From Catellatospora sp. IY07-71 (GTDB lineage Bacteria; Actinomycetota; Actinomycetes; Mycobacteriales; Micromonosporaceae): DNA of 64,000 bases. The notes beneath the pieces are model-generated. The model was not told the origin of the DNA and searched no databases. It saw nothing but the letters and a program-made list of their open reading frames with translations. Shown piece after piece: positions 1-64,000 of this stretch. Position 1 is the stretch's first letter. Every line of letters begins with the position of its first letter. Where the stretch lies: assembly GCF_018326265.1 (NCBI RefSeq), contig NZ_AP023360.1, positions 2,099,501 to 2,163,500 of the forward strand, read 5' to 3'. The position numbers and the translations under genes are program-made.

Positions 1-446
1 ACCTGCTGCTCGGCGGCCGCAAGTGCGCCGGGCTGCTGGCCGAGGTGCCCGAACCCGGGGCGGTGGTGCTCGGCATCGGCCTGAACGTGACGCTGACCGA
101 CGACGAGCTGCCGCTCACCCCCACCGGCCTGCCCGCGACCTCACTCCTGGTCGCCGGGGCGTCCGCGCCGGACCGGACCGGGCTGACCGCCGCGCTGCTG
201 GCGCGGCTGGGCGAGCACTACGCGGCCTGGGAGCGGGCCGGGGGCGACCCCGACAAGAGCGGCCTGCGCGACGCGTACCTGCGCATCTGCGCCACTCTGG
301 GCCGCCAGGTGTCGGTGCTGCTGCCCGGCGGGGACGCGGACCTCACCGGCGAGGCCGTCACGGTCGACGCCGACGGCCGCCTCGTCGTCCGCACCGCCAC
401 CGGCGACCACCCCGTCGCCGCAGGCGACATCATCCACCTCCGCTGA
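1..446 (+). CDS. birA: Biotin--[acetyl-CoA-carboxylase] ligase, C-terminal part
   Basis: The 3' end of a biotin protein ligase; the gene begins outside the window. The enzyme makes biotinyl-AMP and transfers biotin to the carrier lysine of acyl-CoA carboxylases in the cytoplasm. The frame is open from the first base and shows the GGRKCAGLLAE and VLGIGLNV segments of the catalytic core. It then runs into a small C-terminal SH3-like domain (about the last 45 residues, ending in a DIIHL motif), as in other BirA proteins. The N-terminal part, where a regulatory HTH would lie if present, cannot be seen. Family assignment is firm from the GIGLN motif and the domain order. Confidence 0.9.
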   Translation, partial: LLLGGRKCAGLLAEVPEPGAVVLGIGLNVTLTDDELPLTPTGLPATSLLVAGASAPDRTGLTAALLARLGEHYAAWERAGGDPDKSGLRDAYLRICATLGRQVSVLLPGGDADLTGEAVTVDADGRLVVRTATGDHPVAAGDIIHLR

Positions 447-492
447 CCACCCGGCGCCACCGCCGCGCACCACCGAGCCCGCCGGGCGGCAT

Positions 493-567
493 GATCGTCT
501 GACTTGCCCGGCACATGGGTGAAAGGGTGCTCAAGATACGCCCGGGTGCCTGGCAAATCGGATGATC
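493..567 (-). repeat. Palindromic repeat family B, copy 1 (75 bp)
   Basis: A 75-bp imperfect palindrome beginning and ending in GATC, with arms built around CTTGCCxGGCA and TGCCxGGCAA. Compared with the copies at 15379 and 43526, its core (GGGCGTATCTTG) reads on the minus strand. It lies 47 bp after the birA stop and before the PH-domain gene. The rest of 447-693 holds only the short leader of the next gene. Confidence 0.8.
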
Positions 568-693
568 TCCGGCGTGGGACAGACCGATAGGCGACGCGGG
601 GCCGATGGCGGATGGTCCGGGGTCGTCCCGTGGAACTACCCTGCTCGCGGACAATCGTGCGGTTTGATCGCAGGCGAGTACGAGGAGGCACGG

Positions 694-1242
694 ATGGCGT
701 TCCCCGAGGACGTGTTGACGGCGGACGAGCACGTGGTGCTCGATCTGCACCCCCACTGGAAGGCCATGATCCGCCCGGTGGCGGTGCTGGTGCTCGCGGT
801 GGCCGCGGTGGTGACCGCACTGATCATGCTCGACAACGAGATCCTGGTCTACATCGTGGCCGGGCTCGCCCTGATCGCCGTGGGCTGGCTGTCGTTCTGG
901 CCCTGGCTGGTCTGGCGCACCACGCACTACGTGCTGACCAACGAGCGGGTGCTGCTGCAGACGGGTGTGTTCTCGCGGGACCGCCGCGACATCCCGCTGT
1001 CGCGGGTCAACGACCACTCGATGAGCCAGAAGTTCATCGAGCGGCTGCTCGGCTGCGGCACGCTGACCATCGAGTCGGCCGGTGAGCGCGGCCAGTCGGT
1101 GCTCAACGACATCCCGCACGTGGAGAAGGTGCAGACCACGCTGTACGAGCTGGTCGAGGCCGACCGTGACGCGCACTCCTACAACGACAACGAGCGGTCC
1201 GCGCCGCCGGCGCAGACCGCTCGGGTCGAAGAGAAGCAGTGA
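694..1242 (+). CDS. PH domain-containing membrane protein (bPH2/DUF304)
   Basis: A 182-residue protein with two adjacent hydrophobic helices (about 26-44 and 49-72), followed by a bacterial PH-like domain (about 73-165). The domain contains the typical run RTTHYVLTNERVLLQTGVFSR and a later RLLGCGTLTIESAG segment. Such proteins are inner-membrane proteins of poorly known function. The ATG at 694 was chosen because GAGGAGG lies 7 bp upstream; a longer frame back to 562 has no ribosome site and reads through repeat B1. The last 20 residues are polar and low in complexity. The family call is secure; the role is not known. Confidence 0.85.
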   Translation: MAFPEDVLTADEHVVLDLHPHWKAMIRPVAVLVLAVAAVVTALIMLDNEILVYIVAGLALIAVGWLSFWPWLVWRTTHYVLTNERVLLQTGVFSRDRRDIPLSRVNDHSMSQKFIERLLGCGTLTIESAGERGQSVLNDIPHVEKVQTTLYELVEADRDAHSYNDNERSAPPAQTARVEEKQ

Positions 1243-1245
1243 CGG

Positions 1246-1986
1246 CTACCGCTCTGGGCGCGGCTTCGCCCGCGCGAGCTCCTCGGCGAGCTCGCGGTCG
1301 GTGAACTCCGCGTCCAGGGCGGCCAGCTGCTCGGCCTCGGCCCGCTCGGCGGCGAACTCCGCCTCCAGCGGGGCGGTGAGCCGGGTGAAGTCGTCGCTGC
1401 GCAGCTGCGCGGGCACCGGCACGCCGGCCAGCGCGCTGGCGGCGGCCTCGGCGTCGACCAGCTCGTCGACGTCGTCCACGTGCACGTGCGCCGGGCCGAA
1501 GTCGGCGTCCACGCCGCCCGCGGGCACCGCGATCGTGTTCGCGGGGGCGAACACGAAGGTGCGGTACGTGTAGAAGCGGAAGATCGTGCCGAGCACCAGG
1601 CCCAGCAGCTTCGCCGCGTTGAGGGCGAGCAGGCCGTGCAGGCCGAGGGCGTACTTGGTGGCGCCCATGATGGCCAGCTCGATGGCCAGGCCCGCGACGT
1701 TGAACAGCACGAACAGCATGAACTCGCGGCCCATGGCCTGGCTGGACCGGCCCTTGTAGGTCCAGTGCCGGTTCATCAGGTAGGACGCGATCATCGCCAC
1801 GATGGTGGCGACCACGTTCGCCTTCAGCTGGCCGGTGGGGAAGATCGTCAGCACGAGCGCATTGAGCACCACGAAGTTGACGACGGTGTTGACGCCGCCC
1901 ACGATGGCGAACTTCAGCGCCTCCGGGCCGAGGTCACGGAGCCGTTGGGGCAGCAGTCGATCGAGCAGCGTCAGGTCTGGGTGCAC
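1246..1986 (-). CDS. GtrA family membrane protein with cytoplasmic tail
   Basis: A 246-residue protein. Residues 20-150 are a four-helix GtrA domain (LKFAIVGGVNTVVNF near the N-terminus, then NRHWTYKG and FRFYTYRTFVF). GtrA proteins are thought to flip or help transfer polyprenyl-phosphate-linked sugars for cell-envelope glycosylation. The last 90 or so residues are a charged Ala/Glu-rich tail absent from short GtrA proteins. The start is GTG at 1986: a TAAGGT hexamer ends 6 bp before it and there is no ribosome site, which suggests a leaderless message. A second GtrA gene lies just upstream on the same strand. Confidence 0.85.
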   Translation of the reverse strand: MHPDLTLLDRLLPQRLRDLGPEALKFAIVGGVNTVVNFVVLNALVLTIFPTGQLKANVVATIVAMIASYLMNRHWTYKGRSSQAMGREFMLFVLFNVAGLAIELAIMGATKYALGLHGLLALNAAKLLGLVLGTIFRFYTYRTFVFAPANTIAVPAGGVDADFGPAHVHVDDVDELVDAEAAASALAGVPVPAQLRSDDFTRLTAPLEAEFAAERAEAEQLAALDAEFTDRELAEELARAKPRPER

Positions 1987-1992
1987 TGGGTC

Positions 1993-1998
1993 ACCTTA
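1993..1998 (-). promoter_or_regulatory. Putative -10 box of leaderless GtrA gene
   Basis: On the minus strand, TAAGGT followed by 6 bp and then the GTG start at 1986. This spacing would put transcription initiation at or next to the start codon. No convincing -35 box was seen. Confidence 0.45.
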
Positions 1999-2048
1999 CG
2001 TGAGTGGACTGGGAGAGTTCTGCAACGCAACTCCGAATGCAAGCGAAC

Positions 2049-2561
2049 TCACCCCGCCTGTACCCGGGCGGGCTCGCCCACCACCGGACCGGAGAACACG
2101 AACCGGCGGTATGCCCAGAACCGGAAGACACTGGCGATCCCGGTGCCGAACAGCATCTTCGCCACGTTGTCCGCGAGCCGGGTGTGGAAGACCTCCGGCC
2201 ACACGCTGCCGAGCACGTCATGGCTCAGCCACACCACGGCCAGCGTGATGCCCAGGCCGATCAGGTTGAAGAGGAAGTACAGCGAGTACTCCCGGGTGAG
2301 GCTGGAGCGTTCCCGGTCACGCCACGTCCAGTAGCGGTTGCCGACGAAGGCGCCGGTCGCCGCGAGCACGGTCGAGATCGCCGAGGCGGGCAGCGTGCCG
2401 ACGGGCGACAGCAGCAGGTTGAAGACGACGAGATCGACGACGTACGCGGCGCCGCCGACCACGCCGAACTTGCTGAGTTCAGCGAGCAGGTGCCGGAACC
2501 GCTCGACCAGCCGCAGCGGCATTGCCGCGGAGGTCTTCGGAGCCGGTGGCGTGGGGGTCAC
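2049..2561 (-). CDS. GtrA family membrane protein
   Basis: A 170-residue GtrA protein with four predicted helices (about residues 28-150). Signature segments are LSKFGVVGGAAYVVD, GNRYWTWRDRER and FRFWAYRRFVF. Likely role: membrane step in transfer of lipid-linked sugars to the envelope, by analogy with the family. The GTG at 2561 is favoured because TAGGCT sits 6 bp upstream (leaderless arrangement); an ATG 13 codons in is the alternative. It lies between a second GtrA gene and the sigma-factor fusion, all on the minus strand. The 62-bp gap to the next GtrA gene carries that gene's own -10 box, so the two may be transcribed separately. Confidence 0.85.
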   Translation of the reverse strand: MTPTPPAPKTSAAMPLRLVERFRHLLAELSKFGVVGGAAYVVDLVVFNLLLSPVGTLPASAISTVLAATGAFVGNRYWTWRDRERSSLTREYSLYFLFNLIGLGITLAVVWLSHDVLGSVWPEVFHTRLADNVAKMLFGTGIASVFRFWAYRRFVFSGPVVGEPARVQAG

Positions 2562-2567
2562 CAGGCG

Positions 2568-2573
2568 AGCCTA
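2568..2573 (-). promoter_or_regulatory. Putative -10 box of leaderless GtrA gene
   Basis: TAGGCT on the minus strand, followed by 6 bp and the GTG at 2561. It overlaps the last codon of the sigma fusion gene, so the promoter would lie at the 3' end of the upstream gene. Confidence 0.45.
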
Positions 2574-5480
2574 CCGTGTCGCGGCCGCCGTGCCCGTTTC
2601 GCGCGGCGGCCCGGAGACCACCGCGACCAGCCCGACCTCCAGCGGATCGCCGCCCGTGCGCAACTGGGCCACCGCGCCGGCGTCGGCTTTCGCGCCCGCC
2701 CAGAGCACATCCAGGCCGGGGGTACGCCATACGCAGCGTCCCGGAGCGGACCCGCAGGCGAGCGCGGCCGCCCCGGCGTTGCGTCCCGCGGCGAGGTTGC
2801 CCGGCTCACCCGCGGCGGCGCCGCCGATCAGCAGCTCGTCGCCGGTCAGTGCCAGGTCGCCGTCCCACAGCGCCAGCCCGACCCGGACCTTCCCGCCGCC
2901 GCCCAGCCCGACCGTCGCCGGGACGTCGCCGCGCCCGCCACCCGGGCCCAGGTAGACGGCGGCCTCGCCGCGCGGGGCGCTGCGGTGGGCGTACACCACG
3001 GCCAGGGTCCAGCCCGCGAACTGGCTCCGGCCGCGGGGCAGTGGATCCGCGGGGGCGGCCAGCCACCAGTCGCCCGCGCCGCCGCCCCGTACCAGCTCGG
3101 TGACCTCGGCGTAGCCCTGGCTGTAAACGGCGCCGGACTCTGCATGGTCCGTCTCCACCCGCACCGGCTGCCATGCACCGCCGGGGCCGTGCAGCGCCAC
3201 CAGCTCCGGCAGCCGCGGTCCGGACGCGGCGACGATCAGCCCCGCCCAGCGCACCTCGGCGCCCTCGGGCAGGGCGAGCCGTGCGCCACTGGCGGCCTTC
3301 TCCCCGGCCAGCTCCTCGAGCGCGCCCTTCGGCCCGGCGGGCCCGTCCGGGTCGTCCAGGCCGCCCGGTGGGGCGGGCTCGCCCGGCGTCGGCCGCAGCG
3401 GGCTCATCTGCATCAGGTTGTTGTCGCCCGCGACCAGGCACAGCGGCCGGGGTGCGCAGGAGAGCAGCACGTTGCCGGCCAGCGCCACGTCCACCCGCCC
3501 GGTCGCCGCGTGGCCCAGCCGCAGCCCGGCCGGTGCGACCGGCACCCGGAAAGCGGACTCCGAGCGCCGCTGCCCGTACACCGCCGCCACGGTGACCTGC
3601 TGGAATCCGCTGACCTCGGGGTCGGCAAGCACGGGCAGCCGGGCCACCGAACGCGCGCCCCGGCCCCAGCCGATCCGGTCGCAGACCGCCCCGGTGGGCG
3701 TCGCCTCGCACTGCCACCCGTCCCCGGCACCACTCCCCGCCAGCCGCATTCCGTCCGGCAGTGTCACCTCGATACGCACCGCACCGGGCGCCCGCGCCTC
3801 CGCCGTGACGCGAGGCCCGGCGGCCGCGGGCGAGCCGTCCGTCCCGGTCGGCCGACTCGACGGCAACGCGTCGGGTCCGGCCTGGTTCTCGGCTGACTCG
3901 CTTTGCTCTGCACACAAAGACGCAACAGTTGCGTCTTTGTGTGCAGAGCAAAGCCGCTCGGGGGCATTCCGTCTGGCGGGTTCGCTCGATGCGTCTAGCC
4001 AGGTGGCAGGCACCGTCAGGTGCCCGGCCGCGCGTTCGTCGGCATCGGTGCGGTCACCGGTGGTGGCGGGGCCGTCCGCTGGGGCGCGGACGGGGATCGG
4101 CAGCGTGCCCGCCTTGCCCGCGACCAGGTCGACCTCTTTGTACTCGGGCGCGGCGACCTCCGGGGCGGGCTCGGCCACGGGCACCGGCGCAAGGGCGGGG
4201 GCTGGTGCGGTGGGCGGCGCGACAGCAGGTGGCGGCATCTGGGGCAACGCGGCCGAGGGCAGCACGGCGGGTTGCCCCGCGGGGTTTGGGGCAGTCGGGG
4301 GCGCGGGCGACGAAGCGGCGGTCAGCGGCGACAGCGATGGCGACGACTGCGCCTGCGGGGCGGGGGCGTACAGCGGTGGCGCGGCCGGGGCCGGGACCGG
4401 GATGGCGCGCGGCCGCGCCGTGGGCGGTCCGGCGGCCAGGCTCACGAACAGCACCACCCCGGCCACCGCGGCGACGCCCGCACCGGTGCCCGCGACGAGG
4501 TTGGCCAAGCCGAAGCGGTCCAGCAGGCGGCGCGGTGCGGCCACCAGCCAGCGCCCGGCGAGGGCGGCGAGTCCCACGAGCGCGTCCGCCCAGGCGCCGG
4601 CGTGCTCTTTCAGCTGCGGCCACCACAGCACCAGCGCGCCCCAGGCGGTGGCGAGGCGGCCGCCGAACGCGAGCCGGCCGCTACCGGCCAGGTACGCCGG
4701 TGCGGCGGCCCCGAGTAACAGGGGGGCGACGACACCCCGCAGGCCCGAGTTCTCCTCGGTCAGCTCGCGGTGCAGGCGGCGGCACTCGGCGCAGGTGGAC
4801 AGGTGCTCGTCGACCTTGCCGCGGTCGCGCCGGGCGAGCGCGGCGCGTACGTATCCGGCCAGGTGCGCCCCGGTCCAGTGGCAGCGCGGGTTGCCGGTGA
4901 GCGCGATGTGCTCCTGCAGGTACATCTGGCGCAGCCGCTCCCGGGCCCGGTACGCCAGCGCCGCGACGCCGTTCGGGGTGAGGCCGAGCAGCGGGGCGAT
5001 CTGGGCGGGGCTCTCGCCCTCGACCTCGGTGTGCCAGAGCACGGCCCGCCAGCGCTCGGGCAGCCGCGCGAAGGCGCGTGCCGCGTACGACGTCTCCAGC
5101 CGGGCGATGGTCGGATCGTCGGCGGGCTCGGGGATCTCGTAGCGGGTGAGGTCGTCGGTCAGCTCGACGCGGCGGTCCTGCCGGACCCGGTCGTAGCGGG
5201 TGTGCCGCATGGTGGTCAGCAGGTACGCCCGGAACGCGGTGTCCGGGCCGCCCCCGCTGCGCAGCACGGCGAAGACCTTGGCGAAGCTGTCGGCGATCAG
5301 GTCGTCGGCGTCGGCGTGCCCGTCGCTGAGCACGCGGGCCAGCCGCCGCGCGGACTCCAGATGCCGTTCGTAGAGCAGCCCGAACGCGTCGGTGTCACCG
5401 CCTCGCACGAGTGAGATGAGTTGTGGATCGCTCTGCGGTTCGCTGAACTGATCCTGGGCAGGGTCGAACCCACTGGTCAC
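2571..5480 (-). CDS. ECF-type sigma factor fused to zinc finger, TM and large extracellular domain
   Basis: A 969-residue protein. Residues 21-95 are sigma-70 region 2 (LYERHLESARRLARV, DADDLIADSFAKVF) and 125-190 are region 4 (LPERWRAVLWHTEVEGES, then an HTH ending YRARERLRQMYL). Residues 197-240 look like an anti-sigma zinc finger, H226-x3-C230-x2-C233. A clear transmembrane helix lies at about 328-350, with weaker hydrophobic stretches at 247-320. A Pro/Ala/Ser-rich linker follows (350-450). The last 430 residues are Gly/Val-rich and beta-like, with several Cys, and are probably outside the cell. The start is GTG at 5480, with GGAGG 6-10 bp upstream. No separate anti-sigma gene is adjacent. 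Actinobacterial ECF groups with similar extensions are known, so the novelty may lie in the outer domain. A perfect 55-bp palindrome interrupts codons about 509-527 in frame. Confidence 0.85.
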   Translation of the reverse strand: MTSGFDPAQDQFSEPQSDPQLISLVRGGDTDAFGLLYERHLESARRLARVLSDGHADADDLIADSFAKVFAVLRSGGGPDTAFRAYLLTTMRHTRYDRVRQDRRVELTDDLTRYEIPEPADDPTIARLETSYAARAFARLPERWRAVLWHTEVEGESPAQIAPLLGLTPNGVAALAYRARERLRQMYLQEHIALTGNPRCHWTGAHLAGYVRAALARRDRGKVDEHLSTCAECRRLHRELTEENSGLRGVVAPLLLGAAAPAYLAGSGRLAFGGRLATAWGALVLWWPQLKEHAGAWADALVGLAALAGRWLVAAPRRLLDRFGLANLVAGTGAGVAAVAGVVLFVSLAAGPPTARPRAIPVPAPAAPPLYAPAPQAQSSPSLSPLTAASSPAPPTAPNPAGQPAVLPSAALPQMPPPAVAPPTAPAPALAPVPVAEPAPEVAAPEYKEVDLVAGKAGTLPIPVRAPADGPATTGDRTDADERAAGHLTVPATWLDASSEPARRNAPERLCSAHKDATVASLCAEQSESAENQAGPDALPSSRPTGTDGSPAAAGPRVTAEARAPGAVRIEVTLPDGMRLAGSGAGDGWQCEATPTGAVCDRIGWGRGARSVARLPVLADPEVSGFQQVTVAAVYGQRRSESAFRVPVAPAGLRLGHAATGRVDVALAGNVLLSCAPRPLCLVAGDNNLMQMSPLRPTPGEPAPPGGLDDPDGPAGPKGALEELAGEKAASGARLALPEGAEVRWAGLIVAASGPRLPELVALHGPGGAWQPVRVETDHAESGAVYSQGYAEVTELVRGGGAGDWWLAAPADPLPRGRSQFAGWTLAVVYAHRSAPRGEAAVYLGPGGGRGDVPATVGLGGGGKVRVGLALWDGDLALTGDELLIGGAAAGEPGNLAAGRNAGAAALACGSAPGRCVWRTPGLDVLWAGAKADAGAVAQLRTGGDPLEVGLVAVVSGPPRETGTAAATR
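3900..3954. repeat. Perfect 55-bp palindrome inside the sigma fusion gene
   Basis: Two perfect 27-bp arms around a single central A, clearly less GC-rich than the flanking coding sequence. The left arm begins GCTTTGCTCTGCACAC and the right arm is its exact complement. In the minus-strand gene it encodes LCSAHKDATVASLCAE, adding two cysteines to the presumed extracellular linker, and the frame stays open on both sides. It looks like a small mobile palindrome tolerated in frame. Confidence 0.9.
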
Positions 5481-5886
5481 AGCGGCCTCCGGGGGGACTG
5501 TCACGGTTTCGCCGGCTGCTAGGGACGTTAACCCAATCGCCCGATTTGCGGAATATGCCCAATCCGTGATGAAGTCGCGATAGCCGCGTTCGCCCGAGCC
5601 CGCCGCGGGTATGGGTAGGAGAGTGATCGGGCTCGCACGCGTCAGGGCCGTCGCGCGACGCGAACGTAGCAAGATCCAAAAGCAGATTTGCGGAATCGTG
5701 CGCGAACGACCGAAGAATCGTGCGCGAAGACGCAGTCGGACCGACGCTTGTGCACTTATTCACAAGGCGGGAGGGGTCTCAGGCAACAAACCGGGCTTAG
5801 TCTGAGGCCACATCCCGGACGACTCGCGGCCACCCGGCCGTCGTCAGTCGTATCCGTCGGTCAAAGACGACCACGAGGAGAACTCC
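5481..5886. promoter_or_regulatory. Divergent intergenic region of sigma fusion and pckG, with paired direct repeats
   Basis: This 406-bp region separates the divergent sigma fusion and pckG. A 14-bp sequence, GAATCGTGCGCGAA, occurs exactly twice, at 5693 and 5715. The start-to-start distance is 22 bp, about two helical turns, as expected for tandem regulator sites. A 12-bp GATTTGCGGAAT also occurs twice (near 5543 and 5684). No credible gene was found here. Confidence 0.5.
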
Positions 5887-7722
5887 ATGACCGCGCCGGC
5901 AGTCACCGCAGGGCTTGACCAGCATCCGACCTCGCACCCCAAGCTGCTCGCGTGGGTGCGCCAAGTCGCCGAGCTCACCACGCCGGACAGCATCGTGTGG
6001 TGCGACGGCTCCGAGGACGAGTGGCAGCGCCTCACCGCCGAGCTCGTCACCGCGGGCAGCCTGGTCCGGCTGGACCCGGTGAAGCGGCCGAACTCCTTCT
6101 GGGCGCGCACCGACCCGTCGGACGTGGCGCGCGTCGAGGAGCGCACCTTCATCTGCTCCGTGGACGAGGCCGACGCCGGCCCGACCAACAACTGGATGGC
6201 CCCGGCCGAGATGAAGCAGCTCATGACCGAGCTGTACCGGGGCTGCATGCGCGGCCGGACCATGTACGTCATCCCGTTCTGCATGGGCCCGCTCGACGCG
6301 GAGAACCCGATGTTCGGCGTCGAGATCACCGACTCGGCGTACGTCGTGGCCAGCATGCGGATCATGACCCGGATGGGCACCAAGGTGCTCGCGGCGATGG
6401 GCGAGGACGCCGAGTTCGTGCCGGCGCTGCACTCGGTCGGCGCCCCGCTGGAGCCGGGCCAGGCCGACGTCGCGTGGCCGTGCTCGACCACCAAGTACAT
6501 CTCCCACTTCCCGGAGACCCGGGAGATCTGGTCGTTCGGCTCCGGCTACGGCGGCAACTCCCTGCTGGGCAAGAAGTGCTACTCGCTGCGCATCGCCAGC
6601 GTGATGGGCCGCGACGAGGGCTGGCTCGCCGAGCACATGCTGATCCTCAAGCTGACCAGCCCGGCCGGCAAGGTGCACTACATCGCGGCCGCGTTCCCGT
6701 CGGCCTGCGGCAAGACCAACCTCGCCATGCTGGAGCCGACCATCCCGGGCTGGAAGGTCGAGACCCTGGGCGACGACATCGCCTGGATGCGCTTCGGTGA
6801 CGACGGCCGCCTGTACGCGGTCAACCCGGAGTACGGCCTGTTCGGCGTCGCTCCCGGCACCGACTGGAAGACCAACCCGAACGCGATGCGTACGCTCGCC
6901 GCGGGCAACTCGCTGTTCACCAACGTCGCGCGCACCGACGACGGAGACATCTGGTGGGAGGGCATGGGCGAGCCCCCGGCCCACCTGACCGACTGGCACG
7001 GCAACGACTGGACCCCGGACTCCGACCAGGTCTCCAGCCACCCGAACTCGCGCTTCTGCACCCCGATCACGCAGTGCCCGATCCTCGCGCCGGAGTACGA
7101 GGACCCGAAGGGCGTGCCGATCTCGGCGATCCTGTTCGGTGGCCGCCGCAAGACCACGATCCCGCTGGTCAGCCAGGCCCGCGACTGGGTGCACGGCGTG
7201 TTCCAGGGCGCGACCCTGTCCAGCGAGACCACGGCCGCCGCGGTGGGCCAGGTCGGCGTGGTGCGCCGCGACCCGATGGCGATGCTGCCGTTCATCGGCT
7301 ACCACGCCGGCGACTACTTCCGGCACTGGATCGCGATGGGCAAGGGTGCCGACGGCAACGCCGACAAGCTGCCCGCCATCTTCTACGTCAACTGGTTCCG
7401 CCGCGGTGACGACGGCCGCTTCCTGTGGCCCGGATTCGGCGAGAACTCCCGCGTCCTGAAGTGGGTCGTGGAGCGCCTGGAGGGCGAGGCCGGTGCGGTC
7501 GAGACCCCCGTCGGCTTCGTGCCCCGCGCCGAGGACCTGGACCTGTCCGGCCTGGAGCAGCCCGCGTCCGACGTCGAACTGGCCCTCGAGGTCCGCAACG
7601 ACGAGTGGGCCGCCGAGATCCCGCAGATCACCGAGTGGTTCGAAAAGTTCGGCGACAAGCTCCCCGCCGTCCTCTGGGCCGAACTCGACGCCCTCAAGTC
7701 CCGCCTCGGCGTGACGGAGTAA
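5887..7722 (+). CDS. pckG: Phosphoenolpyruvate carboxykinase (GTP)
   Basis: A 611-residue protein, the usual length for GTP-dependent PEPCK. It converts oxaloacetate and GTP to phosphoenolpyruvate, GDP and CO2, the entry step of gluconeogenesis. The nucleotide/active-site loop [13 protein letters not shown] lies near residue 270 and contains the hyper-reactive Cys. Other hallmarks are [20 protein letters not shown] and FVNW-like YVNWFRRG. The ATG has GAGGAG 8 bp upstream. The gene is alone on its strand; the region upstream carries 14-bp direct repeats that may bind a regulator. A family A repeat starts 6 bp after the stop codon. Confidence 0.97.
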
Positions 7723-7728
7723 CGCGCC

Positions 7729-7807
7729 GATCTTGCGTGAACTGTGGGGACGACACGCCTGAACCGGGCAAATCCCTAACAGTTCGCGCAAGATCGACGC
7801 GATCTTG
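7729..7807 (+). repeat. Palindromic repeat family A, copy 1 (79 bp)
   Basis: Starts GATCTTGCGTGAACTGTG, has a conserved CGACACGC centre, then AACAGTTCGCGCAAGATC and a tail ending GATCTTG. The long arms pair with each other, and the tail forms a second small palindrome. It begins 6 bp after the pckG stop in the sense orientation. Confidence 0.9.
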
Positions 7808-7815
7808 AAGCGCCG

Positions 7816-7869
7816 TGATGCCCGCAGCCCCGCCACCCGTTAACACGGGGGGTGGGGCTGCGGGCATCA
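7816..7869. promoter_or_regulatory. Long inverted repeat directly before the Rrf2 start
   Basis: Arms of 16 bp (TGATGCCCGCAGCCCC and its complement) enclose a GTTAAC centre with further imperfect pairing. The repeat ends 7 bp before the GTG of the regulator. It may be an autoregulatory operator, or a terminator for pckG; the position against the start codon favours a regulatory role. Confidence 0.5.
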
Positions 7870-7876
7870 TGGGGGT

Positions 7877-8332
7877 GTGCAGATCTCGGCTAGAGGCGAC
7901 TACGCGGTCCGGGCTTCCCTTGAGCTGGCGAACGCGTACCCGAACACCATCTCGGCGCAGGCCCTCGCCGACGCCCAGGGCCTGCCGCGCAAGTTCCTGG
8001 AGGCGGTGCTGGCGGACCTGCGGCGCAGCGGCGTCATCCACGCCGTGCGCGGCGCCGACGGTGGTTACAGCCTCAGCCTGCCGCCCTCCGAGGTCACCAT
8101 CGGCATGGTGCTGCGCGCCGTCGACGGGCCGCTGGCGGGCGTACGCGGGCACCGGCCCGAGCAGACCAGCTACACCGGCACCGCCAGCCACCTGCCGCTG
8201 GTGTGGGTCGCGGTGCGCTCGGCGGTGCGCAACGTCGTCGACGAGGTGACCCTGGCCCAGGCCGTCACCGGTCAGCTGCCGGAGGCGGTCCGTGATCTCA
8301 CCACGATCCCGGACGCCTGGCAGCCGCGCTGA
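7877..8332 (+). CDS. Rrf2 family transcriptional regulator lacking cysteines
   Basis: A 151-residue winged-helix protein. The N-terminus (MQISARGDYAVRASLELA) and the HTH plus wing (ALADAQGLPRKFLEAVLADL, then GADGGYSL) are typical of Rrf2 proteins. Fe-S members such as IscR, NsrR and RsrR use three cysteines in the C-terminal half. This protein has none at all, so it should not bind a cluster through cysteine and may sense something else or act as a plain repressor. The GTG at 7877 has no clear ribosome site; a long inverted repeat ends just upstream and could be its own operator. The next gene (prenyltransferase) starts 29 bp after the stop. Confidence 0.85.
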   Translation: MQISARGDYAVRASLELANAYPNTISAQALADAQGLPRKFLEAVLADLRRSGVIHAVRGADGGYSLSLPPSEVTIGMVLRAVDGPLAGVRGHRPEQTSYTGTASHLPLVWVAVRSAVRNVVDEVTLAQAVTGQLPEAVRDLTTIPDAWQPR

Positions 8333-8348
8333 TCCGCGCCAGCGGCGT

Positions 8349-8354
8349 TAGGCT
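8349..8354 (+). promoter_or_regulatory. Putative -10 box of the prenyltransferase gene
   Basis: TAGGCT lying 7 bp before the ATG at 8362, consistent with a leaderless message. A weak purine stretch (CCCAGG) next to the ATG could alternatively act as a ribosome site. Confidence 0.35.
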
Positions 8355-8361
8355 GCCCAGG

Positions 8362-9132
8362 ATGAAACTCCGCGACCTCGTCTACTCCGTGTACGAACGC
8401 CGCCTGAAGGCGTTGCTGGCCGATCAGCCGCGGCCACGTCATGTCGGCGTGGTCACCGACGGCAACCGGCGCTGGGCCCGCGAGATGGGCTACGTCGACC
8501 CCAACGACGGCCACCGGGTGGGCGCGGCGCGCATCAAGGAGCTGCTCAGCTGGTGCGACGAGGCGGGCATCGAGCACGTCACGCTCTACCTGCTGGCCAC
8601 CGACAACCTGCGCCGCCCGGCCGTGGAGCTGGATCCGCTGGTGCAGATCATCGTGGACCTGGCCACCGAGCTGGCCGAGGACGGCAACCCCTGGCAGTTG
8701 CGCATGGTCGGCGCGCTGGACCTGCTGCCCGCCGAGCCGGCGGCGGCGCTGAAGGCCGCGCAGGAGCGCACGGCCGGCCGCCACGGCGGCGCGAACGTCA
8801 ACTTCGCGGTCGGCTACACCGGCCGCCGGGAGATCGCCGACGCGGTCCGCTCGCTGCTGCAGGAGCACGTCAAGGCGGGCTCGACGCTGGAGGAGGTGGC
8901 CGAGCGGCTCGACGTCGAGCACATCGCCGAGCACCTCTACACGCGCGGCCAGCCCGACCCGGATCTGATCATCCGGACCAGCGGCGAGCAGCGGCTGTCC
9001 GGCTTCCTGCTGTGGCAGTCGGCCCACTCGGAGTTCTACTTCTGCGAGCTGAACTGGCCGGACTTCCGGCACGTGGACTTCCTGCGTGCGCTGCGGGCGT
9101 ACGCGGGACGCCAGCGCCGGTTCGGTGCCTGA
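8362..9132 (+). CDS. Short-chain cis-prenyltransferase (isoprenyl transferase)
   Basis: A 256-residue cis-prenyltransferase of the UppS fold. It shows the diphosphate-binding VVTDGNRRWAREMGY segment, the LYLLATDNLRRP region and the RTSGEQRLSGFLLWQSAHSE motif. It strongly resembles, from memory, M. tuberculosis Rv1086, which makes omega,E,Z-farnesyl diphosphate from geranyl diphosphate and IPP to feed decaprenyl phosphate synthesis for the wall. Note D-GNRRW rather than the D-GNGRW of classical UppS, as in Rv1086. It acts at the cytoplasmic face of the membrane. It follows the Rrf2 gene and precedes wall-associated secreted proteins. Confidence 0.9.
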   Translation: MKLRDLVYSVYERRLKALLADQPRPRHVGVVTDGNRRWAREMGYVDPNDGHRVGAARIKELLSWCDEAGIEHVTLYLLATDNLRRPAVELDPLVQIIVDLATELAEDGNPWQLRMVGALDLLPAEPAAALKAAQERTAGRHGGANVNFAVGYTGRREIADAVRSLLQEHVKAGSTLEEVAERLDVEHIAEHLYTRGQPDPDLIIRTSGEQRLSGFLLWQSAHSEFYFCELNWPDFRHVDFLRALRAYAGRQRRFGA

Positions 9133-9257
9133 CCCGTCGATCGCCGACGTCCGATTTTCCCGCCTTCTGACCTGCGCTCACGTTGGGATGGTGACCTGTT
9201 TCACGATCCGCGTGGTGGAGTTGGCACCGCGCCGGAATAAACGGCAGGGTCCCTGAC

Positions 9258-9284
9258 CAGCACCTTTGCTCCCCCAAGGTGCTG
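9258..9284 (+). promoter_or_regulatory. Hairpin in the leader of the SLT-like gene
   Basis: A 9-bp perfect stem (CAGCACCTT with AAGGTGCTG) around a C-rich 9-nt loop, about 25 bp before the GTG at 9310. It could be a leader hairpin or a terminator for the prenyltransferase transcript. No known riboswitch consensus, including c-di-AMP, was recognised. Confidence 0.4.
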
Positions 9285-9309
9285 CACCCCCCAACGAAGG
9301 GACCGACTC

Positions 9310-9969
9310 GTGTCGACACCCCGTCATGCCCTGCCGCGCCGCCGTCACCCGCTGGCGCGCCTGCTGGCCGTCCACTCCCGAAAGATCGCCTTGGGCGTGC
9401 TGTGCGCCGGTGTGCTCGGCGCCGCGGCGTACGCCGTCGCGGACACCGGGCCGCAGACACCCGCCACCGACCTGGCCGCCCGCGAGGCCGCCGCGGCCGC
9501 CGCCAACCGCGCCTACGACCGCGCCACGCCCTCGCCGAGTGTCAGCGCGTCGCCGACGGCCGGTCCGAGCCCGAGCGCCACGGCCGCCCGCCGCGCCGAG
9601 AAGGCGACGCCCTCGGCGAAGCCGACCGTGACGCGTACGACCGCCACGCCGACCTCGTGCAAGAGCTACTCGGGCAACCAGCTGGTCGCGTGCAGGCTGC
9701 TGCCGAGCTTCGGGTTCGCGTACAGCCAGATGAGCCCGCTGGTGAAGCTGTGGGACCACGAGAGCGGCTGGAACCACAGGGCCGAGAACTCCGGCTCCGG
9801 CGCGTACGGCATCCCGCAGGCGCTGCCCGGCGACAAGATGGCGAAGTTCGGCGACGACTGGCGGACCAATCCGGCCACTCAGATCAAGTGGGGCCTGGAC
9901 TACATCAAGAACCGCTACGACACCCCCGCCGGAGCCTGGAATCACTTCCAGGACAACAACTGGTACTGA
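9310..9969 (+). CDS. Secreted SLT-like/aggregation-promoting-factor domain protein
   Basis: A 219-residue protein with an N-terminal signal/anchor (about 25-45, KIALGVLCAGVLGAAAYAVA), then an Ala/Ser/Pro/Thr linker (50-115) and a C-terminal lysozyme-like domain (116-219). The domain carries LWDHESGWNHRAEN, with the likely catalytic Glu, and GAYGIPQALPGDKM. This family is usually annotated as transglycosylase SLT or aggregation-promoting factor C-terminal-like and is expected to act on peptidoglycan outside the membrane. The GTG has GAAGGGA 7 bp upstream. A paralogue of identical length, 219 residues, lies at 11687 on the other side of phoH. Confidence 0.8.
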   Translation: MSTPRHALPRRRHPLARLLAVHSRKIALGVLCAGVLGAAAYAVADTGPQTPATDLAAREAAAAAANRAYDRATPSPSVSASPTAGPSPSATAARRAEKATPSAKPTVTRTTATPTSCKSYSGNQLVACRLLPSFGFAYSQMSPLVKLWDHESGWNHRAENSGSGAYGIPQALPGDKMAKFGDDWRTNPATQIKWGLDYIKNRYDTPAGAWNHFQDNNWY

Positions 9970-9992
9970 TCTCATCTACGCACGGTGAGCAG

Positions 9993-10035
9993 CACCCACT
10001 CGGATGACCACGCTCGGGCATCATCCGAGTGGGTG
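9993..10035 (+). terminator. Strong hairpin after the SLT-like gene
   Basis: A perfect 15-bp stem (CACCCACTCGGATGA and its complement) with a 13-nt loop, 24 bp after the stop codon. There is no T tract, as is usual for high-GC actinobacterial terminators. Confidence 0.65.
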
Positions 10036-10112
10036 ATGGCCGTATCGGCGGATCGTCTGGCACATGCTAAAGACATGCTGGCCAAACGGGTTTTCTGCGG
10101 TTAGCGTGAGTC

Positions 10113-11405
10113 ATGGTCGATGTCCCGATACGAACGTACGTACTCGACACCTCCGTGCTGCTGGCCGATCCTGCTGCGATCCGCCGGTTCTCCGAGCACA
10201 ACGTCGTGCTGCCGCTCGTGGTCATCTCCGAGCTGGAGGGCAAGCGGCATCACCCGGAACTCGGCTGGTTCGCCAGGCAGTCCCTGCGGCTGCTCGACGA
10301 CCTGCGGGTACGGCACGGGAGGCTGGACGTACCACTGCCGGTGAACGACTCCGGCGGAACGCTGCGGGTGGAGCTGAACCACACCGATCCGCAGCTGCTG
10401 CCCAGCGGTTTCCGCAACGACACCAACGACGCGCGGATCCTGTCCGTGGCGCTGGGTCTGGCGGCCGACGGTCAGCTGGTGACCCTGGTCAGCAAGGACA
10501 TGCCGCTGCGGGTGAAGGCCGCCGCGGTGGGTCTGGCCGCCGACGAGTACCGCCATGACCAGGCGGTGGACCCGACGTGGTCCGGCCTGGCCGAGGTGGA
10601 CCTGCCGGACGCCGACATGGCCGCGCTCTACGCCGGCGAGGGCATCGACCTGGACGAGGCGGCCGGGCTGCCCGTCCACACCGGACTCATCCTGCACGCG
10701 GGCCGCGGCTCGGCGCTGGGGCGGGTGCACACCGACAAGACGGTGAAGCTGGTCCGCGGCGACCGGGAGGCGTTCGGCCTGCGCGGGCGCTCGGCGGAGC
10801 AGCGCATCGCGCTGGACCTGCTGCTGGACGACAGCATCGGCATCGTCTCGCTGGGCGGCCGGGCCGGCACCGGCAAGTCGGCGCTGGCCCTGTGCGCGGG
10901 CCTGGAGCAGGTGATGGAGCGCGGCAGGCACAAGAAGGTCATCGTGTTCCGCCCGCTCTACGCCGTCGGCGGCCAGGAGCTGGGCTACCTGCCCGGCAGC
11001 GAGGCGGAGAAGATGTCGCCCTGGGCGCAGGCGGTGTTCGACACGCTCGGCGCCCTGGTGCACGACAACGTACGCGACGAGGTGCTGCACCGCGGCATGC
11101 TCGAGGTGCTGCCGCTGACCCACATCCGCGGCCGCAGCCTGCACGACGCGTTCGTGATCGTGGACGAGGCGCAGTCGCTGGAACGTGGCGTGCTGCTGAC
11201 CGTGCTGTCGCGGATCGGCGCCGGGTCGCGGGTGGTGCTCACCCACGACGTGGCGCAGCGGGACAACCTGCGGGTGGGCAAGCACGACGGCATCACCGCG
11301 GTCATCGAGACGCTGAAGGGGCATCCGCTCTTCGCGCACGTGACCCTCACCCGTTCCGAGCGTTCCGCCATCGCCGAAGTGGTTACCGACCTCCTGGAGG
11401 AGTGA
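10113..11405 (+). CDS. PIN domain-PhoH ATPase (PhoH2 type)
   Basis: A 430-residue protein. Residues 5-130 form a PIN-like RNase domain ([13 protein letters not shown] with acidic metal ligands, later [11 protein letters not shown]). Residues 225-430 form a PhoH ATPase domain with Walker [14 protein letters not shown] (near 247) and the DEAQ box [13 protein letters not shown]. PhoH2 proteins have sequence-linked RNA unwinding and cleavage activity in mycobacteria (known for the family). The position matches Rv1095 in M. tuberculosis. The ATG is the first in frame; its leader is short. It lies between two paralogous secreted SLT-like proteins. Full length, with all motifs intact. Confidence 0.92.
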
Positions 11406-11409
11406 TTAG

Positions 11410-11428
11410 ACCCGATTAGCGGGTTTTT
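11410..11428 (+). terminator. Short terminator after phoH
   Basis: A 5-bp stem (ACCCG and CGGGT) with a 5-nt loop followed by four T, starting 5 bp after the stop codon. The stem is short, so confidence is modest. The remainder of 11429-11686 is a GC-rich leader in which no gene or known riboswitch was recognised. Confidence 0.45.
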
Positions 11429-11686
11429 GCGGTGTGATCGGGGCCACAGTCGCCCGTCCGGACGACGACAAGCCCCGGTCCACTGCGTAAAGGTGGGATC
11501 GAGCGCTCCGCGCCGCGGCTTCCTGGACGGGACCGCTGCGGCGCCCGGCACGAGCGCTCCCGGACCGTCCACCCCCGACCCCCGGGCGGGCGAACGGAGC
11601 AGGACCCGTAGGTGCGCAGCCCCTGGTGGCGCGCCCGAGGACCGCGGGTGCTCCGGCCGGAACCCCCACCGCCGAGAGGATCCCCC

Positions 11687-12346
11687 GTGTCCCGGCAACG
11701 CCGCGCGCACCGTCGCGCCCGCCCCGCGACCACGCGCTACGCCATCCGCGCCGTCGCCGTCCTGACCCTGGTCGGCGGGGTGGCCGGCGCGTTCCGCCTG
11801 GACGACGGCGCGCGGTGGCAGCAGGACAGCATCGCCGCCGGGCACCAGGCCCAGATCGTCGCCCACGCCGAGTCGGCCGCGCTCACCCTGCAGCAGCAGG
11901 AGCTGCTCAAGGAGGCGCAGGACCGGGCCGCGATCGAGGCCAAGGCCGCCGCCGCCCGCGCCGCCGCGGTGGACCGCGAGGCCAGCCGCCGCGGCGCCAA
12001 CCGCACCGTCAACTTCGGGCCGATCCCCAAGAGCTGCAGCGAGTTCAGCGGCAACCGGGCCATCGGGTGCGCGCTGGTGCTGGAGGCCGGCATGGATCTC
12101 ACCCAGATGGCCTGCCTGAACAAGCTGTGGACCCGCGAGTCCGGGTGGAACCACAAGGCCGAGAACAAGAGCTCCGGCGCGTACGGCATCCCGCAGGCGC
12201 TGCCCGGCGACAAGATGGCGAGCATCGCCGACGACTGGCGCACCAACCCGGTCACCCAGATCAAGTGGGGGCTGGGCTACATCAAGAACCGCCACAAGAC
12301 CCCGTGCGGCGCGTGGGCGCACTCCGAGGAGAAGGGCTGGTACTGA
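11687..12346 (+). CDS. Secreted SLT-like/aggregation-promoting-factor domain protein, second copy
   Basis: A 219-residue paralogue of the protein at 9310. It has a basic N-terminus and membrane anchor/signal (about 18-38), an Ala/Gln/Glu-rich probably helical linker (50-105), and a C-terminal lysozyme-like domain with LWTRESGWNHKAEN and GAYGIPQALPGDKM. The linker here is coiled-coil-like, whereas the first copy has a Pro/Ser/Thr linker. The catalytic domains are highly alike, including an almost shared ending (GWY versus NWY). The GTG at 11687 was chosen because GAGAGGA lies 6 bp upstream; a longer frame from 11612 has no signal-like start. Probably acts on peptidoglycan. Confidence 0.8.
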   Translation: MSRQRRAHRRARPATTRYAIRAVAVLTLVGGVAGAFRLDDGARWQQDSIAAGHQAQIVAHAESAALTLQQQELLKEAQDRAAIEAKAAAARAAAVDREASRRGANRTVNFGPIPKSCSEFSGNRAIGCALVLEAGMDLTQMACLNKLWTRESGWNHKAENKSSGAYGIPQALPGDKMASIADDWRTNPVTQIKWGLGYIKNRHKTPCGAWAHSEEKGWY

Positions 12347-12352
12347 CGCCGG

Positions 12353-12979
12353 TCAGGGTGCCGTGGTGGCGCTGGTGTGCTCCTGCGCGAGCCGCCGCAG
12401 CGCGGTGAGCATCGCCTCGCCGAGCACGGTGCCGGTCACCACGCCCTCCACCATCGCGGCCCGGTCGCCCCGGGCCAGCACCAGGCCGACCTCCTGCCGG
12501 GCGAGCCGCTCGGTCGCCTCGGCGTACCCGTCGAGCATCGTCAGCATGTCCTCCTGACCCAGCTCGCGCAGCGCGGCGATGGCGTCGGCGAGCTGGTCGA
12601 GCGCGTGCGCCCGCTCGTGCACCCGCCAGCCGCGCGCGGCCACCACCCGGGCGGCCTCGGCGCGCGCCGCCAGCCAGCCCGCGGTGCTCCGGTCCGCGCG
12701 GGACACCCCCGCGATCGCCTCGTGCGCGGTCCCCAGCAGGTGGTGTCCGGGCACCACGGCGTCGTCGACCGCGCCGAGCACCTGCCGTACGCCGGCCACG
12801 CTGAGGCCGCCGACGTCGATCAGCGCCCGGATCAGGCGCAGCCGCCGCAGGTGTGCCTCGTCATAGTCGGCCTGGTTGCGGCCCAGCGGGCGGCCCGCCG
12901 GGAGCAGGCCCTCACGCAGGTAGTACTTGACCGTGGGCAGCGGCACGCCGCTCGCCCGGCTCAGCTCTGAAATCTTCAT
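12353..12979 (-). CDS. MerR family transcriptional regulator
   Basis: A 208-residue regulator with an N-terminal MerR winged HTH (MKISELSRASGVPLPTVKYY, LREGLLPAGRPLGRN) and a long helical C-terminal region (90-208). There is no Cys cluster typical of metal-sensing MerR proteins. The ATG at 12979 starts exactly at the conserved MKISEL. It is divergent from a DUF4188 gene, with a 10-bp inverted repeat in between that is the likely operator for both. A much longer minus-strand frame covering 12980-15994 is a coding shadow. Confidence 0.88.
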   Translation of the reverse strand: MKISELSRASGVPLPTVKYYLREGLLPAGRPLGRNQADYDEAHLRRLRLIRALIDVGGLSVAGVRQVLGAVDDAVVPGHHLLGTAHEAIAGVSRADRSTAGWLAARAEAARVVAARGWRVHERAHALDQLADAIAALRELGQEDMLTMLDGYAEATERLARQEVGLVLARGDRAAMVEGVVTGTVLGEAMLTALRRLAQEHTSATTAP

Positions 12980-12984
12980 CGCCG

Positions 12985-13027
12985 TTGACGATACCCACTG
13001 GATAGTGGATAGTGATGCTATCCAGTG
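12985..13027. promoter_or_regulatory. Divergent promoter/operator for MerR and DUF4188 genes
   Basis: The arms CACTGGATAG (12996-13005) and CTATCCAGTG (13018-13027) form a perfect inverted repeat with 12-bp spacing; an extra GGATAGT direct copy lies in the spacer. TTGACG at 12985 is a plausible -35 box for the rightward gene. This layout fits MerR-type DNA distortion at a long spacer. Confidence 0.55.
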
Positions 13028-13045
13028 AAGGACGAGGGGGAAGTC

Positions 13046-13528
13046 GTGGCAACCGTGATCCCGGGCCGCATGTCGGCGCACATCGAGGGCGATTTCGTGG
13101 TCTTCCTGATCGGCATGCGCTTCAACAAGCCGTGGAAGATCCACAAGTGGTGGGGCGCGTTCACCGCCATGCCGCGCATGCTGAAGGTCCTGTTCCAGCG
13201 TCCGGAGCTGGGCCTGCTCGCCGCGCAGTACGCGATCACGGCGAGCGGCCCGGTCACCATCCAGTACTGGCGCAGCGTCGAGCAGCTGGAGGCGTTCGCG
13301 AAGGACGCGTCGCTGCCACACCACCCGGCGTGGCGCGCGTTCAACAAGCTCGTCGGCGGCAACGGCGACGTCGGCATCTGGCACGAGACCTACCTGGTCA
13401 GTGCGGGCCGTTACGAGACCCTCTACGGCAACATGCCGCGCTTCGGCCTGGCCCAGGCCGGTGAGCACGTGCCGGTGGCCCGCAAGGGCGAGAGCGCGGC
13501 AGCCCGGCGAGGAGCTTCCAGAAGTTAA
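13046..13528 (+). CDS. DUF4188 domain-containing protein
   Basis: A 160-residue protein matching DUF4188. Segments DFVVFLIGMRFNKPWKIHKWW, QYWRSVEQLEAFAKD and GIWHETYLVSAG suggest a ferredoxin-like (antibiotic monooxygenase-type) fold; the biochemical role is unknown. The GTG at 13046 is preferred because GAGGGGGAAG lies just upstream. The alternative GTG at 13025 sits inside the operator arm. It is divergently paired with a MerR regulator, which probably controls it. No membrane segment is evident. Confidence 0.82.
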   Translation: MATVIPGRMSAHIEGDFVVFLIGMRFNKPWKIHKWWGAFTAMPRMLKVLFQRPELGLLAAQYAITASGPVTIQYWRSVEQLEAFAKDASLPHHPAWRAFNKLVGGNGDVGIWHETYLVSAGRYETLYGNMPRFGLAQAGEHVPVARKGESAAARRGASRS

Positions 13529-13585
13529 CGGACAAACCACCCAGAACGGATAGTATCGGCAGCACCGGTCGACGGGGAGGGTGCT

Positions 13586-14380
13586 GTGCGGGCGATCATG
13601 CTGGTCCTGGGTGCGGCGGTGGCGGCACTGTCCGCGGTGTCGCCTGCCGCGGCCGTCGAGCCGGAGCCCCCGCGGGCCGAGGTCGTCGGCGGGGTGCGCG
13701 CCGCCGCCGGGGAGTTTCCCTGGCTGGTGCGCCTGGACAACGGCTGCGCGGGCACCCTGATCCGGCCGCAGTACGTCCTCACCGCCGCGCACTGCGTCGG
13801 CCGCAGTGGGGCGACCTCGTCCATCACGGTCACCGCCGGCTCGGCGGACCTCGGCTCGGACCGCACCTACGAGGTGCGCAGCAGCCGGGTGTGGCGGGCG
13901 CGCGGCTTCTCCGACGTGACCTCGGGCGACGACTGGGCCGTGATCGGGCTGTCCCGGGCGCTGGACCTGCCCACGGTCGCGCTGCCCGCGAACGGTGCGC
14001 TGGACGGCGGCACGCTGACCGCGGTCGGCTGGGGCGCCACCCGCGAGGGTTCCCGGGCGCAGCAGCGCCACCTGCGCAAGGTGCAGGTCCCGTTCGTCGG
14101 CGACGGCACCTGCGGGCAGATCTACCGCTCGCGCGGTTACGGCTTCACCGACGCCGACATGATCTGCGCGGGCGACCTGCGGCGCGGCGGCAGGGACAGC
14201 TGCCAGGGCGACTCGGGCGGGCCGCTGCTGCGCCGCGACGGCGGGCGCTGGGTGCAGGTCGGCATCGTGAGCTGGGGGGTCGGCTGCGGCCGCGCGGCGT
14301 ATCCGGGCGTCTACACGCAGGTGTCGCACTTCGTTCCCGATATTCGCGCGGCCATTGAGGAGACCGGCCCTCGCGGCTAG
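13586..14380 (+). CDS. Secreted trypsin-like serine protease (S1)
   Basis: A 264-residue preproprotein with a signal peptide (1-23, cut after AAA), a short propeptide and mature start VVGGVRAAAGEFPW. The catalytic triad is visible: His69 (LTAAHC), Asp116 (GDDWAVI) and Ser210 (CQGDSGGP). Asp204, six residues before the Ser, marks trypsin-like specificity for Arg/Lys. Six Cys suit three disulfides, as in Streptomyces trypsin. The GTG start has a GGGAGG ribosome site. The next gene (reductase) starts 9 bp after the stop but has its own promoter inside this gene's 3' end. Confidence 0.93.
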   Translation: MRAIMLVLGAAVAALSAVSPAAAVEPEPPRAEVVGGVRAAAGEFPWLVRLDNGCAGTLIRPQYVLTAAHCVGRSGATSSITVTAGSADLGSDRTYEVRSSRVWRARGFSDVTSGDDWAVIGLSRALDLPTVALPANGALDGGTLTAVGWGATREGSRAQQRHLRKVQVPFVGDGTCGQIYRSRGYGFTDADMICAGDLRRGGRDSCQGDSGGPLLRRDGGRWVQVGIVSWGVGCGRAAYPGVYTQVSHFVPDIRAAIEETGPRG

Positions 14381-14383
14381 GTT
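14355..14383 (+). promoter_or_regulatory. Promoter for leaderless ferredoxin reductase gene
   Basis: TTGAGG (14355-14360), a 17-bp spacer and TAGGTT (14378-14383), then 6 bp to the ATG at 14390. This is the best-formed promoter in the window. It lies mostly within the last codons of the protease gene. Confidence 0.6.
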
Positions 14384-14389
14384 CACCAC

Positions 14390-15349
14390 ATGAGCGATGT
14401 CGATGTGGCGATCATCGGAGCGGGCCCGACGGGTCTGTTCGCCGCGTACTACGCCGGGTTCCGCGGGCTGCGCACCATGGTCGTGGACGCGTTGCCCGAG
14501 GCGGGCGGTCAGGTGACCGCCATGTACCCGGAGAAGATGATCTTCGACGTGGCCGGGTTCCCGGCGATCCGCGGGCGCGAGCTGATCGCGAACCTGGTCG
14601 CTCAGGCCGGCGCCTTCAGCCCCGACTACCGGCTCGGCGTGCAGGCCGCGACGCTCGCCTACGACGACGGCAAGCCGGTGCTCGGCCTCGGCGACGGCAC
14701 CGAGGTGCGCTGCGGCGCGGTCATCATCACCGGCGGCCTGGGCTCGTTCACGCCGCGCCCGCTGCCCGCCGCGAACGGCTTCACCGGCACCGGCATCATG
14801 TTCTTCGTGCCCGACCCGACCGTGCTGGCCGGCAAGCACGTGGTCATCGTGGGCGGCGGCGACTCCGCGTTCGACTGGGCGCTGGCGCTGGCCGGGCTCG
14901 CCGCGAGCGTCACCCTGGTGCACCGGCGGGACAAGTTCCGGGCGCACGCGTCCACCGTGGCGCGGGTTCAGTCGCTGCCGGTGCGCATCGAGGTCAACAG
15001 CCAGGTCACCAAGATCCTGGGCAGCGACCGGGTCGAGTCGGTCGAGCTGAACGGCACCGAGGAGATCCCGGCCGACGTGGTGGTGGCGGCGCTCGGCTTC
15101 ACCGCCGACCTCGGCCCGCTCGCGCTGTGGGGCCTGGCCCTGGACAAGCGGCACATCACCGTCGACTCGACGATGCTCACCAACCTGCCGCGCGTCTTCG
15201 CCGCCGGCGACATCGTGGAGTACCCGGGCAAGGTCCGGCTGATCGCCACCGGCTTCGGCGAGGCCGCCACCGCCGTCAACAACGCCGCGATCGTCATCGA
15301 CCCGTCCGCCCACCTCTTCCCCGGCCACTCCTCCGAGGACGTGCCCTGA
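14390..15349 (+). CDS. Thioredoxin reductase-like ferredoxin--NADP reductase
   Basis: A 319-residue flavoprotein with an FAD-binding GAGPTGLFAAY motif (10-20), the PEKMIFDVAGFP segment, and an NADPH-binding GGGDSAFDWAL. It ends with an FAD motif around FAAGDIVEYPG and an aromatic-poor tail. The CxxC of true thioredoxin reductases is missing, which defines the YumC/FNR2-type ferredoxin-NADP+ reductases that reduce ferredoxin or flavodoxin. A monomer of this length is normal. The gene appears leaderless. A ferredoxin gene at 62952 is a possible partner. Confidence 0.88.
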   Translation: MSDVDVAIIGAGPTGLFAAYYAGFRGLRTMVVDALPEAGGQVTAMYPEKMIFDVAGFPAIRGRELIANLVAQAGAFSPDYRLGVQAATLAYDDGKPVLGLGDGTEVRCGAVIITGGLGSFTPRPLPAANGFTGTGIMFFVPDPTVLAGKHVVIVGGGDSAFDWALALAGLAASVTLVHRRDKFRAHASTVARVQSLPVRIEVNSQVTKILGSDRVESVELNGTEEIPADVVVAALGFTADLGPLALWGLALDKRHITVDSTMLTNLPRVFAAGDIVEYPGKVRLIATGFGEAATAVNNAAIVIDPSAHLFPGHSSEDVP

Positions 15350-15378
15350 TCCGGCCCCGCCCGCGGCCCCACGGCCTT

Positions 15379-15453
15379 GATCGTCCGACTTGCCTGGCAA
15401 ACGGGCGTATCTTGGGCGCGCTTTCGCCCATGTGCCAGGCAAGTTGAGCGATC
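15379..15453 (+). repeat. Palindromic repeat family B, copy 2 (75 bp)
   Basis: Starts GATCGTCCGACTTGCC and ends GGCAAGTTGAGCGATC. The outer arms pair around CTTGCCTGGCA and TGCCAGGCAAG, and an inner pair is formed by GGGCG and CGCCC. It lies between the 3' end of the reductase gene (29 bp before it) and the 3' end of the convergent kinase gene. The flanks are C-rich on the left and strongly G-rich on the right. Confidence 0.85.
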
Positions 15454-15504
15454 TTGACGCCGCGCGGGGCCGCGCCGGGCCGGGCCGCGGGCGGCGGGGT
15501 CGGG

Positions 15505-16434
15505 TCAGACGAGCTGGAAGGCGCGGAGTTCGTCGAGGGTGGGCGGGTCGGCGCCGGGGCGGGTGCAGGTGAGGGCGGCGGCGTCGCAGAGGTGGCGCAG
15601 CATCAGGCGCAGCGTCTCGGGGGCCAGCTCGCGGCTGAGCTGGTCGCGCAGGCGGCCCGCGTCGTGCAGCCAGGCCAGCAGGGCGCCCATCGCGGTGTCG
15701 CCCGCGCCGATGGTGTCGATCATCGAGATCGCCGGGGCGGCCACGTCGACCTCGGTGTCGGCGGTCATCGCGGTGGCGCCGGCGTCGCCGTGGGTCAGCA
15801 CCAGCAGGCGCGGGCCTGCCTTCAGCCAGCGGCGCGCGGTCTCCATCGGGGGCACGTGGGGGTACGCGTGCGCCAGGTCGCCCTCGCTGGCGCGTACCAG
15901 ATGGGAGAGCTCCACCAGGCGCTCCAGCCGCACCAGCGAATCGGGCCGGGCCAGCGCGACGCCGCGCACGTTGGGGTCGAAGGCGATGGTGCACCGGTCG
16001 CGGTGGCGCACCGCCCAGCGCTCCAGCGTGTCCGCGCCGGGCGGCAGGAACGCGGCCAGCGAGCCGATGTGGATGGTGCTGCCGTCCGGCAGGTCGGGCA
16101 GCTCGCGCTCGCGCCAGCCGAAGTCGGCCGCCCCGGCCAGCCAGAAGTCGTACAGCGCCTCGCCGTCCGCGCCCACGGTGGCCAGCGCCAGCGCCGACGG
16201 CTGCGCGGTGTCCACCAGGTAGCGGGTGTCCACGCCGGACGAGGTGAGCCGGTTGCGGAACGCGGTGCCGAACGAGTCACGCCCCAGCCGGGCGGCCATC
16301 GCCACCGGCGCGCCGAGCCGGGCCGCCGCGATGGCGGTGTTGGCCGGCCCGCCGCCCAGCGCGGCGCGCAGCAGACCCTCCCCGGCGGGGACGAGGTCCA
16401 CGACGTTCTCTCCGGCTACGACGATCACCCGCAT
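15505..16434 (-). CDS. PfkB family carbohydrate kinase (fructokinase-like)
   Basis: A 309-residue sugar kinase of the ribokinase/PfkB family. The N-terminal substrate-side motif is GGGPANTAIAAARLG; the C-terminal ATP/anion hole motif is DTIGAGDTAMGALL, with the catalytic Asp. It likely phosphorylates a small sugar such as fructose in the cytoplasm, but substrate cannot be told from sequence. The ATG at 16434 gives the usual MRVIVVAGENVVDLVP start. No sugar transporter or regulator is linked. It is convergent with the reductase gene and 40 bp upstream of its start is the end of a TetR gene. Confidence 0.9.
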   Translation of the reverse strand: MRVIVVAGENVVDLVPAGEGLLRAALGGGPANTAIAAARLGAPVAMAARLGRDSFGTAFRNRLTSSGVDTRYLVDTAQPSALALATVGADGEALYDFWLAGAADFGWRERELPDLPDGSTIHIGSLAAFLPPGADTLERWAVRHRDRCTIAFDPNVRGVALARPDSLVRLERLVELSHLVRASEGDLAHAYPHVPPMETARRWLKAGPRLLVLTHGDAGATAMTADTEVDVAAPAISMIDTIGAGDTAMGALLAWLHDAGRLRDQLSRELAPETLRLMLRHLCDAAALTCTRPGADPPTLDELRAFQLV

Positions 16435-16474
16435 AGTGTGGCGGGCGCGCGACGGCCGGGCAATGCGGCACCCG

Positions 16475-17179
16475 TCACCGCAGCCCGACGTACGCCGCCA
16501 TCACCCGCAGCTGGCGGTCGAAGAAGTCGCGGCGGCCCTCCTCGATCATGTTCTGGAAGCGCCCGAACAGCTCGAAGGTGAGCGCGCCGAAGAGCTGGAC
16601 CCAGGCCGTGGCGCCCCGGGCCAGCAGCTCGCGCGGGACGGTCGGGCAGGCCAGCGCGGCGATGCGGTCCAAGTCGGCGGCGAGCACGGGCGACAGCGGC
16701 GGGTCGCCGGTCCCCGCGGCGGGGACGGCGACGGTGCCCGCCGCCACGCCGTCGGCGAGCATGGTGAGGATCAGATCGGTGGTGCGCGCGGCCGGGCCGA
16801 CGGTGGCCTGCGGTGCTTGGTAGCCGGGCACCGGCGAGCCGTAGATCAGCGCGTACTCGGCGGGGTTGGCCAGCGCCCAGTCGCGGATGCCGTGCCCGGC
16901 GGCGAGCCAGCGCCCCAGCAGGTCGGCGCGGTCCACGACCGATTCGGCGGCCTCGGCGGCCGCGCCCAGCTCGTCGTAGCAGTCGATGATCAGCGCGGTG
17001 AGCAGGTCGTCGCGGCTGGGGAAGTAGCGGTAGACCGCTGACGAGACCATGCCCAGCTCGCGGGCGACGGCGCGCAGCGACAGGTTGGCCCCCTCGGTGG
17101 CGAGCTGGCGCCGGGCGATGGCCTTGATCTCGCTGGTCAGCTCGTCGCGTACGCGGGCGCGGATGCTCTTGGCGGTCAT
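16475..17179 (-). CDS. TetR family regulator
   Basis: A TetR regulator of about 234 residues. The HTH (ATEGANLSLRAVARELGM, SSAVYRYFPSRDDLLTALI) is near the N-terminus. The C-terminal ligand domain ends ATAWVQLFGALTFELFGRF, typical of the WHG/TetR_C_33 group. The ATG at 17179 fits the usual spacing from the HTH; an ATG four codons earlier (17191) is possible. It is divergent from an NAD-dependent epimerase gene, and two near-identical palindromes lie between, so it most likely represses that gene and itself. Confidence 0.88.
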   Translation of the reverse strand: MTAKSIRARVRDELTSEIKAIARRQLATEGANLSLRAVARELGMVSSAVYRYFPSRDDLLTALIIDCYDELGAAAEAAESVVDRADLLGRWLAAGHGIRDWALANPAEYALIYGSPVPGYQAPQATVGPAARTTDLILTMLADGVAAGTVAVPAAGTGDPPLSPVLAADLDRIAALACPTVPRELLARGATAWVQLFGALTFELFGRFQNMIEEGRRDFFDRQLRVMAAYVGLR

Positions 17180-17202
17180 GCCGGAGAGCATAACAACAAA
17201 AC

Positions 17203-17217
17203 GAGAGCAGTGCTCTT
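17203..17217. promoter_or_regulatory. Putative TetR operator, site 1
   Basis: GAGAGCAGTGCTCTT: a 6+1+6 palindrome core 23 bp upstream of the TetR start. It matches the second site at 17256 in sequence and symmetry. TTGACA at 17216 next to it may be a -35 box for the rightward gene. Confidence 0.5.
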
Positions 17218-17255
17218 GACAATATCGGGAGACGGCGTGTTCACTGTTCCTAACA

Positions 17256-17270
17256 GAGAGCGTCGCTCTC
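17256..17270. promoter_or_regulatory. Putative TetR operator, site 2
   Basis: GAGAGCGTCGCTCTC: a perfect 7+1+7 palindrome, 32 bp before the start of the epimerase gene. It shares the GAGAGC half-site with site 1; the centres are 53 bp apart (five helical turns). Confidence 0.55.
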
Positions 17271-17301
17271 GAATTGCATCGCAGATCTGGGGAGACTGGA
17301 C

Positions 17302-18219
17302 ATGCACGTCATCGTCGGCGCAGGCCCCGTCGGCACCGCCACCGCACTGCTGCTGGCCGAGCGGGGCGAGCAGGTCAGGATCGTGACCCGCCGCGGCACC
17401 GGACCGCAGGCGCCGGGCATCGAACCGGTCGCCGCGGACGCCACCGACGCCGCCCGGCTCGCTGAGCTGTGCACGGGCGCGACCGCCCTCTACAACTGCG
17501 CCAACCCGGCGTACCACCGCTGGCTCACCGACTGGCCGCCGCTGGCCGCGTCGCTGCTGCACGCCGCCGAGATCTCCGGCGCGGTGCTGGTCACCGCGGG
17601 CAACCTGTACGGCTACGGCCCCGTCGACGGCCCGATCACGGAGGCCACCCCGCTCGCCGCGACCAACCCCAAGCTGCGGGTACGCGCCCAGATGTGGGAG
17701 GACGCGCTGGCCGCGCACCGGGCCGGCCGGATCCGCGCCACCGAGGCCCGCGCCTCCGACTACGTCGGCTACGAGGTCAACGGGATCCTCGGCCAGACCG
17801 TGCTGTCCCGCACCGCCAAGGGGAAGACGGCGTACGTGGTCGGCGACCCCGACGCGCCGCACAGCTGGACCGCCATCGGCGACCTGGCCCGCACGCTGGT
17901 CGTGCTCGCCACCGACGAGCGGGCCTGGGGACGGGCCTGGCTGGTGCCGACCCCGCCGGCGATGTCGGCGCGGGCGGCGGCCGAGCGCGCCCACGAGCTG
18001 ATCGGGCTACCCCGACCACGGCTGAGCCGCATCCCGTATCCGCTGCTGTGGGCGATGGGCCTGTTCTCGCCGCTGGTCAAGGAGCTGCGGTCGACGTACT
18101 ACCAGTTCGCGAAGCCGTTCGCGCTCGACTCGTCGGTCACCGAGCGCACCTTCGGGCTGGCGCCGACCCCGCTGGACACGACCCTCGCCGACGCCGCCGC
18201 GAAGTACCGCGACGCCTGA
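17302..18219 (+). CDS. NAD-dependent epimerase/dehydratase family protein
   Basis: A 305-residue Rossmann-fold protein of the extended short-chain dehydrogenase type. The nucleotide motif HVIVGAGPVGTATALLLAER is at residues 2-21, and a GNLYGYGP segment lies around 98. The active-site YxxxK is not obvious, so it may be an atypical SDR (NmrA-like or a lactone/quinone reductase). Substrate unknown. Ribosome site GGGGAGA lies 6 bp before the ATG. It is divergent from a TetR gene with paired operators, so it is probably induced by the TetR ligand. Confidence 0.82.
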   Translation: MHVIVGAGPVGTATALLLAERGEQVRIVTRRGTGPQAPGIEPVAADATDAARLAELCTGATALYNCANPAYHRWLTDWPPLAASLLHAAEISGAVLVTAGNLYGYGPVDGPITEATPLAATNPKLRVRAQMWEDALAAHRAGRIRATEARASDYVGYEVNGILGQTVLSRTAKGKTAYVVGDPDAPHSWTAIGDLARTLVVLATDERAWGRAWLVPTPPAMSARAAAERAHELIGLPRPRLSRIPYPLLWAMGLFSPLVKELRSTYYQFAKPFALDSSVTERTFGLAPTPLDTTLADAAAKYRDA

Positions 18220-18265
18220 GCCGTGCCGGGGGAGCGCGTGACGAGGTGGCGGCGTGCGCCGGGGT

Positions 18266-19222
18266 TCAGGCCAGCTCGGCCCGGGCCTCGGCGGCGCGGC
18301 CGGCCAGGCCCGCCCACTCGGCGTCCAGCGCCGCCAGCTGTGTCGCGTGCTCCCGCGCGAACGCGGCCAGCTCGCCCCGGGCCAGCGTCATCGCGGCGGT
18401 CCAGGCCGGGGTGCGGCACTCGCCGTCAGCCCGCACCGCGTCCTGCTGGTACGCCTTGGCCAGCGGCATCAGCGAGGACTCGGGCCGCAGCGGCACCCCG
18501 GAGTCGTCGTGGAACTTCGCGGTGACCGCGGCGAAGAGCTCGCCGACCGTGTGCACCGGGTAGCCGCGCTGGCCCATGCAGGAGGCGTAGAACTCCATCC
18601 GGGCGGCGACCTCCTGGTCGTCGCCGACACGGCGCAGCATCGCCAGGAAGTCGGCGTCCAGGTCACCGCTGAGCGCGGGCGCGATCGTGTCGGTGGGCTG
18701 GTCCTCGATCGGCGGCTCGCACATCAGCACCGTGTCGTCGTAGAGGCGGCGCTTGGCCGCGGACAGCTTCTCGTAGGAGGCGGGGTGTGCCACGGGCACG
18801 ACCTCCACCGGCTCGATCGTCTGTGGGACGAGCTTGAGCGCCTCCTCCGCGCCCGGGTCGACGACCGCGGACACCTCGGCCGGCAGCAGCAGCCGGGTCC
18901 GGCCCCCGAACGGGTCTCCGAACGGCGCGAACGCGTACTCGAAACCGGACGAGGCCATGCACGCGCGGATCGGCTCCTGCCGGGCCACGTGCGCCAGCAG
19001 CAGGGCCGCGGTGCGCTGCTCGACCGAGCCCTGAATGCGCTCGTACATCGCGCGCAGGTCCCCGGCGACGACCGTCGCCTGCGCGGTGGTCAGCGACGCG
19101 CGCCGCGTCGCCGCCGCACAGGTGAGCAGGGCCAGCAGCGCGAGCCCGGCGGCCACGGCCGCGTCCCTGCGCCTGCGGGTGGCACCCGGGCGCGGCGCGT
19201 CCTGGGCGGCGGGAGAAGTCAT
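18266..19222 (-). CDS. Hypothetical membrane-anchored protein
   Basis: About 318 residues. A polybasic segment (ATRRRRDA) precedes a single hydrophobic helix (about 20-38), which predicts an N-terminal anchor with the rest outside the cell. The outer part is rich in Ala, Glu and Arg, probably helical, and has four Cys (ACMASS, LMCEPP, ASCMGQ, GECRTP) that could form two disulfides. I do not recognise a family. The ATG at 19222 follows a weak CGAGGA ribosome site; an ATG at 19258 is the alternative. Nearest neighbours run in the opposite or the same direction with large gaps. 19223-19458 holds nothing I can identify. Confidence 0.7.
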   Translation of the reverse strand: MTSPAAQDAPRPGATRRRRDAAVAAGLALLALLTCAAATRRASLTTAQATVVAGDLRAMYERIQGSVEQRTAALLLAHVARQEPIRACMASSGFEYAFAPFGDPFGGRTRLLLPAEVSAVVDPGAEEALKLVPQTIEPVEVVPVAHPASYEKLSAAKRRLYDDTVLMCEPPIEDQPTDTIAPALSGDLDADFLAMLRRVGDDQEVAARMEFYASCMGQRGYPVHTVGELFAAVTAKFHDDSGVPLRPESSLMPLAKAYQQDAVRADGECRTPAWTAAMTLARGELAAFAREHATQLAALDAEWAGLAGRAAEARAELA

Positions 19223-19458
19223 CGAAGTCCTCGGTACGCAGATGTGCCGGGGCTCCATTCACGACCGCGCGGCGGGTCTCACCGTAGCCCGCGCCGCGAC
19301 CACCGGGCGTCGGCCTGTCCGGCCGAGGCTTTGGCCGGATCATCCGGTTCGGGCTCGCCCACCGAGGCAGAAGTGGTGCGGATACCTGACAGTCCGGTTG
19401 CGCCGGACCGGCTCGACGGGCGATCGCGGTGGCCCGGGGCGCAGGTGGTGGGCGGGTC

Positions 19459-19992
19459 TCAGCGGGTGACGGCGGCGGCCAGCGCGGTCAGGTCGGCGTC
19501 CTTGCCGACCAGCAGCGTGGCGGTGTTGCCCGCGGTGCGCAGCAGGGCGGTCCGCCCCTCCGGCCCGAGGTAGCGCTGCCAGGTGACCGCCCCGACGACC
19601 GTCTCGCCGTCGGCCTGCGCCTTGCCGTCCAGTTCGGCGGCGAGCAGGGCCTGCGCGCCCGCGCGGGACTGCACCAGCTGCGCGCCCTTGCCGTCCGGGT
19701 CCAGGTAGCCGATGCGCAGCACGCCGTCGCCGTACTTCGCGGTGACCGTCTGCCAGCCGTCGGGTGCGGTGCCGGGCAGCGGCGCGAGCGACGCACGGCC
19801 CGCGCTCTCGATCGCGTGGGCCGGGTCCACGGTCACCGCGGCGTCCCAGCCGTAGAACAGGCGGTAGCCCAGCACGATCAGCAACAGGGGGATGAGCAGG
19901 ACACCGAGGGACAGCGCCATGTCCTTCGGGGTACGCCCACCCGACTGCGGCACCTGCGCCTGCTCGTTCTCCACTGCGCTCACGTACACCAT
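19459..19992 (-). CDS. DUF4245 domain-containing protein
   Basis: About 177 residues, DUF4245. A single N-terminal helix (LSLGVLLIPLLLIVLGYRLF) anchors it in the membrane. The outer domain contains APDGWQTVTAKYGDGVLRIGYL and VGAVTWQRYLGPEGRTALL, typical of the family. Function unknown. It is divergent from glpX, a conserved actinobacterial pairing (Rv1100/Rv1099c in M. tuberculosis, from memory), which supports the call. The start is uncertain: ATG 19992, or GTG at 20007 or slightly downstream; none has a strong ribosome site. Confidence 0.82.
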   Translation of the reverse strand: MVYVSAVENEQAQVPQSGGRTPKDMALSLGVLLIPLLLIVLGYRLFYGWDAAVTVDPAHAIESAGRASLAPLPGTAPDGWQTVTAKYGDGVLRIGYLDPDGKGAQLVQSRAGAQALLAAELDGKAQADGETVVGAVTWQRYLGPEGRTALLRTAGNTATLLVGKDADLTALAAAVTR

Positions 19993-20122
19993 CTTGACCG
20001 ATGTCACAGGTCACACCGCACCCGGGGACCTGGGCGGACAGGATCGGCAAACGGTGACCCGAACGTGCGTTCAGGCCGCGGCATGACAGGATGCCAACAG
20101 GCCGATTCGTAGGAGGAGCAGC

Positions 20123-21121
20123 ATGGCGACCCGTACTCCGCAGGATCTCGACCGGAACCTCGCGCTGGACCTCGTCCGGGTGACCGAGGCGGCGGCCATG
20201 GCCGCGGGTCGCTGGGTGGGGCGAGGCGACAAGGAGGGCGGCGACGGCGCGGCCGTCGACGCCATGCGCAAGCTGATCAACTCGCTGCCCATGGCCGGCA
20301 CCGTGGTCATCGGCGAGGGCGAGAAGGACAACGCGCCGATGCTCTTCAACGGCGAGCGCGTCGGCGACGGCAGCGGCCCCGAGGTCGACGTGGCCGTCGA
20401 CCCGATCGACGGCACCACCCTGATGAGCAAGGGTATGCCCAACGCGCTGGCCGTGCTCGCGGTCGCCGAGCGCGGCGCGATGTTCGACCCGAGCGCCGTC
20501 TTCTACATGGAGAAGCTGGTCGTCGGCCCCGAGGCGGCCGACGTCGTCGACATCACCGCAGGCTGGACCGAGAACCTGCGCCGCATCGCCAAGGCCAAGC
20601 GCGTACGCGTCTCCGACCTGACCGTCTGCATCCTCGACCGCCCCCGCCACGCCGACCTGGTCCGCGAGGTCCGCGAGGCGGGCGCCCGCATCAACTTCAT
20701 CTCCGACGGCGACATCGCCGGCGCCATCTCCGCCGCCCGCGAACAATCGGACGTAGACGTCCTCATGGGCATCGGCGGCACCCCCGAAGGCATCACCGCC
20801 GCCTGCGCCCTCAAGTGCATCGGCGGCGTCATGCAGGGCCGCCTCTGGCCCCGCGACGACGCAGAACGCGAAAAGGCCCTCGCCGCCGGCCACGACCTCG
20901 ACCGCGTCCTCACCACCGACGACCTCGTCACCGGCGAAAACGTCTTCTTCGTAGCCACCGGCGTAACCTCCGGCGACCTCCTCCGCGGCGTCCGCTACCG
21001 CGACAACGGCGCCTACACCCAGTCCATCGTGATGCGCTCCAAATCCGGCACCATCCGCGTCATCGACTCCTACCACCGCCTCGAAAAACTCGCCGGCTAC
21101 TCCAAGATCGACTTCGCCTGA
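20123..21121 (+). CDS. glpX: Fructose-1,6-bisphosphatase class II
   Basis: A 332-residue GlpX-type FBPase. It removes the C1 phosphate of fructose-1,6-bisphosphate in gluconeogenesis. Metal/substrate motifs seen: [29 protein letters not shown] and DGDIAGA, plus [17 protein letters not shown] strong AGGAGGAG lies 6 bp before the ATG. It works in the same pathway as pckG at 5887. Codon third positions are mixed G/C in the first half and almost all C in the last 400 bp, a local skew that continues to a family A repeat 33 bp after the stop. Confidence 0.96.
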
Positions 21122-21154
21122 CCGCGCCCCTCCGCCGCGCCCCCCTCCCGCGCC

Positions 21155-21233
21155 GATCTTGCGTGAACTGTGGGTGCGACACGCCTATAACGGTCATATC
21201 CCCAACAGTTCACGCAAGATCGACGTGATCTTG
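21155..21233 (+). repeat. Palindromic repeat family A, copy 2 (79 bp)
   Basis: Same length and layout as the copy at 7729. It lies 33 bp after the glpX stop in the sense orientation. Flanks are CCCC-rich to the left and GGGG-rich to the right. Confidence 0.92.
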
Positions 21234-21306
21234 GCGGGGTGGCGCGGGGACGGGGGCGGCCGGGGCGGCAGAGTGGGCGCGTGAAGATCTTCTTGGCGGG
21301 GTCGGC

Positions 21307-22227
21307 GTGAGCGCGGGCACCGGGAAGGCCCTCGGCGTCGGGCTGGCCGTGCTCGGTGGCGTGTGCCTGGCGCTGCAGTCGCGGATCAACGGCGAGCTGG
21401 GGCGGCAGCTCGGCGACGGCATCGCCGCCGCGACCGTGTCGTTCGGGGTCGGGCTCGTGGTGTTGCTGCTGGCGCTGCCGTGGATGCACCGCAACGCGCG
21501 GCGCATCCTGACCGCGCTGCGCTCCGGTGAGCTGCGCTGGTGGCAGTGCGTCGGCGGGGCCTGCGGGGCGTTCCTGGTCACGACGCAGGGGCTGACCGTG
21601 CCGCTGCTCGGGGTGTCGGTGTTCATCGTGGCGGTGGTCGCGGGGCAGTCGGCGTCGAGCCTGGCCGTGGACCGGTTCGGGGTGGGGCCGGGCGGGGTGC
21701 ACCCGGTGACCCGCAACCGCCTGATCGGTGCCGTGCTGTGCGTGGTCGCGGTGGTGATCGCGGTCGGGGACAGCTTCGGCGATCCGGCCGCCCTCGGGTT
21801 CGCCGCCCTGCCGCTGCTCGCCGGAGTCGCGGTCGCCTGGCAGCAGGGCGTCAACGGGCGGGTGGCCCGCGCGGCGGGCTCGCCGTGGCCCGCGACCCTG
21901 CTCAACTTCGCGGTCGGCAGCGCCGGGCTGCTGGTCGCGCTCGCGATCGAGTCGGCGCTGCGCGGCGGCGGCCCGCCCGGCGCGTTCCCCGCCGAGCCCT
22001 GGCTCTACATCGGCGGCCCGCTCGGCATCGTGTTCATCGCGATCTCCGCGGCGGTGGTGCACCGCATCGGCGTACTCCTGCTGGGCCTGGGCATGATCGC
22101 CGGTCAGATCCTCGGCGCCCTCGGCATCGACGCCCTGATCCCCGGCCCCGCCGGCCGCCCCGACCTGCTCACCGTCACCGGCGCCCTCCTCACCCTCCTC
22201 GCCGTCCGCATCGCCGCCCGCGGCTGA
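21307..22227 (+). CDS. DMT/YdcZ-type (DUF606) transporter
   Basis: A 306-residue membrane protein with about ten hydrophobic helices in two similar halves. This suits a fused DUF606 (YdcZ) pair of the drug/metabolite transporter superfamily. Repeated family segments are ALQSRINGELGRQLG in the first half and AWQQGVNGRVARAAGS in the second. Substrate unknown. The GTG at 21307 is preceded only by a weak ribosome site. It lies between inverted copies of repeat A (21155 and 22239). Third codon positions go from G-rich at the 5' end to C-rich at the 3' end. Confidence 0.87.
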   Translation: MSAGTGKALGVGLAVLGGVCLALQSRINGELGRQLGDGIAAATVSFGVGLVVLLLALPWMHRNARRILTALRSGELRWWQCVGGACGAFLVTTQGLTVPLLGVSVFIVAVVAGQSASSLAVDRFGVGPGGVHPVTRNRLIGAVLCVVAVVIAVGDSFGDPAALGFAALPLLAGVAVAWQQGVNGRVARAAGSPWPATLLNFAVGSAGLLVALAIESALRGGGPPGAFPAEPWLYIGGPLGIVFIAISAAVVHRIGVLLLGLGMIAGQILGALGIDALIPGPAGRPDLLTVTGALLTLLAVRIAARG

Positions 22228-22238
22228 TCCCGCGGTGC

Positions 22239-22317
22239 CAAGATCGCGTCGATCTTGCGCGAAGTGTTAGGGATACGACCGTTATGGGCGTGTCGCACCC
22301 ACAGTTCACGCAAGATC
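22239..22317 (-). repeat. Palindromic repeat family A, copy 3 (79 bp)
   Basis: Inverted relative to copies 1 and 2; reads in the sense direction of xseB, whose stop is 37 bp away. It sits between the convergent ends of the DMT gene and xseB. Confidence 0.92.
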
Positions 22318-22354
22318 GACGGGAGAGGGGGTGGCGGGGTGGGGTGGGGTGGGG

Positions 22355-22558
22355 TCAGGGGGTGGCGGCGTCGAGTTTGGCTTTGGCGCCGTCGAGCCAG
22401 TGCTGGCAGATTTGGGCTAGTTTTTCGCCTCGTTCCCAGAGGGCGAGGGATTCCTCGAGGGTGCCGCCGCCGGATTCTAGTTTCTGGACCACCTCGGCTA
22501 GTTCGGCGCGGGCCTGCTCGTAGGAGAGGGCCTCGGGCTGCTTGGCGGGCATGGTCAC
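22355..22558 (-). CDS. xseB: Exodeoxyribonuclease VII small subunit
   Basis: A 67-residue protein with the family core [20 protein letters not shown] followed by [18 protein letters not shown]. It combines with XseA to form exonuclease VII, which degrades single-stranded DNA from both ends. It overlaps the end of xseA by 4 bp, so translation is coupled. 22318-22354 is a very G-rich stretch with no gene. Confidence 0.95.
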
Positions 22559-23784
22559 TCCTTGGTGTCGGTGACGGTGGCGGTCAGTTCGCCTGCGGCG
22601 AGGCGGATGCGCAGGGGGTCGCCGGGGGCGACGTCGGTGGCGGCGCGGGCGACGTGGCCGTCGGGGCGCTGCACGATGGCGTAGCCGCGGGCCAGGGTGG
22701 CGGCGGGGGACAGGGCGCGCAGGCGGGCCAGGGTATGGGTGAGGTCGCCCTCGGCGCGGTGCAGGCGGTGGGTGAGGGCGCGGGCGGCGCGGTCACGCAG
22801 GGCGGTGACCTCGGTCGCCCGGGTCTCGATCATCTGGTACGGCTTCGCCAGCGCGGGCCTGCTGCGCAGGCTGTCGAGGCGCTGCTGCTCGCGCTCGACC
22901 CGATGGCGCACCGCTCGCGTCAGCCGCCCGCGCGCCTGCTCGATGAGGCGGATCTCGTCACCCAGATCGGGGACGACCCGCTTGGCCGCGTCGGTCGGCG
23001 TGGACGCGCGTACGTCGGCCACCCAGTCCACGAGCGGCGTATCCGGTTCGTGCCCGATCGCGGAGATCACCGGCGTACGGCAGGCGAACACCGCCCGGCA
23101 CAGCGCCTCGTCGCTGAAGGGCAGCAGGTCCTCCACGGAGCCGCCGCCGCGGGCCATGATGATCACGTCGACGCTCTCGTCGGCGTCGAGCAGCTGCAGC
23201 GCGCCGATGATCGACGGCACCGCGGTCGGCCCCTGGACGGTCACCGGGATCACCCGGAAGTCCACGGACGGCCAGCGGCGGCGCGCGTTGGTGAGCACGT
23301 CGCGCTCGGCGGCGCTGGCCCGCGCCGTGATCAGCCCGATGCGCTGCGGCAGGAACGGCAGCCGCCGCTTGCGGCGCGGGTCGAACAGGCCCTCGGCCTG
23401 CAGCAGCTTCTTCAGCTGCTCCAGGCGGGCGAGCAGCTCGCCCAGGCCGACCTGGCGGATCTCGTCGGCGCGCAGGCTGAGCGTGCCGCGCTGGGCGAAC
23501 CACTCCGGCTTGGCGTGCACGATCACGCGGGCGCCCTCGGACAGCTCCGGCGCGCCCCGGTCCAGCACCTCGCGGCCCGTGGTGACGGTCAGGCTGAGGT
23601 CGGCGGACGGGTCACGCAGGGTGAGGAACACCGTCTGCGAGCCGGGTCGCCGGGAGAGCTGCGCCACCTGTCCGTCGACCCAGATCCACCCGAGTCGCCC
23701 GATCCAGGCACTGATCTTCTGGCTGACCACTCTTACGGGCCACGGCTGCTCCGCCGAGCTCTGCTCCGTCACAGGGCTCACCAT
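22555..23784 (-). CDS. xseA: Exodeoxyribonuclease VII large subunit
   Basis: About 409 residues: an N-terminal OB-fold ([20 protein letters not shown] at the start) and then the catalytic domain with [39 protein letters not shown] and [19 protein letters not shown] coiled-coil region precedes a short C-terminal domain. It is the catalytic subunit of exonuclease VII, used in mismatch repair and recombination. The ATG at 23784 was chosen over one at 23844 because the latter would extend past the ispH start. Divergent from ispH with a gap of 22 bp; same neighbourhood as Rv1107c-Rv1110. Confidence 0.94.
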
Positions 23785-23794
23785 AGGCCGCCGG

Positions 23795-23800
23795 TACGAT
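23795..23800 (+). promoter_or_regulatory. Putative -10 box of leaderless ispH
   Basis: TACGAT lying 6 bp before the GTG at 23807; no ribosome site is present. It is squeezed into the 22-bp gap to the divergent xseA start. Confidence 0.5.
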
Positions 23801-23806
23801 GGTCTG

Positions 23807-24769
23807 GTGGTTGAGACTCCTCGCAAGCGTGTTCTGCTCGCCAAGCCCCGTGGTTACTGCGCCGGCGTCGACCGCGCCGTGCAGACCGTCGAAGAGGCGC
23901 TGAAGCTCTACGGCGCCCCGATCTACGTGCGCAAGGAGATCGTGCACAACAAGCACGTGGTGAGCACGCTGCAGGCCAAGGGCGCGATCTTCGTCGAGGA
24001 GAACGAGGAGGTCCCCGAGGGCTCGACCGTGATCTTCTCGGCGCACGGCGTCGCCCCGGTGGTGCACGACCAGGCCCGCGAGCGCAACCTCAAGGCGATC
24101 GACGCCACCTGCCCGCTGGTGACCAAGGTGCACCAGGAGGCCCGCCGCTTCGCCGCCGACGACTACGACATCCTGCTCATCGGCCACGAGGGCCACGAGG
24201 AGGTCATCGGCACCTCCGGCGAGGCCCCCGAGCACATCCAGCTCGTCGACGGCCCGGAGGGCGTGGCCAACGTCACCGTCCGCGACCCGAACAAGGTCGT
24301 CTGGCTGTCCCAGACCACGCTCAGCGTGGACGAGACCATGGAGACCGTGGCCCGGCTCAAGGAGAAGCTCCCGCTGCTCCAGTCGCCGCCCAGCGACGAC
24401 ATCTGCTACGCCACGCAGAACCGCCAGCAGGTCATGAAGCAGATCGCCCCCGACTGCGACGTGATCCTGGTCGTCGGCTCCCGCAACTCGTCGAACTCGG
24501 TCCGCATGGTCGAGGTCGCCGTGAACGCCGGCGCCCGCCAGGGCCACCTGATCGACTTCGCCCACGAGATCGACCCCGCCTGGCTGGAGGACGCCACCAC
24601 GGTCGGCCTCTCCTCCGGCGCGAGCGTCCCCGAGGAGCTGGTCACCCAGGTGCTGGCCCGCCTCGCCGAGCTCGGCTTCGCCGACGTCGAGGAGGTCGTC
24701 ACGGTCCAGGAGCGCCTGACCTTCTCCCTCCCCCAGGAACTCAAGCGCGACATGAAAGCCGCCCGCTAG
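23807..24769 (+). CDS. ispH: 4-hydroxy-3-methylbut-2-enyl diphosphate reductase
   Basis: A 320-residue IspH (LytB). It is an iron-sulfur enzyme making IPP and DMAPP in the last step of the MEP isoprenoid pathway. The three cluster cysteines are seen in [23 protein letters not shown] and [11 protein letters not shown]. The GHEGHEE, TQTTLS-like [10 protein letters not shown] and GSRNSSNS motifs are also present. The GTG at 23807 gives the usual N-terminus [12 protein letters not shown] and appears leaderless. It would supply substrate for the prenyltransferase at 8362. A family C repeat starts 2 bp after its stop codon. Confidence 0.96.
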
Positions 24770-24771
24770 AA

Positions 24772-24824
24772 AAGGAAGGGCACCTTCTTATCGTTTTCCG
24801 TAGAGGAAGGTGCCCTTCTTAACG
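24772..24824 (+). repeat. Palindromic repeat family C, copy 1 (53 bp)
   Basis: Starts AAGGAAGGGCACCTTCTTA, has a TTTTCCGTAG core and ends GGTGCCCTTCTTAACG. The GAAGGGCACCTTC and GAAGGTGCCCTTC halves are each palindromic and pair with each other. It begins 2 bp after the ispH stop, sense orientation. Confidence 0.92.
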
Positions 24825-24846
24825 TCTCCTGGTCGGCGCTTGCCGC

Positions 24847-25536
24847 TCAGGAGCAGCGCTCCGGCTCGTCCTCCCACTTGTGGCCGATCGCGCGGTGGAA
24901 CGCGCGGCCGCCGGGCGGGACGGTCTTCGGGATCGCCGCGTCGGTGGCCACGATGTACCACGACACCTTGCAGTCGGGCTGGTCCGTGACCAGCTTCATC
25001 GCCAGCGTCGGCTGCGCCTCGGTCAGGTAGCCCACCTTCGAGGCGAACAGCTTCGCCGAACCGTCCGGCTGGTACACGTAGCTGGCCCAGAGCACCCGCC
25101 TGCGCTGTCCCGGGCACCACTTCACCGGCTTCTCCTCCAGCCCGCTCACCCGGAAGGTGAAGGAGCCGTCGGGCTTCGGCACGTTCGCCGAGACGGTGCC
25201 GAATGGCGTACAGGCCGGCTTCGGCGCGGGGGACGGGCTGCGTGGCGGGCGGGGCGGTGCCTTCGTGCTGGGCTTGGCGGGCGGCGTGGCGGCCGGGCTC
25301 GGCGGGACGGTCGCGACGCCGCTCGGGATGGCCGCCAGCTGCGCCGCCGCCGAGAGGTCCGCTTCGGCGGCGCCTGCGCTCGGCGCGGCCGCCGCCGGGG
25401 CGGTCGCCGGAGCGCCGTCCGAGGTCCGCATCAGCACCCCACCGAGCAGCACGCTCGCGACCGCGGCCACGGCGGACCAGGCGACCAGGTTGCGGTACAG
25501 GTGGCGCGGGCGGGCGACCGGGCCGGTCTCGCTCAT
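24847..25536 (-). CDS. Hypothetical membrane-anchored protein
   Basis: A 229-residue protein: a short cytoplasmic N-terminus, one helix (about 18-36), and then an Ala/Pro-rich linker (40-105). The outer domain (106-229) has four Cys (PACTPFG, KWCPGQ, PDCKVSW, ERCS) and conserved-looking segments FRVSGLEEKPVKW and WYIVATDAAIPKTVPPG. No family recognised. The ATG at 25536 fits; upstream is a short leader. The gene is bracketed by inverted copies of the 53-bp repeat C. Confidence 0.7.
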   Translation of the reverse strand: MSETGPVARPRHLYRNLVAWSAVAAVASVLLGGVLMRTSDGAPATAPAAAAPSAGAAEADLSAAAQLAAIPSGVATVPPSPAATPPAKPSTKAPPRPPRSPSPAPKPACTPFGTVSANVPKPDGSFTFRVSGLEEKPVKWCPGQRRRVLWASYVYQPDGSAKLFASKVGYLTEAQPTLAMKLVTDQPDCKVSWYIVATDAAIPKTVPPGGRAFHRAIGHKWEDEPERCS

Positions 25537-25622
25537 CGGCTCTCCACATCGGGCTCAGGCGACTCCTGGAGCCTAGGCCGCGGCGCTTTTCCGCAGATCG
25601 CCTGTCCGGCCGAACCCGTGAG

Positions 25623-25675
25623 CGTTAAGAAGGGCACCTTCTACTACGGAAAACGATAAGAAGGTGCCCTTCCTT
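25623..25675 (-). repeat. Palindromic repeat family C, copy 2 (53 bp)
   Basis: Almost the exact reverse complement of copy 1. Its AAGGAAGGG end directly abuts the TGA stop codon of rmuC (25676-25678), sense orientation. Confidence 0.92.
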
Positions 25676-26815
25676 TCATAGGAGTTCGGGGGCTTGGGGC
25701 TGGCGGGGGGCGATGTCGAGGGGCTTCTGTTCGGGGAGGTCGTCGCCGGTGACGCCGAGTTCGGTCATGCGGCGGGCGGTGACCAGGACGCGCTGTTCGA
25801 GGGAGCCGATGGCGGCGTTGTACGCCGTGACCGACCCGCTTAGCGACGAGCCGAGCTTGGTGAGGTGGCCGCTGACCGTGCCCAGCCGGGCGTAGAGCTG
25901 CTTGGCGAGTTCGTGGATCTGCAGGGCGTTGCGCGACAGCGCCTCCTGGCGCCAGGTGTAGGCGACCGTACGCAGCAGCGCCACCAGCGTCGACGGCGTG
26001 GCCAGCACGACGTTGCGGGCGAACGCGTGCTCCAGCAGCGCCGGGTCGCGCTGCAGCGCCGCGTCCAGGAACGGGTCGGCGGGCACGAACAGCACCACGA
26101 ACTCGGGCGTCGCCTCGAACGCCTGCCAGTACGCCCGCCCGGCCAGGATGTCCACATGTGACTTGAGGGCACGCGCGTGCGCGTCGAGGTACGTGTCGCG
26201 CTGGCGCTCGTCGCGGGACTCCAGCGCGGTCAGGTACGCGTCGAGCGGCACCTTCGCGTCGACCACCACGCTGCGCCCGCCGTGCAGGCGTACCACCAGG
26301 TCGGGGCGGACCACGGCGATGTCGGCGCTCACGTCGCGCAGCGCGGTGACCTGCTCGTCGAAGTCGCAGTGGCGCAGCATGCCGGCCGCCTCGACGATGC
26401 GGCGCAGCTGGTGCTCGCCCCACCGGCCGCGGACGTGCGAGGTGCGCAGCGCCGCGACCAGCTGGCTCGTCTCCATCCGCAGCGACGCGGACACCTCGGC
26501 CGAGGCCCGGACCTGCTCGCGCAGCTGGGCGTACGCGTCGACGCGGTCGTGCTCCATCTCGTTGACGCGCTGCTCGTAGCGCCGCAGCGTGTCGTGCAGG
26601 GGCGCCACGGCGCGGGCCACGGCCTCCTGCGACTGCGCGGTCGCCTCGAACGACAGCACGCGCATCGCCTGCTCCAGCCGCGCCTCCCCGGCCTGGGTGG
26701 CGTCGAGGGTCGCCTGCAGCCGGGCCGTCTCGGTCGCGGTGCTCGCGCGGGCGGCGAGCCAGCCCAGCCCACCGCCCGCGAGAAGGCACACGACCACGAT
26801 CGCGAGAGTCTCCAC
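25676..26815 (-). CDS. rmuC: DNA recombination protein RmuC
   Basis: A 379-residue protein with an N-terminal helix (LAIVVVCLLAGGGLGWLAA), a coiled-coil stretch (25-110) and then the RmuC nuclease-like domain. Visible motifs are GRWGEHQLRRIVEAAGM, VVVDAKVPLDAYL (Asp and Lys of the PD-(D/E)XK-like core) and FVVLFVPADPFLDAAL. RmuC limits certain sequence inversions and duplications; mechanism not settled. The ATG gives a natural membrane anchor. Third positions near the 3' end are strongly C-rich in the sense strand, next to repeat C2. Confidence 0.92.
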   Translation of the reverse strand: METLAIVVVCLLAGGGLGWLAARASTATETARLQATLDATQAGEARLEQAMRVLSFEATAQSQEAVARAVAPLHDTLRRYEQRVNEMEHDRVDAYAQLREQVRASAEVSASLRMETSQLVAALRTSHVRGRWGEHQLRRIVEAAGMLRHCDFDEQVTALRDVSADIAVVRPDLVVRLHGGRSVVVDAKVPLDAYLTALESRDERQRDTYLDAHARALKSHVDILAGRAYWQAFEATPEFVVLFVPADPFLDAALQRDPALLEHAFARNVVLATPSTLVALLRTVAYTWRQEALSRNALQIHELAKQLYARLGTVSGHLTKLGSSLSGSVTAYNAAIGSLEQRVLVTARRMTELGVTGDDLPEQKPLDIAPRQPQAPELL

Positions 26816-26869
26816 GGCTCCAATGTGCCATCCGCGATCACCCTCGCCGTGGCGACACCACGCCCGATG

Positions 26870-28315
26870 TCAAGCCGTGACGAAGTCCGCCAGGTGCTGC
26901 GACTGCGCCAGCCGGCTCGGCTCGTGCACGTACATCATGTGCCCGGCCTCGTAGTACTTGAACTCGACGTTGCCGCGCAGCTCGGCGGGGATCTCCAGGT
27001 GCGCGAACGTGTGCTCGGAGGCGTAGTACGGCGTCGCGCCGTCGTGGTAGCCGCAGGCCACCTGGACCCGCAGGTGCGGGTTGGCGCGCATCGCGGCGGC
27101 CAGCTTGTCGGCCACGTTGATGTGCTGCCCCTCGAACTCCTTGAACGACCACGGGTGCACGTCGCTGCTGATCGCCCGGTACGGCAGGTCGTTGTGGAAG
27201 CCCAGCTCGCCGCGCAGGTAGTGGTTGATCGCCGCGGTGTACGGGCCCATGATCGCGTCGAAGGACGGGTCGCTGGTCCAGTGCTCCCGGCCGTAGTCGG
27301 CGTCCCAGCCGGTGAACCGCCCGTCCAGCCGCCCGACCGTGCGCCGCCGCGAACGCAGCAGCTCGGTGAAGTAGCGCACGTGCTCCGGGCGCAGGTTCAC
27401 CCGGTCCACGTAGTCGGGGTCGAGGCCGCTGAGGCGGGCCAGGGTGCCGATCGCGGCGGTGCGCTCGGCCTCGGTCAGCCGCGCGCCCCGCTCCAGCGCC
27501 CACGGGTAGGTGCGCTGGGCGAACTCCTCCGCCTCGGCCAGCACCTCGGGCAGCGGGCGGTCGCCGTGCAGGCCGTGGTAGTGCGCGATGGCCGCATACG
27601 TCGGCAGGAACAGCGGGTACGCCAGATCCAGGTGCGGGTGGAACTCCAGGGTGCCGATGTTGAGCACGCTGGACACGAGCATCAGGCCGTTGAGCCACAT
27701 GCCGTGCCGGTCCTGCAGGTGGTGGGCCAGCGCCGCGGCGCGCAGCGTGCCGTAGGACTCGCCGCACAGGAACTTCGGCGAGGTCCAGCGCCCGTGCCGG
27801 GACGTCCAGAGCCGGATCAGCTCGCCGACGCTCTCCACGTCGCCGGTGAAGCCGTGGTAGTCCTTGCTCTTGCCGCCCTTGACCGCCCGGGAGTAGCCGG
27901 TCGACACCGGGTCGATGAAGACCAGGTCGGAGTGGCGCAGCAGGGTCTCGGTGTTGTCGGTCAGCCCGTACGGCGGGCCGGTGAGCGCCCCCGCGTCGCC
28001 CATCACCACCCGGCGCGGGCCGAGCAGGCCCAGGTGGAGCCATACGCTGGACGAGCCGGGGCCCCCGTTGAAGGCGAACGTCACCGGCCGCGTCCCCGGG
28101 TCGGCCCCGTCCAGCGTGTACGCGACCACGAACATCTCGGCCTTGGCCTGGTGCCCGTCGAACGCGTCCTCGGTGTGCGACTCCCCGCGCAGCACGATCC
28201 GGCCCGCGGTGGCGGTGTAGCGCAGGCCGGCGACCTGGTGATGGGTGACGCTGAGGTCGTCGGCCGGCTCGGTGTCGGGGGTCGGCGCACCGTTCTTGCT
28301 CTGCTCGTCTGCCAT
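26870..28315 (-). CDS. Serine carboxypeptidase-like peptidase (S10)
   Basis: A 481-residue alpha/beta-hydrolase of peptidase family S10. Motifs: oxyanion NGGPGSSS, nucleophile Ser in FLCGESYGTLRAAALA, Asp in CGYHDGATPYYA and His in YEAGHMMYVHEP. No signal peptide is visible in the N-terminal MADEQSKNG segment, so it may act in the cytoplasm or leave by another route. S10 enzymes trim C-terminal residues at acid pH. The ATG at 28315 is the natural start; frames further upstream run through the next gene. Confidence 0.92.
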   Translation of the reverse strand: MADEQSKNGAPTPDTEPADDLSVTHHQVAGLRYTATAGRIVLRGESHTEDAFDGHQAKAEMFVVAYTLDGADPGTRPVTFAFNGGPGSSSVWLHLGLLGPRRVVMGDAGALTGPPYGLTDNTETLLRHSDLVFIDPVSTGYSRAVKGGKSKDYHGFTGDVESVGELIRLWTSRHGRWTSPKFLCGESYGTLRAAALAHHLQDRHGMWLNGLMLVSSVLNIGTLEFHPHLDLAYPLFLPTYAAIAHYHGLHGDRPLPEVLAEAEEFAQRTYPWALERGARLTEAERTAAIGTLARLSGLDPDYVDRVNLRPEHVRYFTELLRSRRRTVGRLDGRFTGWDADYGREHWTSDPSFDAIMGPYTAAINHYLRGELGFHNDLPYRAISSDVHPWSFKEFEGQHINVADKLAAAMRANPHLRVQVACGYHDGATPYYASEHTFAHLEIPAELRGNVEFKYYEAGHMMYVHEPSRLAQSQHLADFVTA

Positions 28316-28341
28316 GGCGACAGACCCTACTGCGCAGGCCG

Positions 28342-28911
28342 CTAGGCTGCCGCTCCCCGGCGCAGGCCGATGCTGCCCCCGGTCTCCAGCCGGTAGCCGA
28401 AGCCGTGCACGGTCGACAGTGCCGCGCCGTGCGCGCCGAGCTTGGCCCGCACCCGGCGCACGTGCACGTCGACGGTGCGCTCGCCGCTGAACTCGTGCCC
28501 CCACACCGCCCGCATCAGCTGCAGCCGGGTGAACGCCGCCCCGGCGTGCCGGACCAGGAAGAACAGCAGCTCGAACTCGCGGCGGGTGAAGCGCACCGCA
28601 GCGCCGTCGACGTCGACGGTGCGGCTGACCGTGTCGATGACCACCGGGGTCACCGTCGACACGGCGGCGGGCGCGGGCGCCGGGGTGGCGATCTCGCCGT
28701 CCCAGATCGTGTCGCGCAGCGGCTCGGCATCGGCCAGCGCGTGCACCAGCCGGGTGGCGGCGCTCGCCGCGTCCGGGCCGGTCAGCTTGAGGGTGAGCGT
28801 GACGGTGAGCGGCTCGTCCGCGCCGTCCGGGATGTGGGCGGGGGACTGGCCGAGCAGGGTGGGGAGCGCCGCGCCGGTGTACGCGGACTCGGGCAGCAGG
28901 GTCGTCGTCAT
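28342..28911 (-). CDS. Orphan winged-helix (OmpR-type DNA-binding) regulator
   Basis: A 189-residue protein. The C-terminal 95 residues are an OmpR/PhoB-type winged helix (VRFTRREFELLFFLVRHAGA, AVWGHEFSGERTVDVHVRRV, TVHGFGYRLE). The N-terminal part has no receiver domain: no phospho-acceptor Asp pocket and no adjacent kinase gene. Instead, residues 30-80 may form a small alpha/beta domain (LTVTLTLKLTGPDAASAATR). It therefore answers to something other than a classical kinase. The ATG at 28911 has GGAG upstream. An AT-rich region with an inverted repeat lies upstream at about 29030-29075. Confidence 0.82.
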   Translation of the reverse strand: MTTTLLPESAYTGAALPTLLGQSPAHIPDGADEPLTVTLTLKLTGPDAASAATRLVHALADAEPLRDTIWDGEIATPAPAPAAVSTVTPVVIDTVSRTVDVDGAAVRFTRREFELLFFLVRHAGAAFTRLQLMRAVWGHEFSGERTVDVHVRRVRAKLGAHGAALSTVHGFGYRLETGGSIGLRRGAAA

Positions 28912-29029
28912 GTCGAAACTCCTGGTCGTTGCGGGATCGCGGGTGGGCTGCGGTGCGAGCGACCGGCGACATCGGAATGTGCGCTGCACGTGACCCTCCA
29001 CGAGCGACTCAGCAAGTACCCGGCCAGCT

Positions 29030-29075
29030 TAACTCCTCAATTCCTATCGGTCTAGTAGGAAATTAAATCCTCTCG
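29030..29075. promoter_or_regulatory. AT-rich region upstream of the orphan regulator
   Basis: An unusually AT-rich patch for this genome, with TCCTA and TAGGA half-sites around CGGTCTAG and several TAAAT/TTAAC hexamers. It is probably the promoter/operator of the regulator at 28911. Confidence 0.4.
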
Positions 29076-29111
29076 ACCCGGTCGACGACGCGCCGCCGCC
29101 CTCATGCGCGA

Positions 29112-29149
29112 GGCTCCCACCCCGCCGAGAGAACAGCCGGGTGGGAGCC
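29112..29149 (-). terminator. Terminator of the ogt-alkA operon
   Basis: A perfect 11-bp stem (GGCTCCCACCC and GGGTGGGAGCC) with a 16-nt loop, 18 bp beyond the ogt stop in the direction of transcription. Confidence 0.65.
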
Positions 29150-29167
29150 CTGATCACCGGGTGGCGC

Positions 29168-29620
29168 TCAGGCGCGGTGAGCGGCCTCGTGGGCGAGCAG
29201 CCAGCGCTTCACGTCCAGTCCCCAGCGATAGCCGCCCAGCGAGCCGTCGGTACGCAGCACCCGGTGGCACGGCACGATCAGCGCGACCTGGTTACGGGCG
29301 CAGCCCTGCGCCGCCGCGCGCACCGCCGCCGGGCGTCCGGTCAGCTCGGCCAGCCGGGTGTACGTGATCGGCCCGTCCAGCGTGCGCAGCATGTCCCAGC
29401 ACTGCTCCAGGTACGCCGTGCCGTGCTGGGCGACCGGGACGGCGTCCAGCGCCGCCAGGTCGCCGCCGAAGTAGGCGCGTACCGCGTCCACGGCCTTCTC
29501 CGGCACCTCGCCCGGGGCGGCCCAGCCCGCGGGCAGCTCGGTGCCGAAGACCGCGGCGGTGACGGCGGTGCCGTCGCCGGTCATGGTGAAGGGGCCGGCG
29601 GGAGTCTCTATCGTGATCAT
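29168..29620 (-). CDS. ogt: Methylated-DNA--protein-cysteine methyltransferase
   Basis: A 150-residue suicide DNA repair protein that moves the methyl group from O6-methylguanine to its own Cys. The acceptor is in IVPCHRVLRTDGSLGGYRWG, and YTRLAELTGRPAAVRAAAQG precedes it as the DNA-binding helix. The ATG at 29620 gives the normal MITIETPAGPF start and overlaps the Ada-AlkA gene by 4 bp (ATGA), so the two are co-translated. Together they form an alkylation repair operon. Confidence 0.95.
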   Translation of the reverse strand: MITIETPAGPFTMTGDGTAVTAAVFGTELPAGWAAPGEVPEKAVDAVRAYFGGDLAALDAVPVAQHGTAYLEQCWDMLRTLDGPITYTRLAELTGRPAAVRAAAQGCARNQVALIVPCHRVLRTDGSLGGYRWGLDVKRWLLAHEAAHRA

Positions 29621-31185
29621 GCTGCTCTCCAGAGTCGGATCTGTGCGTACGAGCGCCACGGCCGCCAGCGTTCGGCATGCCGGGCGAGCGCCGCGGGGTC
29701 GTCGGGCAGGCCGAGCGCCTTCGCGCCGCGCCGGGTGCCCAGGTCGGTGGTCAGCAGGACGTCCGGGTCGCCGAGCGCGCGCAGCGCGACGTAGTCGGCG
29801 GTCCACGGGCCCACTCCCGGCAGCGCCAGCAGCGCCTCCCGGGTCGCTGCCCGGTCGCTGCCCGCGTCCAGCCGCAGCCCGTCCCGCACCGCCTCGGCCA
29901 GCGCCCGCAGCGTCCGCCGCCGCGCGACCGGCATCGCGAACACCTCATCCGGCAGCACCAGCACCTGCTCCGGCGTCGGAAACCCGGGCATCGTGCCCTG
30001 ACCTGGCTGCAGTTTCGGGGAAACTGCAGCCAGGCGGGCTGACATTCCCGCAGTTTCCCCGAAACTGCCGCTCCGTTCGGCGGCCGTGCGGGTTCCCGGA
30101 CGGTCGTCCAGGCCGGTGGCGGGGTGCCGGGTTGGTGCGGGCCGCCCGAGCTCGGCGTCGTCGAGGGCGGCTGCGGCGGCGCAGAGGCGGGCGAGGACGG
30201 TGCGGGCGCCGGAGACGCTGATCTGCTGGCCGACGACGGCGCGTACGGCCATCTCGAAGCCGTCCACGCTGCGCGGCAGGCGTACCCCCGGCTCGGCGGC
30301 GACCGCCGCGCTCAGCGCGGGGTCGGCGCCCAGCACCGTGTCGACCGCCGCCGGGTCGGCGTCCAGGTCCAGCAGCCGCCGGCAGCGCGCCACCGCCGGG
30401 GTCAGGTCGCGCACGTCGCTCAGGTGCAGCAGCGCTGCGACGTGCCCGTCCTCGGGCCACAGGGTGGCCGTCGCCGGACCGTGCGGCAGGCGCAGCGCCC
30501 GCGTGTAACGCCCGTCGCGGTACTCGTCCACGCCCGCGATCGTGCGCATGGCGAGGAACCCGAACAGCGACTGCGCGTGCAGCGGCGCGCGGTAGCTCAG
30601 CTTCAGCGCCACCGTGCCGTCCACCGGCGCGTCCTCGCGCCGCAGCGCCGACGGCGCACACCCGTACACCTCGCGGAACGTGTCGTTGAACTGCCGGATG
30701 CTGCCGAACCCCGCCGCGAACGCGATCTCCGACAGGCTCAGCCCCGTCTTGCCGATCAGCGTCTTGGCCGTCTGCGCCCGCTGGGTCCGGGCCAGCGCCA
30801 GCGGCCCCGCCCCCAGCTCCTCGGCCAGCAGCCGGTGCAGATGCCGCTCGGTGTACCCGAGCCGCGACGCCAGCTCCGGCACCCCGCCCCGGTCCACCAC
30901 CCCGTCCCCGATCAGCCGCACGGCCCGCGCCGTCACATCGGCCCGGCTGTCCCACTGCGCCGACCCCGGCACCGCATCCGGCGCACACCGCTTGCACGCC
31001 CGGAACCCGCTCCGCGCCGCCGCCGCCGCACTCGGAAAGAACCGGCAGTTCTCCACCTTCGGCGTCTTCGCCGGACACGACGGCCGACAGTAAATCCCCG
31101 TCGACGTCACCCCGGTCCAAAACACCCCGTCAAACCGCGAATCCCGACTGCTAACCGCCCGGTAATACCTATCCACGCCCCCCAC
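29617..31185 (-). CDS. Ada-type regulator fused to AlkA DNA glycosylase
   Basis: A 522-residue protein. Residues 1-75 are the Ada zinc/methyl-acceptor domain (Cys33, Cys37, Cys64, Cys67). Residues 85-185 are an AraC HTH (VPELASRLGYTERHLHRLLA). The rest is an AlkA glycosylase: N-terminal domain about 195-310, helix-hairpin-helix LPGVGPWTADYVALRALG, catalytic Asp in LTTDLGTRRG. It senses methyl phosphotriesters, probably activates its own operon, and excises 3-alkyladenine. About 40 residues (355-397) interrupt the glycosylase core and include two GCAGTTTC palindromes (30002-30068); the frame is intact. Confidence 0.92.
   Translation of the reverse strand: MGGVDRYYRAVSSRDSRFDGVFWTGVTSTGIYCRPSCPAKTPKVENCRFFPSAAAAARSGFRACKRCAPDAVPGSAQWDSRADVTARAVRLIGDGVVDRGGVPELASRLGYTERHLHRLLAEELGAGPLALARTQRAQTAKTLIGKTGLSLSEIAFAAGFGSIRQFNDTFREVYGCAPSALRREDAPVDGTVALKLSYRAPLHAQSLFGFLAMRTIAGVDEYRDGRYTRALRLPHGPATATLWPEDGHVAALLHLSDVRDLTPAVARCRRLLDLDADPAAVDTVLGADPALSAAVAAEPGVRLPRSVDGFEMAVRAVVGQQISVSGARTVLARLCAAAAALDDAELGRPAPTRHPATGLDDRPGTRTAAERSGSFGETAGMSARLAAVSPKLQPGQGTMPGFPTPEQVLVLPDEVFAMPVARRRTLRALAEAVRDGLRLDAGSDRAATREALLALPGVGPWTADYVALRALGDPDVLLTTDLGTRRGAKALGLPDDPAALARHAERWRPWRSYAQIRLWRAA
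30002..30068. repeat. Repeat family D: two palindromes inside the Ada-AlkA gene
   Basis: The first hairpin has 15-bp perfect arms (30002-30016 and 30020-30034) around GGG. The second has 8-bp perfect arms (30050-30057 and 30061-30068) around CCC. Both share the 19-bp core GCAGTTTC-NNN-GAAACTGC, which recurs at 52746. They encode an extra loop in the glycosylase domain. Confidence 0.85.
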
Positions 31186-31244
31186 CCTCCCCCGCCCCCG
31201 CCCTCGCTGCTAGCGGAAATCGGACCTCACCCCTCTCCCGCGCC

Positions 31245-31323
31245 GATCTTGCGTGAACTGTGGGTACGACACGCGCTAACCGGGCAAAAGGGCAACAGTT
31301 CGCGCAAGATCGACGCGATCTTG
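31245..31323 (+). repeat. Palindromic repeat family A, copy 4 (79 bp)
   Basis: Same length and layout as the other full copies. It lies between the divergent starts of the Ada-AlkA gene and ychF, so unlike the others it does not follow a stop codon. C-rich DNA to the left, G-rich DNA to the right. Confidence 0.92.
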
Positions 31324-31377
31324 AGGGGCTGGTCACGTGGGGGTGGGCGGGAGGGCGGGGATAGACGGGGTGGGACG

Positions 31378-31383
31378 TAAGCT
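31378..31383 (+). promoter_or_regulatory. Putative -10 box of leaderless ychF
   Basis: TAAGCT lying 8 bp before the GTG at 31392, with no ribosome site in between. Confidence 0.45.
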
Positions 31384-31391
31384 GTTCTGTC

Positions 31392-32477
31392 GTGAGCCTC
31401 AGCATCGGGATCGTCGGCCTGCCCAACGTCGGCAAGAGCACCCTGTTCAACGCGTTGACCCGCAACAACGTGCTCGCGGCGAACTACCCGTTCGCCACCA
31501 TCGAGCCCAACGTGGGCGTGGTCGGGCTGCCCGACGCGCGGCTGGACAAGCTCGCCGAGATCTTCGGCTCGCAGCGCATCCTGCCCGCGCCGGTGAGCTT
31601 CACCGACATCGCGGGCCTGGTCAAGGGCGCCTCGAAGGGGCAGGGCAAGGGCAACGCGTTCCTCGCGAACATCCGCGACGTGGATGCGATCTGCCAGGTC
31701 GTCCGCGCCTTCAGCGACCCGAACGTGGTGCACGTCGACGGCAAGGTCTCGCCGAAGGACGACATCGAGACCATCAACACCGAGCTGATGCTCGCCGACC
31801 TGCAGACCGTCGAGAAGGCGCTGCCCCGGCTGGAGAAGGAGGCCAAGCTCCGCAAGGACCGCGCCGGCATCCTCGCCGCCGCGAAGGCCGCCCGCGACCT
31901 GCTCGACAGCGGCACCACCCTGTTCGCCGGCGCGGCCAAGGCCGGCATCGACCTCGCCGAGCTGCGCGAGCTGCACCTGATGACCGCGAAGCCGTTCCTG
32001 TACGTCTTCAACGTCGACGAGGCCGAGCTGGGCAACGAGGAGTTCCTCAACGAGCTGCGCGCGCTGGTCGCCCCGGCCGAGGCCGTGTTCATGGACGCGA
32101 AGATCGAGTCCGAGCTGATCGACCTGTCGCCGGAGGAGGCGGCCGAGATGCTGGAGGCCATCGGCCAGTCCGAGCCCGGCCTCAACCAGCTGATCCGGGT
32201 CGGTTTCGGCACGCTCGGCCTGCAGACCTACCTCACCGCGGGCCCGAAGGAGGCGCGCGCCTGGACCATCCCGGTCGGCGCGACCGCCCCCGAGGCCGCC
32301 GGCGTCATCCACAGCGACTTCCAGCGCGGCTTCATCAAGGCCGAGATCGTGGCGTACGACGACCTCGTCGCGGCGGGCTCCATGGCGGCTGCCAAGGCCG
32401 CCGGGCGGGTCCGCATGGAGGGCAAGGAGTACGTCATGGCCGACGGCGACGTGGTGGAGTTCCGCTTCAACGTCTGA
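31392..32477 (+). CDS. ychF: Redox-regulated ATPase YchF (Obg-like)
   Basis: A 361-residue P-loop protein of normal YchF length. G1 GIVGLPNVGKSTLFNALTR, G2/G3 region FTDIAGLVKGASKGQGKGN, an inserted helical domain (about 130-200) and a C-terminal TGS domain (VAAGSMAAAKAAGRVRMEGK, VMADGDVVEFRFNV). YchF prefers ATP over GTP, binds ribosomes and influences stress responses (known for the family). The GTG at 31392 appears leaderless. The syntenic position corresponds to Rv1112. A bidirectional terminator follows. Confidence 0.96.
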   Translation: MSLSIGIVGLPNVGKSTLFNALTRNNVLAANYPFATIEPNVGVVGLPDARLDKLAEIFGSQRILPAPVSFTDIAGLVKGASKGQGKGNAFLANIRDVDAICQVVRAFSDPNVVHVDGKVSPKDDIETINTELMLADLQTVEKALPRLEKEAKLRKDRAGILAAAKAARDLLDSGTTLFAGAAKAGIDLAELRELHLMTAKPFLYVFNVDEAELGNEEFLNELRALVAPAEAVFMDAKIESELIDLSPEEAAEMLEAIGQSEPGLNQLIRVGFGTLGLQTYLTAGPKEARAWTIPVGATAPEAAGVIHSDFQRGFIKAEIVAYDDLVAAGSMAAAKAAGRVRMEGKEYVMADGDVVEFRFNV

Positions 32478-32508
32478 GCTTCGGAGACGAGCGCCTCCTG
32501 CGGGATCC

Positions 32509-32561
32509 GGCTGGATCCGGGGACCGGGCCTGACGTGAAGCCCGGGTCATTGGATCCAGCC
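32509..32561. terminator. Bidirectional terminator between ychF and the YCII gene
   Basis: Outer arms GGCTGGATCC and GGATCCAGCC, inner arms GACCGGGC and GCCCGGGTC: a long near-perfect hairpin in the gap between two convergent genes. Confidence 0.7.
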
Positions 32562-32583
32562 TGCCCCCGTTCCCGCTGGAAGG

Positions 32584-32958
32584 TCATCCGCGCCGGTCGG
32601 CCCGGCGCAGCATCTCGTCAGTCTCGGGGTCGGGCAGGAGCTCCCGGACCTCCTGCGCGCAGCGGCAGGCGACGGCCATCTTGGCGGCCCACTCCAGCGC
32701 TTCCTCGCGGGTGGCCACCTCGACCACGGAGAACCCGCCGACGACCTCCTTGGTCTCCGGGTAGGGGCCGTCCGTGACCATCCCGTCCGTGGCCACGATG
32801 CTCGCCCGCTGCCGCTCCAGCCCCGCGCCGTACACCCACACCCCGGCGTTCACGGCCTCCTGGACCACCGCGTGCGAGGCCTTGCCCACGTCGGCCATCT
32901 CCTCGGCGGGGATGTGGTCCATCGCGCCGTCATTGAACGAGATCAAGTATCGCGTCAT
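32584..32958 (-). CDS. YCII-related domain protein
   Basis: A 124-residue protein of the YCII/DGPF family: MTRYLISFNDGAMDHIPAEE, VTDGPYPETKEVVGGFSVV and EALEWAAKMAVACR. These are small ferredoxin-like proteins, often near sigma factors or with enzymatic roles still unclear. The DGP motif is intact. The ATG at 32958 has GGGAG upstream. It is convergent with ychF. Confidence 0.85.
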   Translation of the reverse strand: MTRYLISFNDGAMDHIPAEEMADVGKASHAVVQEAVNAGVWVYGAGLERQRASIVATDGMVTDGPYPETKEVVGGFSVVEVATREEALEWAAKMAVACRCAQEVRELLPDPETDEMLRRADRRG

Positions 32959-33075
32959 CGCATGACTCCCTGGTCCGGGCGGCTTCCACCGGCCGCCGCT
33001 CACCTCTGCTACGAACGGCTCGCCTGAGATCCGACGCTATACCCGGAGAATTTTTGAAGGTCCGCCATACACGAA

Positions 33076-33105
33076 AGGAGCCGGCCGCACCAGCGGCCGG
33101 CTCCT
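33076..33105 (-). terminator. Terminator of the secreted repeat protein gene
   Basis: A perfect 12-bp stem (AGGAGCCGGCCG and its complement) with a 6-nt loop, 15 bp beyond the stop codon of the minus-strand gene, followed by a short T run on that strand. Confidence 0.7.
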
Positions 33106-33120
33106 CGCGTTCCAACCGGT

Positions 33121-35220
33121 CTACTGCTGGTTCACGTAGAAGTAGAAGTACGCCAGGTCGGACACGGTGCCGTCGGCGCTGGTGCTGCGCACCTGCAGCA
33201 GGTAGCCGCCGGTGGACGCGGGCGTCCAGGCGATCGCCGCCTTGCCGTCGGCGCCCGCCGGCACGGTGACCTCGTCCTCGCTGCCGATGCGGTACGTGTA
33301 CGACACGACGTTCTGCGCCCGGGGGCTGAACCCGAAGCTGATCGGCTCGCCGACTTGCCCGGCGGTCTGGCCCCACTGGACACCGTGGGAGTCGATGACG
33401 GGCGAGACCGAGTCGACGATGAAGTCGTAGTACGCCGCCTCGGACTCGGTGCCCCCGGCGGTGCGGGAGTACACGATGACGCTGTGCCAGCCGGAGGTGG
33501 TCGCCGTCCAGGACACGGTCGCCACGCCGTCGGCGTTCGCGGCCACGGTCTGCGGCTCCTGACCGTCGACGGACCAGACGTACTCCGTCACGCCCGCCGT
33601 GTGCGGGCGGAAGGTGAAGGTGCCGGTGCTGCCCATCGGCTTGCCGGTCTCGGCGTAGGGCCAGTCCGGCGAGGAGACGTACGGCGTGGTGGCGGCGATG
33701 AGATACGTCCAGCCCTCGCTGGAGCGCAGCCCGGCCGCGGTGACGCTGCGGACCCGGATCTCGGTGTAGCCGTCCTGCGGCGTCACCTCGACCTGCGCGG
33801 TGCCGTCCGCCGCGGCGGTGACGGTCTGCTCGGGGCCGTAGTTCACGGTGTACACGTACGACACCACGTCGCTCATGTTCGGGCGGAACACGATGCGCCG
33901 GGCCTGGCCGAGCCACCCCTGCGGGTCGAGGTCCTCGATGGTGGGCGAGGTGGGCCGGACGTAGAAGTCGTAGGTCGTGCTCTCCGACGGGTTGCGGGCC
34001 TTGTCGTAGGCGCGCACGTGGAGCTGGAGCGGGCCGTCCTCGGTCGGGGTGATGGTCACCGTGGCGTTGCCGTTCGCGTCGGCCGCGACGTACGACGAAC
34101 CCTGCCAGCCGACGGTGTAGGAGAAGCCGTCCAGGTCGGCGACGCCGGGCATGCTGAACGTGAACTGCCCGGGGACGCCGCCGCCACCGGCCCACTCGTC
34201 GCTCGGATAGTCGGTCGAGGTCACCGTGGGGGCGCCGGCCGGGCGGACCGTGTCGACGGTGAAGCGGCACTCCTCGGACCAGCCGGTCTCCGCCTCGTTG
34301 TCGGTGGCCTTGACCTGGAACGCGTACGTGCCGTCGGTCAGCGAGTCGTAGGGCAGCTGGAGCTGGATCCGGGACTCCGGCGAGGTGGAGATGCCCACGT
34401 TGGCGTACTCCCGGCGGGCCGACGGGTCGGCGACCGGCCAGATGGCGAACGTGGCGTAGACGAAGTCGGTGCCGCCGGTCTCGTTGACGTCCGGGTCACC
34501 GGTCTGCGCGCTGAGCACCGGGGACCGGCTGCTGATCAGCAGCGGTTCCGGTCCGGCGCACGACGAGTAGTCGACCTTGAGCGACGTCGGCGTGTGCGGC
34601 GTGGTGTTGGCGTTGATCGAGATGCCCAGGCCGCGGTCGAAGGTCCGGCCGAGGTGCACGTTGCCCTCGTTGTCCTCCGGGATGCGCAGCTCGACGGTGA
34701 GCGTCGCGTCCGCGCGGGTGATGGCGTCCCGCACCGCCTCCAGCGCGTCGAACTCCAGGTAGCCCGAGGGGCAGCCGTAGTAGCTGAGGGTCAGCTCGCC
34801 CAGCTTCGCGATCGGCGCGGGCGGGTTGTTCCAGGTGGTCTGCGCGGTGACGGGTGCGGTGCGCCATACCTCCACGCGCCGCTGCTTGTCGCAGTCGGCG
34901 ACCTCGACCTCGCGCGCCACGCCGTAGGCGGTCTTGATGGTCTTGCCGCGGTAGGCGGCCAGGTCGAAGGTGAAGTACGAGCGCGAGACGTGCTTCTTGT
35001 GGTCGTCGTCGCGCCAGGCGCCGACCGGCGCGTGGCCGGGCACGCCGACGTGCGCGGTGTCGGGCGTGAACGAGTCGGTGTAGGCGAGCGAGTCCGCCCG
35101 CTTGAACGTGATCAGTGATGCGCCCGCAGGTGCGGCGCCCACGAGCACCGTCGCGGCGGCGGTCGCCGCCGACAGCGCGGCGGCCATGGCGAACCGCCAT
35201 CCCCCGTGTCGGTTGTGCAC
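33121..35220 (-). CDS. Large secreted protein with DNRLRE-like domain and beta-sandwich repeats
   Basis: A 699-residue exported protein. The signal peptide covers about 1-35 (AMAAALSAATAAATVLVGAAPAGAS). Residues 40-220 resemble DNRLRE-type domains (ARSYFTFDL-like SRSYFTFDLAAYRGK, TTWNNPPAPIAKLGEL). Then follow about five related beta-sandwich units (230-699), each with an ending like DGTAQVEVTP or DGKAAIAWTP and GYxxxxVRS. I assign no enzyme function; surface adhesion or binding is the best inference. The C-terminus has no sorting motif or helix. It is a single-gene unit with its own terminator. Confidence 0.78.
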   Translation of the reverse strand: MHNRHGGWRFAMAAALSAATAAATVLVGAAPAGASLITFKRADSLAYTDSFTPDTAHVGVPGHAPVGAWRDDDHKKHVSRSYFTFDLAAYRGKTIKTAYGVAREVEVADCDKQRRVEVWRTAPVTAQTTWNNPPAPIAKLGELTLSYYGCPSGYLEFDALEAVRDAITRADATLTVELRIPEDNEGNVHLGRTFDRGLGISINANTTPHTPTSLKVDYSSCAGPEPLLISSRSPVLSAQTGDPDVNETGGTDFVYATFAIWPVADPSARREYANVGISTSPESRIQLQLPYDSLTDGTYAFQVKATDNEAETGWSEECRFTVDTVRPAGAPTVTSTDYPSDEWAGGGGVPGQFTFSMPGVADLDGFSYTVGWQGSSYVAADANGNATVTITPTEDGPLQLHVRAYDKARNPSESTTYDFYVRPTSPTIEDLDPQGWLGQARRIVFRPNMSDVVSYVYTVNYGPEQTVTAAADGTAQVEVTPQDGYTEIRVRSVTAAGLRSSEGWTYLIAATTPYVSSPDWPYAETGKPMGSTGTFTFRPHTAGVTEYVWSVDGQEPQTVAANADGVATVSWTATTSGWHSVIVYSRTAGGTESEAAYYDFIVDSVSPVIDSHGVQWGQTAGQVGEPISFGFSPRAQNVVSYTYRIGSEDEVTVPAGADGKAAIAWTPASTGGYLLQVRSTSADGTVSDLAYFYFYVNQQ

Positions 35221-35344
35221 GAAATACCTCCCCAGGAATGTCAGGTCACGGCGCGATGCCGGACGGCGAAAGTGTAGGAGGATCCGCCACGCCGGACGGA
35301 CCCGTTTTCACCGGGCCTCCACATCGTGGGGTCGGCCGTCCGGG

Positions 35345-35350
35345 TAGGTT
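35345..35350 (+). promoter_or_regulatory. Putative -10 box for the three-gene unit at 35357
   Basis: TAGGTT ends 6 bp before the GTG at 35357; the message would be leaderless. No clear -35 box. Confidence 0.45.
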
Positions 35351-35356
35351 GCCCGC

Positions 35357-35485
35357 GTGGATGCCTGCCTGCGCCTGGCCCTGCTCGAAGCCGCCTACAC
35401 CGACGATTTCGTGGGACGGGTGCGGGACCGCCCGGTCGCGGAGCTCAGAGCCCGACACGTCACGGTGAGCGAGTGGCCGGGATGA
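35357..35485 (+). CDS. Small hypothetical gene (42 aa)
   Basis: A short frame encoding about 42 residues (MDACLRLALLEAAYTDDF near the start, ending VTVSEWPG). Three things support it: a TAGGTT box 6 bp upstream of its GTG, a 4-bp ATGA overlap with the next gene, and amphipathic-helix-like sequence. It could be a translation-coupling leader peptide or the remnant of a longer protein. No family recognised. Confidence 0.5.
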   Translation: MDACLRLALLEAAYTDDFVGRVRDRPVAELRARHVTVSEWPG

Positions 35486-36162
35486 CGGCGTCCGGTGCCG
35501 CCCGGACGTGGGGCCGGGCGATCGTCACGCCGGCCGCCGTCCCGGCGGGGACGCTGTCCGCGGCGCCGCAGCCGGTGCTGTCCGCCCCGGGCGGCCTGGT
35601 CCTGCGGCCGTGGGAGGCGGCCGACGCGCCGGTCTTCCTGGCCGCGTATCAGGATCCGGCGATCCGGCGCTGGCACACCCGGCAGCCGTCGTGCGAGGAG
35701 CAGGTGCTCGCCTGGTTCGCGCAGTACGGCCTCGCCTGGGCGCAGGAGACCGGGGCGAGCTGGGCGGTGACCCGCGACGGCGGCGAGGTGCTGGGCCGCC
35801 TCGCGCTGGGCGGGATGAACCTCGACGACGGCGTCGCCGGGTGCGCGTACTGGATGCTCCCGGCCGCCCGCGGCGCCGGGGTGGCCTCCCGGGCGCTGGC
35901 CGCGCTGAGCGGCTGGGCGCTGGGCGAGGCGGGCTTTTACCGCCTGCACCTGGACCACTCGACCCGCAACCCGGCCTCCTGCCGGGTCGCCGTCAAGGCG
36001 GGCTTCCTCCTGGAGGGCACCAAGCGCAGCGACGCCGTACACGCCGACGGCCGCCACGACATGCACCTGCACGCCCGCATCAGGAGCGATGTCGTGGACA
36101 TGCCACAGACGAGCGGCGATGTCATAGGCTGCGAAGCCCCTCGGCGAGAAGAGACGACGTGA
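35482..36162 (+). CDS. GNAT family N-acetyltransferase (RimJ/RimL type)
   Basis: A 226-residue acetyltransferase. After a 35-residue N-terminal extension comes the RimJ-like core: LVLRPWEAADAPVFLAAYQD, GCAYWMLPAARGAGVASRAL (acetyl-CoA loop) and LHLDHSTRNPASCRVAVKAGF. It may acetylate a protein N-terminus or a small amine; substrate unknown. The ATG at 35482 overlaps the small upstream gene by 4 bp, and its stop overlaps the next start (GTGA), so three genes form a tightly coupled unit. Other upstream starts in this frame would run through the small gene. Confidence 0.85.
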   Translation: MTASGAARTWGRAIVTPAAVPAGTLSAAPQPVLSAPGGLVLRPWEAADAPVFLAAYQDPAIRRWHTRQPSCEEQVLAWFAQYGLAWAQETGASWAVTRDGGEVLGRLALGGMNLDDGVAGCAYWMLPAARGAGVASRALAALSGWALGEAGFYRLHLDHSTRNPASCRVAVKAGFLLEGTKRSDAVHADGRHDMHLHARIRSDVVDMPQTSGDVIGCEAPRREETT

Positions 36163-36413
36163 CCCACCACCCGGCGCAGACCTTGCGGTTCCTGGTCCCC
36201 GCGATCCTGCTCACGGCGGCGGGACTGTTCTGCACGGCCCTCGCCCTCGACGATCCCCAGTCCACCGAGTCCGCGTTCTACTCGGTGCTCGCCAACGTGC
36301 TGCTCGTGCTCGGCGTGATCAACTTCGCGGTGCACTCGGTCGCGGTGCTGCTGCGCCGCCACGAGATGTGGCGCAACAGCCATTTCACCGAGGTCATCGA
36401 GACCGAGGAGTGA
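36159..36413 (+). CDS. Small two-helix membrane protein
   Basis: An 84-residue protein with two hydrophobic helices (about 10-29, FLVPAILLTAAGLFCTALAL, and 43-66, VLANVLLVLGVINFAVHSVAVLL) and an acidic C-terminus. No family recognised. It overlaps the end of the acetyltransferase gene by 4 bp (GTGA), so expression is coupled. Confidence 0.7.
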   Translation: MTHHPAQTLRFLVPAILLTAAGLFCTALALDDPQSTESAFYSVLANVLLVLGVINFAVHSVAVLLRRHEMWRNSHFTEVIETEE

Positions 36414-36518
36414 GTGCCGGAGCTGCTCACGGGAGCGGCGCAGCGTGCGGCAGAGATGGATCACGGCCACGGTGACGGACTGGACCGCCCGCCTGCCGGC
36501 GGTGCCGGGCTCACCGCG

Positions 36519-36977
36519 TCAGGCGGCGTCCGGGTTGCTCAGGACGTAGCGCAGGAAGCCGCTGTGCGGGGTGTAGCGGTCGTAGAGGGCGCGGGCCCGG
36601 TAGTTGTTCTCCCGGGTCTGCCAATAGAGCCGGGACCAGCCGTTGGCGCGCGTCAGCTCCCACAGCCGGTCGATCAGCAGGCCGCCGACGCCCCGGGTAC
36701 GCGCCGCCGGGTCGACGAAGAGGTCCTGCAGGTAGCAGACCGGGGCGAGGGCGGACGTGCTCTCGTGCAGCAGGTAGTTCGCGATGCCGACGACCTCCCC
36801 GCCGCTCTCCGCGACGATCGCGTACACCGGCGCGTGCTCGTCCATGATCCGCGCCCAGGTGTGCCGGGTGACTTCCTCGACGGGTTCGCGCTCGTAGAAG
36901 CGGGTGTAGGCGTCCCACAGCTCGCGCCAGCGGGGCTCGTCGAGTGCGGTCACCGGCCGGATCGCTACTTTGATCAT
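36519..36977 (-). CDS. GNAT family N-acetyltransferase
   Basis: A 152-residue acetyltransferase. The N-terminus IRPVTALDEPRWRELWDAY and the acetyl-CoA loop YLQDLFVDPAARTRGVGGLL are typical; NGWSRLYWQTRENNYRARAL follows. This resembles diamine/aminoglycoside-type GNATs, but no substrate can be assigned. The ATG is the first in frame with the conserved start. Confidence 0.88.
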   Translation of the reverse strand: MIKVAIRPVTALDEPRWRELWDAYTRFYEREPVEEVTRHTWARIMDEHAPVYAIVAESGGEVVGIANYLLHESTSALAPVCYLQDLFVDPAARTRGVGGLLIDRLWELTRANGWSRLYWQTRENNYRARALYDRYTPHSGFLRYVLSNPDAA

Positions 36978-37002
36978 GGATGCGGATGGTACGCGCCTCC
37001 GG

Positions 37003-37485
37003 TCAGCGCCGGTTTGCCCCGAGCCTTGTGGCGAGCGCGACCAGCCCCGCGTCGGCGGCGCGGCCCGCGTACCCCAGGACCGTGGCGGACGCGAGCATGA
37101 CGACCCAGGACGGCGTGCCGGGCTGGGTGTCGCTCCAGGCGAGGTACAGCGCGACAGCGGGGCAGCAGAGCAGGAAGGTGATGATCTCGGAGGCGATGCG
37201 CCACGGCCGCGGCAGCCCGTAGACGCCCTGCGGCTGCTCGTCCGGCGCGACCGGGACGCCGGTGATCCGCGCCTGCCGGCGAGCGAGGAAGCGCTCCTCG
37301 AGGTCGATCGCGAACAGTGCCGCGAACTGCGCCGCGCATACGGCCGCCGCCGTGGCGAGCCACCACGGGGTGTCCGGGTAGCCGCTGCGGACCAGCACGA
37401 GCAGCGGCAGACCGAGCAGCACCAGGGCGGCCGTATGCCGGGCGAGCCGGCCGGGCGTGGTCTGCGGCGAGCGGAGCGCGCTCAT
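37003..37485 (-). CDS. Hypothetical membrane protein
   Basis: A 160-residue protein with four hydrophobic segments (about 20-38, 44-62, 105-122 and 132-150) and a charged loop (DLEERFLARRQARITG). No family recognised. The ATG at 37485 is chosen because GGAGG lies 5 bp upstream; an ATG at 37515 is the alternative. Confidence 0.7.
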   Translation of the reverse strand: MSALRSPQTTPGRLARHTAALVLLGLPLLVLVRSGYPDTPWWLATAAAVCAAQFAALFAIDLEERFLARRQARITGVPVAPDEQPQGVYGLPRPWRIASEIITFLLCCPAVALYLAWSDTQPGTPSWVVMLASATVLGYAGRAADAGLVALATRLGANRR

Positions 37486-37562
37486 GGAACCTCCGGTCGG
37501 GGATGACCGGATCATGGTGAGGGATGGCGCGGGCTTCCGCTACCCTGCCGACGGGGGACGGT

Positions 37563-37868
37563 TCACTCGCTGAGGGACCGGTAGGCGGCTTCGACGCGGG
37601 CGGCCATGCCGATCTCGGCGTCGGTGAGGGCGCCGTTGTCCCCGGCGCAGAGCTGGATCTGGGTGCGGCCGTCGAGGCGGCGGATGTGGGGGCGGATCCC
37701 GAAGGTGTCCGCGGCGACCGAGATGCGCTCGGTCATCACCGCGTGCTGGGTGTCATCGAGGGGGAGGGTGCGCTTGAGGCAGTCGCCCTCGTGGACCCAT
37801 CCCTTGAGCTGCGAAAGTGCGTCGCTGATGTAGTCGCGTCGCTGGCCCCGTCTCCAGACCGCGCCCAT
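37563..37868 (-). CDS. Pterin-4a-carbinolamine dehydratase-like protein, degenerate active site
   Basis: A 101-residue protein. Length and pattern (SDALSQLKGWVHEGDCLKRT, then two strands and LTDAEIGMAARVEAAY) follow the pterin-4a-carbinolamine dehydratase (PCD/DCoH) fold. In true PCDs the active site carries an HH pair and a third His followed by GLT and D. Here the corresponding parts read GIRPHIRRLDG and CAGDNGALTDAE, so two of three histidines are missing. It is therefore probably not a dehydratase, perhaps a binding protein. The ATG at 37868 has GGAGGT 4 bp upstream; a longer frame to 38006 lacks one. Nothing identified in 37869-38085. Confidence 0.6.
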   Translation of the reverse strand: MGAVWRRGQRRDYISDALSQLKGWVHEGDCLKRTLPLDDTQHAVMTERISVAADTFGIRPHIRRLDGRTQIQLCAGDNGALTDAEIGMAARVEAAYRSLSE

Positions 37869-38085
37869 CCGCACCTCCGATACCTCCCAGGCGACTGATA
37901 CCGGCTTGTGGCCGAATCTTGTCCGCGCCGACACTTCGGTGAGACCTATCCTGCCTGCAATCTCGGCGCGTGTCCACGCGCACAAAACCGACTTCCTGCA
38001 CTTCACGGGACGGTGTGTGCAGCGCGGACTCGTCCGGTGACACCGTGTTCACCATGACGGCCGTTTGTCTGGCACGCTGTCCGCC

Positions 38086-38490
38086 GTGCCTAACTTCTCC
38101 TCCGAGATCCGAATCATCGTCGGTGCTGCCATCATCTCCGACGGGCGCGTGCTGGCCTGTGAGCGTTCCGAACCGGCCGAGGTGGCCGGTCGGTGGGAGT
38201 TTCCTGGCGGAAAGGTGGAGCCGGGTGAGACCGAGCACGACGCGCTGGTCCGCGAGTGCGAGGAGGAGCTGGGCGTCCTCGTCGAGGTGGGCGAGCGCGT
38301 AGGCGACGACGTCCTCCTCGGCCACGGCCGCGCCGTCCTCAAGGTCTACACCGCCACCCTGCTCAAAGGCGTCCCGCAGCTCATCGAACACGCCCAGCTC
38401 CGCTGGCTGTCCGCCGACGAACTCCACACCGTCCCCTGGCTCCCCGCCGACGCCCCCATAGTCGCCGCCCTCCCCAAATTCCTCCCCTGA
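38086..38490 (+). CDS. mutT: NUDIX hydrolase, MutT type
   Basis: A 134-residue MutT-like protein. The Nudix box is complete: GGKVEPGETEHDALVRECEEELGV with the G-x5-E-x7-REU-x-EE-x-GU spacing. The N-terminus has EIRIIVGAAIISDGRVLA. It likely removes oxidised nucleotides such as 8-oxo-dGTP. The GTG at 38086 gives the compact family start; a GTG seven codons earlier is possible. The 3' third of the gene has almost only C at third positions, leading into repeat A copy 5. Confidence 0.9.
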   Translation: MPNFSSEIRIIVGAAIISDGRVLACERSEPAEVAGRWEFPGGKVEPGETEHDALVRECEEELGVLVEVGERVGDDVLLGHGRAVLKVYTATLLKGVPQLIEHAQLRWLSADELHTVPWLPADAPIVAALPKFLP

Positions 38491-38529
38491 CCCACCCACC
38501 CCACCCCCACCCCACCCCTCTCCCGCGCC

Positions 38530-38608
38530 GATCTTGCGTGGGTTGTGGGTGCGACACGCGCGAAACGGGCATATCCCTAACACTTCGCGCAAGATCGATG
38601 TGATCTTC
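38530..38608 (+). repeat. Palindromic repeat family A, copy 5 (79 bp)
   Basis: 79 bp, 39 bp after the mutT stop in the sense orientation; 2 bp from the end of the DUF559 gene on the other strand. Slightly diverged (GGTTGTGG instead of AACTGTGG), with CACTT opposite, so pairing is partly lost. Confidence 0.9.
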
Positions 38609-38610
38609 GG

Positions 38611-39447
38611 TCAGTGCCATGGGCTGAGGAGTGGGCGGAGCGTCGTGATGATGCGGTGGGGGTGGGCGTAGAGGTCGCGGTCGGTGAAGTGGCGCATGCG
38701 CCAACCCTGGGCGGCCAGCCAGTTGCCGCGGAACCGGTCATGGCGCATGCGGTCGTGAGTCAGGTGGGTCTGGCCGTCGTACTCGACGCCGACCTTGAGT
38801 TCCTCGTAGCCGAGGTCGAGGCGGAAGCGGCCGACCTCGAACTGTGGCTCGGGACGCGGCAGGCCGCCGTCGACGATGACCAGCCTGAGCTGGCTCTCCT
38901 GGCGGCACTCGGCGCGGCCGTCGGCCAGGGGCACCAGTTCGCGGGCCTGGCACACGCCGCGCAGGCCGCCGTGGGTGACGAGTTCCGCCGCCAGCAGGTC
39001 GGGAGTGACCGCGTCGGCGCGCAGCGCGGCGTCGAGGATGGGCAGGGCGTCGATGCGGCGGACCGTGCGGGCCAGGGTCACGGCGACACGCTCGGGCGGC
39101 AGCAGCGGGACGCCGTGCAGCCAGCTCGGCTCCGGGAGCGGGAGCACGGACTCGCCCGCTCGGACGCCGGTCAGCCTCGGGTGGGCGTACCCATGCGGGA
39201 TCGTGACGTGGATCAGCGGGGAGGGTGACACGCCGAAGCCGTACCAGGTCGCGGCGGTGGGCCCGGACAGCCTGGCCTCTGCCGGCAGCAGCGCGAACAG
39301 CGCCTGCACCCGGCTGATCTCGTCGGTGTCGAGCGCGTAGACGCCGCGCCAGGGTCGGCGCAGGTGCCCACGGTGGTGCGCCGTCCTCAGGTTCTGAACC
39401 GAGATGCCCTCAGCGCTGAGCTGCCGGAACGTGGCGGGAACAGACAT
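38611..39447 (-). CDS. DUF559 domain protein (Vsr-like endonuclease fold) with AbiEi-like N-terminus
   Basis: A 278-residue protein. The N-terminal part (1-60, TFRQLSAEGISVQNLRTAH and RPWRGVYALDT) resembles the winged N-domain of AbiEi-type antitoxins. The C-terminal part (170-278) is DUF559, with FRLDLGYEELKVGVEYDGQTH and HDRFRGNWLAAQGWRM, a PD-(D/E)XK/Vsr-like nuclease fold. No toxin partner gene is next to it. The ATG at 39447 starts with MSVPATFRQLS; an imperfect hairpin lies just upstream. The gene is enclosed by inverted copies of repeat A (38530 and 39569). Such genes are common accessory genes in actinomycetes; function unproven. Confidence 0.82.
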   Translation of the reverse strand: MSVPATFRQLSAEGISVQNLRTAHHRGHLRRPWRGVYALDTDEISRVQALFALLPAEARLSGPTAATWYGFGVSPSPLIHVTIPHGYAHPRLTGVRAGESVLPLPEPSWLHGVPLLPPERVAVTLARTVRRIDALPILDAALRADAVTPDLLAAELVTHGGLRGVCQARELVPLADGRAECRQESQLRLVIVDGGLPRPEPQFEVGRFRLDLGYEELKVGVEYDGQTHLTHDRMRHDRFRGNWLAAQGWRMRHFTDRDLYAHPHRIITTLRPLLSPWH

Positions 39448-39450
39448 GAA

Positions 39451-39502
39451 GGAGAGGGTGCGGGCCGATGGAGCCAAGCTCCACCCGCACCGCACCCTCT
39501 CC
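39451..39502. promoter_or_regulatory. Imperfect hairpin upstream of the DUF559 gene
   Basis: GGAGAGGGTGC at 39451 pairs with GCACCCTCTCC at about 39492, with further pairing of GGAGC and GCTCC inside. It starts 3 bp before the ATG, so it would lie in the 5' leader or overlap the promoter. Possible operator or leader structure. Confidence 0.4.
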
Positions 39503-39568
39503 TGTGGACAACCCCACCGTTGTGTACAACCCCCTGATCAAGCCGCCCCTGTGCTATGGGCTTGGTTC

Positions 39569-39647
39569 AAGATCGCATTGATCTTGCGCGAAGTGTTAGG
39601 GATATGACCGCTTTGTGCGTGTCGTACCCACAGTTCGCGCAAGATCG
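39569..39647 (-). repeat. Palindromic repeat family A, copy 6 (79 bp)
   Basis: 79 bp, inverted with respect to copy 5. It is sense-oriented downstream of sdhB, whose stop is 14 bp away. Confidence 0.92.
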
Positions 39648-39661
39648 GCGCAACGAAGGGG

Positions 39662-40657
39662 TCAGCGGTCGGGGTGGTAGTAGTTGAGGGATTTGGGGTC
39701 TACGGGGAAGGTGATGTTGTCGCCGAAGGGGCTCGACGCCGCGGAGCGGTCGGAGAGCATTTCGTTGAGGTTCACGTGTCCCTGGTCGTTGACCTCGGGG
39801 CCCTGGGGGGCGCGGGTCTCGCGGCCGAAGTCGACGGGGGCCTTGTCGTCGGCCACGGTGACGGGGCCGGCGTGCACGGTCGGGCCGGCCGGCACGGTGG
39901 TGGCCAGCTGGTCACGGCGGAGAATCTTGCGTCCGAATACCACGAGCGGATCATAGCGGCGATCCACGACCCGTTCCTTCATGGGGATGATGGCGTTGTC
40001 GGTGATCTTGATGTGCTCGGGGCAGACCTCGGTGCAGCACTTGGTGATGTTGCAGTAGCCGAGGCCCTGGGACTGCTGCGCGATCTCCTTGCGGTCGGGC
40101 CGGGCGTCGAGCGGGTGCATGTCCAGCTCGGCGGCGCGGATGAACAGGCGCGGGCCGGAGAAGGGCGGCTTGTTCTCCTCGTGGTCGCGGACCACGTGGC
40201 AGGTGTTCTGGCACAGGAAGCACTCGATGCACTTGCGGAACTCCTGCGAGCGGTCGACGTCGACCTGCTGCATCCGGTACTCGCCCGGCTCGACGCCGGC
40301 CGGGGGCGCGAACGCCGGCATCTCGACGGCCTTCTGGTAGTTGAAGGACACGTCGGTGACCAGGTCGCGGATGACCGGGAAGGTGCGCAGCGGGGTGACC
40401 GTGATGGTCTCGTTCTCCTCGAAGGTCGACATCCGGGTCATGCACCCGAGCCGGGGCATACCGTTGATCTCCATCGAGCAGGAGCCGCACTTGCCCGCCT
40501 TGCAGTTCCAGCGGCAGGCCAGGTCGGGTTCCTGGGTGGCCTGCAGCCGGTGGATGATGTCGAGCACGACCTCACCCTCGTTGACCTCGACCTGGTAGTC
40601 GTTGAGCTGACCGCCGGACGCGTCGCCCCGCCAGACCTTGAATTGACGCAGGGTCAC
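39662..40657 (-). CDS. sdhB: Succinate dehydrogenase/fumarate reductase iron-sulfur subunit
   Basis: A 331-residue Fe-S subunit that passes electrons from SdhA to the membrane subunit. The [2Fe-2S] cysteines are in CRWNCKAGKCGSCSMEING, and the [4Fe-4S]/[3Fe-4S] ligands are in CIECFLCQNTCHVV and CNITKCCTEVCPEHI. About 85 residues follow the last cluster motif (RDQLATTVPAGPTVHAGP onwards), longer than the usual 240-260-residue SdhB. The GTG at 40657 overlaps the sdhA stop by 4 bp, so they are translationally coupled. Confidence 0.93.
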   Translation of the reverse strand: MTLRQFKVWRGDASGGQLNDYQVEVNEGEVVLDIIHRLQATQEPDLACRWNCKAGKCGSCSMEINGMPRLGCMTRMSTFEENETITVTPLRTFPVIRDLVTDVSFNYQKAVEMPAFAPPAGVEPGEYRMQQVDVDRSQEFRKCIECFLCQNTCHVVRDHEENKPPFSGPRLFIRAAELDMHPLDARPDRKEIAQQSQGLGYCNITKCCTEVCPEHIKITDNAIIPMKERVVDRRYDPLVVFGRKILRRDQLATTVPAGPTVHAGPVTVADDKAPVDFGRETRAPQGPEVNDQGHVNLNEMLSDRSAASSPFGDNITFPVDPKSLNYYHPDR

Positions 40658-42549
40658 GACAGCTCCTCTTCCGTCATGTACTTGGCCAGCTCGGACTTCT
40701 CGAACAGGGCGAGCAGGTCGGGGGTCATCGTCGGGATCGGCTGGTGGGTCAGGTCCACGTCGCCGTCGGGGGTGAGCGAGCAGATCAGGTTGACCTGGCG
40801 CCACTTCGAGCTCATCTTCGGGAAGTCCTCGCGGGTGTGACCGCCGCGCGACTCCTCGCGCTCCAGCGCCGCCTTCGCGGTGCACTCCGAGACGACGAGC
40901 ATGTTGCGCAGGTCCAGGGCCAGGTGCCAGCCCGGGTTGTAGCGGCGGCCGCCGGCCGCGCCGACCTTGCGGATGCGCTCGCGCAGCTCGGCGAGCCGGG
41001 CCAGCGACTCCTCCAGCTCGCCCTTGCGGCGGATGATGCCGACCAGGGTGCCCATCACGTCCTGCAGGTCACTCTGCAGCGTGTACGGGTTCTCGCCGCC
41101 GTCGCGGGCCAGCGGGGTGAGCGCCTCCTCGACCGCCGCGGCGACCTGGGTGTCGTCGACCTTGGGCCGCTTGCCGAGCTGGTCGGTGTACGCGGCGGCG
41201 TACTCGCCCGCGCGCTTGCCGAAGACCAGCAGGTCGGACAGCGAGTTGCCGCCGAGCCGGTTGGAGCCGTGCATGCCGCCGGAGACCTCGCCGGCCGCGT
41301 AGAGGCCGAGCACGCCCGGCGTGGCCGCGGTGTCCGGGTCGACCTCGACGCCGCCCATGACGTAGTGGCAGGTCGGGCCGACCTCCATCGGCTGCGTGGT
41401 GATGTCCACGTCCGCCAGCTCCTTGAACTGGTGGTACATGGAGGGCAGCTTCTTGAGGATCTCCGCGGCGGGGCGGCGCGAGGCGATGTCCAGGTAGACG
41501 CCGCCGGCCTTGGTGCCGCGACCGGCCTTGACCTCGGAGTTGATGGCGCGGGCCACCTCGTCGCGGGGCAGCAGCTCCGGGGGGCGCCGGTTGTTGTCGG
41601 GGTCGGTGTACCAGCGGTCGCCCTCCTCAGGCGTCTCCGCGTACTGCTTGCGGAAGACGTCGGGGACGTAGTCGAACATGAACCGCTTGCCCTCGGTGTT
41701 CTTGAGGACGCCGCCGTCGCCGCGCACCGACTCGGTGACCAGGATGCCCCGCACCGACGGCGGCCACACCATGCCGGTCGGGTGGAACTGCAGGAACTCC
41801 ATGTTGATCAGCTTCGCCCCGGCGCGCAGCGCCAGCGCGTGACCGTCGCCGGTGTACTCCCACGAGTTCGAGGTGACCTTGTACGAGCGGCCCACGCCGC
41901 CCGTCGCGAGCACCACCGCGGGCGCCTCGAACAGGACGAACTCGCCGGACTCGCGGTGGTAGCCGAACGCGCCCGCGATGCGCTTCTCGCCGGTGGACGA
42001 GTCGAGCAGCAGCTCGGTGATGGTGCACTCGGCGAAGACGCGCAGCCGGGCCTGGTAGTCGCCGTACTTGGCCTTGTCCTCCTGCTGCAGCGAGACGATC
42101 TTCTGCTGCAGGGTGCGGATCAGCTCCAGGCCGGTGCGGTCGCCGACGTGGGCCAGGCGCGGGTACTCGTGGCCGCCGAAGTTGCGCTGCGAGATCTTGC
42201 CGTCTTTGGTCCGGTCGAACAGGGCGCCGTAGGTCTCCAGCTCCCAGATCCGGTCCGGTGCCTCCTTGGCGTGCAGCTCGGCCATCCGGTAGTTGTTCAG
42301 GAACTTGCCGCCGCGCATGGTGTCGCGGAAGTGGACCATCCAGTTGTCGTTCGAGTTCACGTTGCCCATGGCGGCGGCCGCGCCGCCCTCGGCCATGACC
42401 GTGTGCGCCTTGCCGAACAGCGACTTCGAGATGATGGCGACCTTCTTGCCGGCCAGCCGGGCCTCGATCGCGGCCCGCAGGCCGGCGCCACCGGCGCCGA
42501 TCACGACGACGTCGTACCAGTGCTTCTCAATGTTGACCATCTGTGTCAC
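40654..42549 (-). CDS. sdhA: Succinate dehydrogenase/fumarate reductase flavoprotein subunit
   Basis: A 631-residue flavoprotein oxidising succinate to fumarate (or the reverse). It has an FAD-binding GAGGAGLRAAIEARLAG, a covalent FAD region with the usual SKSLFGKAHTVMAEGG, and QFHPTGMVWPP. The catalytic Arg/His part is HYVMGGVEVDPDTAATPG, with MHGSNRLGGNSLSDLLVFGK near the C-terminal third. Second gene of sdhCAB. The start MVNIEKHWYDVVVIG may really be the ATG three codons inside (MTQMVNIEKHW). Confidence 0.95.
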   Translation of the reverse strand: MTQMVNIEKHWYDVVVIGAGGAGLRAAIEARLAGKKVAIISKSLFGKAHTVMAEGGAAAAMGNVNSNDNWMVHFRDTMRGGKFLNNYRMAELHAKEAPDRIWELETYGALFDRTKDGKISQRNFGGHEYPRLAHVGDRTGLELIRTLQQKIVSLQQEDKAKYGDYQARLRVFAECTITELLLDSSTGEKRIAGAFGYHRESGEFVLFEAPAVVLATGGVGRSYKVTSNSWEYTGDGHALALRAGAKLINMEFLQFHPTGMVWPPSVRGILVTESVRGDGGVLKNTEGKRFMFDYVPDVFRKQYAETPEEGDRWYTDPDNNRRPPELLPRDEVARAINSEVKAGRGTKAGGVYLDIASRRPAAEILKKLPSMYHQFKELADVDITTQPMEVGPTCHYVMGGVEVDPDTAATPGVLGLYAAGEVSGGMHGSNRLGGNSLSDLLVFGKRAGEYAAAYTDQLGKRPKVDDTQVAAAVEEALTPLARDGGENPYTLQSDLQDVMGTLVGIIRRKGELEESLARLAELRERIRKVGAAGGRRYNPGWHLALDLRNMLVVSECTAKAALEREESRGGHTREDFPKMSSKWRQVNLICSLTPDGDVDLTHQPIPTMTPDLLALFEKSELAKYMTEEELS

Positions 42550-42559
42550 CCCTCGCGGC

Positions 42560-43366
42560 TCAGCCGATGAACCGCAGGTCGGACCACCAGTTGGCGGCCA
42601 GGCCCATGATGTAGAAGTCGGTGATCGCCAGCGTCGCCAGCGTGATCCAGGCCAGGCCCATGTGGCGCGCGTTCAGCTTGGACACGAAGGTCCACGCCCG
42701 GTAGCGCACCGGGTGCTTGGAGAAGTGCTTGAGCCGACCGCCGATGATGTGGCGGCAGGAGTGGCACGAGATCGTGTACGCCCACAGCATGATCACGTTG
42801 ATCCACAGGATCACGTTGCCCAGGCCGAACCCGAAGCCCGTCGGCGAGTGCATCGCCAGGACGGCGTCCCAGGTGTTGATGAGCGAGATCAGGGCCGCCG
42901 CGTAGAAGGCGTAGCGGTGCGCGTTCTGGAAGATCAGCGGGAAGCGGGTCTCGCCGGAGTACTTCGCGTGGCCGTCGGGCACGGCGCAGGCCGGCGGGGA
43001 CAGCCAGAACGACCGGTAGTACGCCTTGCGGTAGTAGTAGCAGGTGAGCCGGAAGAGCAGCAGGAACGGCAGGGACAGGGCCGCGAACGGGATGAGCGGG
43101 TTGTCCGGGATGAACCGTCCGAACTCCGCTGCCGCCGGATAGCAGCCCTTGGAGACACAGGGGGAGTAGAACGGGGTCAGGTAGTGGTAGGCGTCGATCC
43201 AGTACCACTTCTGCATGAACACCCGGACAGTCGCGTACACCACCCAGGCGGTGAGCCCGATGACCGTGAGTACCGGCGCCAGCCACCAGCGGTCTGTGCG
43301 CAACGTCTTGGCGTCGATCGCGGCGCGCGGTTTCGCGCCGGTCGGCCTCGTTGCCGTCGTCGTCAT
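42560..43366 (-). CDS. sdhC: Succinate dehydrogenase membrane (cytochrome b) subunit
   Basis: A 268-residue integral membrane protein with five hydrophobic segments. Segments seen: APVLTVIGLTAWVVYATVRV, IPFAALSLPFLLLFRLTCYYY, AFYAAALISLINTWDAVLAM, LGNVILWINVIMLWAYTISC and a last one near ITLATLAITDFYIMG. Several His (SCHSCRHIIGG, ARHMG, NAHRY) could bind heme. It is the quinone-reactive anchor of a single-subunit type, as in the M. tuberculosis Sdh1 operon. First gene of sdhCAB; the ATG at 43366 is preferred over 43402. Confidence 0.9.
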   Translation of the reverse strand: MTTTATRPTGAKPRAAIDAKTLRTDRWWLAPVLTVIGLTAWVVYATVRVFMQKWYWIDAYHYLTPFYSPCVSKGCYPAAAEFGRFIPDNPLIPFAALSLPFLLLFRLTCYYYRKAYYRSFWLSPPACAVPDGHAKYSGETRFPLIFQNAHRYAFYAAALISLINTWDAVLAMHSPTGFGFGLGNVILWINVIMLWAYTISCHSCRHIIGGRLKHFSKHPVRYRAWTFVSKLNARHMGLAWITLATLAITDFYIMGLAANWWSDLRFIG

Positions 43367-43525
43367 CTCTTCGTCGCTCCCTGAGCTACCAGTGGGGAAC
43401 ACGTGCGTGGATCAATCACGGACACGTTACGCCGAAAGATGTCGATCATGTGACCGGGGACACTGTGACGTACGGCATCGCCACCCAGCCGTCCCCGGAC
43501 ACGGATCACGCGCCGACCCCCGCTT

Positions 43526-43600
43526 GATCACCTGTCTTGCCTGGCAAACGGGCGAATTGCGAGCGCGGATACGCCCATTTGCCAGGCAAGTCAGACGATC
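43526..43600 (-). repeat. Palindromic repeat family B, copy 3 (75 bp)
   Basis: 75 bp, GATC at both ends, CTTGCCTGGCAAACGGG and CCCATTTGCCAGGCAAG as arms. Judged by its core (GGGCGTATC on the minus strand) it points in the sense direction of tldE, whose stop is 14 bp away. Confidence 0.85.
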
Positions 43601-43613
43601 AAGAAGGCGCCCG

Positions 43614-44933
43614 TCAGCCGCTCGCGCCGCCGGTGAGGTTCCAGGAGGCCAGGTGGAGCGCCGGGGAGGCCCAGGCGCCGAGGAACATTCGCGACGGTTG
43701 CGGCACCGCCTCGGTGCCCACGGCTAGCACCGCGCCGGGGGCGAGCGCCTCCGGGTAGAGCTGGGTGAAGCGCATGTTGCGCACCGGACGGGTGACCTCG
43801 CCGTCCTCGATCAGCCAGACGCCGTTGCGGGTGAGGCCGGTCAGCGCGAGCGTGCGCGGGTCGAGCACCCGGGTGTACCAGAGGTCGGTGATGAGCAGGC
43901 CGCGGGCCACCCGCGACACCATCTCGGCCACCGTGGCCGAGCCGGGCGCGAAGCCCAGGTTCTGCGGGACCGGCCCGAACGCCGGGCCGAACGATCCGGC
44001 GTGGCCGGTGGACGCGCCGCCACCGGTCGCGGCGGTGCGCCGGTCCTGCGCGAGCGCCGCGGTCACCCCCTTGTCCACCAGCGCCAGGCGGGTGCGCGGG
44101 GTGCCCTCGGCGTCGTACGGCTCGCGCGGGTCGTCGTACAGCGTGATCGCCTCGTCGAACTGCTGCGTGCCGGGCTCGGCGAAGCAGCGGCGCTCCTGGT
44201 ACGCCTTGGCGTTGAAGCCGAAGTAGGAGAAGTTGGTGAGCAGGTCGGACACGGCCTCGGGTTCGAGCACCACCTCGTACCGGCCGGGCGGCAGCTCGAT
44301 CGGGTCGGCCTGGCCGCGGGCCTTCGCGGTGGCGCGCGCGCCGAGTGCCGCCCCGTCCAGCTCGGACAGCGCGATGCCGGAGCGGCGGGCGACGCCGTCG
44401 GCCCCGGCGTCGCGGGCGATGCCGTCCATGTCGGCGGTGGTCGCCGCGGCGGTCAGCGCCTGGCCGGCCGAGTTGCGGAACGCGCCGGTCCAGTAGCCGG
44501 TCTGGCAGTAGCCTGCCGTCTCCAGCCCGCCCGCCGCGTCGACGAAGTCACGCACCCGCGCGGCGCGGTCGTCGGGGGACGCGTCCCGGGTCGCCGCGTC
44601 CACCTCGCCGGCCAGCGCGAGCGGGGTGGGCGGGGCCAGGCCCGGCCAGCCCGGGTCGCGCGGCGCGGAGCGGACCGCCGCCGCGGTGCGCGACACCAGC
44701 GAGGTGAGCCCCTCCGCGCCGGTCAGCGTGGTCGTCGTGGAGATCGTGCGGCCGTCGAGGTGCGCCCGCAGCTTCACGCCCATCGTGTCCTCGGTGACGT
44801 TCTGGTGGATGCGCGAGTTGGCGAACCGGGTCAGCGCCCGGTGCACCGCGTCCACGCTCACCTCGATCTCGGCGCCGGGCAGCTCGCGTACCGCCAGGCC
44901 GAGCACCTGGTCGGCGATCTTGTCCACACTCAT
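43614..44933 (-). CDS. tldE: TldE/PmbA-type metallopeptidase partner
   Basis: A 439-residue TldD/PmbA family protein without the HExxxH zinc motif, which makes it the TldE-type partner. Typical segments: RFANSRIHQNVTEDTMGVKL near the N-terminus, SRVARGLLITDLWYTRVLDP and LTGLTRNGVWLIEDGEVTRP in the C-terminal half. TldD/TldE heterodimers cleave unfolded peptides and process some peptide antibiotics and antitoxins (known for E. coli and Klebsiella). It overlaps tldD by 4 bp and so is co-translated. Confidence 0.92.
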   Translation of the reverse strand: MSVDKIADQVLGLAVRELPGAEIEVSVDAVHRALTRFANSRIHQNVTEDTMGVKLRAHLDGRTISTTTTLTGAEGLTSLVSRTAAAVRSAPRDPGWPGLAPPTPLALAGEVDAATRDASPDDRAARVRDFVDAAGGLETAGYCQTGYWTGAFRNSAGQALTAAATTADMDGIARDAGADGVARRSGIALSELDGAALGARATAKARGQADPIELPPGRYEVVLEPEAVSDLLTNFSYFGFNAKAYQERRCFAEPGTQQFDEAITLYDDPREPYDAEGTPRTRLALVDKGVTAALAQDRRTAATGGGASTGHAGSFGPAFGPVPQNLGFAPGSATVAEMVSRVARGLLITDLWYTRVLDPRTLALTGLTRNGVWLIEDGEVTRPVRNMRFTQLYPEALAPGAVLAVGTEAVPQPSRMFLGAWASPALHLASWNLTGGASG

Positions 44934-46366
44934 GCGCGCACCCCCACGCGGACGTTCTGGAAGCGGGCCGGGGCCGACGGGTGGCCGGTGTGCCCGGACT
45001 GGGCGGGCTGGCCCTTGCCGCAGTTCGGAGTGCCCCAGTACTCGATCTCGCGGGAGAGCATGTCCATGGACTGCCAGAACTTCGGGCCGATGCCGGTGTA
45101 GGTGGGGTTGCGCAGCATGCGGCCCCGCCTCCCGTTCTTCACCTCGTACGCGATCTCGCAGCCGAACTGGAAGTTGAGCCGCTTGTCGTCGATGGACCAG
45201 GAGCGGTTGTTCTCCATGAACACCCCGTCCTCGGTCTCGGCGATGATCTGCTCCAGCGTGTGCGGGCCGGGCTCCAGGCCCACGTTGGTCATCCGCACCA
45301 TGGGCAGGCGGGCCCAGCCGTCGGACCGCACGCTGCCGCCGTAGTCGAGCCCCGCCAGCGCCGCCGAGTCACGCCCGGCCAGCACGCCGACCCAGATGCC
45401 GTCCTGCACGGCGTAGCGCTTCTGCGCCGGGGTGCCCTCGTCGTCGAAGCCGAAGCTGCCCAGCGCGCCGGGCAGGGTCGGGTCGATGGTGACGTTCATC
45501 AGCTCGGAGCCGTAGCGCAGGCTGCCGAGCTGGGCCAGATCGAGCCAGGAGGTGCCCGCGAACGCGGCCTCCCAGCCGAGGATGCGGTCCAGCTCGATGG
45601 CGTGCCCGACCGACTCGTGGATCTGCAGGAACAGCTGCTCGGGGCCGAGGATCAGGGTGGTCTCGCCGGCCGGGCACAGCGGCGCGGTGAGCAGCGCGCG
45701 GGACTCCTCGGCCAGCCGCGGCGCGTGCGCCAGCAGGTCGAGGCCCTGCACCAGCTCCCAGCCCTGCGTGCCGTACTGGCCGCGGGAGGCGGGGTAGGAG
45801 CGCACCTGCGTCTCGCCCTCGCCGATCGAGGTGGCCTGGATGCCCGCGCCGCACTCGCGCACGTGCTGGTCGATGCGGTGACCCTCGCTGGACACGAACC
45901 ACTTGCGGGTGTCCCAGATCTGGTAGAGCGCGGTGGCCTGGTCCGCGCCGTGCTCGACCATGGTCTTGGTGGCGTGGGTGAGCAGGTCGCCCTTGTCCGA
46001 CAGCGGCACCGCGAGCGGGTCGACGCGGCACTCGCTGGCCCAGGTGGCCTGGTTGACCGTGGTCGGCACCAGGTCGGCGGCGGGCCCGGCGACCCGGGCG
46101 CTGGCCTTGGCGATGGCCGTGGCGCGGGCCCCGGCCAGCCGGGCGGCGCTGTCCGACAGGTCCGGCACGGCGTAGAAACCCCAGCTCGAACCGACCAGCG
46201 CGCGTACGCCGATCCCGGCGGACTCGTCCGAGTTGAGGTCCTCGACCTCACCGTTGCGCGCGTCCATGGACTCGTAGCGCCGGTGCATCACCCGCGCGTC
46301 GGCGTAGCGCGCGCCCGCGTCCAGGGCCGCCGCCACCGCCGCCTCCGCGACGTCGAAGAAGCTCAT
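44930..46366 (-). CDS. tldD: TldD family zinc metallopeptidase
   Basis: A 478-residue catalytic subunit with the zinc-binding HESVGHAIELDR motif (HExxxH). The third ligand region lies near NPTYTGIGPKFWQSMDM and the C-terminal GTPNCGKGQPAQSGHTGHP. The N-terminal domain has ARYADARVMHRRYESMDARNG. The ATG at 46366 starts MSFFDVAEAAV; TAGGGT lies 7 bp upstream, so the message is probably leaderless. With tldE it forms a two-gene operon flanked by family B repeat sequences. Confidence 0.94.
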   Translation of the reverse strand: MSFFDVAEAAVAAALDAGARYADARVMHRRYESMDARNGEVEDLNSDESAGIGVRALVGSSWGFYAVPDLSDSAARLAGARATAIAKASARVAGPAADLVPTTVNQATWASECRVDPLAVPLSDKGDLLTHATKTMVEHGADQATALYQIWDTRKWFVSSEGHRIDQHVRECGAGIQATSIGEGETQVRSYPASRGQYGTQGWELVQGLDLLAHAPRLAEESRALLTAPLCPAGETTLILGPEQLFLQIHESVGHAIELDRILGWEAAFAGTSWLDLAQLGSLRYGSELMNVTIDPTLPGALGSFGFDDEGTPAQKRYAVQDGIWVGVLAGRDSAALAGLDYGGSVRSDGWARLPMVRMTNVGLEPGPHTLEQIIAETEDGVFMENNRSWSIDDKRLNFQFGCEIAYEVKNGRRGRMLRNPTYTGIGPKFWQSMDMLSREIEYWGTPNCGKGQPAQSGHTGHPSAPARFQNVRVGVRA

Positions 46367-46373
46367 GATCGCC

Positions 46374-46379
46374 ACCCTA
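46374..46379 (-). promoter_or_regulatory. Putative -10 box of leaderless tldD
   Basis: TAGGGT on the minus strand with a 7-bp gap to the ATG at 46366; no ribosome site in the gap. Confidence 0.5.
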
Positions 46380-46441
46380 GTCCGATGGCTCCCGTCGCGT
46401 CGCCCGCGTGCCGTGATCGCCCCGCTCGCGGCACTCGCGTT

Positions 46442-46459
46442 GATCGTCCGACTTGCCTG
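46442..46459. repeat. Fragment of repeat family B
   Basis: GATCGTCCGACTTGCCTG matches the first 18 bp of copy 2 at 15379; the rest of the element is missing. It lies upstream of tldD. 46460-46633 then carries the leader and promoter region of the ABC operon, with no gene. Confidence 0.65.
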
Positions 46460-46633
46460 CCGGAGCAACCGTCGCCGACACTCTTTCGGCTGCTCAGCCG
46501 CGGAATCTGTCCGATCGGCCGGGCGGCGTTAGCCAGTTGTTACGTACCGCGTCTGTTGCCGACACGCCGGGGTCCGTTACCTTTTGGCGCACGCGTATGA
46601 AAGTTTTCTTCATCGGCAGGGACGGGAGCGGCA

Positions 46634-47683
46634 ATGACGCACGATGCTGCGGACCCGCCGTATCTGCAGGTCAACGACCTACGGGTGCGGTTCAGCACCG
46701 CGGACGGCGAGGTCCGCGCGGTGGACGGGGTGAGCTTCGGCCTCGGCAGAGGGCGAACGCTCGGCATCGTCGGCGAATCCGGCTCGGGCAAGAGCGTCAC
46801 CAGTCTAGCGGTGATGGGCCTGCACGATCCGACCCGGACCACGATCACCGGTGACATCACGCTCGGCGGCCGGCAGCTGGTGGGGATGCCCGACGACCGG
46901 ATGCAGAAGCTGCGCGGCCGCGACGTGGCGATGATCTTCCAGGACCCGCTGTCCGCCCTGCATCCCTTCTACACGGTGGGCCGCCAGCTCGTGGAGGCAT
47001 ACCGCACGCACCACCCCGGGGAGTCCAAGGCGCAGGCCCGCAAGCGCGCCGTCGACATGCTCGGCCGGGTCGGCATCCCGCAGCCCGACCGGCGGTTCAG
47101 CCAGTACCCGCACGAGTTCTCCGGCGGCATGCGGCAGCGCGTCATGATCGCGATGGCGTTGATGAACGACCCGGCGCTGCTCATCGCCGACGAGCCGACC
47201 ACCGCCCTGGACGTGACGGTGCAGGCGCAGATCCTCGACCTGCTCGCCGACCTGCAGCGCGAGTTCCACTCCGCGGTCATCCTGATCACGCACGACCTGG
47301 GCGTGGTGAGCCAGGTCGCCGACGAGGTGCTGGTCATGTACGGCGGCCGCGCCGTCGAGCACGGCACCGTGGCGCAGGTGATGCGCGGCCCGCAGCACCC
47401 GTACACCTGGGGCCTGCTGGCCAGCATCCCGAGCCTGCACGGCGATCCCGACGTCGACCTCAAGCCGATCAAGGGCAACCCGCCGAGCCTGATCAACGTG
47501 CCGGCCGGCTGCGCTTTCCACCCGCGCTGCGCGTACGCGATGAAGCCCGAGCCCTGCGCGGCGGACGTGCCGCAGCTGCTGCCGGTGCTGGCCGACGGCC
47601 ACCGCGTCGCCTGCCACCTGCCCGAGGACCGCCGGACCTCGATCTACACCGAGGAGATCGCGCACGTGGGGGTGGCACAGTGA
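46634..47683 (+). CDS. Oligopeptide ABC transporter ATP-binding protein (DppD type)
   Basis: A 349-residue ATPase. Walker [18 protein letters not shown]-loop region [13 protein letters not shown], signature [16 protein letters not shown], Walker [14 protein letters not shown] and an H-loop ITHDLG. The C-terminal oligo_HPY domain has Cys residues ([17 protein letters not shown]) as in other peptide importers. First gene of a five-gene operon; its stop overlaps the next start by 4 bp. Start ATG with GGGAGCGG upstream. Confidence 0.94.
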
Positions 47684-48744
47684 CGGAACCTCTGCTCAAG
47701 GTGCGCGGGCTGACCAAGCACTTCGCCGTGCGCCAGGGAGCGGCCGGCGGCAAGGCGCTGGTGCGCGCCGTCGACGGTCTCGACCTGGACGTGCGCCCGG
47801 GCGAGACGCTCGGCCTGGTCGGCGAGTCCGGCTGCGGCAAGACCACCACCGGCCGGATGCTGGTCCGGTTGCTGGACCCGACGGCCGGCTCGATCGAGTT
47901 CGAGGGCCGCGACATCACCCGGCTGGGCCGCTCGGCGATGCGCCCGCTGCGTCAGGACCTGCAGATCATCTTCCAGGACCCGTACTCGTCGCTGAACCCG
48001 CGGCACACGGTGGGCAAGATCGTGGCGATGCCGCTGGAGGTCAACGGCATCAAGCCGCCCGGCGGGATCAAGGCCCGGGTGCAGGAGCTGCTGGAGCTGG
48101 TCGGGCTCAACCCCGAGCACTACAACCGCTTCCCGCACGAGTTCTCCGGCGGCCAGCGCCAGCGCATCGGCATCGCCCGCGCGCTCGCGCTGCGCCCGAA
48201 GCTGATCGTCGCCGACGAGCCGGTGTCCGCGCTGGACGTGTCGATCCAGGCGCAGGTCGTCAACCTGCTGCGCGACCTGCAGCGGGAGCTGGACCTGGCG
48301 TTCGTGTTCATCGCGCACGACCTGGCCGTGGTGCGCCACTTCAGCCGCCGGGTCGCGGTGATGTACCTGGGGAAGGTCGTCGAGGTCGGCGACCGCGCCG
48401 ACATCTACGAGCGGCCGCGGCACCCGTACACCAAGGCCCTGCTCTCGGCGGTGCCGGACGTGGCCGCGTTCGGCGAGCCCCGGCAGCGGATCCGGCTCAC
48501 CGGCGACGTGCCGACCCCGCTCAACCCGCCGTCGGGCTGCCGCTTCCGCACCCGCTGCTGGAAGGCGCAGGACGTCTGCGCGACCGAGGAGCCCACCCTG
48601 ATCGCCCGCGACGGCAGCGCCCAGGCGGTGGCCTGCCACTTCCCGGAGCCTGCGGAGGCGAGCAGCAGGCTCAGCCCCGAGGAGGTGGCGTCGGTGCCCA
48701 TCCCGGCGCAGGCCGCGGCGCATGTTTCGGAGGTGACCGAGTGA
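47680..48744 (+). CDS. Oligopeptide ABC transporter ATP-binding protein (DppF type)
   Basis: A 354-residue ATPase with Walker [30 protein letters not shown], signature [19 protein letters not shown], Walker [15 protein letters not shown] and [11 protein letters not shown]-terminal oligo_HPY domain with [14 protein letters not shown] is present. It pairs with the first ATPase as a heterodimer energising import. GTG start overlapping the previous stop by 4 bp, and the next gene overlaps its end by 4 bp. Confidence 0.94.
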
Positions 48745-49742
48745 GTCTGTCGCAGATCGAGACCGACCCGGCGGGCGTGGACGCCACGGCGGTGCCGGTC
48801 GCGCCGGAGCGCGGCATGGTCGGGCGCTCGCCCGGCCGGCTGGCCTGGGAGCGGCTGCGCCGCAACCGCACCGCGATGGTCAGCGGCTGGATCATGCTGT
48901 TCCTGGTGGTGCTGGGCGTGTCCGCGCCGCTGGTCGAGCTGCTCTACGGCATCGGGCCGTACGAGCAGTTCCAGGACAAGATCGCCAACAACAGCCTGCC
49001 GCTGGGCTACCTCGGCGGCATCTCCGGCGAGCACTGGTTCGGCCTGGAGCCGCGGCTGGGCCGCGACGTCTTCATCCGCCTGGTGTACGGCCTGCGTACC
49101 TCGCTGCTGATCGCGACCTCGGCCGCCGTGCTGACCACGGCGATGGGCATCGTGCTCGGCATCGTCGCGGGCTACCTGGGCGGCTGGATCGACGCGGTGA
49201 TCAGCTGGGTCATCGACTTCGCACTGGCGCTGCCGTTCCTCGTCTTCGCGCTGGCCGTGATGCCGACGGTGACCGCGCGCTTCTACGGCCCACGGGACGA
49301 CATCGACGTGCCGTTCCGGATCGTGGTGATGATCCTGCTGTTCGCCCTCTTCGGCTGGACGGGCACGGCCCGGCTGGTCCGCGGGCAGGTGGTCTCGCTG
49401 CGCGAGCGCGAGTTCGTCGAGGCGGCGCGGGCCAGCGGCGCGGGGCTGGGGCACATCCTGTTCCGGCAGCTGCTGCCGAACCTGTGGGCGCCGATCCTGG
49501 TCACCTTCTCGCTGGCGGTGCCGGGCTACATCACCGGCGAGGCGGCGCTGTCCTTCCTGGGCATCGGCATCGTCGACCCCACCCCCGACTTCGGCGTGAT
49601 GATCAGCAAGAGCCTGGAGTTCATCGACGGCGATCCCATGTATCTGATCCTCTCCGGCACGGTGATCTTCCTGCTGGTGCTCACCTTCAACCTTTTCGGG
49701 GACGGCCTGCGCGACGCGCTCGACCCCAAGTCTTCGCGGTAG
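48741..49742 (+). CDS. Oligopeptide ABC transporter permease (DppC type)
   Basis: A 333-residue permease with an N-terminal helix ([19 protein letters not shown]), a periplasmic loop ([20 protein letters not shown], then [17 protein letters not shown]) and the BPD domain with about five further helices. The EAA coupling loop is [24 protein letters not shown]. Third gene of the operon; GTG start overlaps the previous stop by 4 bp. Confidence 0.93.
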
Positions 49743-49752
49743 GAGGCGGGGC

Positions 49753-50739
49753 ATGCTGCGTTTCCTGATCAAACGGATGCTGCTCGGCGCGCTGACCCTG
49801 TTCGCCGTCAGCCTGGTCGCGTTCGGCATGTTCTTCATGCTGCCCCGCGACGCGGTCGCGACCATGTGCGAGAAGAACTGCAACGCCGAACGGCTCGACC
49901 GGATGCGCGACGAGCTGGGCCTCAACGACCCGCTGCTCGACCAGTACACCGGCTACATGAAGGGCATCTTCGTGGGCCGCGACCTGGGCAGCGCGCAGGG
50001 CGGGCGGTGCGACGCGCCGTGCCTGGGCTACTCGTACACCAACGGCGAGGAGGTCACCGACATCTTCGCCCGGGTCATCCCGGTGACGCTGAGCATCGTC
50101 ATCCCGGCCGCGATCCTGTGGCTGGGGCTCGGCATCGGGCTGGGCATGCTGTCGGCGCTGAAACGCGGCACCGTCTTCGACCGGCTGGCCATCGGCTTCT
50201 CGCTGGTCGGCGCCTCGATGCAGCTCTACTTCGTGGGCGGCATCCTGCTGATCGTGTTCGTGTACACGCTGAAGATCCTGCCGCCGCCGCGCTACGTGTC
50301 GCTGTGGGAGAGCCCGCTGGACTGGGCCGCCGGCCTGGTGCTGGCGTGGGTGGCCCTGGCCTTCCTGTTCTCCGCCGTCTACGCGCGGCTGTCCCGCGCG
50401 CAGATGCTGGAGACGCTGGCCGAGGACTACGTGCGCACCGCGCGGGCCAAGGGCCTGACCAAGTCGAGGGCGTACGGGCGGCACGCGCTGCGCGCGGCGA
50501 TCACGCCGATCGTGACCATCGCCGGGCTCGACGTCGGCGGCGCGCTGGGCGGCACGGTGATCACCGAGACCACCTTCGGCATCCAGGGCCTGGGCCGCAC
50601 CGCCGTGGAGGCGGTCCGGCTGGGCGACCTCTCGACGATCATGGCGACCGTGCTCATCTCCGCGGTCTTCATCGTCGTCGCCAACATCGTGGTCGATCTG
50701 CTCTACGCGGTCATCGACCCGCGGGTGCGGCTGAGTTAG
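49753..50739 (+). CDS. Oligopeptide ABC transporter permease (DppB type)
   Basis: A 328-residue permease. First helix MLLGALTLFAVSLVAFGMFF, then an external loop of about 70 residues, then five helices. The EAA loop is EDYVRTARAKGLTKSRAYGRH. The outer loop contains four cysteines (ATMCEKNCN and GRCDAPCLG), unusual for a DppB permease. Ribosome site GGAGG before the ATG at 49753. It is the fourth gene; the order (D, F, C, B, A) is the mirror of the common dppABCDF order. Confidence 0.93.
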   Translation: MLRFLIKRMLLGALTLFAVSLVAFGMFFMLPRDAVATMCEKNCNAERLDRMRDELGLNDPLLDQYTGYMKGIFVGRDLGSAQGGRCDAPCLGYSYTNGEEVTDIFARVIPVTLSIVIPAAILWLGLGIGLGMLSALKRGTVFDRLAIGFSLVGASMQLYFVGGILLIVFVYTLKILPPPRYVSLWESPLDWAAGLVLAWVALAFLFSAVYARLSRAQMLETLAEDYVRTARAKGLTKSRAYGRHALRAAITPIVTIAGLDVGGALGGTVITETTFGIQGLGRTAVEAVRLGDLSTIMATVLISAVFIVVANIVVDLLYAVIDPRVRLS

Positions 50740-50789
50740 CGGCCAACCTGTGATCGACGGGGTATGGCGAAATCCGTCGATCATTGCTA

Positions 50790-50795
50790 CATAAT
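50790..50795 (+). promoter_or_regulatory. Possible internal promoter (-10) for the binding-protein gene
   Basis: CATAAT in an AT-rich patch (ACATAATTTGTAGG) about 45 bp before the ATG at 50839. A separate promoter for the binding protein would give it higher expression than the other subunits. No clear -35 box. Confidence 0.35.
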
Positions 50796-50838
50796 TTGTA
50801 GGTTTCCTTCACATCTGGCACGAGTGACTGGAGTGGAT

Positions 50839-52578
50839 ATGAGAACGAGAGCGGCACTGGCCGCCGGCGGCGCGCTTGCGCTCGTCGTGGGCCTGAGCGC
50901 CTGCACGGAGAACACCGGCGGCAGCTCGGGTGTCGACCCCAACCGGCAGTCCAGCGGGGTCATCGCCACCGACCCCAAGGACTCGCTCGGCCCGGCGCCG
51001 GAGGTCCCGGGGGCCGTCAAGGGCGGCACCCTCACCATCCTGCGCGAGACGAAGATCTCGCACCTGGACCCGCAGCGCATCTACAACTTCGTGGGCCTCA
51101 ACACCGCTCCGCTCTTCGCCCGCTTCCTGACCACCTGGAAGGACGACGGCAAGGGCAAGGTCACCCTGGTCGGCGACCTGGCCGAGACCCCCGGCGTGAA
51201 CGTCAACAACGACTGCAAGGTCTGGGAATTCAAGATCAAGAGTGGGGTGAAGTTCGAGGACGGCAGCCCGATCACCTCCAAGGAGATCGCGTACGGCATC
51301 GCCCGCTCGTTCAACCCCGACCTCGCCGGCGGCCCCACCTACATCCAGGAGTGGCTCGCCGACACCGCGGCGTTCGACACCAAGTGGGACTTCAAGGCCA
51401 ACAAGACGTCGCTGCCGCCGGGCCTGACCACGCCGGACGACAAGACGCTGCGCTTCGAGTTCGCCAAGCCGCACTGCGACCTGCCGTTCGCCGCGTCGCT
51501 GCCGTCGACCGCGCCGCTGCCGCCGGCCAAGGACACCGGTGTCGACCTGGACGGCGCGCCGTTCTCGTCCGGGCCGTACAAGCTGACCAAGAACACCGCC
51601 GGTGTCGAGCTGGTCTTCGAGAAGAACGAGCACTGGGACCCGGCCACCGACCCGGTGCGCCACCAGTACCCGGACAAGTTCGTCTGGCAGTTCGGCCCGG
51701 ACGCCACCGCGCAGACCGACCGGATCATCGCCGACGGTGCCGACGCCGCGACGCTGGGCTGGAACGGCGTGGCCACCTCCCGGGTGGCGAAGGTGTCCGG
51801 TGACAGCGCGCTCAAGGGCCGCACGCTGCTGGAGCCGACGCCGAGCGCGAACCGGCTCACCATCAACACCCAGCGGGTCACCGACCTGGCCGTGCGCCAG
51901 GCGCTCAACTACGCGATCGACCGCGAGGGCCTGATCAAGGCGCTGGGCGGCGACTACGTCGCGTCCCCGATGACCACCCTGATGCCGCCGTCGACCCTGG
52001 GCTTCAAGTCGTTCGACGTGTACCCGGCGGGCAAGAACGGCGACGTCGAGAAGGCCAAGGCGACGCTGGCTGGCAAGACCCCGGAGCTGGTGCTGGTCAT
52101 CAGTGACGGCTCGGGCGACCAGGAGATCGGCACCCAGCTGAAGAACAACCTGGAGAAGGCCGGCTTCAAGATCACGGTCCGCACCACCCCCTCGGACAGC
52201 AAGCTGGACGAGACCAAGAAGAAGGACAACGACTGGGACCTGTACCTGGACTCCTGGGCGGCGGACTGGCCGAGCGGCGCGGCGATCCTGCCGGTGCTCT
52301 TCGACGGCCGCAGCATCAAGCCGGAGGGCAACACCAACACGTCCTACATCAACAACGACGCGATCAACGCGGAGTTCGACCGCGTGCTGGCGCTCGACCC
52401 GGCCAAGCAGGCCGAGGAGTGGGCGAAGATCGACGAGCGGATCATGAAGGAGCTCGCCCCGGCGGTGCCCCTCTACGCCGACGTCGCCTTCTACATCCAC
52501 GGCACCAAGGTGGGCGGTCTCTACATCGACAGCATCTTCGGCTACCCCGCCTTCACCCGCGCGTTCGTCAAGCAGTGA
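50839..52578 (+). CDS. Oligopeptide ABC transporter substrate-binding lipoprotein (family 5)
   Basis: A 579-residue lipoprotein. Signal peptide with lipobox LVVGLSAC (Cys23), then a linker. The SBP_bac_5 domain has GGTLTILRETKISHLDPQRI, WEFKIKSGVKFEDGSPITSK, DLAVRQALNYAIDREGLIKA and a DLYLDSWAADWPSG segment in the C-terminal lobe. It captures peptides or a similar ligand outside the membrane and delivers it to the two permeases. The ATG at 50839 has GGAG 6 bp upstream. Last gene of the operon. A family A repeat starts 19 bp after the stop. Confidence 0.94.
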   Translation: MRTRAALAAGGALALVVGLSACTENTGGSSGVDPNRQSSGVIATDPKDSLGPAPEVPGAVKGGTLTILRETKISHLDPQRIYNFVGLNTAPLFARFLTTWKDDGKGKVTLVGDLAETPGVNVNNDCKVWEFKIKSGVKFEDGSPITSKEIAYGIARSFNPDLAGGPTYIQEWLADTAAFDTKWDFKANKTSLPPGLTTPDDKTLRFEFAKPHCDLPFAASLPSTAPLPPAKDTGVDLDGAPFSSGPYKLTKNTAGVELVFEKNEHWDPATDPVRHQYPDKFVWQFGPDATAQTDRIIADGADAATLGWNGVATSRVAKVSGDSALKGRTLLEPTPSANRLTINTQRVTDLAVRQALNYAIDREGLIKALGGDYVASPMTTLMPPSTLGFKSFDVYPAGKNGDVEKAKATLAGKTPELVLVISDGSGDQEIGTQLKNNLEKAGFKITVRTTPSDSKLDETKKKDNDWDLYLDSWAADWPSGAAILPVLFDGRSIKPEGNTNTSYINNDAINAEFDRVLALDPAKQAEEWAKIDERIMKELAPAVPLYADVAFYIHGTKVGGLYIDSIFGYPAFTRAFVKQ

Positions 52579-52597
52579 GGTGACCCCCTCACCCGGC

Positions 52598-52664
52598 GAT
52601 CTTGCACGGACGGTGGGTACGACACGCCCCAAAAGGGCATAACGGCAACACTTCACGCAAGATC
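52598..52664 (+). repeat. Palindromic repeat family A, copy 7 (67 bp, lacks tail)
   Basis: Arms GATCTTGCACGG and CACGCAAGATC with the conserved GGGTACGACACGC centre; the 12-bp tail of the other copies is missing. Outer GGC/GCC extend the palindrome to 52595-52667. Sense-oriented, 19 bp after the binding-protein stop. Confidence 0.8.
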
Positions 52665-52668
52665 GCCA

Positions 52669-52707
52669 GAGCCGGGCTCCCGCGGAAACTTCCGAGGGGC
52701 CCGGCTC
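52669..52707 (+). terminator. Terminator after the ABC operon
   Basis: GAGCCGGGC pairs with GCCCGGCTC across a 21-nt loop, followed by CTTCGTT. It lies right behind repeat A copy 7. Confidence 0.55.
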
Positions 52708-52745
52708 CTTCGTTACGGCCGTACCGTGACCTGCTGACCGTGGGT

Positions 52746-52764
52746 GCAGTTTCCCCGAAACTGC
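52746..52764. repeat. Repeat family D, single palindrome
   Basis: GCAGTTTCCCCGAAACTGC: 8-bp perfect arms around CCC, identical to the second unit at 30050-30068. It is 34 bp beyond the truncated end of the S9-like gene. Confidence 0.8.
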
Positions 52765-52798
52765 GGGGCCGGCGGGGTGGGCGGTGTCCGTCCCGGAG

Positions 52799-54514
52799 TC
52801 AGGACGGGATGGTGGTGGGGGCGGTTTCCTGGATGACGACGGTGGGTGGGAGGTCGTCCAGGGTGTGGCGGGCGTAGATCTCGCTGTCCAGCTCGCGCGG
52901 GCCCAGGTAGCGCTCGGCCAGCGGGGGCGGGAGCGCCGACCAGTCCCAGGGCTCCACCGCGACCGCCGCGCGCACCGTGTCCGGGCGGCGGGCCGCCAGC
53001 ATCGCGGCCAGCCAGCCGCCGAAGCCGCTGCCGTACGCCGTGACGCGGGTGAGGTCCAGGTCCGAGTGCTTGTCGGCGATGATCCGCAGCGCCTCGGCGT
53101 GATCGGCGACGGCCAGGTCCGCGACCCGGCGGTGGGTCACCTTCTCGAAGCTCGGCGACACCCCGATCGTGCCCCGCCCGTCCACCAGCACCACCGCGAA
53201 CCCGGCCTCGGCCCAGTGCCGGGCCTGCGTGAACGCCTCGTGATCGTTGCGCACCTGCTGCGCGGTGGGCGTGTCCGGCAGGCACAGCAGCACCGGCAGC
53301 CGCCGGCCGAAGACGTGTCCCGGCGGGTACAGCACGGCCGTCGGCAGCCGCCGGTCGGTGACCCGGTCCAGGGTCGGGCGGTTCGTGGTCGCGGGCACCG
53401 GGCGGCGCGGGGTCAGCTCGGTGACCATGTTGCCGGCGTGCCACACGGTGAGCTGCACGCCTTCGTCGTCCAGGCTGCGGAACCCGGTCACCACCGTGTC
53501 CCCGCCGCAGGCGGCGCTGTGCCAGCCCGGGGCACTGGTGAGCCGGTGCACCACCATGCCGCCGCTGGTGCTGCTGCGTACGCGGAACAGGTGCTGCTCG
53601 GCGGGCTCGCCCTCGCTCGCCTCGATGAGCAGGTCGCCCAGCTCGCCACCGGCCGAGCCGGGGCCGAGGCGGCCCACGACGCGCCGGACGTACAGGTTGG
53701 GCGGGGTGAGCAGGGTGCCGTCGGCGAACAGGCAGCGCGCGTCGTACCCGTCGTGGGAGATCTCGCCGCCGACCAGCACCCGGCCGTCGGCGAGGTGGCG
53801 CGGCGTACCGGCGATGGGGTTGACCCAGCGCGGGTCGGCCAGCTCGGCGTGCACCTGGGTCTCCCCGGTGCGCCGGTCGACCGCCAGCACCAGGCCGTGC
53901 CCCTGCGAGCGGCGCAGCGCGGTGATCAGGGGGCCGCCGTCGGCCCAGCGCACCGCGCCGAGGTACGGGTAGATCTCGCGGTCCCAGTGCACGTCGACCC
54001 AGCCGCCGTCGAGGTCGAGCAGGTGCAGTGACACCTGGTCGCCGCTGCGCCGGGTGGCCAGCACGCTCTCCCCGTCGGGGGACCACCACCAGCCCGAACC
54101 CCGGCCGAAGTACGCGGCGTAGGGGTCGGTCTCGCCCCAGCGGACCCCGTCCGGCTCCCCGGCCAGCAGGTCGTCGCCGTCGGCGGACACCACCCGCAGC
54201 GTGCCCTCGTACAGGTACGCGATGCGCCGCCCGGTCGGATCGGGCCGCGCCGCGCGCACCGGGCCGGGCGTGGTCAGGGCGGTGACGCCGTCGGTGTCGG
54301 CCCGGAACAGGCGGCCGGCCGAGGTCCAGGTCACCACGGTGCCCGTGCGGTCCAGGGCGAAGTCGTCCACGTCCTCGGCCACGGTCCGGGACCGGTGGCC
54401 GAGCGGCTCGTCGATGTCGAGTACGCGATCGTGCAGGTGCCCCACCCGAAGGCCGTCAGCACTGACGGCGATGCGGTGGCCAGGCCCCGGCCCGTCAGGC
54501 TGCTGCGCCTCCAT
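52799..54514 (-). CDS. S9 (DPP-IV-like) peptidase homologue, catalytic residues lost and C-terminus short
   Basis: A 571-residue protein: an N-terminal beta-propeller (about 10-390, with repeated SPDGESVLATRR-like blades) and a partial alpha/beta-hydrolase domain. In active S9 enzymes the nucleophile elbow reads GWSxGG. Here it is YGSGFGGWLAAML, so the Ser is a Gly. The chain ends at DLPPTVVIQETAPTTIPS, before the regions that supply the catalytic Asp and His (about 120 residues missing). The other downstream frames do not contain the missing part. It is most likely a non-catalytic remnant or binding protein. It is divergent from mshB. Confidence 0.75.
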   Translation of the reverse strand: MEAQQPDGPGPGHRIAVSADGLRVGHLHDRVLDIDEPLGHRSRTVAEDVDDFALDRTGTVVTWTSAGRLFRADTDGVTALTTPGPVRAARPDPTGRRIAYLYEGTLRVVSADGDDLLAGEPDGVRWGETDPYAAYFGRGSGWWWSPDGESVLATRRSGDQVSLHLLDLDGGWVDVHWDREIYPYLGAVRWADGGPLITALRRSQGHGLVLAVDRRTGETQVHAELADPRWVNPIAGTPRHLADGRVLVGGEISHDGYDARCLFADGTLLTPPNLYVRRVVGRLGPGSAGGELGDLLIEASEGEPAEQHLFRVRSSTSGGMVVHRLTSAPGWHSAACGGDTVVTGFRSLDDEGVQLTVWHAGNMVTELTPRRPVPATTNRPTLDRVTDRRLPTAVLYPPGHVFGRRLPVLLCLPDTPTAQQVRNDHEAFTQARHWAEAGFAVVLVDGRGTIGVSPSFEKVTHRRVADLAVADHAEALRIIADKHSDLDLTRVTAYGSGFGGWLAAMLAARRPDTVRAAVAVEPWDWSALPPPLAERYLGPRELDSEIYARHTLDDLPPTVVIQETAPTTIPS

Positions 54515-54570
54515 GGCCGCGATGCTATCGACGCGGGAGGTCGGCGCGTGGCGGTTTGCCTGATGCGGGC

Positions 54571-54576
54571 TAGAGT
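54571..54576 (+). promoter_or_regulatory. Putative -10 box of leaderless mshB
   Basis: TAGAGT ends 6 bp before the GTG at 54583. No ribosome site lies in the gap. Confidence 0.45.
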
Positions 54577-54582
54577 GACCGG

Positions 54583-55443
54583 GTGGCTCGCAGCATTATG
54601 TTCGTGCACGCGCATCCCGACGACGAGTCGATCGGCACCGGCGCGACCATGGCCCACTACGCCGCGACGGGCGCGCACGTCACCCTGGTGACCTGCACCC
54701 TGGGCGAGGAGGGCGAGATCCACGTGCCGGACCTGGCCCAGCTGGAGGCGGCGCAGGCCGACCAGCTCGGCGGCTACCGGCTCACCGAGCTGCGGCAGGC
54801 GCTGGCGGCGCTCGGCCCGATCGACCACCGGATGCTCGGCGGCGCGGGCCGCTACCGCGACTCGGGCATGATGGGCACCCCGGCCAACGAGCACAAGCGC
54901 GCGTTCTGGGGCGCGGACCTCGACGAGGCCGCCGACCACCTGCTCAAGATCATGGACGAGGTGCGCCCGCAGGTCGTCGTCACGTACGACCCGAACGGCT
55001 TCTACGGCCACCCGGACCACATCCAGGCGCACCGGGTCGCCATGCGCGCGTCGGAGCTGGCCGCCGAGCGCGGCTTCGGCCCCGCCAAGATCTACTGGAC
55101 CGCGATGCCGCTGAGCGTGCTCAAGGCGGGCGTCGAGGCGCTGCGCGACTCGACGGACAACCCGTTCGCGGCGGTCACCGACGTGTCCGAGTTCCCGTTC
55201 GGCACGCCGGACGACGAGGTCGCCGCCTGCATCGACGGCTCCGACTTCCACGACGCCAAGGTCGCGGCGCTGAGGGCACACGCCACCCAGATCCCGGACA
55301 CGTCCTGGCTCTACTCCATCGCCGGCAACTTCGGCCAGGAGTTCATGGGCGTCGAGCACTACACGCTCGCGGTGGGCGAGCGCGGGCGCGGCGACGGCCC
55401 GTACGGCTGGGAGACGGATCTGTTCGCCGGACTGCCGGAGTGA
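54583..55443 (+). CDS. mshB: GlcNAc-Ins deacetylase (mycothiol biosynthesis)
   Basis: A 286-residue zinc deacetylase removing the acetyl group of GlcNAc-inositol in mycothiol synthesis. Zinc and catalytic ligands: [18 protein letters not shown] and [26 protein letters not shown] is shared by MshB and the mycothiol conjugate amidase Mca. Length (about 290) and the absence of an Mca-like C-terminus favour MshB. The GTG start appears leaderless. It overlaps the next gene by 4 bp; the same two-gene order is found at Rv1170-Rv1171. Confidence 0.9.
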
Positions 55444-55862
55444 AGCTGCTGGATCTCGCATTGCGCGGGATCGGGGCGCTGCTCGCGGTCTTCCTCGGGG
55501 GCATGACCGCGCTGCTGGAGGCCGTGTACACGCCGTACCGGATCGGCGGCTGGCCCGCGCTGTGGCTGCCGCCGCTGGCGTTCGGCGTCAGCCTGCTGCT
55601 GGGCTGGTTCGCGCGCACCGTGACCGGCACGGTCTGGGGCTGGTGGCTGGCCGCGGTGCCGTGGTTCCTGGTGATGGTGTTCGCGGTGGGCGGCACCCAG
55701 GAGGGCGACCAGATCGCCGCGACCTGGCTCGGCCTGCTGGTGCTGGCGGCCGGCGGCATCGGCTTCGTCGGCCCCGCCGCCTACCGGGCGGGCCGCGCGA
55801 CGACCGCGCCCGCCGCCCGGCGGCCGGCCGTGCAGCCGCTGGGCGACGGGGCGCACCGCTAG
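55440..55862 (+). CDS. Small membrane protein (DUF6113-like)
   Basis: A 140-residue protein with four hydrophobic helices (about 8-28, 38-60, 66-84 and 98-118). It matches the short membrane protein that follows mshB in many actinobacteria (DUF6113), of unknown function. GTG start overlapping the mshB stop by 4 bp. Its own stop codon overlaps that of the next, convergent gene in a shared CTAG. Confidence 0.75.
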
Positions 55863-56617
55863 CGGCTCAGCGCGTCGAGCCGCTCGGCCGCGTTCTGGTA
55901 TGCCGTCGCGGGAACCCGTTCGGTGCTGGTGAACGGCCGCTCGATCTGGTGGATGGTGAACAGCAGCAACGTGATCATCCCGGCCACCGCGCTGGTCATC
56001 GCGAGCTGCGTTCCGATGTGGTCGAACCGGAAGAACAGGATCGGCATCCCCGCCAGCAGCGCCCCGAACAGCAGCGCGAACCAGGTCACCTCGCCGATCC
56101 GCTTGTCCGCCAGGGCGAGCCGGTCCTCCCGGGCCTGCATCACGGCGTGCACCGCCGCCCCCGCCGACTCACCCTCGTCAGTGGACACCGGCAGCTGCGC
56201 GGACACCGTACGCAGCTCGTTGAGCATGGTCCAGCCCTGGTCGCCGACGGGCCGTCCGTCGCGCAGCCGCGGCAGCTCCCGGTCGATGATCTCCTGAAGA
56301 TAGGCGCGCGAGACGGTCTGGACGCGCGCCCGCACCTCCGGCGGCCCGGCGTCGGCTGCCCACGCCACCGACTGCACCGCCTGCGCCTCGCGGTATGTGG
56401 CGTCGCGCGCGTCGTTGCCGATCTGCCACACGTCGATGAACACGAACGCGGCGACGACGGCGTACAGCGTGCCGGTCATCGAGAAGACCACGCTGAGCAC
56501 GTCGTGGGTGTCGGCACGGCGGTCCGGCGGCCAGGAGCGGCGGATCAGCGCGACCGCGAGCGCGGCGAGACCGCAGACCCCGAGAAACCACAACAAGCCG
56601 CTCGCGTACGCGCGCAT
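55859..56617 (-). CDS. Membrane protein of the DUF4239 (bestrophin-like) type
   Basis: A 252-residue protein with four hydrophobic segments (about 5-25, 40-62, 178-198 and 205-225) and a long helical middle region (65-170). The last two helices (WFALLFGALLAGMPILFF, AMTSAVAGMITLLLFTIHQI) followed by ERPF are typical of DUF4239. Role unknown; the family is distantly related to bestrophin channels. The ATG at 56617 has GGGAGGCGCG directly upstream. It is divergent from the Pro/Ser-rich surface protein. Confidence 0.78.
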   Translation of the reverse strand: MRAYASGLLWFLGVCGLAALAVALIRRSWPPDRRADTHDVLSVVFSMTGTLYAVVAAFVFIDVWQIGNDARDATYREAQAVQSVAWAADAGPPEVRARVQTVSRAYLQEIIDRELPRLRDGRPVGDQGWTMLNELRTVSAQLPVSTDEGESAGAAVHAVMQAREDRLALADKRIGEVTWFALLFGALLAGMPILFFRFDHIGTQLAMTSAVAGMITLLLFTIHQIERPFTSTERVPATAYQNAAERLDALSR

Positions 56618-56641
56618 CGCGCCTCCCGGAAGTCCAGTCTG

Positions 56642-56660
56642 CCCAAACGTGACGTTTGGG
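56642..56660. promoter_or_regulatory. Perfect 19-bp palindrome in a divergent promoter
   Basis: CCCAAACGTGACGTTTGGG: 9-bp arms around a single G, between the divergent starts at 56617 and 56676. It lies immediately upstream of a TATACA -10 box (56663) and so is well placed to be an operator for both genes. Confidence 0.6.
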
Positions 56661-56662
56661 GC

Positions 56663-56668
56663 TATACA
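56663..56668 (+). promoter_or_regulatory. Putative -10 box of the surface protein gene
   Basis: TATACA with a 7-bp gap to the ATG at 56676 and no ribosome site, suggesting another leaderless gene. Confidence 0.45.
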
Positions 56669-56675
56669 GGATGCT

Positions 56676-57968
56676 ATGCGTGCGACGTCCAGATATCGAC
56701 CCCTCGTTGCCGGGCTGCTCCTGGCCGCCGCAGTCGCCGTCCCGCCCGCGGTGGTCTGGCACGCCCGGCCCGTCGCCCACGCCGCCGTCGCCGCGGCGGG
56801 CGTCGTGCTGCAGGTGCGGTCGGTCGTGCCGAACGCGCCGTCTGCCCTGGTCACGCTCGATCCCGACACCGGCGCGGTGCTCCACCACCGCTGGCTCGAG
56901 CACACCGTCAACGCCATCGGGTACGACGCGGCGCAGGGCCTGCTCTACGGGGTGGCCACCCGGCTGCGGTTGGCACCGTTGAGCGGGGGCGGGCATCTGG
57001 TCGCGGTCAGTCCTGCGGGTGACGTCGTCGACCACGGGCCGGTGCTCGGCGGGTTCGCCGCCACCGCCTACGCGGGCGCCGTCGCGGGGGGAGAGCTGCT
57101 GCTGCGCGCCGGCAACCGGCTGCTCGGGGTGGACGTGCGACCCACGTCGCCGACGTTCCGGCACGTGGTACGGCAGGTGCGCCTGTCGGCGCCGGTGGAC
57201 GTGGGGGACTGGGACTACGACCCGGTCCGGCAGGTGCTCGTCGGCGTCGACGGCACGGGTGGCTCCGTGCGCCTGGTCGAAGTCGATCCCGGCAGCGGGC
57301 AGGTGTCCACGCGGGCGCTGAGCGGGGCGCGGCGCGGCGGCTCGTACGGTTCCGCTGCGCTGGCCGGGGACGTCCTGTACACGGTGAACGACGGCATGGA
57401 CCGGCCACTGCGGGCGTACCGCGTCATGGTCGGCACCGGCGTCGCGACCGAGCTGTCGGTGTCTCAGCCGGTGCACGCGACCGACGCCGCCTGGGTTCAG
57501 GCACCGCCCCCGAGCCCACCGCCCTCGCCGAGCCCGAGCCCTTCGCCCAGTCCCTCGCCCAGCCTGTCGCCCTCGCCCAGCCCCAGTCCGTCGCCGAGCC
57601 CGAGTCCTTCCCCTTCGCCGAGCCCCAGTCCTTCGGCCGGCCCCGGCCCTTTGCCGAGCCCGTCAGCACCGCCCAGCCCGAGCCCTTCGCCGAGTCCGAG
57701 CCCTTCGCCGGTGTTGCCGCCGCTGGTGGTGCCGGTGTTGCCGCCGCCTCCGGCGCCGGAGCCACCCAGCCCCTCCCCGGAGCCGGAGCCGTCGCCGGAG
57801 CCGCCCGCGCCGCAGCCGAGCGCGGCCCGGCGACCGGCGGTCTATCTGCCGGAACCGGTATACGACGACTACGACCCCGTGACGACGGGCCGCAACACGG
57901 TCGTGATCTTCATCCTGGGTCTGTCCGGGGCGCGCCTGCTGCTGGCGGCCCGCCGCCGTCGCCGCTGA
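56676..57968 (+). CDS. Cell-surface protein with PS-rich stalk and C-terminal anchor
   Basis: A 430-residue exported protein. Signal peptide at 1-36 (LVAGLLLAAAVAVPPAVVWHA). Residues 45-275 resemble a beta-propeller-like domain (SALVTLDPDTGAVLHHRWLE, AYAGAVAGGELLLRAGN, LAGDVLYTVNDGMDRPL). A Pro-Ser repeat stalk of about 110 residues follows (277-390). The end has a hydrophobic helix (VVIFILGLSGARLLLAA) and RRRRR, which resembles a cell-wall anchor helix but with no LPXTG; YLPEPVY is the closest segment. Function unknown; adhesion or sensing is an inference. Confidence 0.75.
   Translation: MRATSRYRPLVAGLLLAAAVAVPPAVVWHARPVAHAAVAAAGVVLQVRSVVPNAPSALVTLDPDTGAVLHHRWLEHTVNAIGYDAAQGLLYGVATRLRLAPLSGGGHLVAVSPAGDVVDHGPVLGGFAATAYAGAVAGGELLLRAGNRLLGVDVRPTSPTFRHVVRQVRLSAPVDVGDWDYDPVRQVLVGVDGTGGSVRLVEVDPGSGQVSTRALSGARRGGSYGSAALAGDVLYTVNDGMDRPLRAYRVMVGTGVATELSVSQPVHATDAAWVQAPPPSPPPSPSPSPSPSPSPSLSPSPSPSPSPSPSPSPSPSPSPSAGPGPLPSPSAPPSPSPSPSPSPSPVLPPLVVPVLPPPPAPEPPSPSPEPEPSPEPPAPQPSAARRPAVYLPEPVYDDYDPVTTGRNTVVIFILGLSGARLLLAARRRRR
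57505..57715 (+). repeat. Low-complexity Pro-Ser coding repeat
   Basis: Tandem degenerate hexamers of the CCGAGC / CCTTCG / CCCAGT type coding (PS)n. Such DNA is prone to slippage, so the stalk length probably varies between strains. Confidence 0.8.
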
Positions 57969-58024
57969 GCCTGCGGGGCGATCGCCACAGCGGATGTGCA
58001 CCGTCGCCCGCCGGGGCACACCAC

Positions 58025-58082
58025 CTCCGCGCGCTACATCCCACAAGTTGTAGGTACAACACAGAAGTTGTGGAGCGCGGAG
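58025..58082. terminator. Bidirectional hairpin between convergent genes
   Basis: CTCCGCGCGCT pairs imperfectly with AGCGCGGAG; an inner GTTGTA-GG-TACAAC hairpin lies between. It is placed between the ends of the surface protein gene and the DUF2254 gene. Confidence 0.45.
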
Positions 58083-58127
58083 GGCACAGTCGGCTCGGAT
58101 CGTTCGACGGGCAGCACCGTGGCTGGA

Positions 58128-59504
58128 TCAGGCGGTGGCGGCGGCCTCGATCTGCGCGAGGTCCTCGGGCAGCAGTCCGGCCGCGCGGGCGCCCGCGAGG
58201 GTGAGCGCGAGCTGGCGGTCCAGCGCCTCGATGGTGCGTACCCGGTCGGGCGTCAGCGCACCGTGGTAGCCGGAGCGGCAGCCGTCGGCCAGCATGCGCA
58301 GCGTGCGCACCAGCGGAACGACCACGGCGACGTGCGCGGCGGCGTAGTGGCGTAGCTGGTTGAAGGCGTGGCCGACGTACTCGGCGTGGTCGAGGTCGCA
58401 GGGGGTGAGCAGGATCCGGCCCTCGGGGTCGCGCACGGACTGGGCGGGGCAGTCGGCCAGCAGCAGCGGGCGCATGACCGAGCCGATGCGCAGGATGACC
58501 TCGACGGCGGTGGTCGGGTCGTTGACCGCGGCCGACAGGGCGCGCAGCCCGATGTCGTTGAGCTGCCGGAGGCCGAAGTCGATGTCCTGCTGCATGGTGC
58601 GGGCCGGGCCCACGATGACGGCCTCGGCGATCAGCCGGGCGGTGACCGCCGGGTCGGGCGGCGGGGGCCAGATGGTCACCAGCGAGGTGCCCGCGGTGAG
58701 GTACGCGCCGACGCGGGTCTCCAGGCGCAGCACGGTGCCGGGCGGCGTGGCGGCGGCGACGGCGCGCCGGCTGAGCTGCTGCACCCAGCCGTCGGCGACC
58801 GCCGTGACCACCAGCGGGCGGCCGAGCGCGGTCAGGTCCGGTGGCTCGACCGGGTCGCCGACCTTGACGCCGATGTGCGGGCCGTAGGGCAGCTCGCGGA
58901 TCAGGGCGTGGGTCTCCCGGGCCACCCGCTGCACGATCCGCCCGACGTACTGCTGGCGGCTGATGCGGTCCAGGTAGACCACGATCGCGATGACCGACAG
59001 CAGGGTGAGCAGCAGCGCCAGGCCGACGGTGAGCGGCGGGGCGTGGTCGGCGCCGGTGTCGATGCGCGACAGCGCCACGACGCAGAACGCGAACGTGCTC
59101 AGCAGCAGGCCGACCAGCACCTGCCCGTGGCGGTCACGCCAGAAGCCGCGCAGCACCCGGGGTGAGAACTGGCCGCTGGCCAGCTGGAGCGACACCACGA
59201 GCAGGGAGAAGACCACGCCCGCGGTGGTGATCATCGCACCGGCGATGGTGCCGAGCAGGGTCACCGCGATGTCAGGTGTGAAAGTGATCACCTTGCTGGG
59301 GTTGGTCATGAACCGCTCGTCGATCTCGCCGAGCGCGTAGCTCAGCCCGATCGACAGCACCAGCATCACCATCGGCAGGAAGAGCAGGCTCTCCGCCATG
59401 CGGTCCCGCAGGGCGCGCGAGCGCAGGCGGCGCAGGTGCGGGGCCACCTCGTGCTCGAGCTCGGCCGACCCGGCGTCGTGCGCGGAATCGCTCATTTCGG
59501 TCAT
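58128..59504 (-). CDS. DUF2254 domain-containing membrane protein
   Basis: A 458-residue protein. Four helices in the first 170 residues (ESLLFLPMVMLVLSIGLSYA, TLLGTIAGAMITTAGVVFSL, VGLLLSTFAFCVVALSR, TVGLALLLTLLSVIAIVVYL) and a large cytoplasmic domain (180-458) with RDIDFGLRQLNDIGLRALSA-like motifs (MQQDIDFGLRQLNDIG, ALSAAVNDPTTA). This matches DUF2254; function unknown. The ATG at 59504 or three codons later. It is divergent from the VanW gene. Confidence 0.88.
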   Translation of the reverse strand: MTEMSDSAHDAGSAELEHEVAPHLRRLRSRALRDRMAESLLFLPMVMLVLSIGLSYALGEIDERFMTNPSKVITFTPDIAVTLLGTIAGAMITTAGVVFSLLVVSLQLASGQFSPRVLRGFWRDRHGQVLVGLLLSTFAFCVVALSRIDTGADHAPPLTVGLALLLTLLSVIAIVVYLDRISRQQYVGRIVQRVARETHALIRELPYGPHIGVKVGDPVEPPDLTALGRPLVVTAVADGWVQQLSRRAVAAATPPGTVLRLETRVGAYLTAGTSLVTIWPPPPDPAVTARLIAEAVIVGPARTMQQDIDFGLRQLNDIGLRALSAAVNDPTTAVEVILRIGSVMRPLLLADCPAQSVRDPEGRILLTPCDLDHAEYVGHAFNQLRHYAAAHVAVVVPLVRTLRMLADGCRSGYHGALTPDRVRTIEALDRQLALTLAGARAAGLLPEDLAQIEAAATA

Positions 59505-59596
59505 AAGCCGCCATTTTCTCGAATGTGGGTGAGCTTCGTGTATCGCGCTACCCTTGGTCGCCGTACGTCTCCCACCAATGATGATGAGGTGCCGTC

Positions 59597-61312
59597 TTGT
59601 CCGTCGCCCCCGTTCCCCACCGACGCTGGCTGATAGCGGGTCTGGCTTCCGTCCTCGTGCTCACCGTGTCCGGCGCGTTCGCCGGCAACGCGTTCGGCGC
59701 CGACGTGCCGCGCGGCGCCGAGGTGCTCGGCATCGCCATCGGCGGCAGCCGGGCCGGCGCGCAGGACGCGCTGCGTACCGGCCTGGCCGCCAAGGCCGAC
59801 CAGCTCAGTGCGCCGGTCACCGTGCGCGTGGGCTCGCAGACCGCGAGCGTGCAGCCGCAGGACGTCGGCCTCAACATCGACGTGGACAAGACCGTGGACG
59901 CGGCCATGGCGCGCGCCCGCAACCCGATCGCGACGGTGTTCGGCGGCGGCGCGGTGCCGCCTGTCGTCACCCTGGACGAGGCACGCCTGGCCACGGCGCT
60001 CGCGCCCGCCGTGCAGAAGGCGGCCGCCGCGATGACCCTGCCGGGTGTCACGTTCGACGGCACCACCCCGAAGCCCGTGTACCCCAAGGCGGGTCAGGCG
60101 CTGGACAGCGCCGGCGCGGCCGCGGCGGTCCGCGACGGCTGGCTGCGCGAGAGCGAGATCGAGGTGCCGCTCAAGGACAAGGCCCCGGCGGGCACGCAGG
60201 CCGACGTGGATCGGATGATCGCCGAGGTCGCCCGCCCGGCGACGGCCGCTCCGGTCACCGTGACCACGCCGCGCGGCAACCTGACCGTGTCGCCGAAGAC
60301 GGTCGCGGCCAGCCTGGTGATCAGCTCGGATGCGCAGGGCAGGCTGTCCGCCCGGGTCGACGCGGCCAAGCTGCGTAAGGCGATGGGCGCGGAGCTGGCC
60401 AAGGTGGAGACCCAGCCGCGCAACGCCAGCATCGGCGGCGGCGACGGCACCACCGCGACCGTGGTCGCCTCCACCGGCGGCACCCTGGTCGACACCGCGA
60501 AGCTGGCGAACGACCTGCTGCCGGTGCTCAAGCAGACCGGCGTCCGGACCGTGCCCGCCGTGATCAAGGACGTGCAGCCGGCCACCACCACCGGCGAGCT
60601 GGCCGAGCTGGGCATCAAGGAGCAGATCTCCAGCTTCACGACGTACTTCACCGGCGGGCTGGAGAGCCCGCGGAGCAAGAACATCGTGCAGATCGCCAAG
60701 GAGGTCGACGGCGCCATCGTGCGGCCCGGCGAGACGTTCTCGCTGAACGGGCACACCGGCCCGCGCGGCTACGCCGAGGGTTACCACGACGCCCCGATCA
60801 TCATGGACGGCAAGCTGATCCCGGGTGTCGGCGGCGGCGCGTCGCAGTTCACCACCACGATCTTCAACGCCTCGTACTACGCCGGCATGAAGGACGTCGA
60901 GCACAAGCCGCACTCGTACTACTTCTCGCGGTACCCGGCGGTCATCGAGTCCACGATCATGTACCCGTCGCTGGACCTGAAGTTCACCAACACCAGCCCG
61001 TACGGCGTGCTCATCGACACCTCGTACACCAATAAGTCAGTGACCGTGAGCATGTGGTCCACGAAGGTCTACGACAGCATCACGACCCAGTACGACCCGA
61101 AGCGCGACATCGTCGAGCCGGCAAAAACAGTGCTGGAGGACGGCCCCACCTGCATTGCTACTAACGGTAGTCAAGGGTTTACTCAGGACGCCTGGCGCAT
61201 CTTCCGCAAGGACGGTAGAGAGATCAAGCGAGAGAAGTTCACCTGGCGGTATGACGCTGAGCCACAGTTCGTGTGCGAGGCGAAGACGCCGCCCCAGACT
61301 GCCAAGCCCTGA
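59597..61312 (+). CDS. VanW family protein with peptidoglycan-binding-like repeats
   Basis: A 571-residue exported protein. The N-terminal helix (LIAGLASVLVLTVSGAFAG) anchors or exports it. Two PG_binding_4-type domains follow (about 40-150 and 150-310; EVLGIAIGGSRAGAQDALRT). Then comes a VanW domain (about 325-480: FTTYFTGGLESPRSKNIVQI, GAIVRPGETFSLNGHTGPR and GVGGGASQFTTTIFNASYYA). VanW proteins occur with glycopeptide resistance genes and wall functions, but this one stands alone. The start is a TTG at 59597 with GAGGT 7 bp upstream; no ATG/GTG would keep the signal sequence. The next gene follows after 11 bp. Confidence 0.87.
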   Translation: MSVAPVPHRRWLIAGLASVLVLTVSGAFAGNAFGADVPRGAEVLGIAIGGSRAGAQDALRTGLAAKADQLSAPVTVRVGSQTASVQPQDVGLNIDVDKTVDAAMARARNPIATVFGGGAVPPVVTLDEARLATALAPAVQKAAAAMTLPGVTFDGTTPKPVYPKAGQALDSAGAAAAVRDGWLRESEIEVPLKDKAPAGTQADVDRMIAEVARPATAAPVTVTTPRGNLTVSPKTVAASLVISSDAQGRLSARVDAAKLRKAMGAELAKVETQPRNASIGGGDGTTATVVASTGGTLVDTAKLANDLLPVLKQTGVRTVPAVIKDVQPATTTGELAELGIKEQISSFTTYFTGGLESPRSKNIVQIAKEVDGAIVRPGETFSLNGHTGPRGYAEGYHDAPIIMDGKLIPGVGGGASQFTTTIFNASYYAGMKDVEHKPHSYYFSRYPAVIESTIMYPSLDLKFTNTSPYGVLIDTSYTNKSVTVSMWSTKVYDSITTQYDPKRDIVEPAKTVLEDGPTCIATNGSQGFTQDAWRIFRKDGREIKREKFTWRYDAEPQFVCEAKTPPQTAKP

Positions 61313-61323
61313 GGAGGGGTCCG

Positions 61324-61773
61324 ATGAAGGAGCGCTGGCTGCCGGTCGGCGTGATCGCCGGTGTGCTGTTCGTGATCAACGTGGTCGCCAGGTGGGTGGC
61401 CAAGGGGATCGACGACGCGGACAAGCAGTCCGTGGCCGGGATGATCGCGCTGGGTGTGATCGGTCTCGTCTTCCTCGCGATGGCGGCCTACTGGGGGCGT
61501 ACCCGGCCGATCTCGCGGGTGGTCGCCGACCTGGCCGCCGCGGGCGGCATGGCCTGCCTGCTGAGCATCTTCGTCGGACCGCTGCTGGCCGGTGAGAGCC
61601 CGTTCGCCAACGGCGCGGGCGCGTTCTTCGCCCAGATCTGGGTCTACGCCGCGGTCTTCGCCGTCGGCACCGGCCTGGGCCTGGCCGGCCTGGTCGCGTT
61701 CACCGCCGACTACCGCTCCAAGCAGCTCAAGTCCTACGCCGAACGCGCCAAGGCCAACCCCCGCCGCGTGTAA
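61324..61773 (+). CDS. Hypothetical four-helix membrane protein
   Basis: A 149-residue protein with four hydrophobic helices (about 5-25, 39-58, 70-90 and 105-130) and a basic C-terminus (SYAERAKANPRRV). It resembles short uncharacterised actinobacterial membrane proteins that follow VanW genes. GAGGAGGGG lies 6 bp before the ATG. Probably co-transcribed with the VanW gene 11 bp upstream. A family C repeat starts 4 bp after its stop codon. Confidence 0.75.
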   Translation: MKERWLPVGVIAGVLFVINVVARWVAKGIDDADKQSVAGMIALGVIGLVFLAMAAYWGRTRPISRVVADLAAAGGMACLLSIFVGPLLAGESPFANGAGAFFAQIWVYAAVFAVGTGLGLAGLVAFTADYRSKQLKSYAERAKANPRRV

Positions 61774-61777
61774 AGGC

Positions 61778-61830
61778 AAGGAAGGGCACCTTCTTAACGC
61801 TTTGCGTTGTAGAAGGTGCCCTTCTTGACG
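61778..61830 (+). repeat. Palindromic repeat family C, copy 3 (53 bp)
   Basis: AAGGAAGGGCACCTTCTTAACG at the start, a GCGTTGTAG core and GGTGCCCTTCTTGACG at the end. Begins 4 bp after the stop of the membrane protein gene, sense orientation. Confidence 0.9.
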
Positions 61831-61845
61831 TCCGCTGACGGCACG

Positions 61846-61898
61846 GGTTAAGAAGGTGCCCTTCCTCTACGGAAAACGATAAGAAGGTGCCCTTCCTT
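61846..61898 (-). repeat. Palindromic repeat family C, copy 4 (53 bp)
   Basis: Inverted relative to copy 3 and only 15 bp from it. Its AAGGAAGGG end directly abuts the TGA stop (61899-61901) of the GNAT gene. The core (CTACGGAAAACGATAAG) matches copies 1 and 2 better than copy 3. Confidence 0.9.
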
Positions 61899-62849
61899 TC
61901 AGCGGAGCTGGTAGCGGGTGTAGTGGTGGTGGCGGGTGAAGCCGAGGTCGGCGTAGAGGGCCAGGGCGGCGGTGTTGCGCGACTCGACCTGGAGGAACGC
62001 GTCGGTGGCGCCGCGCTCGGCGGCCCAGCGGGCGAGCACGCCCATGGCCTCGCGGGCCAGGCCCCGGCGGCGAGCTGCGGGTGACGTCTCCACGCCGAAC
62101 ACGCCCAGCCAGCGCCCCTCCCCGGTGATCGAGCCGCGGGCGCGGGCGAGCAGCGTGCCGTCGGAGTCGAAGCGCTGCGCGAAGACCAGGCCCGGCACGG
62201 CGGTCAGCACGTGCAGCGCGGCCTCCGGCAGCTGCCCCCACGTCCCCGCGATCATGGCCAGGAACTCCGGCGACGGCGCGTCGTTCAGGGTGAACCCGGC
62301 CCCGTCGGGTGTCGCGGCGATCAGCTCGGGCAGCGGGCAGACCTGCACCTCGACCGTGCACTCGGCGTGCCAGCCGTCCTTGAGCAGCTCCCGCTCGACC
62401 CCCGCGGCCAGCGGCAGCGGCACGTCGACCTGCGGCGGCAGGCCCTGGCGCCGGTAGAAGGCGATCACCGCGGCCAGCGCCTCCGGCAGCGGCAGGCCGG
62501 GGTCGCCGACGGGCAGCGCCGAGTTGGCCCGGCCGGTGTAGCCGCCCGCGGCGCGCAGCCGCCAGGTGCCCAGCATCTCGACCACCGGCGGCGGCCACGC
62601 GTCGGCGGCGGCCAGCTCCAGGGCCGCCGTCTCGCGGGCGGTGGGGCCGCGCCGGGCGGGCACCACCTTGGCCCGGTGCACCTCGGCCAGCGGTACGACG
62701 ACCAGCCCGTGGGACGTGGCGACGGTCAGTGAGGTGTCCCCGAGCGCGGTGAGTTCGCCCAGTACATCGGTGAACAACACCCGGTCGCCGTGGGTTCCGG
62801 CGCGCCGGCGTACCACCACGCGGGACCCGAGATCGTTCTTAGCCAACAC
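61899..62849 (-). CDS. GNAT acetyltransferase with N-terminal SH3-like domain
   Basis: A 316-residue protein. Residues 1-65 look like a small beta-barrel (GSRVVVRRRAGTHGDRVLFT, VLGELTALGDTSLTVAT). The remaining part contains one intact C-terminal GNAT domain with WLGVFGVETSPAARRRGLAR and FLQVESRNTAALALYADLGF. A degenerate acetyltransferase-like half (95-180) probably precedes it. Substrate unknown. The start is GTG at 62849 (GTG TTG GCT) with GAGGAGG 10 bp upstream. It is divergent from the ferredoxin gene. Confidence 0.85.
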   Translation of the reverse strand: MLAKNDLGSRVVVRRRAGTHGDRVLFTDVLGELTALGDTSLTVATSHGLVVVPLAEVHRAKVVPARRGPTARETAALELAAADAWPPPVVEMLGTWRLRAAGGYTGRANSALPVGDPGLPLPEALAAVIAFYRRQGLPPQVDVPLPLAAGVERELLKDGWHAECTVEVQVCPLPELIAATPDGAGFTLNDAPSPEFLAMIAGTWGQLPEAALHVLTAVPGLVFAQRFDSDGTLLARARGSITGEGRWLGVFGVETSPAARRRGLAREAMGVLARWAAERGATDAFLQVESRNTAALALYADLGFTRHHHYTRYQLR

Positions 62850-62951
62850 TGACTACCTACCTCCTCGCCCCGGATATTAGGCTTGCCGTTGGCCGCGTAA
62901 CGCGGCGGAACGTGTTTGCTCATGTTCCGGGAGTGCGTGGAAGGACGACCC

Positions 62952-63278
62952 GTGACCTACATCATCGCCGAACCGTGCGTCGATGTGCTCGACAAGGCCT
63001 GCATCGAGGAGTGCCCTGTCGACTGCATCTACGAGGGCAACCGGATGCTCTACATCCACCCGGACGAGTGCGTTGACTGCGGCGCGTGCGAGCCGGTGTG
63101 CCCGGTCGAGGCGATCTTCTACGAGGACGACGTGCCGGAGCAGTGGCGCGACTACACGACCGCCAACTACGAGTTCTTCAACGAGCTCGGTTCGCCCGGC
63201 GGCGCCTCGAAGATCGGGAAGATCACCGCGGACGCGCCGTTCGTCGCCGCCCAGCCGGCGAAGGAAGGCGACCACTGA
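62952..63278 (+). CDS. fdxA: Ferredoxin, 7Fe-8S type
   Basis: A 108-residue ferredoxin. The [3Fe-4S]/[4Fe-4S] ligands are in CVDVLDKACIEECPVDCIYE and CVDCGACEPVCPVEAIF. Length and the C-terminal extension (EFFNELGSPGGASKIGKI) are those of actinobacterial FdxA/FdxC electron carriers. The GTG at 62952 is preferred, with GGAAGG upstream; an in-frame start at 62916 would add 12 residues. Its end overlaps dapC by 4 bp (CTGA), as at Rv1177-Rv1178. It is a possible partner for the reductase at 14390. Confidence 0.94.
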   Translation: MTYIIAEPCVDVLDKACIEECPVDCIYEGNRMLYIHPDECVDCGACEPVCPVEAIFYEDDVPEQWRDYTTANYEFFNELGSPGGASKIGKITADAPFVAAQPAKEGDH

Positions 63279-64000
63279 GCGCTCAGGCTCCCGGCTCCGG
63301 CCGGCGGAGGATCTCCGCCGGCCTGCCGGACTTCCCCTGGGACCTGCTCGAGCCGTCCAAGCGGCGCGCCGCGGCGCACCCGGACGGCATCGTGGACCTG
63401 TCCATCGGCACACCGGTCGACCCGGTGCCCGCGGTCGTGCGCAAGGCGCTGGCCGAGGCGTCGGACTGGCCGGGCTATCCGCTGACGGCGGGCACCGCCG
63501 AGCTCCGGCAGGAGATCACCGCCTGGACGGCGCGGAACTGCGCCGCCCCGGCCGGGTTCGGGGTGCTGCCCACCATCGGCTCCAAGGAGCTGGTCGCCTG
63601 GCTGCCGTCGCTGCTCGGCGTCGGCCCCGGCGACACGGTGGTCATCCCCGAGGTGTGCTACCCGACGTACGAGGTGGGCGTCCGGCTCGCCGGTGCCACC
63701 GTGGTCCGCGCGGACAGCCCGCCCGAGGGCGTCCGGCCCGCGCTGATCTGGATCAACTCGCCGGGCAATCCGACCGGCCGGGTGGCCGCCGAGGCCGAGC
63801 TGCGCGGCTGGATCGCGTACGCCCGCGCCACCGGCGCCGTGCTGGTCAGCGACGAGTGTTACCTGACCCTGCCGTGGACGGCGCAGCCGCTGTCCGTGCT
63901 GTCGGTATGTGACGGAGACCTCACCGGCCTGCTCGCCGTGCACTCGCTGTCGAAGCGGTCCAACCTGGCCGGCTACCGCGCCGGGTTCGTCGCGGGCGAT
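63275..64000 (+). CDS. dapC: Succinyldiaminopimelate aminotransferase, N-terminal part
   Basis: The 5' 726 bp of a PLP-dependent class I/II aminotransferase, cut by the window end. Segments: SAGLPDFPWDLLEPSKRRAA, IDLSIGTPVDPVP-like VDLSIGTPVDPVP, YPLTAGTAELRQEI, LIWINSPGNPTGRVAAEAEL and the PLP-lysine region HSLSKRSNLAGYRAGF. It transfers an amino group to N-succinyl-2-amino-6-ketopimelate in lysine and diaminopimelate synthesis. The frame contains no ATG or GTG between the ferredoxin stop and residue 39. The only placed start is a CTG at 63275 that overlaps the ferredoxin TGA, so it is likely coupled. Confidence 0.88.
   Translation, partial: MSAQAPGSGRRRISAGLPDFPWDLLEPSKRRAAAHPDGIVDLSIGTPVDPVPAVVRKALAEASDWPGYPLTAGTAELRQEITAWTARNCAAPAGFGVLPTIGSKELVAWLPSLLGVGPGDTVVIPEVCYPTYEVGVRLAGATVVRADSPPEGVRPALIWINSPGNPTGRVAAEAELRGWIAYARATGAVLVSDECYLTLPWTAQPLSVLSVCDGDLTGLLAVHSLSKRSNLAGYRAGFVAGD

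Follow-up and report, generated by a model that had tools for sequence, protein, structure and literature searches.

A fixed-end hairpin repeat that follows stop codons in Catellatospora sp. IY07-71

The genome of Catellatospora sp. IY07-71 (8.6 Mb, one contig) contained 115 copies of a hairpin repeat with fixed ends, mostly placed shortly behind stop codons; seven of them lay in the window, the 64,000-nucleotide stretch of that contig that was analysed. We consider it probable that the repeat multiplied in this lineage and that its resident copies are the 3'-end hairpins of the genes they follow. The best reading was that of a REP-like repeat superfamily, the resident copies of which act as U-poor, often two-way transcript-end hairpins. 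Bias in position and orientation, fixed length, retention at orthologous sites and constraint at single sites were all observed, and so was the occurrence of most holding convergent gaps without a second strong hairpin and of other hairpins where the element was absent; from these we infer transcript-end formation, a reader factor and past mobility. The pattern reported in the initial annotation of this DNA is real, and its interpretation was right in direction.

Anatomy and copies of the repeat

The fixed unit was a 67-nt hairpin, GATCTTGC...GCAAGATC; in most copies a third arm, GATCTTG, stood 5 nt behind it and brought the length to 79 bp. From 5' to 3', its first half consisted of GCGNC, GATCTTGCGYGAACTGT, GGG, KRYGACACG, CCCG and 4 free nt, and its second half of CGGG, CATAT, CCC, TA, ACAGTTCRCGCAAGATC and GNCGC, with the third arm GATCTTG behind it. 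The termini GATCTTGC and GCAAGATC formed perfect 8-bp inverted repeats in 115 of 115 genome copies, and the unit was 67 nt long in 113 of these and 68 nt in the other two. After two copies were dropped for low match, 113 were used for counts on the arms: both ends carried GATC in every one, the third arm (at most one mismatch, exact spacing) was present in 77 and in none of four shifted controls, and its mirror on the 5' side was seen in three copies only. The 79-bp length given in the initial annotation thus held for six of the window copies (67 nt, 5 nt and third arm) but not for the one at 52598, which had 67 nt, and the hairpin is the fixed unit. Similarly, the loop described as variable was free at its tip of about 4 nt, the freest part of the element, but GGG and, in the internal loop, the side with GACAC showed no or almost no variation.

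In the window, the pattern GATCTTGC-N{40,60}-GCAAGATC matched seven times, compared with a mean of 0.00 in 100 dinucleotide shuffles, and all seven copies were confirmed where they had been placed. Distances are given here from the sense stop codon to the GATC of the element. The copy at 7729..7807 on the plus strand (hairpin 7729-7795, third arm GATCTTG 7801-7807) started 6 nt after pckG, and that at 21155..21233, also plus (hairpin 21155-21221, third arm 21227-21233), 33 nt after glpX, with folding z-scores of -8.4 and -7.7. On the minus strand, 22239..22317 (hairpin 22251-22317, third arm 22239-22245; z -8.5) lay in a convergent gap 37 nt after xseB, a gene identified from its reading frame only, and 39568..39646 (hairpin 39580-39646, third arm 39568-39574; z -6.4) lay 15 nt after an sdhB-like gene. 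The plus-strand copy at 38530..38608 (hairpin 38530-38596, third arm GATCTTC 38602-38608; z -2.2) was convergent, 39 nt after a NUDIX (mutT-like) gene, and that at 52598..52664, a 67-nt hairpin on the plus strand without third arm (z -3.7), was convergent too, 19 nt after an SBP_bac_5 gene. The seventh, 31245..31323 on the plus strand (hairpin 31245-31311, third arm 31317-31323; z -5.1), was in a divergent gap, upstream of a gene for a YchF-type GTPase. Six copies therefore stood 6-39 nt behind stops with the one at 31245 divergent, as had been reported, and the gene names fitted the Pfam domains PEPCK_GTP, FBPase_glpX, Exonuc_VII_L, NUDIX, Fer2_3/Fer4_8 and SBP_bac_5. These six also pointed with the preceding gene as claimed, but those at 22239, 38530 and 52598, being convergent, lay behind a stop on the opposite strand too.

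The window copies folded at -33 to -50 kcal/mol with stems of up to 29 pairs. Their z-scores ranged from -8.5 to -2.2; the weakest fold, at 38530, was equalled by 5 of 200 shuffles, and the second weakest, at 52598, by 1 of 200. With its filters off, a covariance model built from 36 copies scored the seven at 67-104 bits and the next-best window sites, reverse-strand shadows excluded, at 31 bits or less; the two best of those inspected were other hairpin families. No Rfam match reached the gathering score in the window. Genome-wide, the model gave 149 matches among at most 150 scored candidates, which reduced to 115 places, in agreement with the count of the exact end pattern; outside the window, both searches register copies with intact ends and pass over those with broken ones. 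A degenerate left-arm pattern matched 87 stretches among the genomes of named species, a set that possibly did not include this genome itself, and all were Catellatospora. An exact 37-base pattern had no match in the genome contigs.

At least three T within 8 nt after the stem were found in 64 of 113 copies, compared with 15 of 113 on the opposite strand and a background of 13%. This richness was the third arm GATCTTG itself, without any T run. A third arm with at least three T occurred in 15 of 36 sense tandem and 12 of 16 antisense copies, so that sense copies were not enriched, which counts against a 3'-end role, and we do not claim the third arm as a U-tract. An uptake-sequence reading of GATCTTG was also rejected, most of the 14 such words on the plus strand of the window belonging to elements.

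Position relative to genes and to other hairpins

Genes were called with a codon-usage script trained on Catellatospora sp. IY07-71 and applied unchanged to other species and genera. Leaving out the five of 115 copies within called ORFs, 110 were counted in gaps: 49 convergent, 37 tandem in sense orientation, 16 tandem in antisense orientation and 8 divergent. The 8 divergent copies, the 16 antisense ones and the 5 inside called ORFs are points against a 3'-end role. Within 40 nt of a stop codon were 79 of the 110, the usual distance being about 18-30 nt. Of the 53 copies in tandem gaps, 44 were closer to the stop than to the start (p = 1e-6), and sense outnumbered antisense orientation by 37 to 16 (p = 0.0055). 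As controls we used 87 gaps of at least 90 nt (40 tandem, 28 divergent, 19 convergent) from nine stretches that had not been selected for copies outside the window; against these, divergent gaps were depleted (8/110 vs 28/87, p = 1e-5) and convergent gaps enriched (p = 0.0009). The bias toward stops and gene direction that had been noticed in the window thus extended to the whole genome. Within convergent gaps, when each end of the element was measured to its own stop, the 5' end was the closer one in 37 cases and the 3' end in 10; inclusion of the third arm changed these numbers to 34 and 15. In all four gene arrangements C prevailed over G in the preceding flank (0.47-0.62 compared with 0.12-0.21) and the following flank was G-rich, whereas gaps without the element had little C/G skew.

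We then considered what else folds in these gaps. In 47 convergent gaps that held the element, the best hairpin outside it had a median of -5.6 kcal/mol and was below -25 in 19%, although the residual pieces beside the element are short and leave little to fold; in 40 convergent gaps without it, the median was -39.4 kcal/mol and 90% were below -25. Tandem gaps differed less, with another hairpin below -25 in 44% of those with the element and 54% of those without. When convergent orthologous gaps without the element were folded, 18 of 18 contained a hairpin at or below -25.0 kcal/mol, a count restricted to gaps of up to 500 nt and made without relative G001 at the 2476098 site, where the loose pattern called the element present and the scoring absent. 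This exceeds the base rate by little, because convergent gaps without the element have strong hairpins anyway: among 156 convergent gaps in 11 species 91% were below -25 (tandem 65%, divergent 46%), and such hairpins were found in all 11. At pckG, a separate hairpin was present in 11 of 11 species, preceded by the element in six, so the element is not the sole terminator there.

The gap at 22239 held, across the eleven species, the element in two, CGCAACTCTTAAAGAGTCGCGG types in four, GACTTGCCAGGCAA/GTTGCCGGGCAA types in four and GCAGTTTCGGGGAAA in one. Repeated hairpins in gaps formed six clusters of 46, 34, 29, 27, 11 and 8 members, of which the largest merges two families and the second is the GATC-ended element; divergent gaps held 4 of their 155 members. 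Different hairpin families thus occupy identical gene ends in sister species.

Distribution, constraint and alternative explanations

Seven of the 11 Catellatospora genomes were rich in copies, while G001, G005, G008 and G009 had 6, 0, 0 and 1 model matches. In other genera the model matched weakly, the ends being common and the interior different. The exact-ends pattern was found in 134 of 300 genomes of the family Micromonosporaceae, from 17 of 44 genera, compared with one genome for the reversed control; 12 genera included a genome with ten or more copies, and the highest counts were 187 (G085), 166 (G088), 139 (G079) and 125 (G117). At the level of the class, 37 of 394 genomes matched (control, 3), and all genomes outside the family with at least four copies (39, 37, 7, 6 and 4) belonged to a single other family, f31. 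By eye, genus g60 had GCGACAC at a similar place within the stem. A sample of other genera comprised 69 loci after removal of Catellatospora and duplicates, and the 46 with at least 11 terminal pairs were counted, including two at contig edges and three of G235 far from called genes. The 33 hairpin copies of other Micromonosporaceae genera were 14 convergent, 15 tandem and 4 divergent, and 23 of them had a stop no more than 40 nt away; in f31 only three of eight were that close, a point against a 3'-end role. Taken further, this distribution would make the GATCTTGC-bracketed hairpins family-wide, exchangeable transcript-end cassettes, whose families vie for orthologous 3' ends and replace each other there, and whose ends are read by one conserved actinobacterial factor. 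Such a factor would read the ends, in some genera the GACAC loop too, with stem and tip changing by genus. We put this forward tentatively, as an extension that may well prove wrong; if true, transcript ends would evolve via cassette turnover and not point mutation.

To follow individual sites, three synteny blocks were compared across ten relatives. For 16 sites of this genome, 100 orthologous gaps were readable: 45 held the element in matching orientation (of these, the one in G001 on a loose match), none held it inverted and 55 were without it. Over all loci, 95 of 95 orthologous element pairs had the same orientation, and 60 pairs lacked the element on one side. Change per position was measured in 41 orthologous pairs, nearest species excluded, whose gene flanks were about 87% identical; these pairs have a common history and do not count as independent. 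The right terminus had no change in 328 cells. Change was 0-5% in the left terminus, nil in GGG and 0-10% in the letters of GACAC, compared with 24-71% in the tip and 46-80% in the right flank, and alignments of orthologous copies ended at the flanks while the termini stayed kept. Loci L031-L110 were fetched by the exact left-arm pattern; left-arm conservation in those pairs is therefore biased and that of the right arm, which was not in the pattern, unbiased.

These sites also bear on the view of the element as a selfish REP/MITE-like repeat, in which a recombinase that reads the GATCTTGC ends spread the copies, these persist mainly behind stop codons, where an insertion does least damage, and the 3' position reflects tolerance, not function. 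In favour of this view, the copies are near-identical at unrelated places, they end in terminal inverted repeats, and their presence in the genus is patchy. The glpX site was filled in the two nearest species only; in 9 of 10 relatives that gap was shorter than 25 nt and without a hairpin, so the gene does without the element there, which also counts against a 3'-end role. A lone GATCTTG remained at three places, pckG in both G001 and G003 and the 2476098 site in G007, a remnant to be expected if the rest had been lost between direct repeats; it would fit a deletion from the first arm to the third, and no target-site duplication beyond the element was demonstrated. The constraint on resident copies at single sites, however, would be unexpected for neutral passengers. 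Decayed intermediates were nearly absent at orthologous sites, since the 60 element-less pairs matched at 24-33 of 64 letters, apart from one among them at 39, and decayed copies were nearly absent in the window as well; orthologous convergent gaps without the element had other hairpins. A Y1 transposase was rejected as the copying enzyme: the Y1_Tnp domain (searched in general and not as RAYT specifically) was found in 6 of 11 genomes of the genus and did not track copies, being absent from the copy-rich G002 and G007 and present three times in the copy-poor G001. Nor did the analysis turn up any copying enzyme or binding protein for the element. A purely selfish repeat therefore seems unlikely to us: these repeats look selfish by copy number, yet selection holds them at single sites.

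The nature of the constraint was examined through pairing. The initial annotation had named arms conserved without compensatory changes as a refutation of its reading, and this applied in part: among copies within the genome RNAalifold found 0 of 19 pairs with changes on both sides; between orthologues, scored over the 56 sites having one, changes on both sides that kept the pair occurred at eight sites for pair -2/68 and five for 9/57, with two each for -5/71 and 29/39 and one each for six other pairs. The outermost variable pair, -2/68, was a standard pair in just 46 of 113 copies, and the eight terminal pairs did not vary in any of the 113. Covariation of the arms is thus sparse, and the termini therefore look selected as sequence and not as structure alone. 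Constraint falls on the ends as sequence and, locally, on pairing, and the invariance of the ends exceeds what a plain terminator needs. Positive supercoils accumulate in convergent gaps, and a gyrase role of a similar kind has been proposed for REP/BIME. A nucleoid, topology or recombination protein might bind the DNA of the GATCTTGC palindrome, either as a duplex or extruded as a cruciform, with location reflecting supercoil domains; sequence-invariant termini, shared by 17 genera whose interiors differ, and convergent gaps as collectors of positive supercoils would suit such a site. We nevertheless regard it as improbable, given the sense bias in tandem gaps and the constraint on an asymmetric loop. 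Furthermore, G-T outnumbered A-C in the arms by 112 to 24. Such a strand imbalance suits RNA better than DNA, but outside the core it is reversed, so that it is a hint only. Gene conversion, which homogenises copies and would let apparent orthologous constraint arise without function, agrees with their likeness within the genome (85-94% identity for most matches), but it would have erased the site-specific interiors common to different species at window position 31245 and at positions 4139784 and 8050689 of this genome, and invariance was confined to parts of the element, so we give it hardly any credence.

Proposed function and comparison with known systems

Returning to resident copies as 3'-end hairpins, we suggest that the transcript would extend past the stop codon, cross a short flank rich in C and poor in G, and fold into a hairpin with as many as 29 pairs. 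RNA polymerase might halt there, either in the U-poor (I-shaped) mode or with the help of Rho; alternatively, the hairpin may block 3' exonucleases and so determine where the mature RNA ends. The stem is nearly symmetric and could serve both strands in convergent gaps. A sequence-specific factor might read the GATCTTGC/GCAAGATC ends and the GACAC internal loop, and could be a host protein that binds RNA or DNA, or else the apparatus that formerly copied the element, past multiplication having presumably relied on a copying system that recognises the ends. The 3'-end or terminator role suggested by the initial annotation remains the best reading by position and orientation bias, from which we infer termination. 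The defined 8-nt word offers a bait for a reader protein, and the copies amount to a natural set of 3'-end parts in an antibiotic-producing group whose transcript-end signals are poorly known.

Our search of the open-access literature found no description of the repeat superfamily, of fixed ends across many genera or of hairpin exchange at gene ends, although the kind of element is already known, both as REP-like intergenic palindromes and as U-poor end hairpins. The closest framework for the repeat is that of REP elements, palindromic repeats tagged by GTAG or CGTC, with stems of 5-13 bp (PMC3733652). Like them, the element is a high-copy, lineage-restricted intergenic palindrome with a tagged end, for which roles in termination and mRNA stability have been proposed in REP; unlike them, it has 67 or 68 nt and not the 20-40 bp of a REP palindrome, a stem of at least 17 pairs, and GATCTTGC with its GATC on both ends in place of GTAG/CGTC. 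The earlier label of MITE/REP-like consequently stands as a description, and the 8-bp perfect terminal inverted repeats are indeed those of a MITE, but neither the REP tag nor a Y1 transposase following copy number comes with it. In Escherichia coli, about 11% of REPs lie within 15 nt of stop codons (PMC12306157); hairpins near stop codons are common to both, whereas our element lies farther off, at some 18-30 nt, and different species retain it at the same sites. The stem-loop sequence families (PMC2267715, PMC1590033) likewise represent the general class of repeated stem-loops between genes. With a canonical intrinsic terminator the element shares a stable hairpin shortly after the stop. A parallel in mode comes from term-seq of Streptomyces clavuligerus (72.5% GC), which counted 353 U-poor and 182 U-containing structured ends; in the U-rich class, C was enriched ahead and G behind (PMC8269248). 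The U-poor, I-shaped ends of that species share with the element a strong GC-rich stem and, apparently, the lack of a U-tract, and the part of that report drawn on here describes them without a fixed-end repeat family; the many structured ends without a U-tract in S. clavuligerus therefore make such a mode plausible for the element.

Distribution of the main element and its apparent loss at individual sites

The copies of the main 67-nt hairpin element were spread unevenly over the genome of Catellatospora sp. IY07-71: the stretch from 2.0 to 3.0 Mb has 29 of them, that from 7.5 to 8.5 Mb has 27 and that from 4.5 to 7.5 Mb has 12. A protein-coding gene (38611-39447, minus strand) lies between two of the window copies, and its product gave a sub-threshold match (36.2 bits, cut-off 38.2) to the restriction-endonuclease-like fold of MTES_1575. 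At the end of pckG, a strong hairpin separate from the main element was located 3' of the copy (window 7819-7869); all 11 species keep this second hairpin, with its letters changed. A lone GATCTTG, the usual third arm of the main element, was found at two pckG-end loci (L203 and L208) and at the 2476098 site (L250/L251, relative G007), where sister species carry the whole element. Such a lone GATCTTG looks like the remnant of a deletion between arms 1 and 3.

Two further repeat families

The second hairpin family, with ACTTGCCTGGCAA arms (window 478-578, 15368-15468 and 43523-43613), has borders carrying CTTGATC or GATCTTG, and within the three synteny blocks its members occurred in 10 of the 11 genus genomes. 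The third family, with AAGAAGGGCACCTTC arms (window 24766-24824, 25623-25681 and 61778-61899), was found in 11 of 11 species in the same blocks, and 27 of its 29 members there were held by convergent gaps.

Other hairpins and a possible distant relative

The GCAGTTTCGGGGAAAC-type hairpin (window 29991-30071) scored 31 bits with the main element's covariance model; further seed words of its family were observed near 52750. Another hairpin consists of TTTGCTCTGCACACAAAGACGC and its inverse (window 3885-3954), and hairpins resembling it occurred at other sites in sister species. Loci L242, L243 and L245 (relatives G008 and G009) and L237, from species that lack the main element, carry hairpins whose arms are GATCATGAAGTTA and whose core is GACACACCG. 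Perhaps these hairpins are a distant relative of the main element with changed stems.
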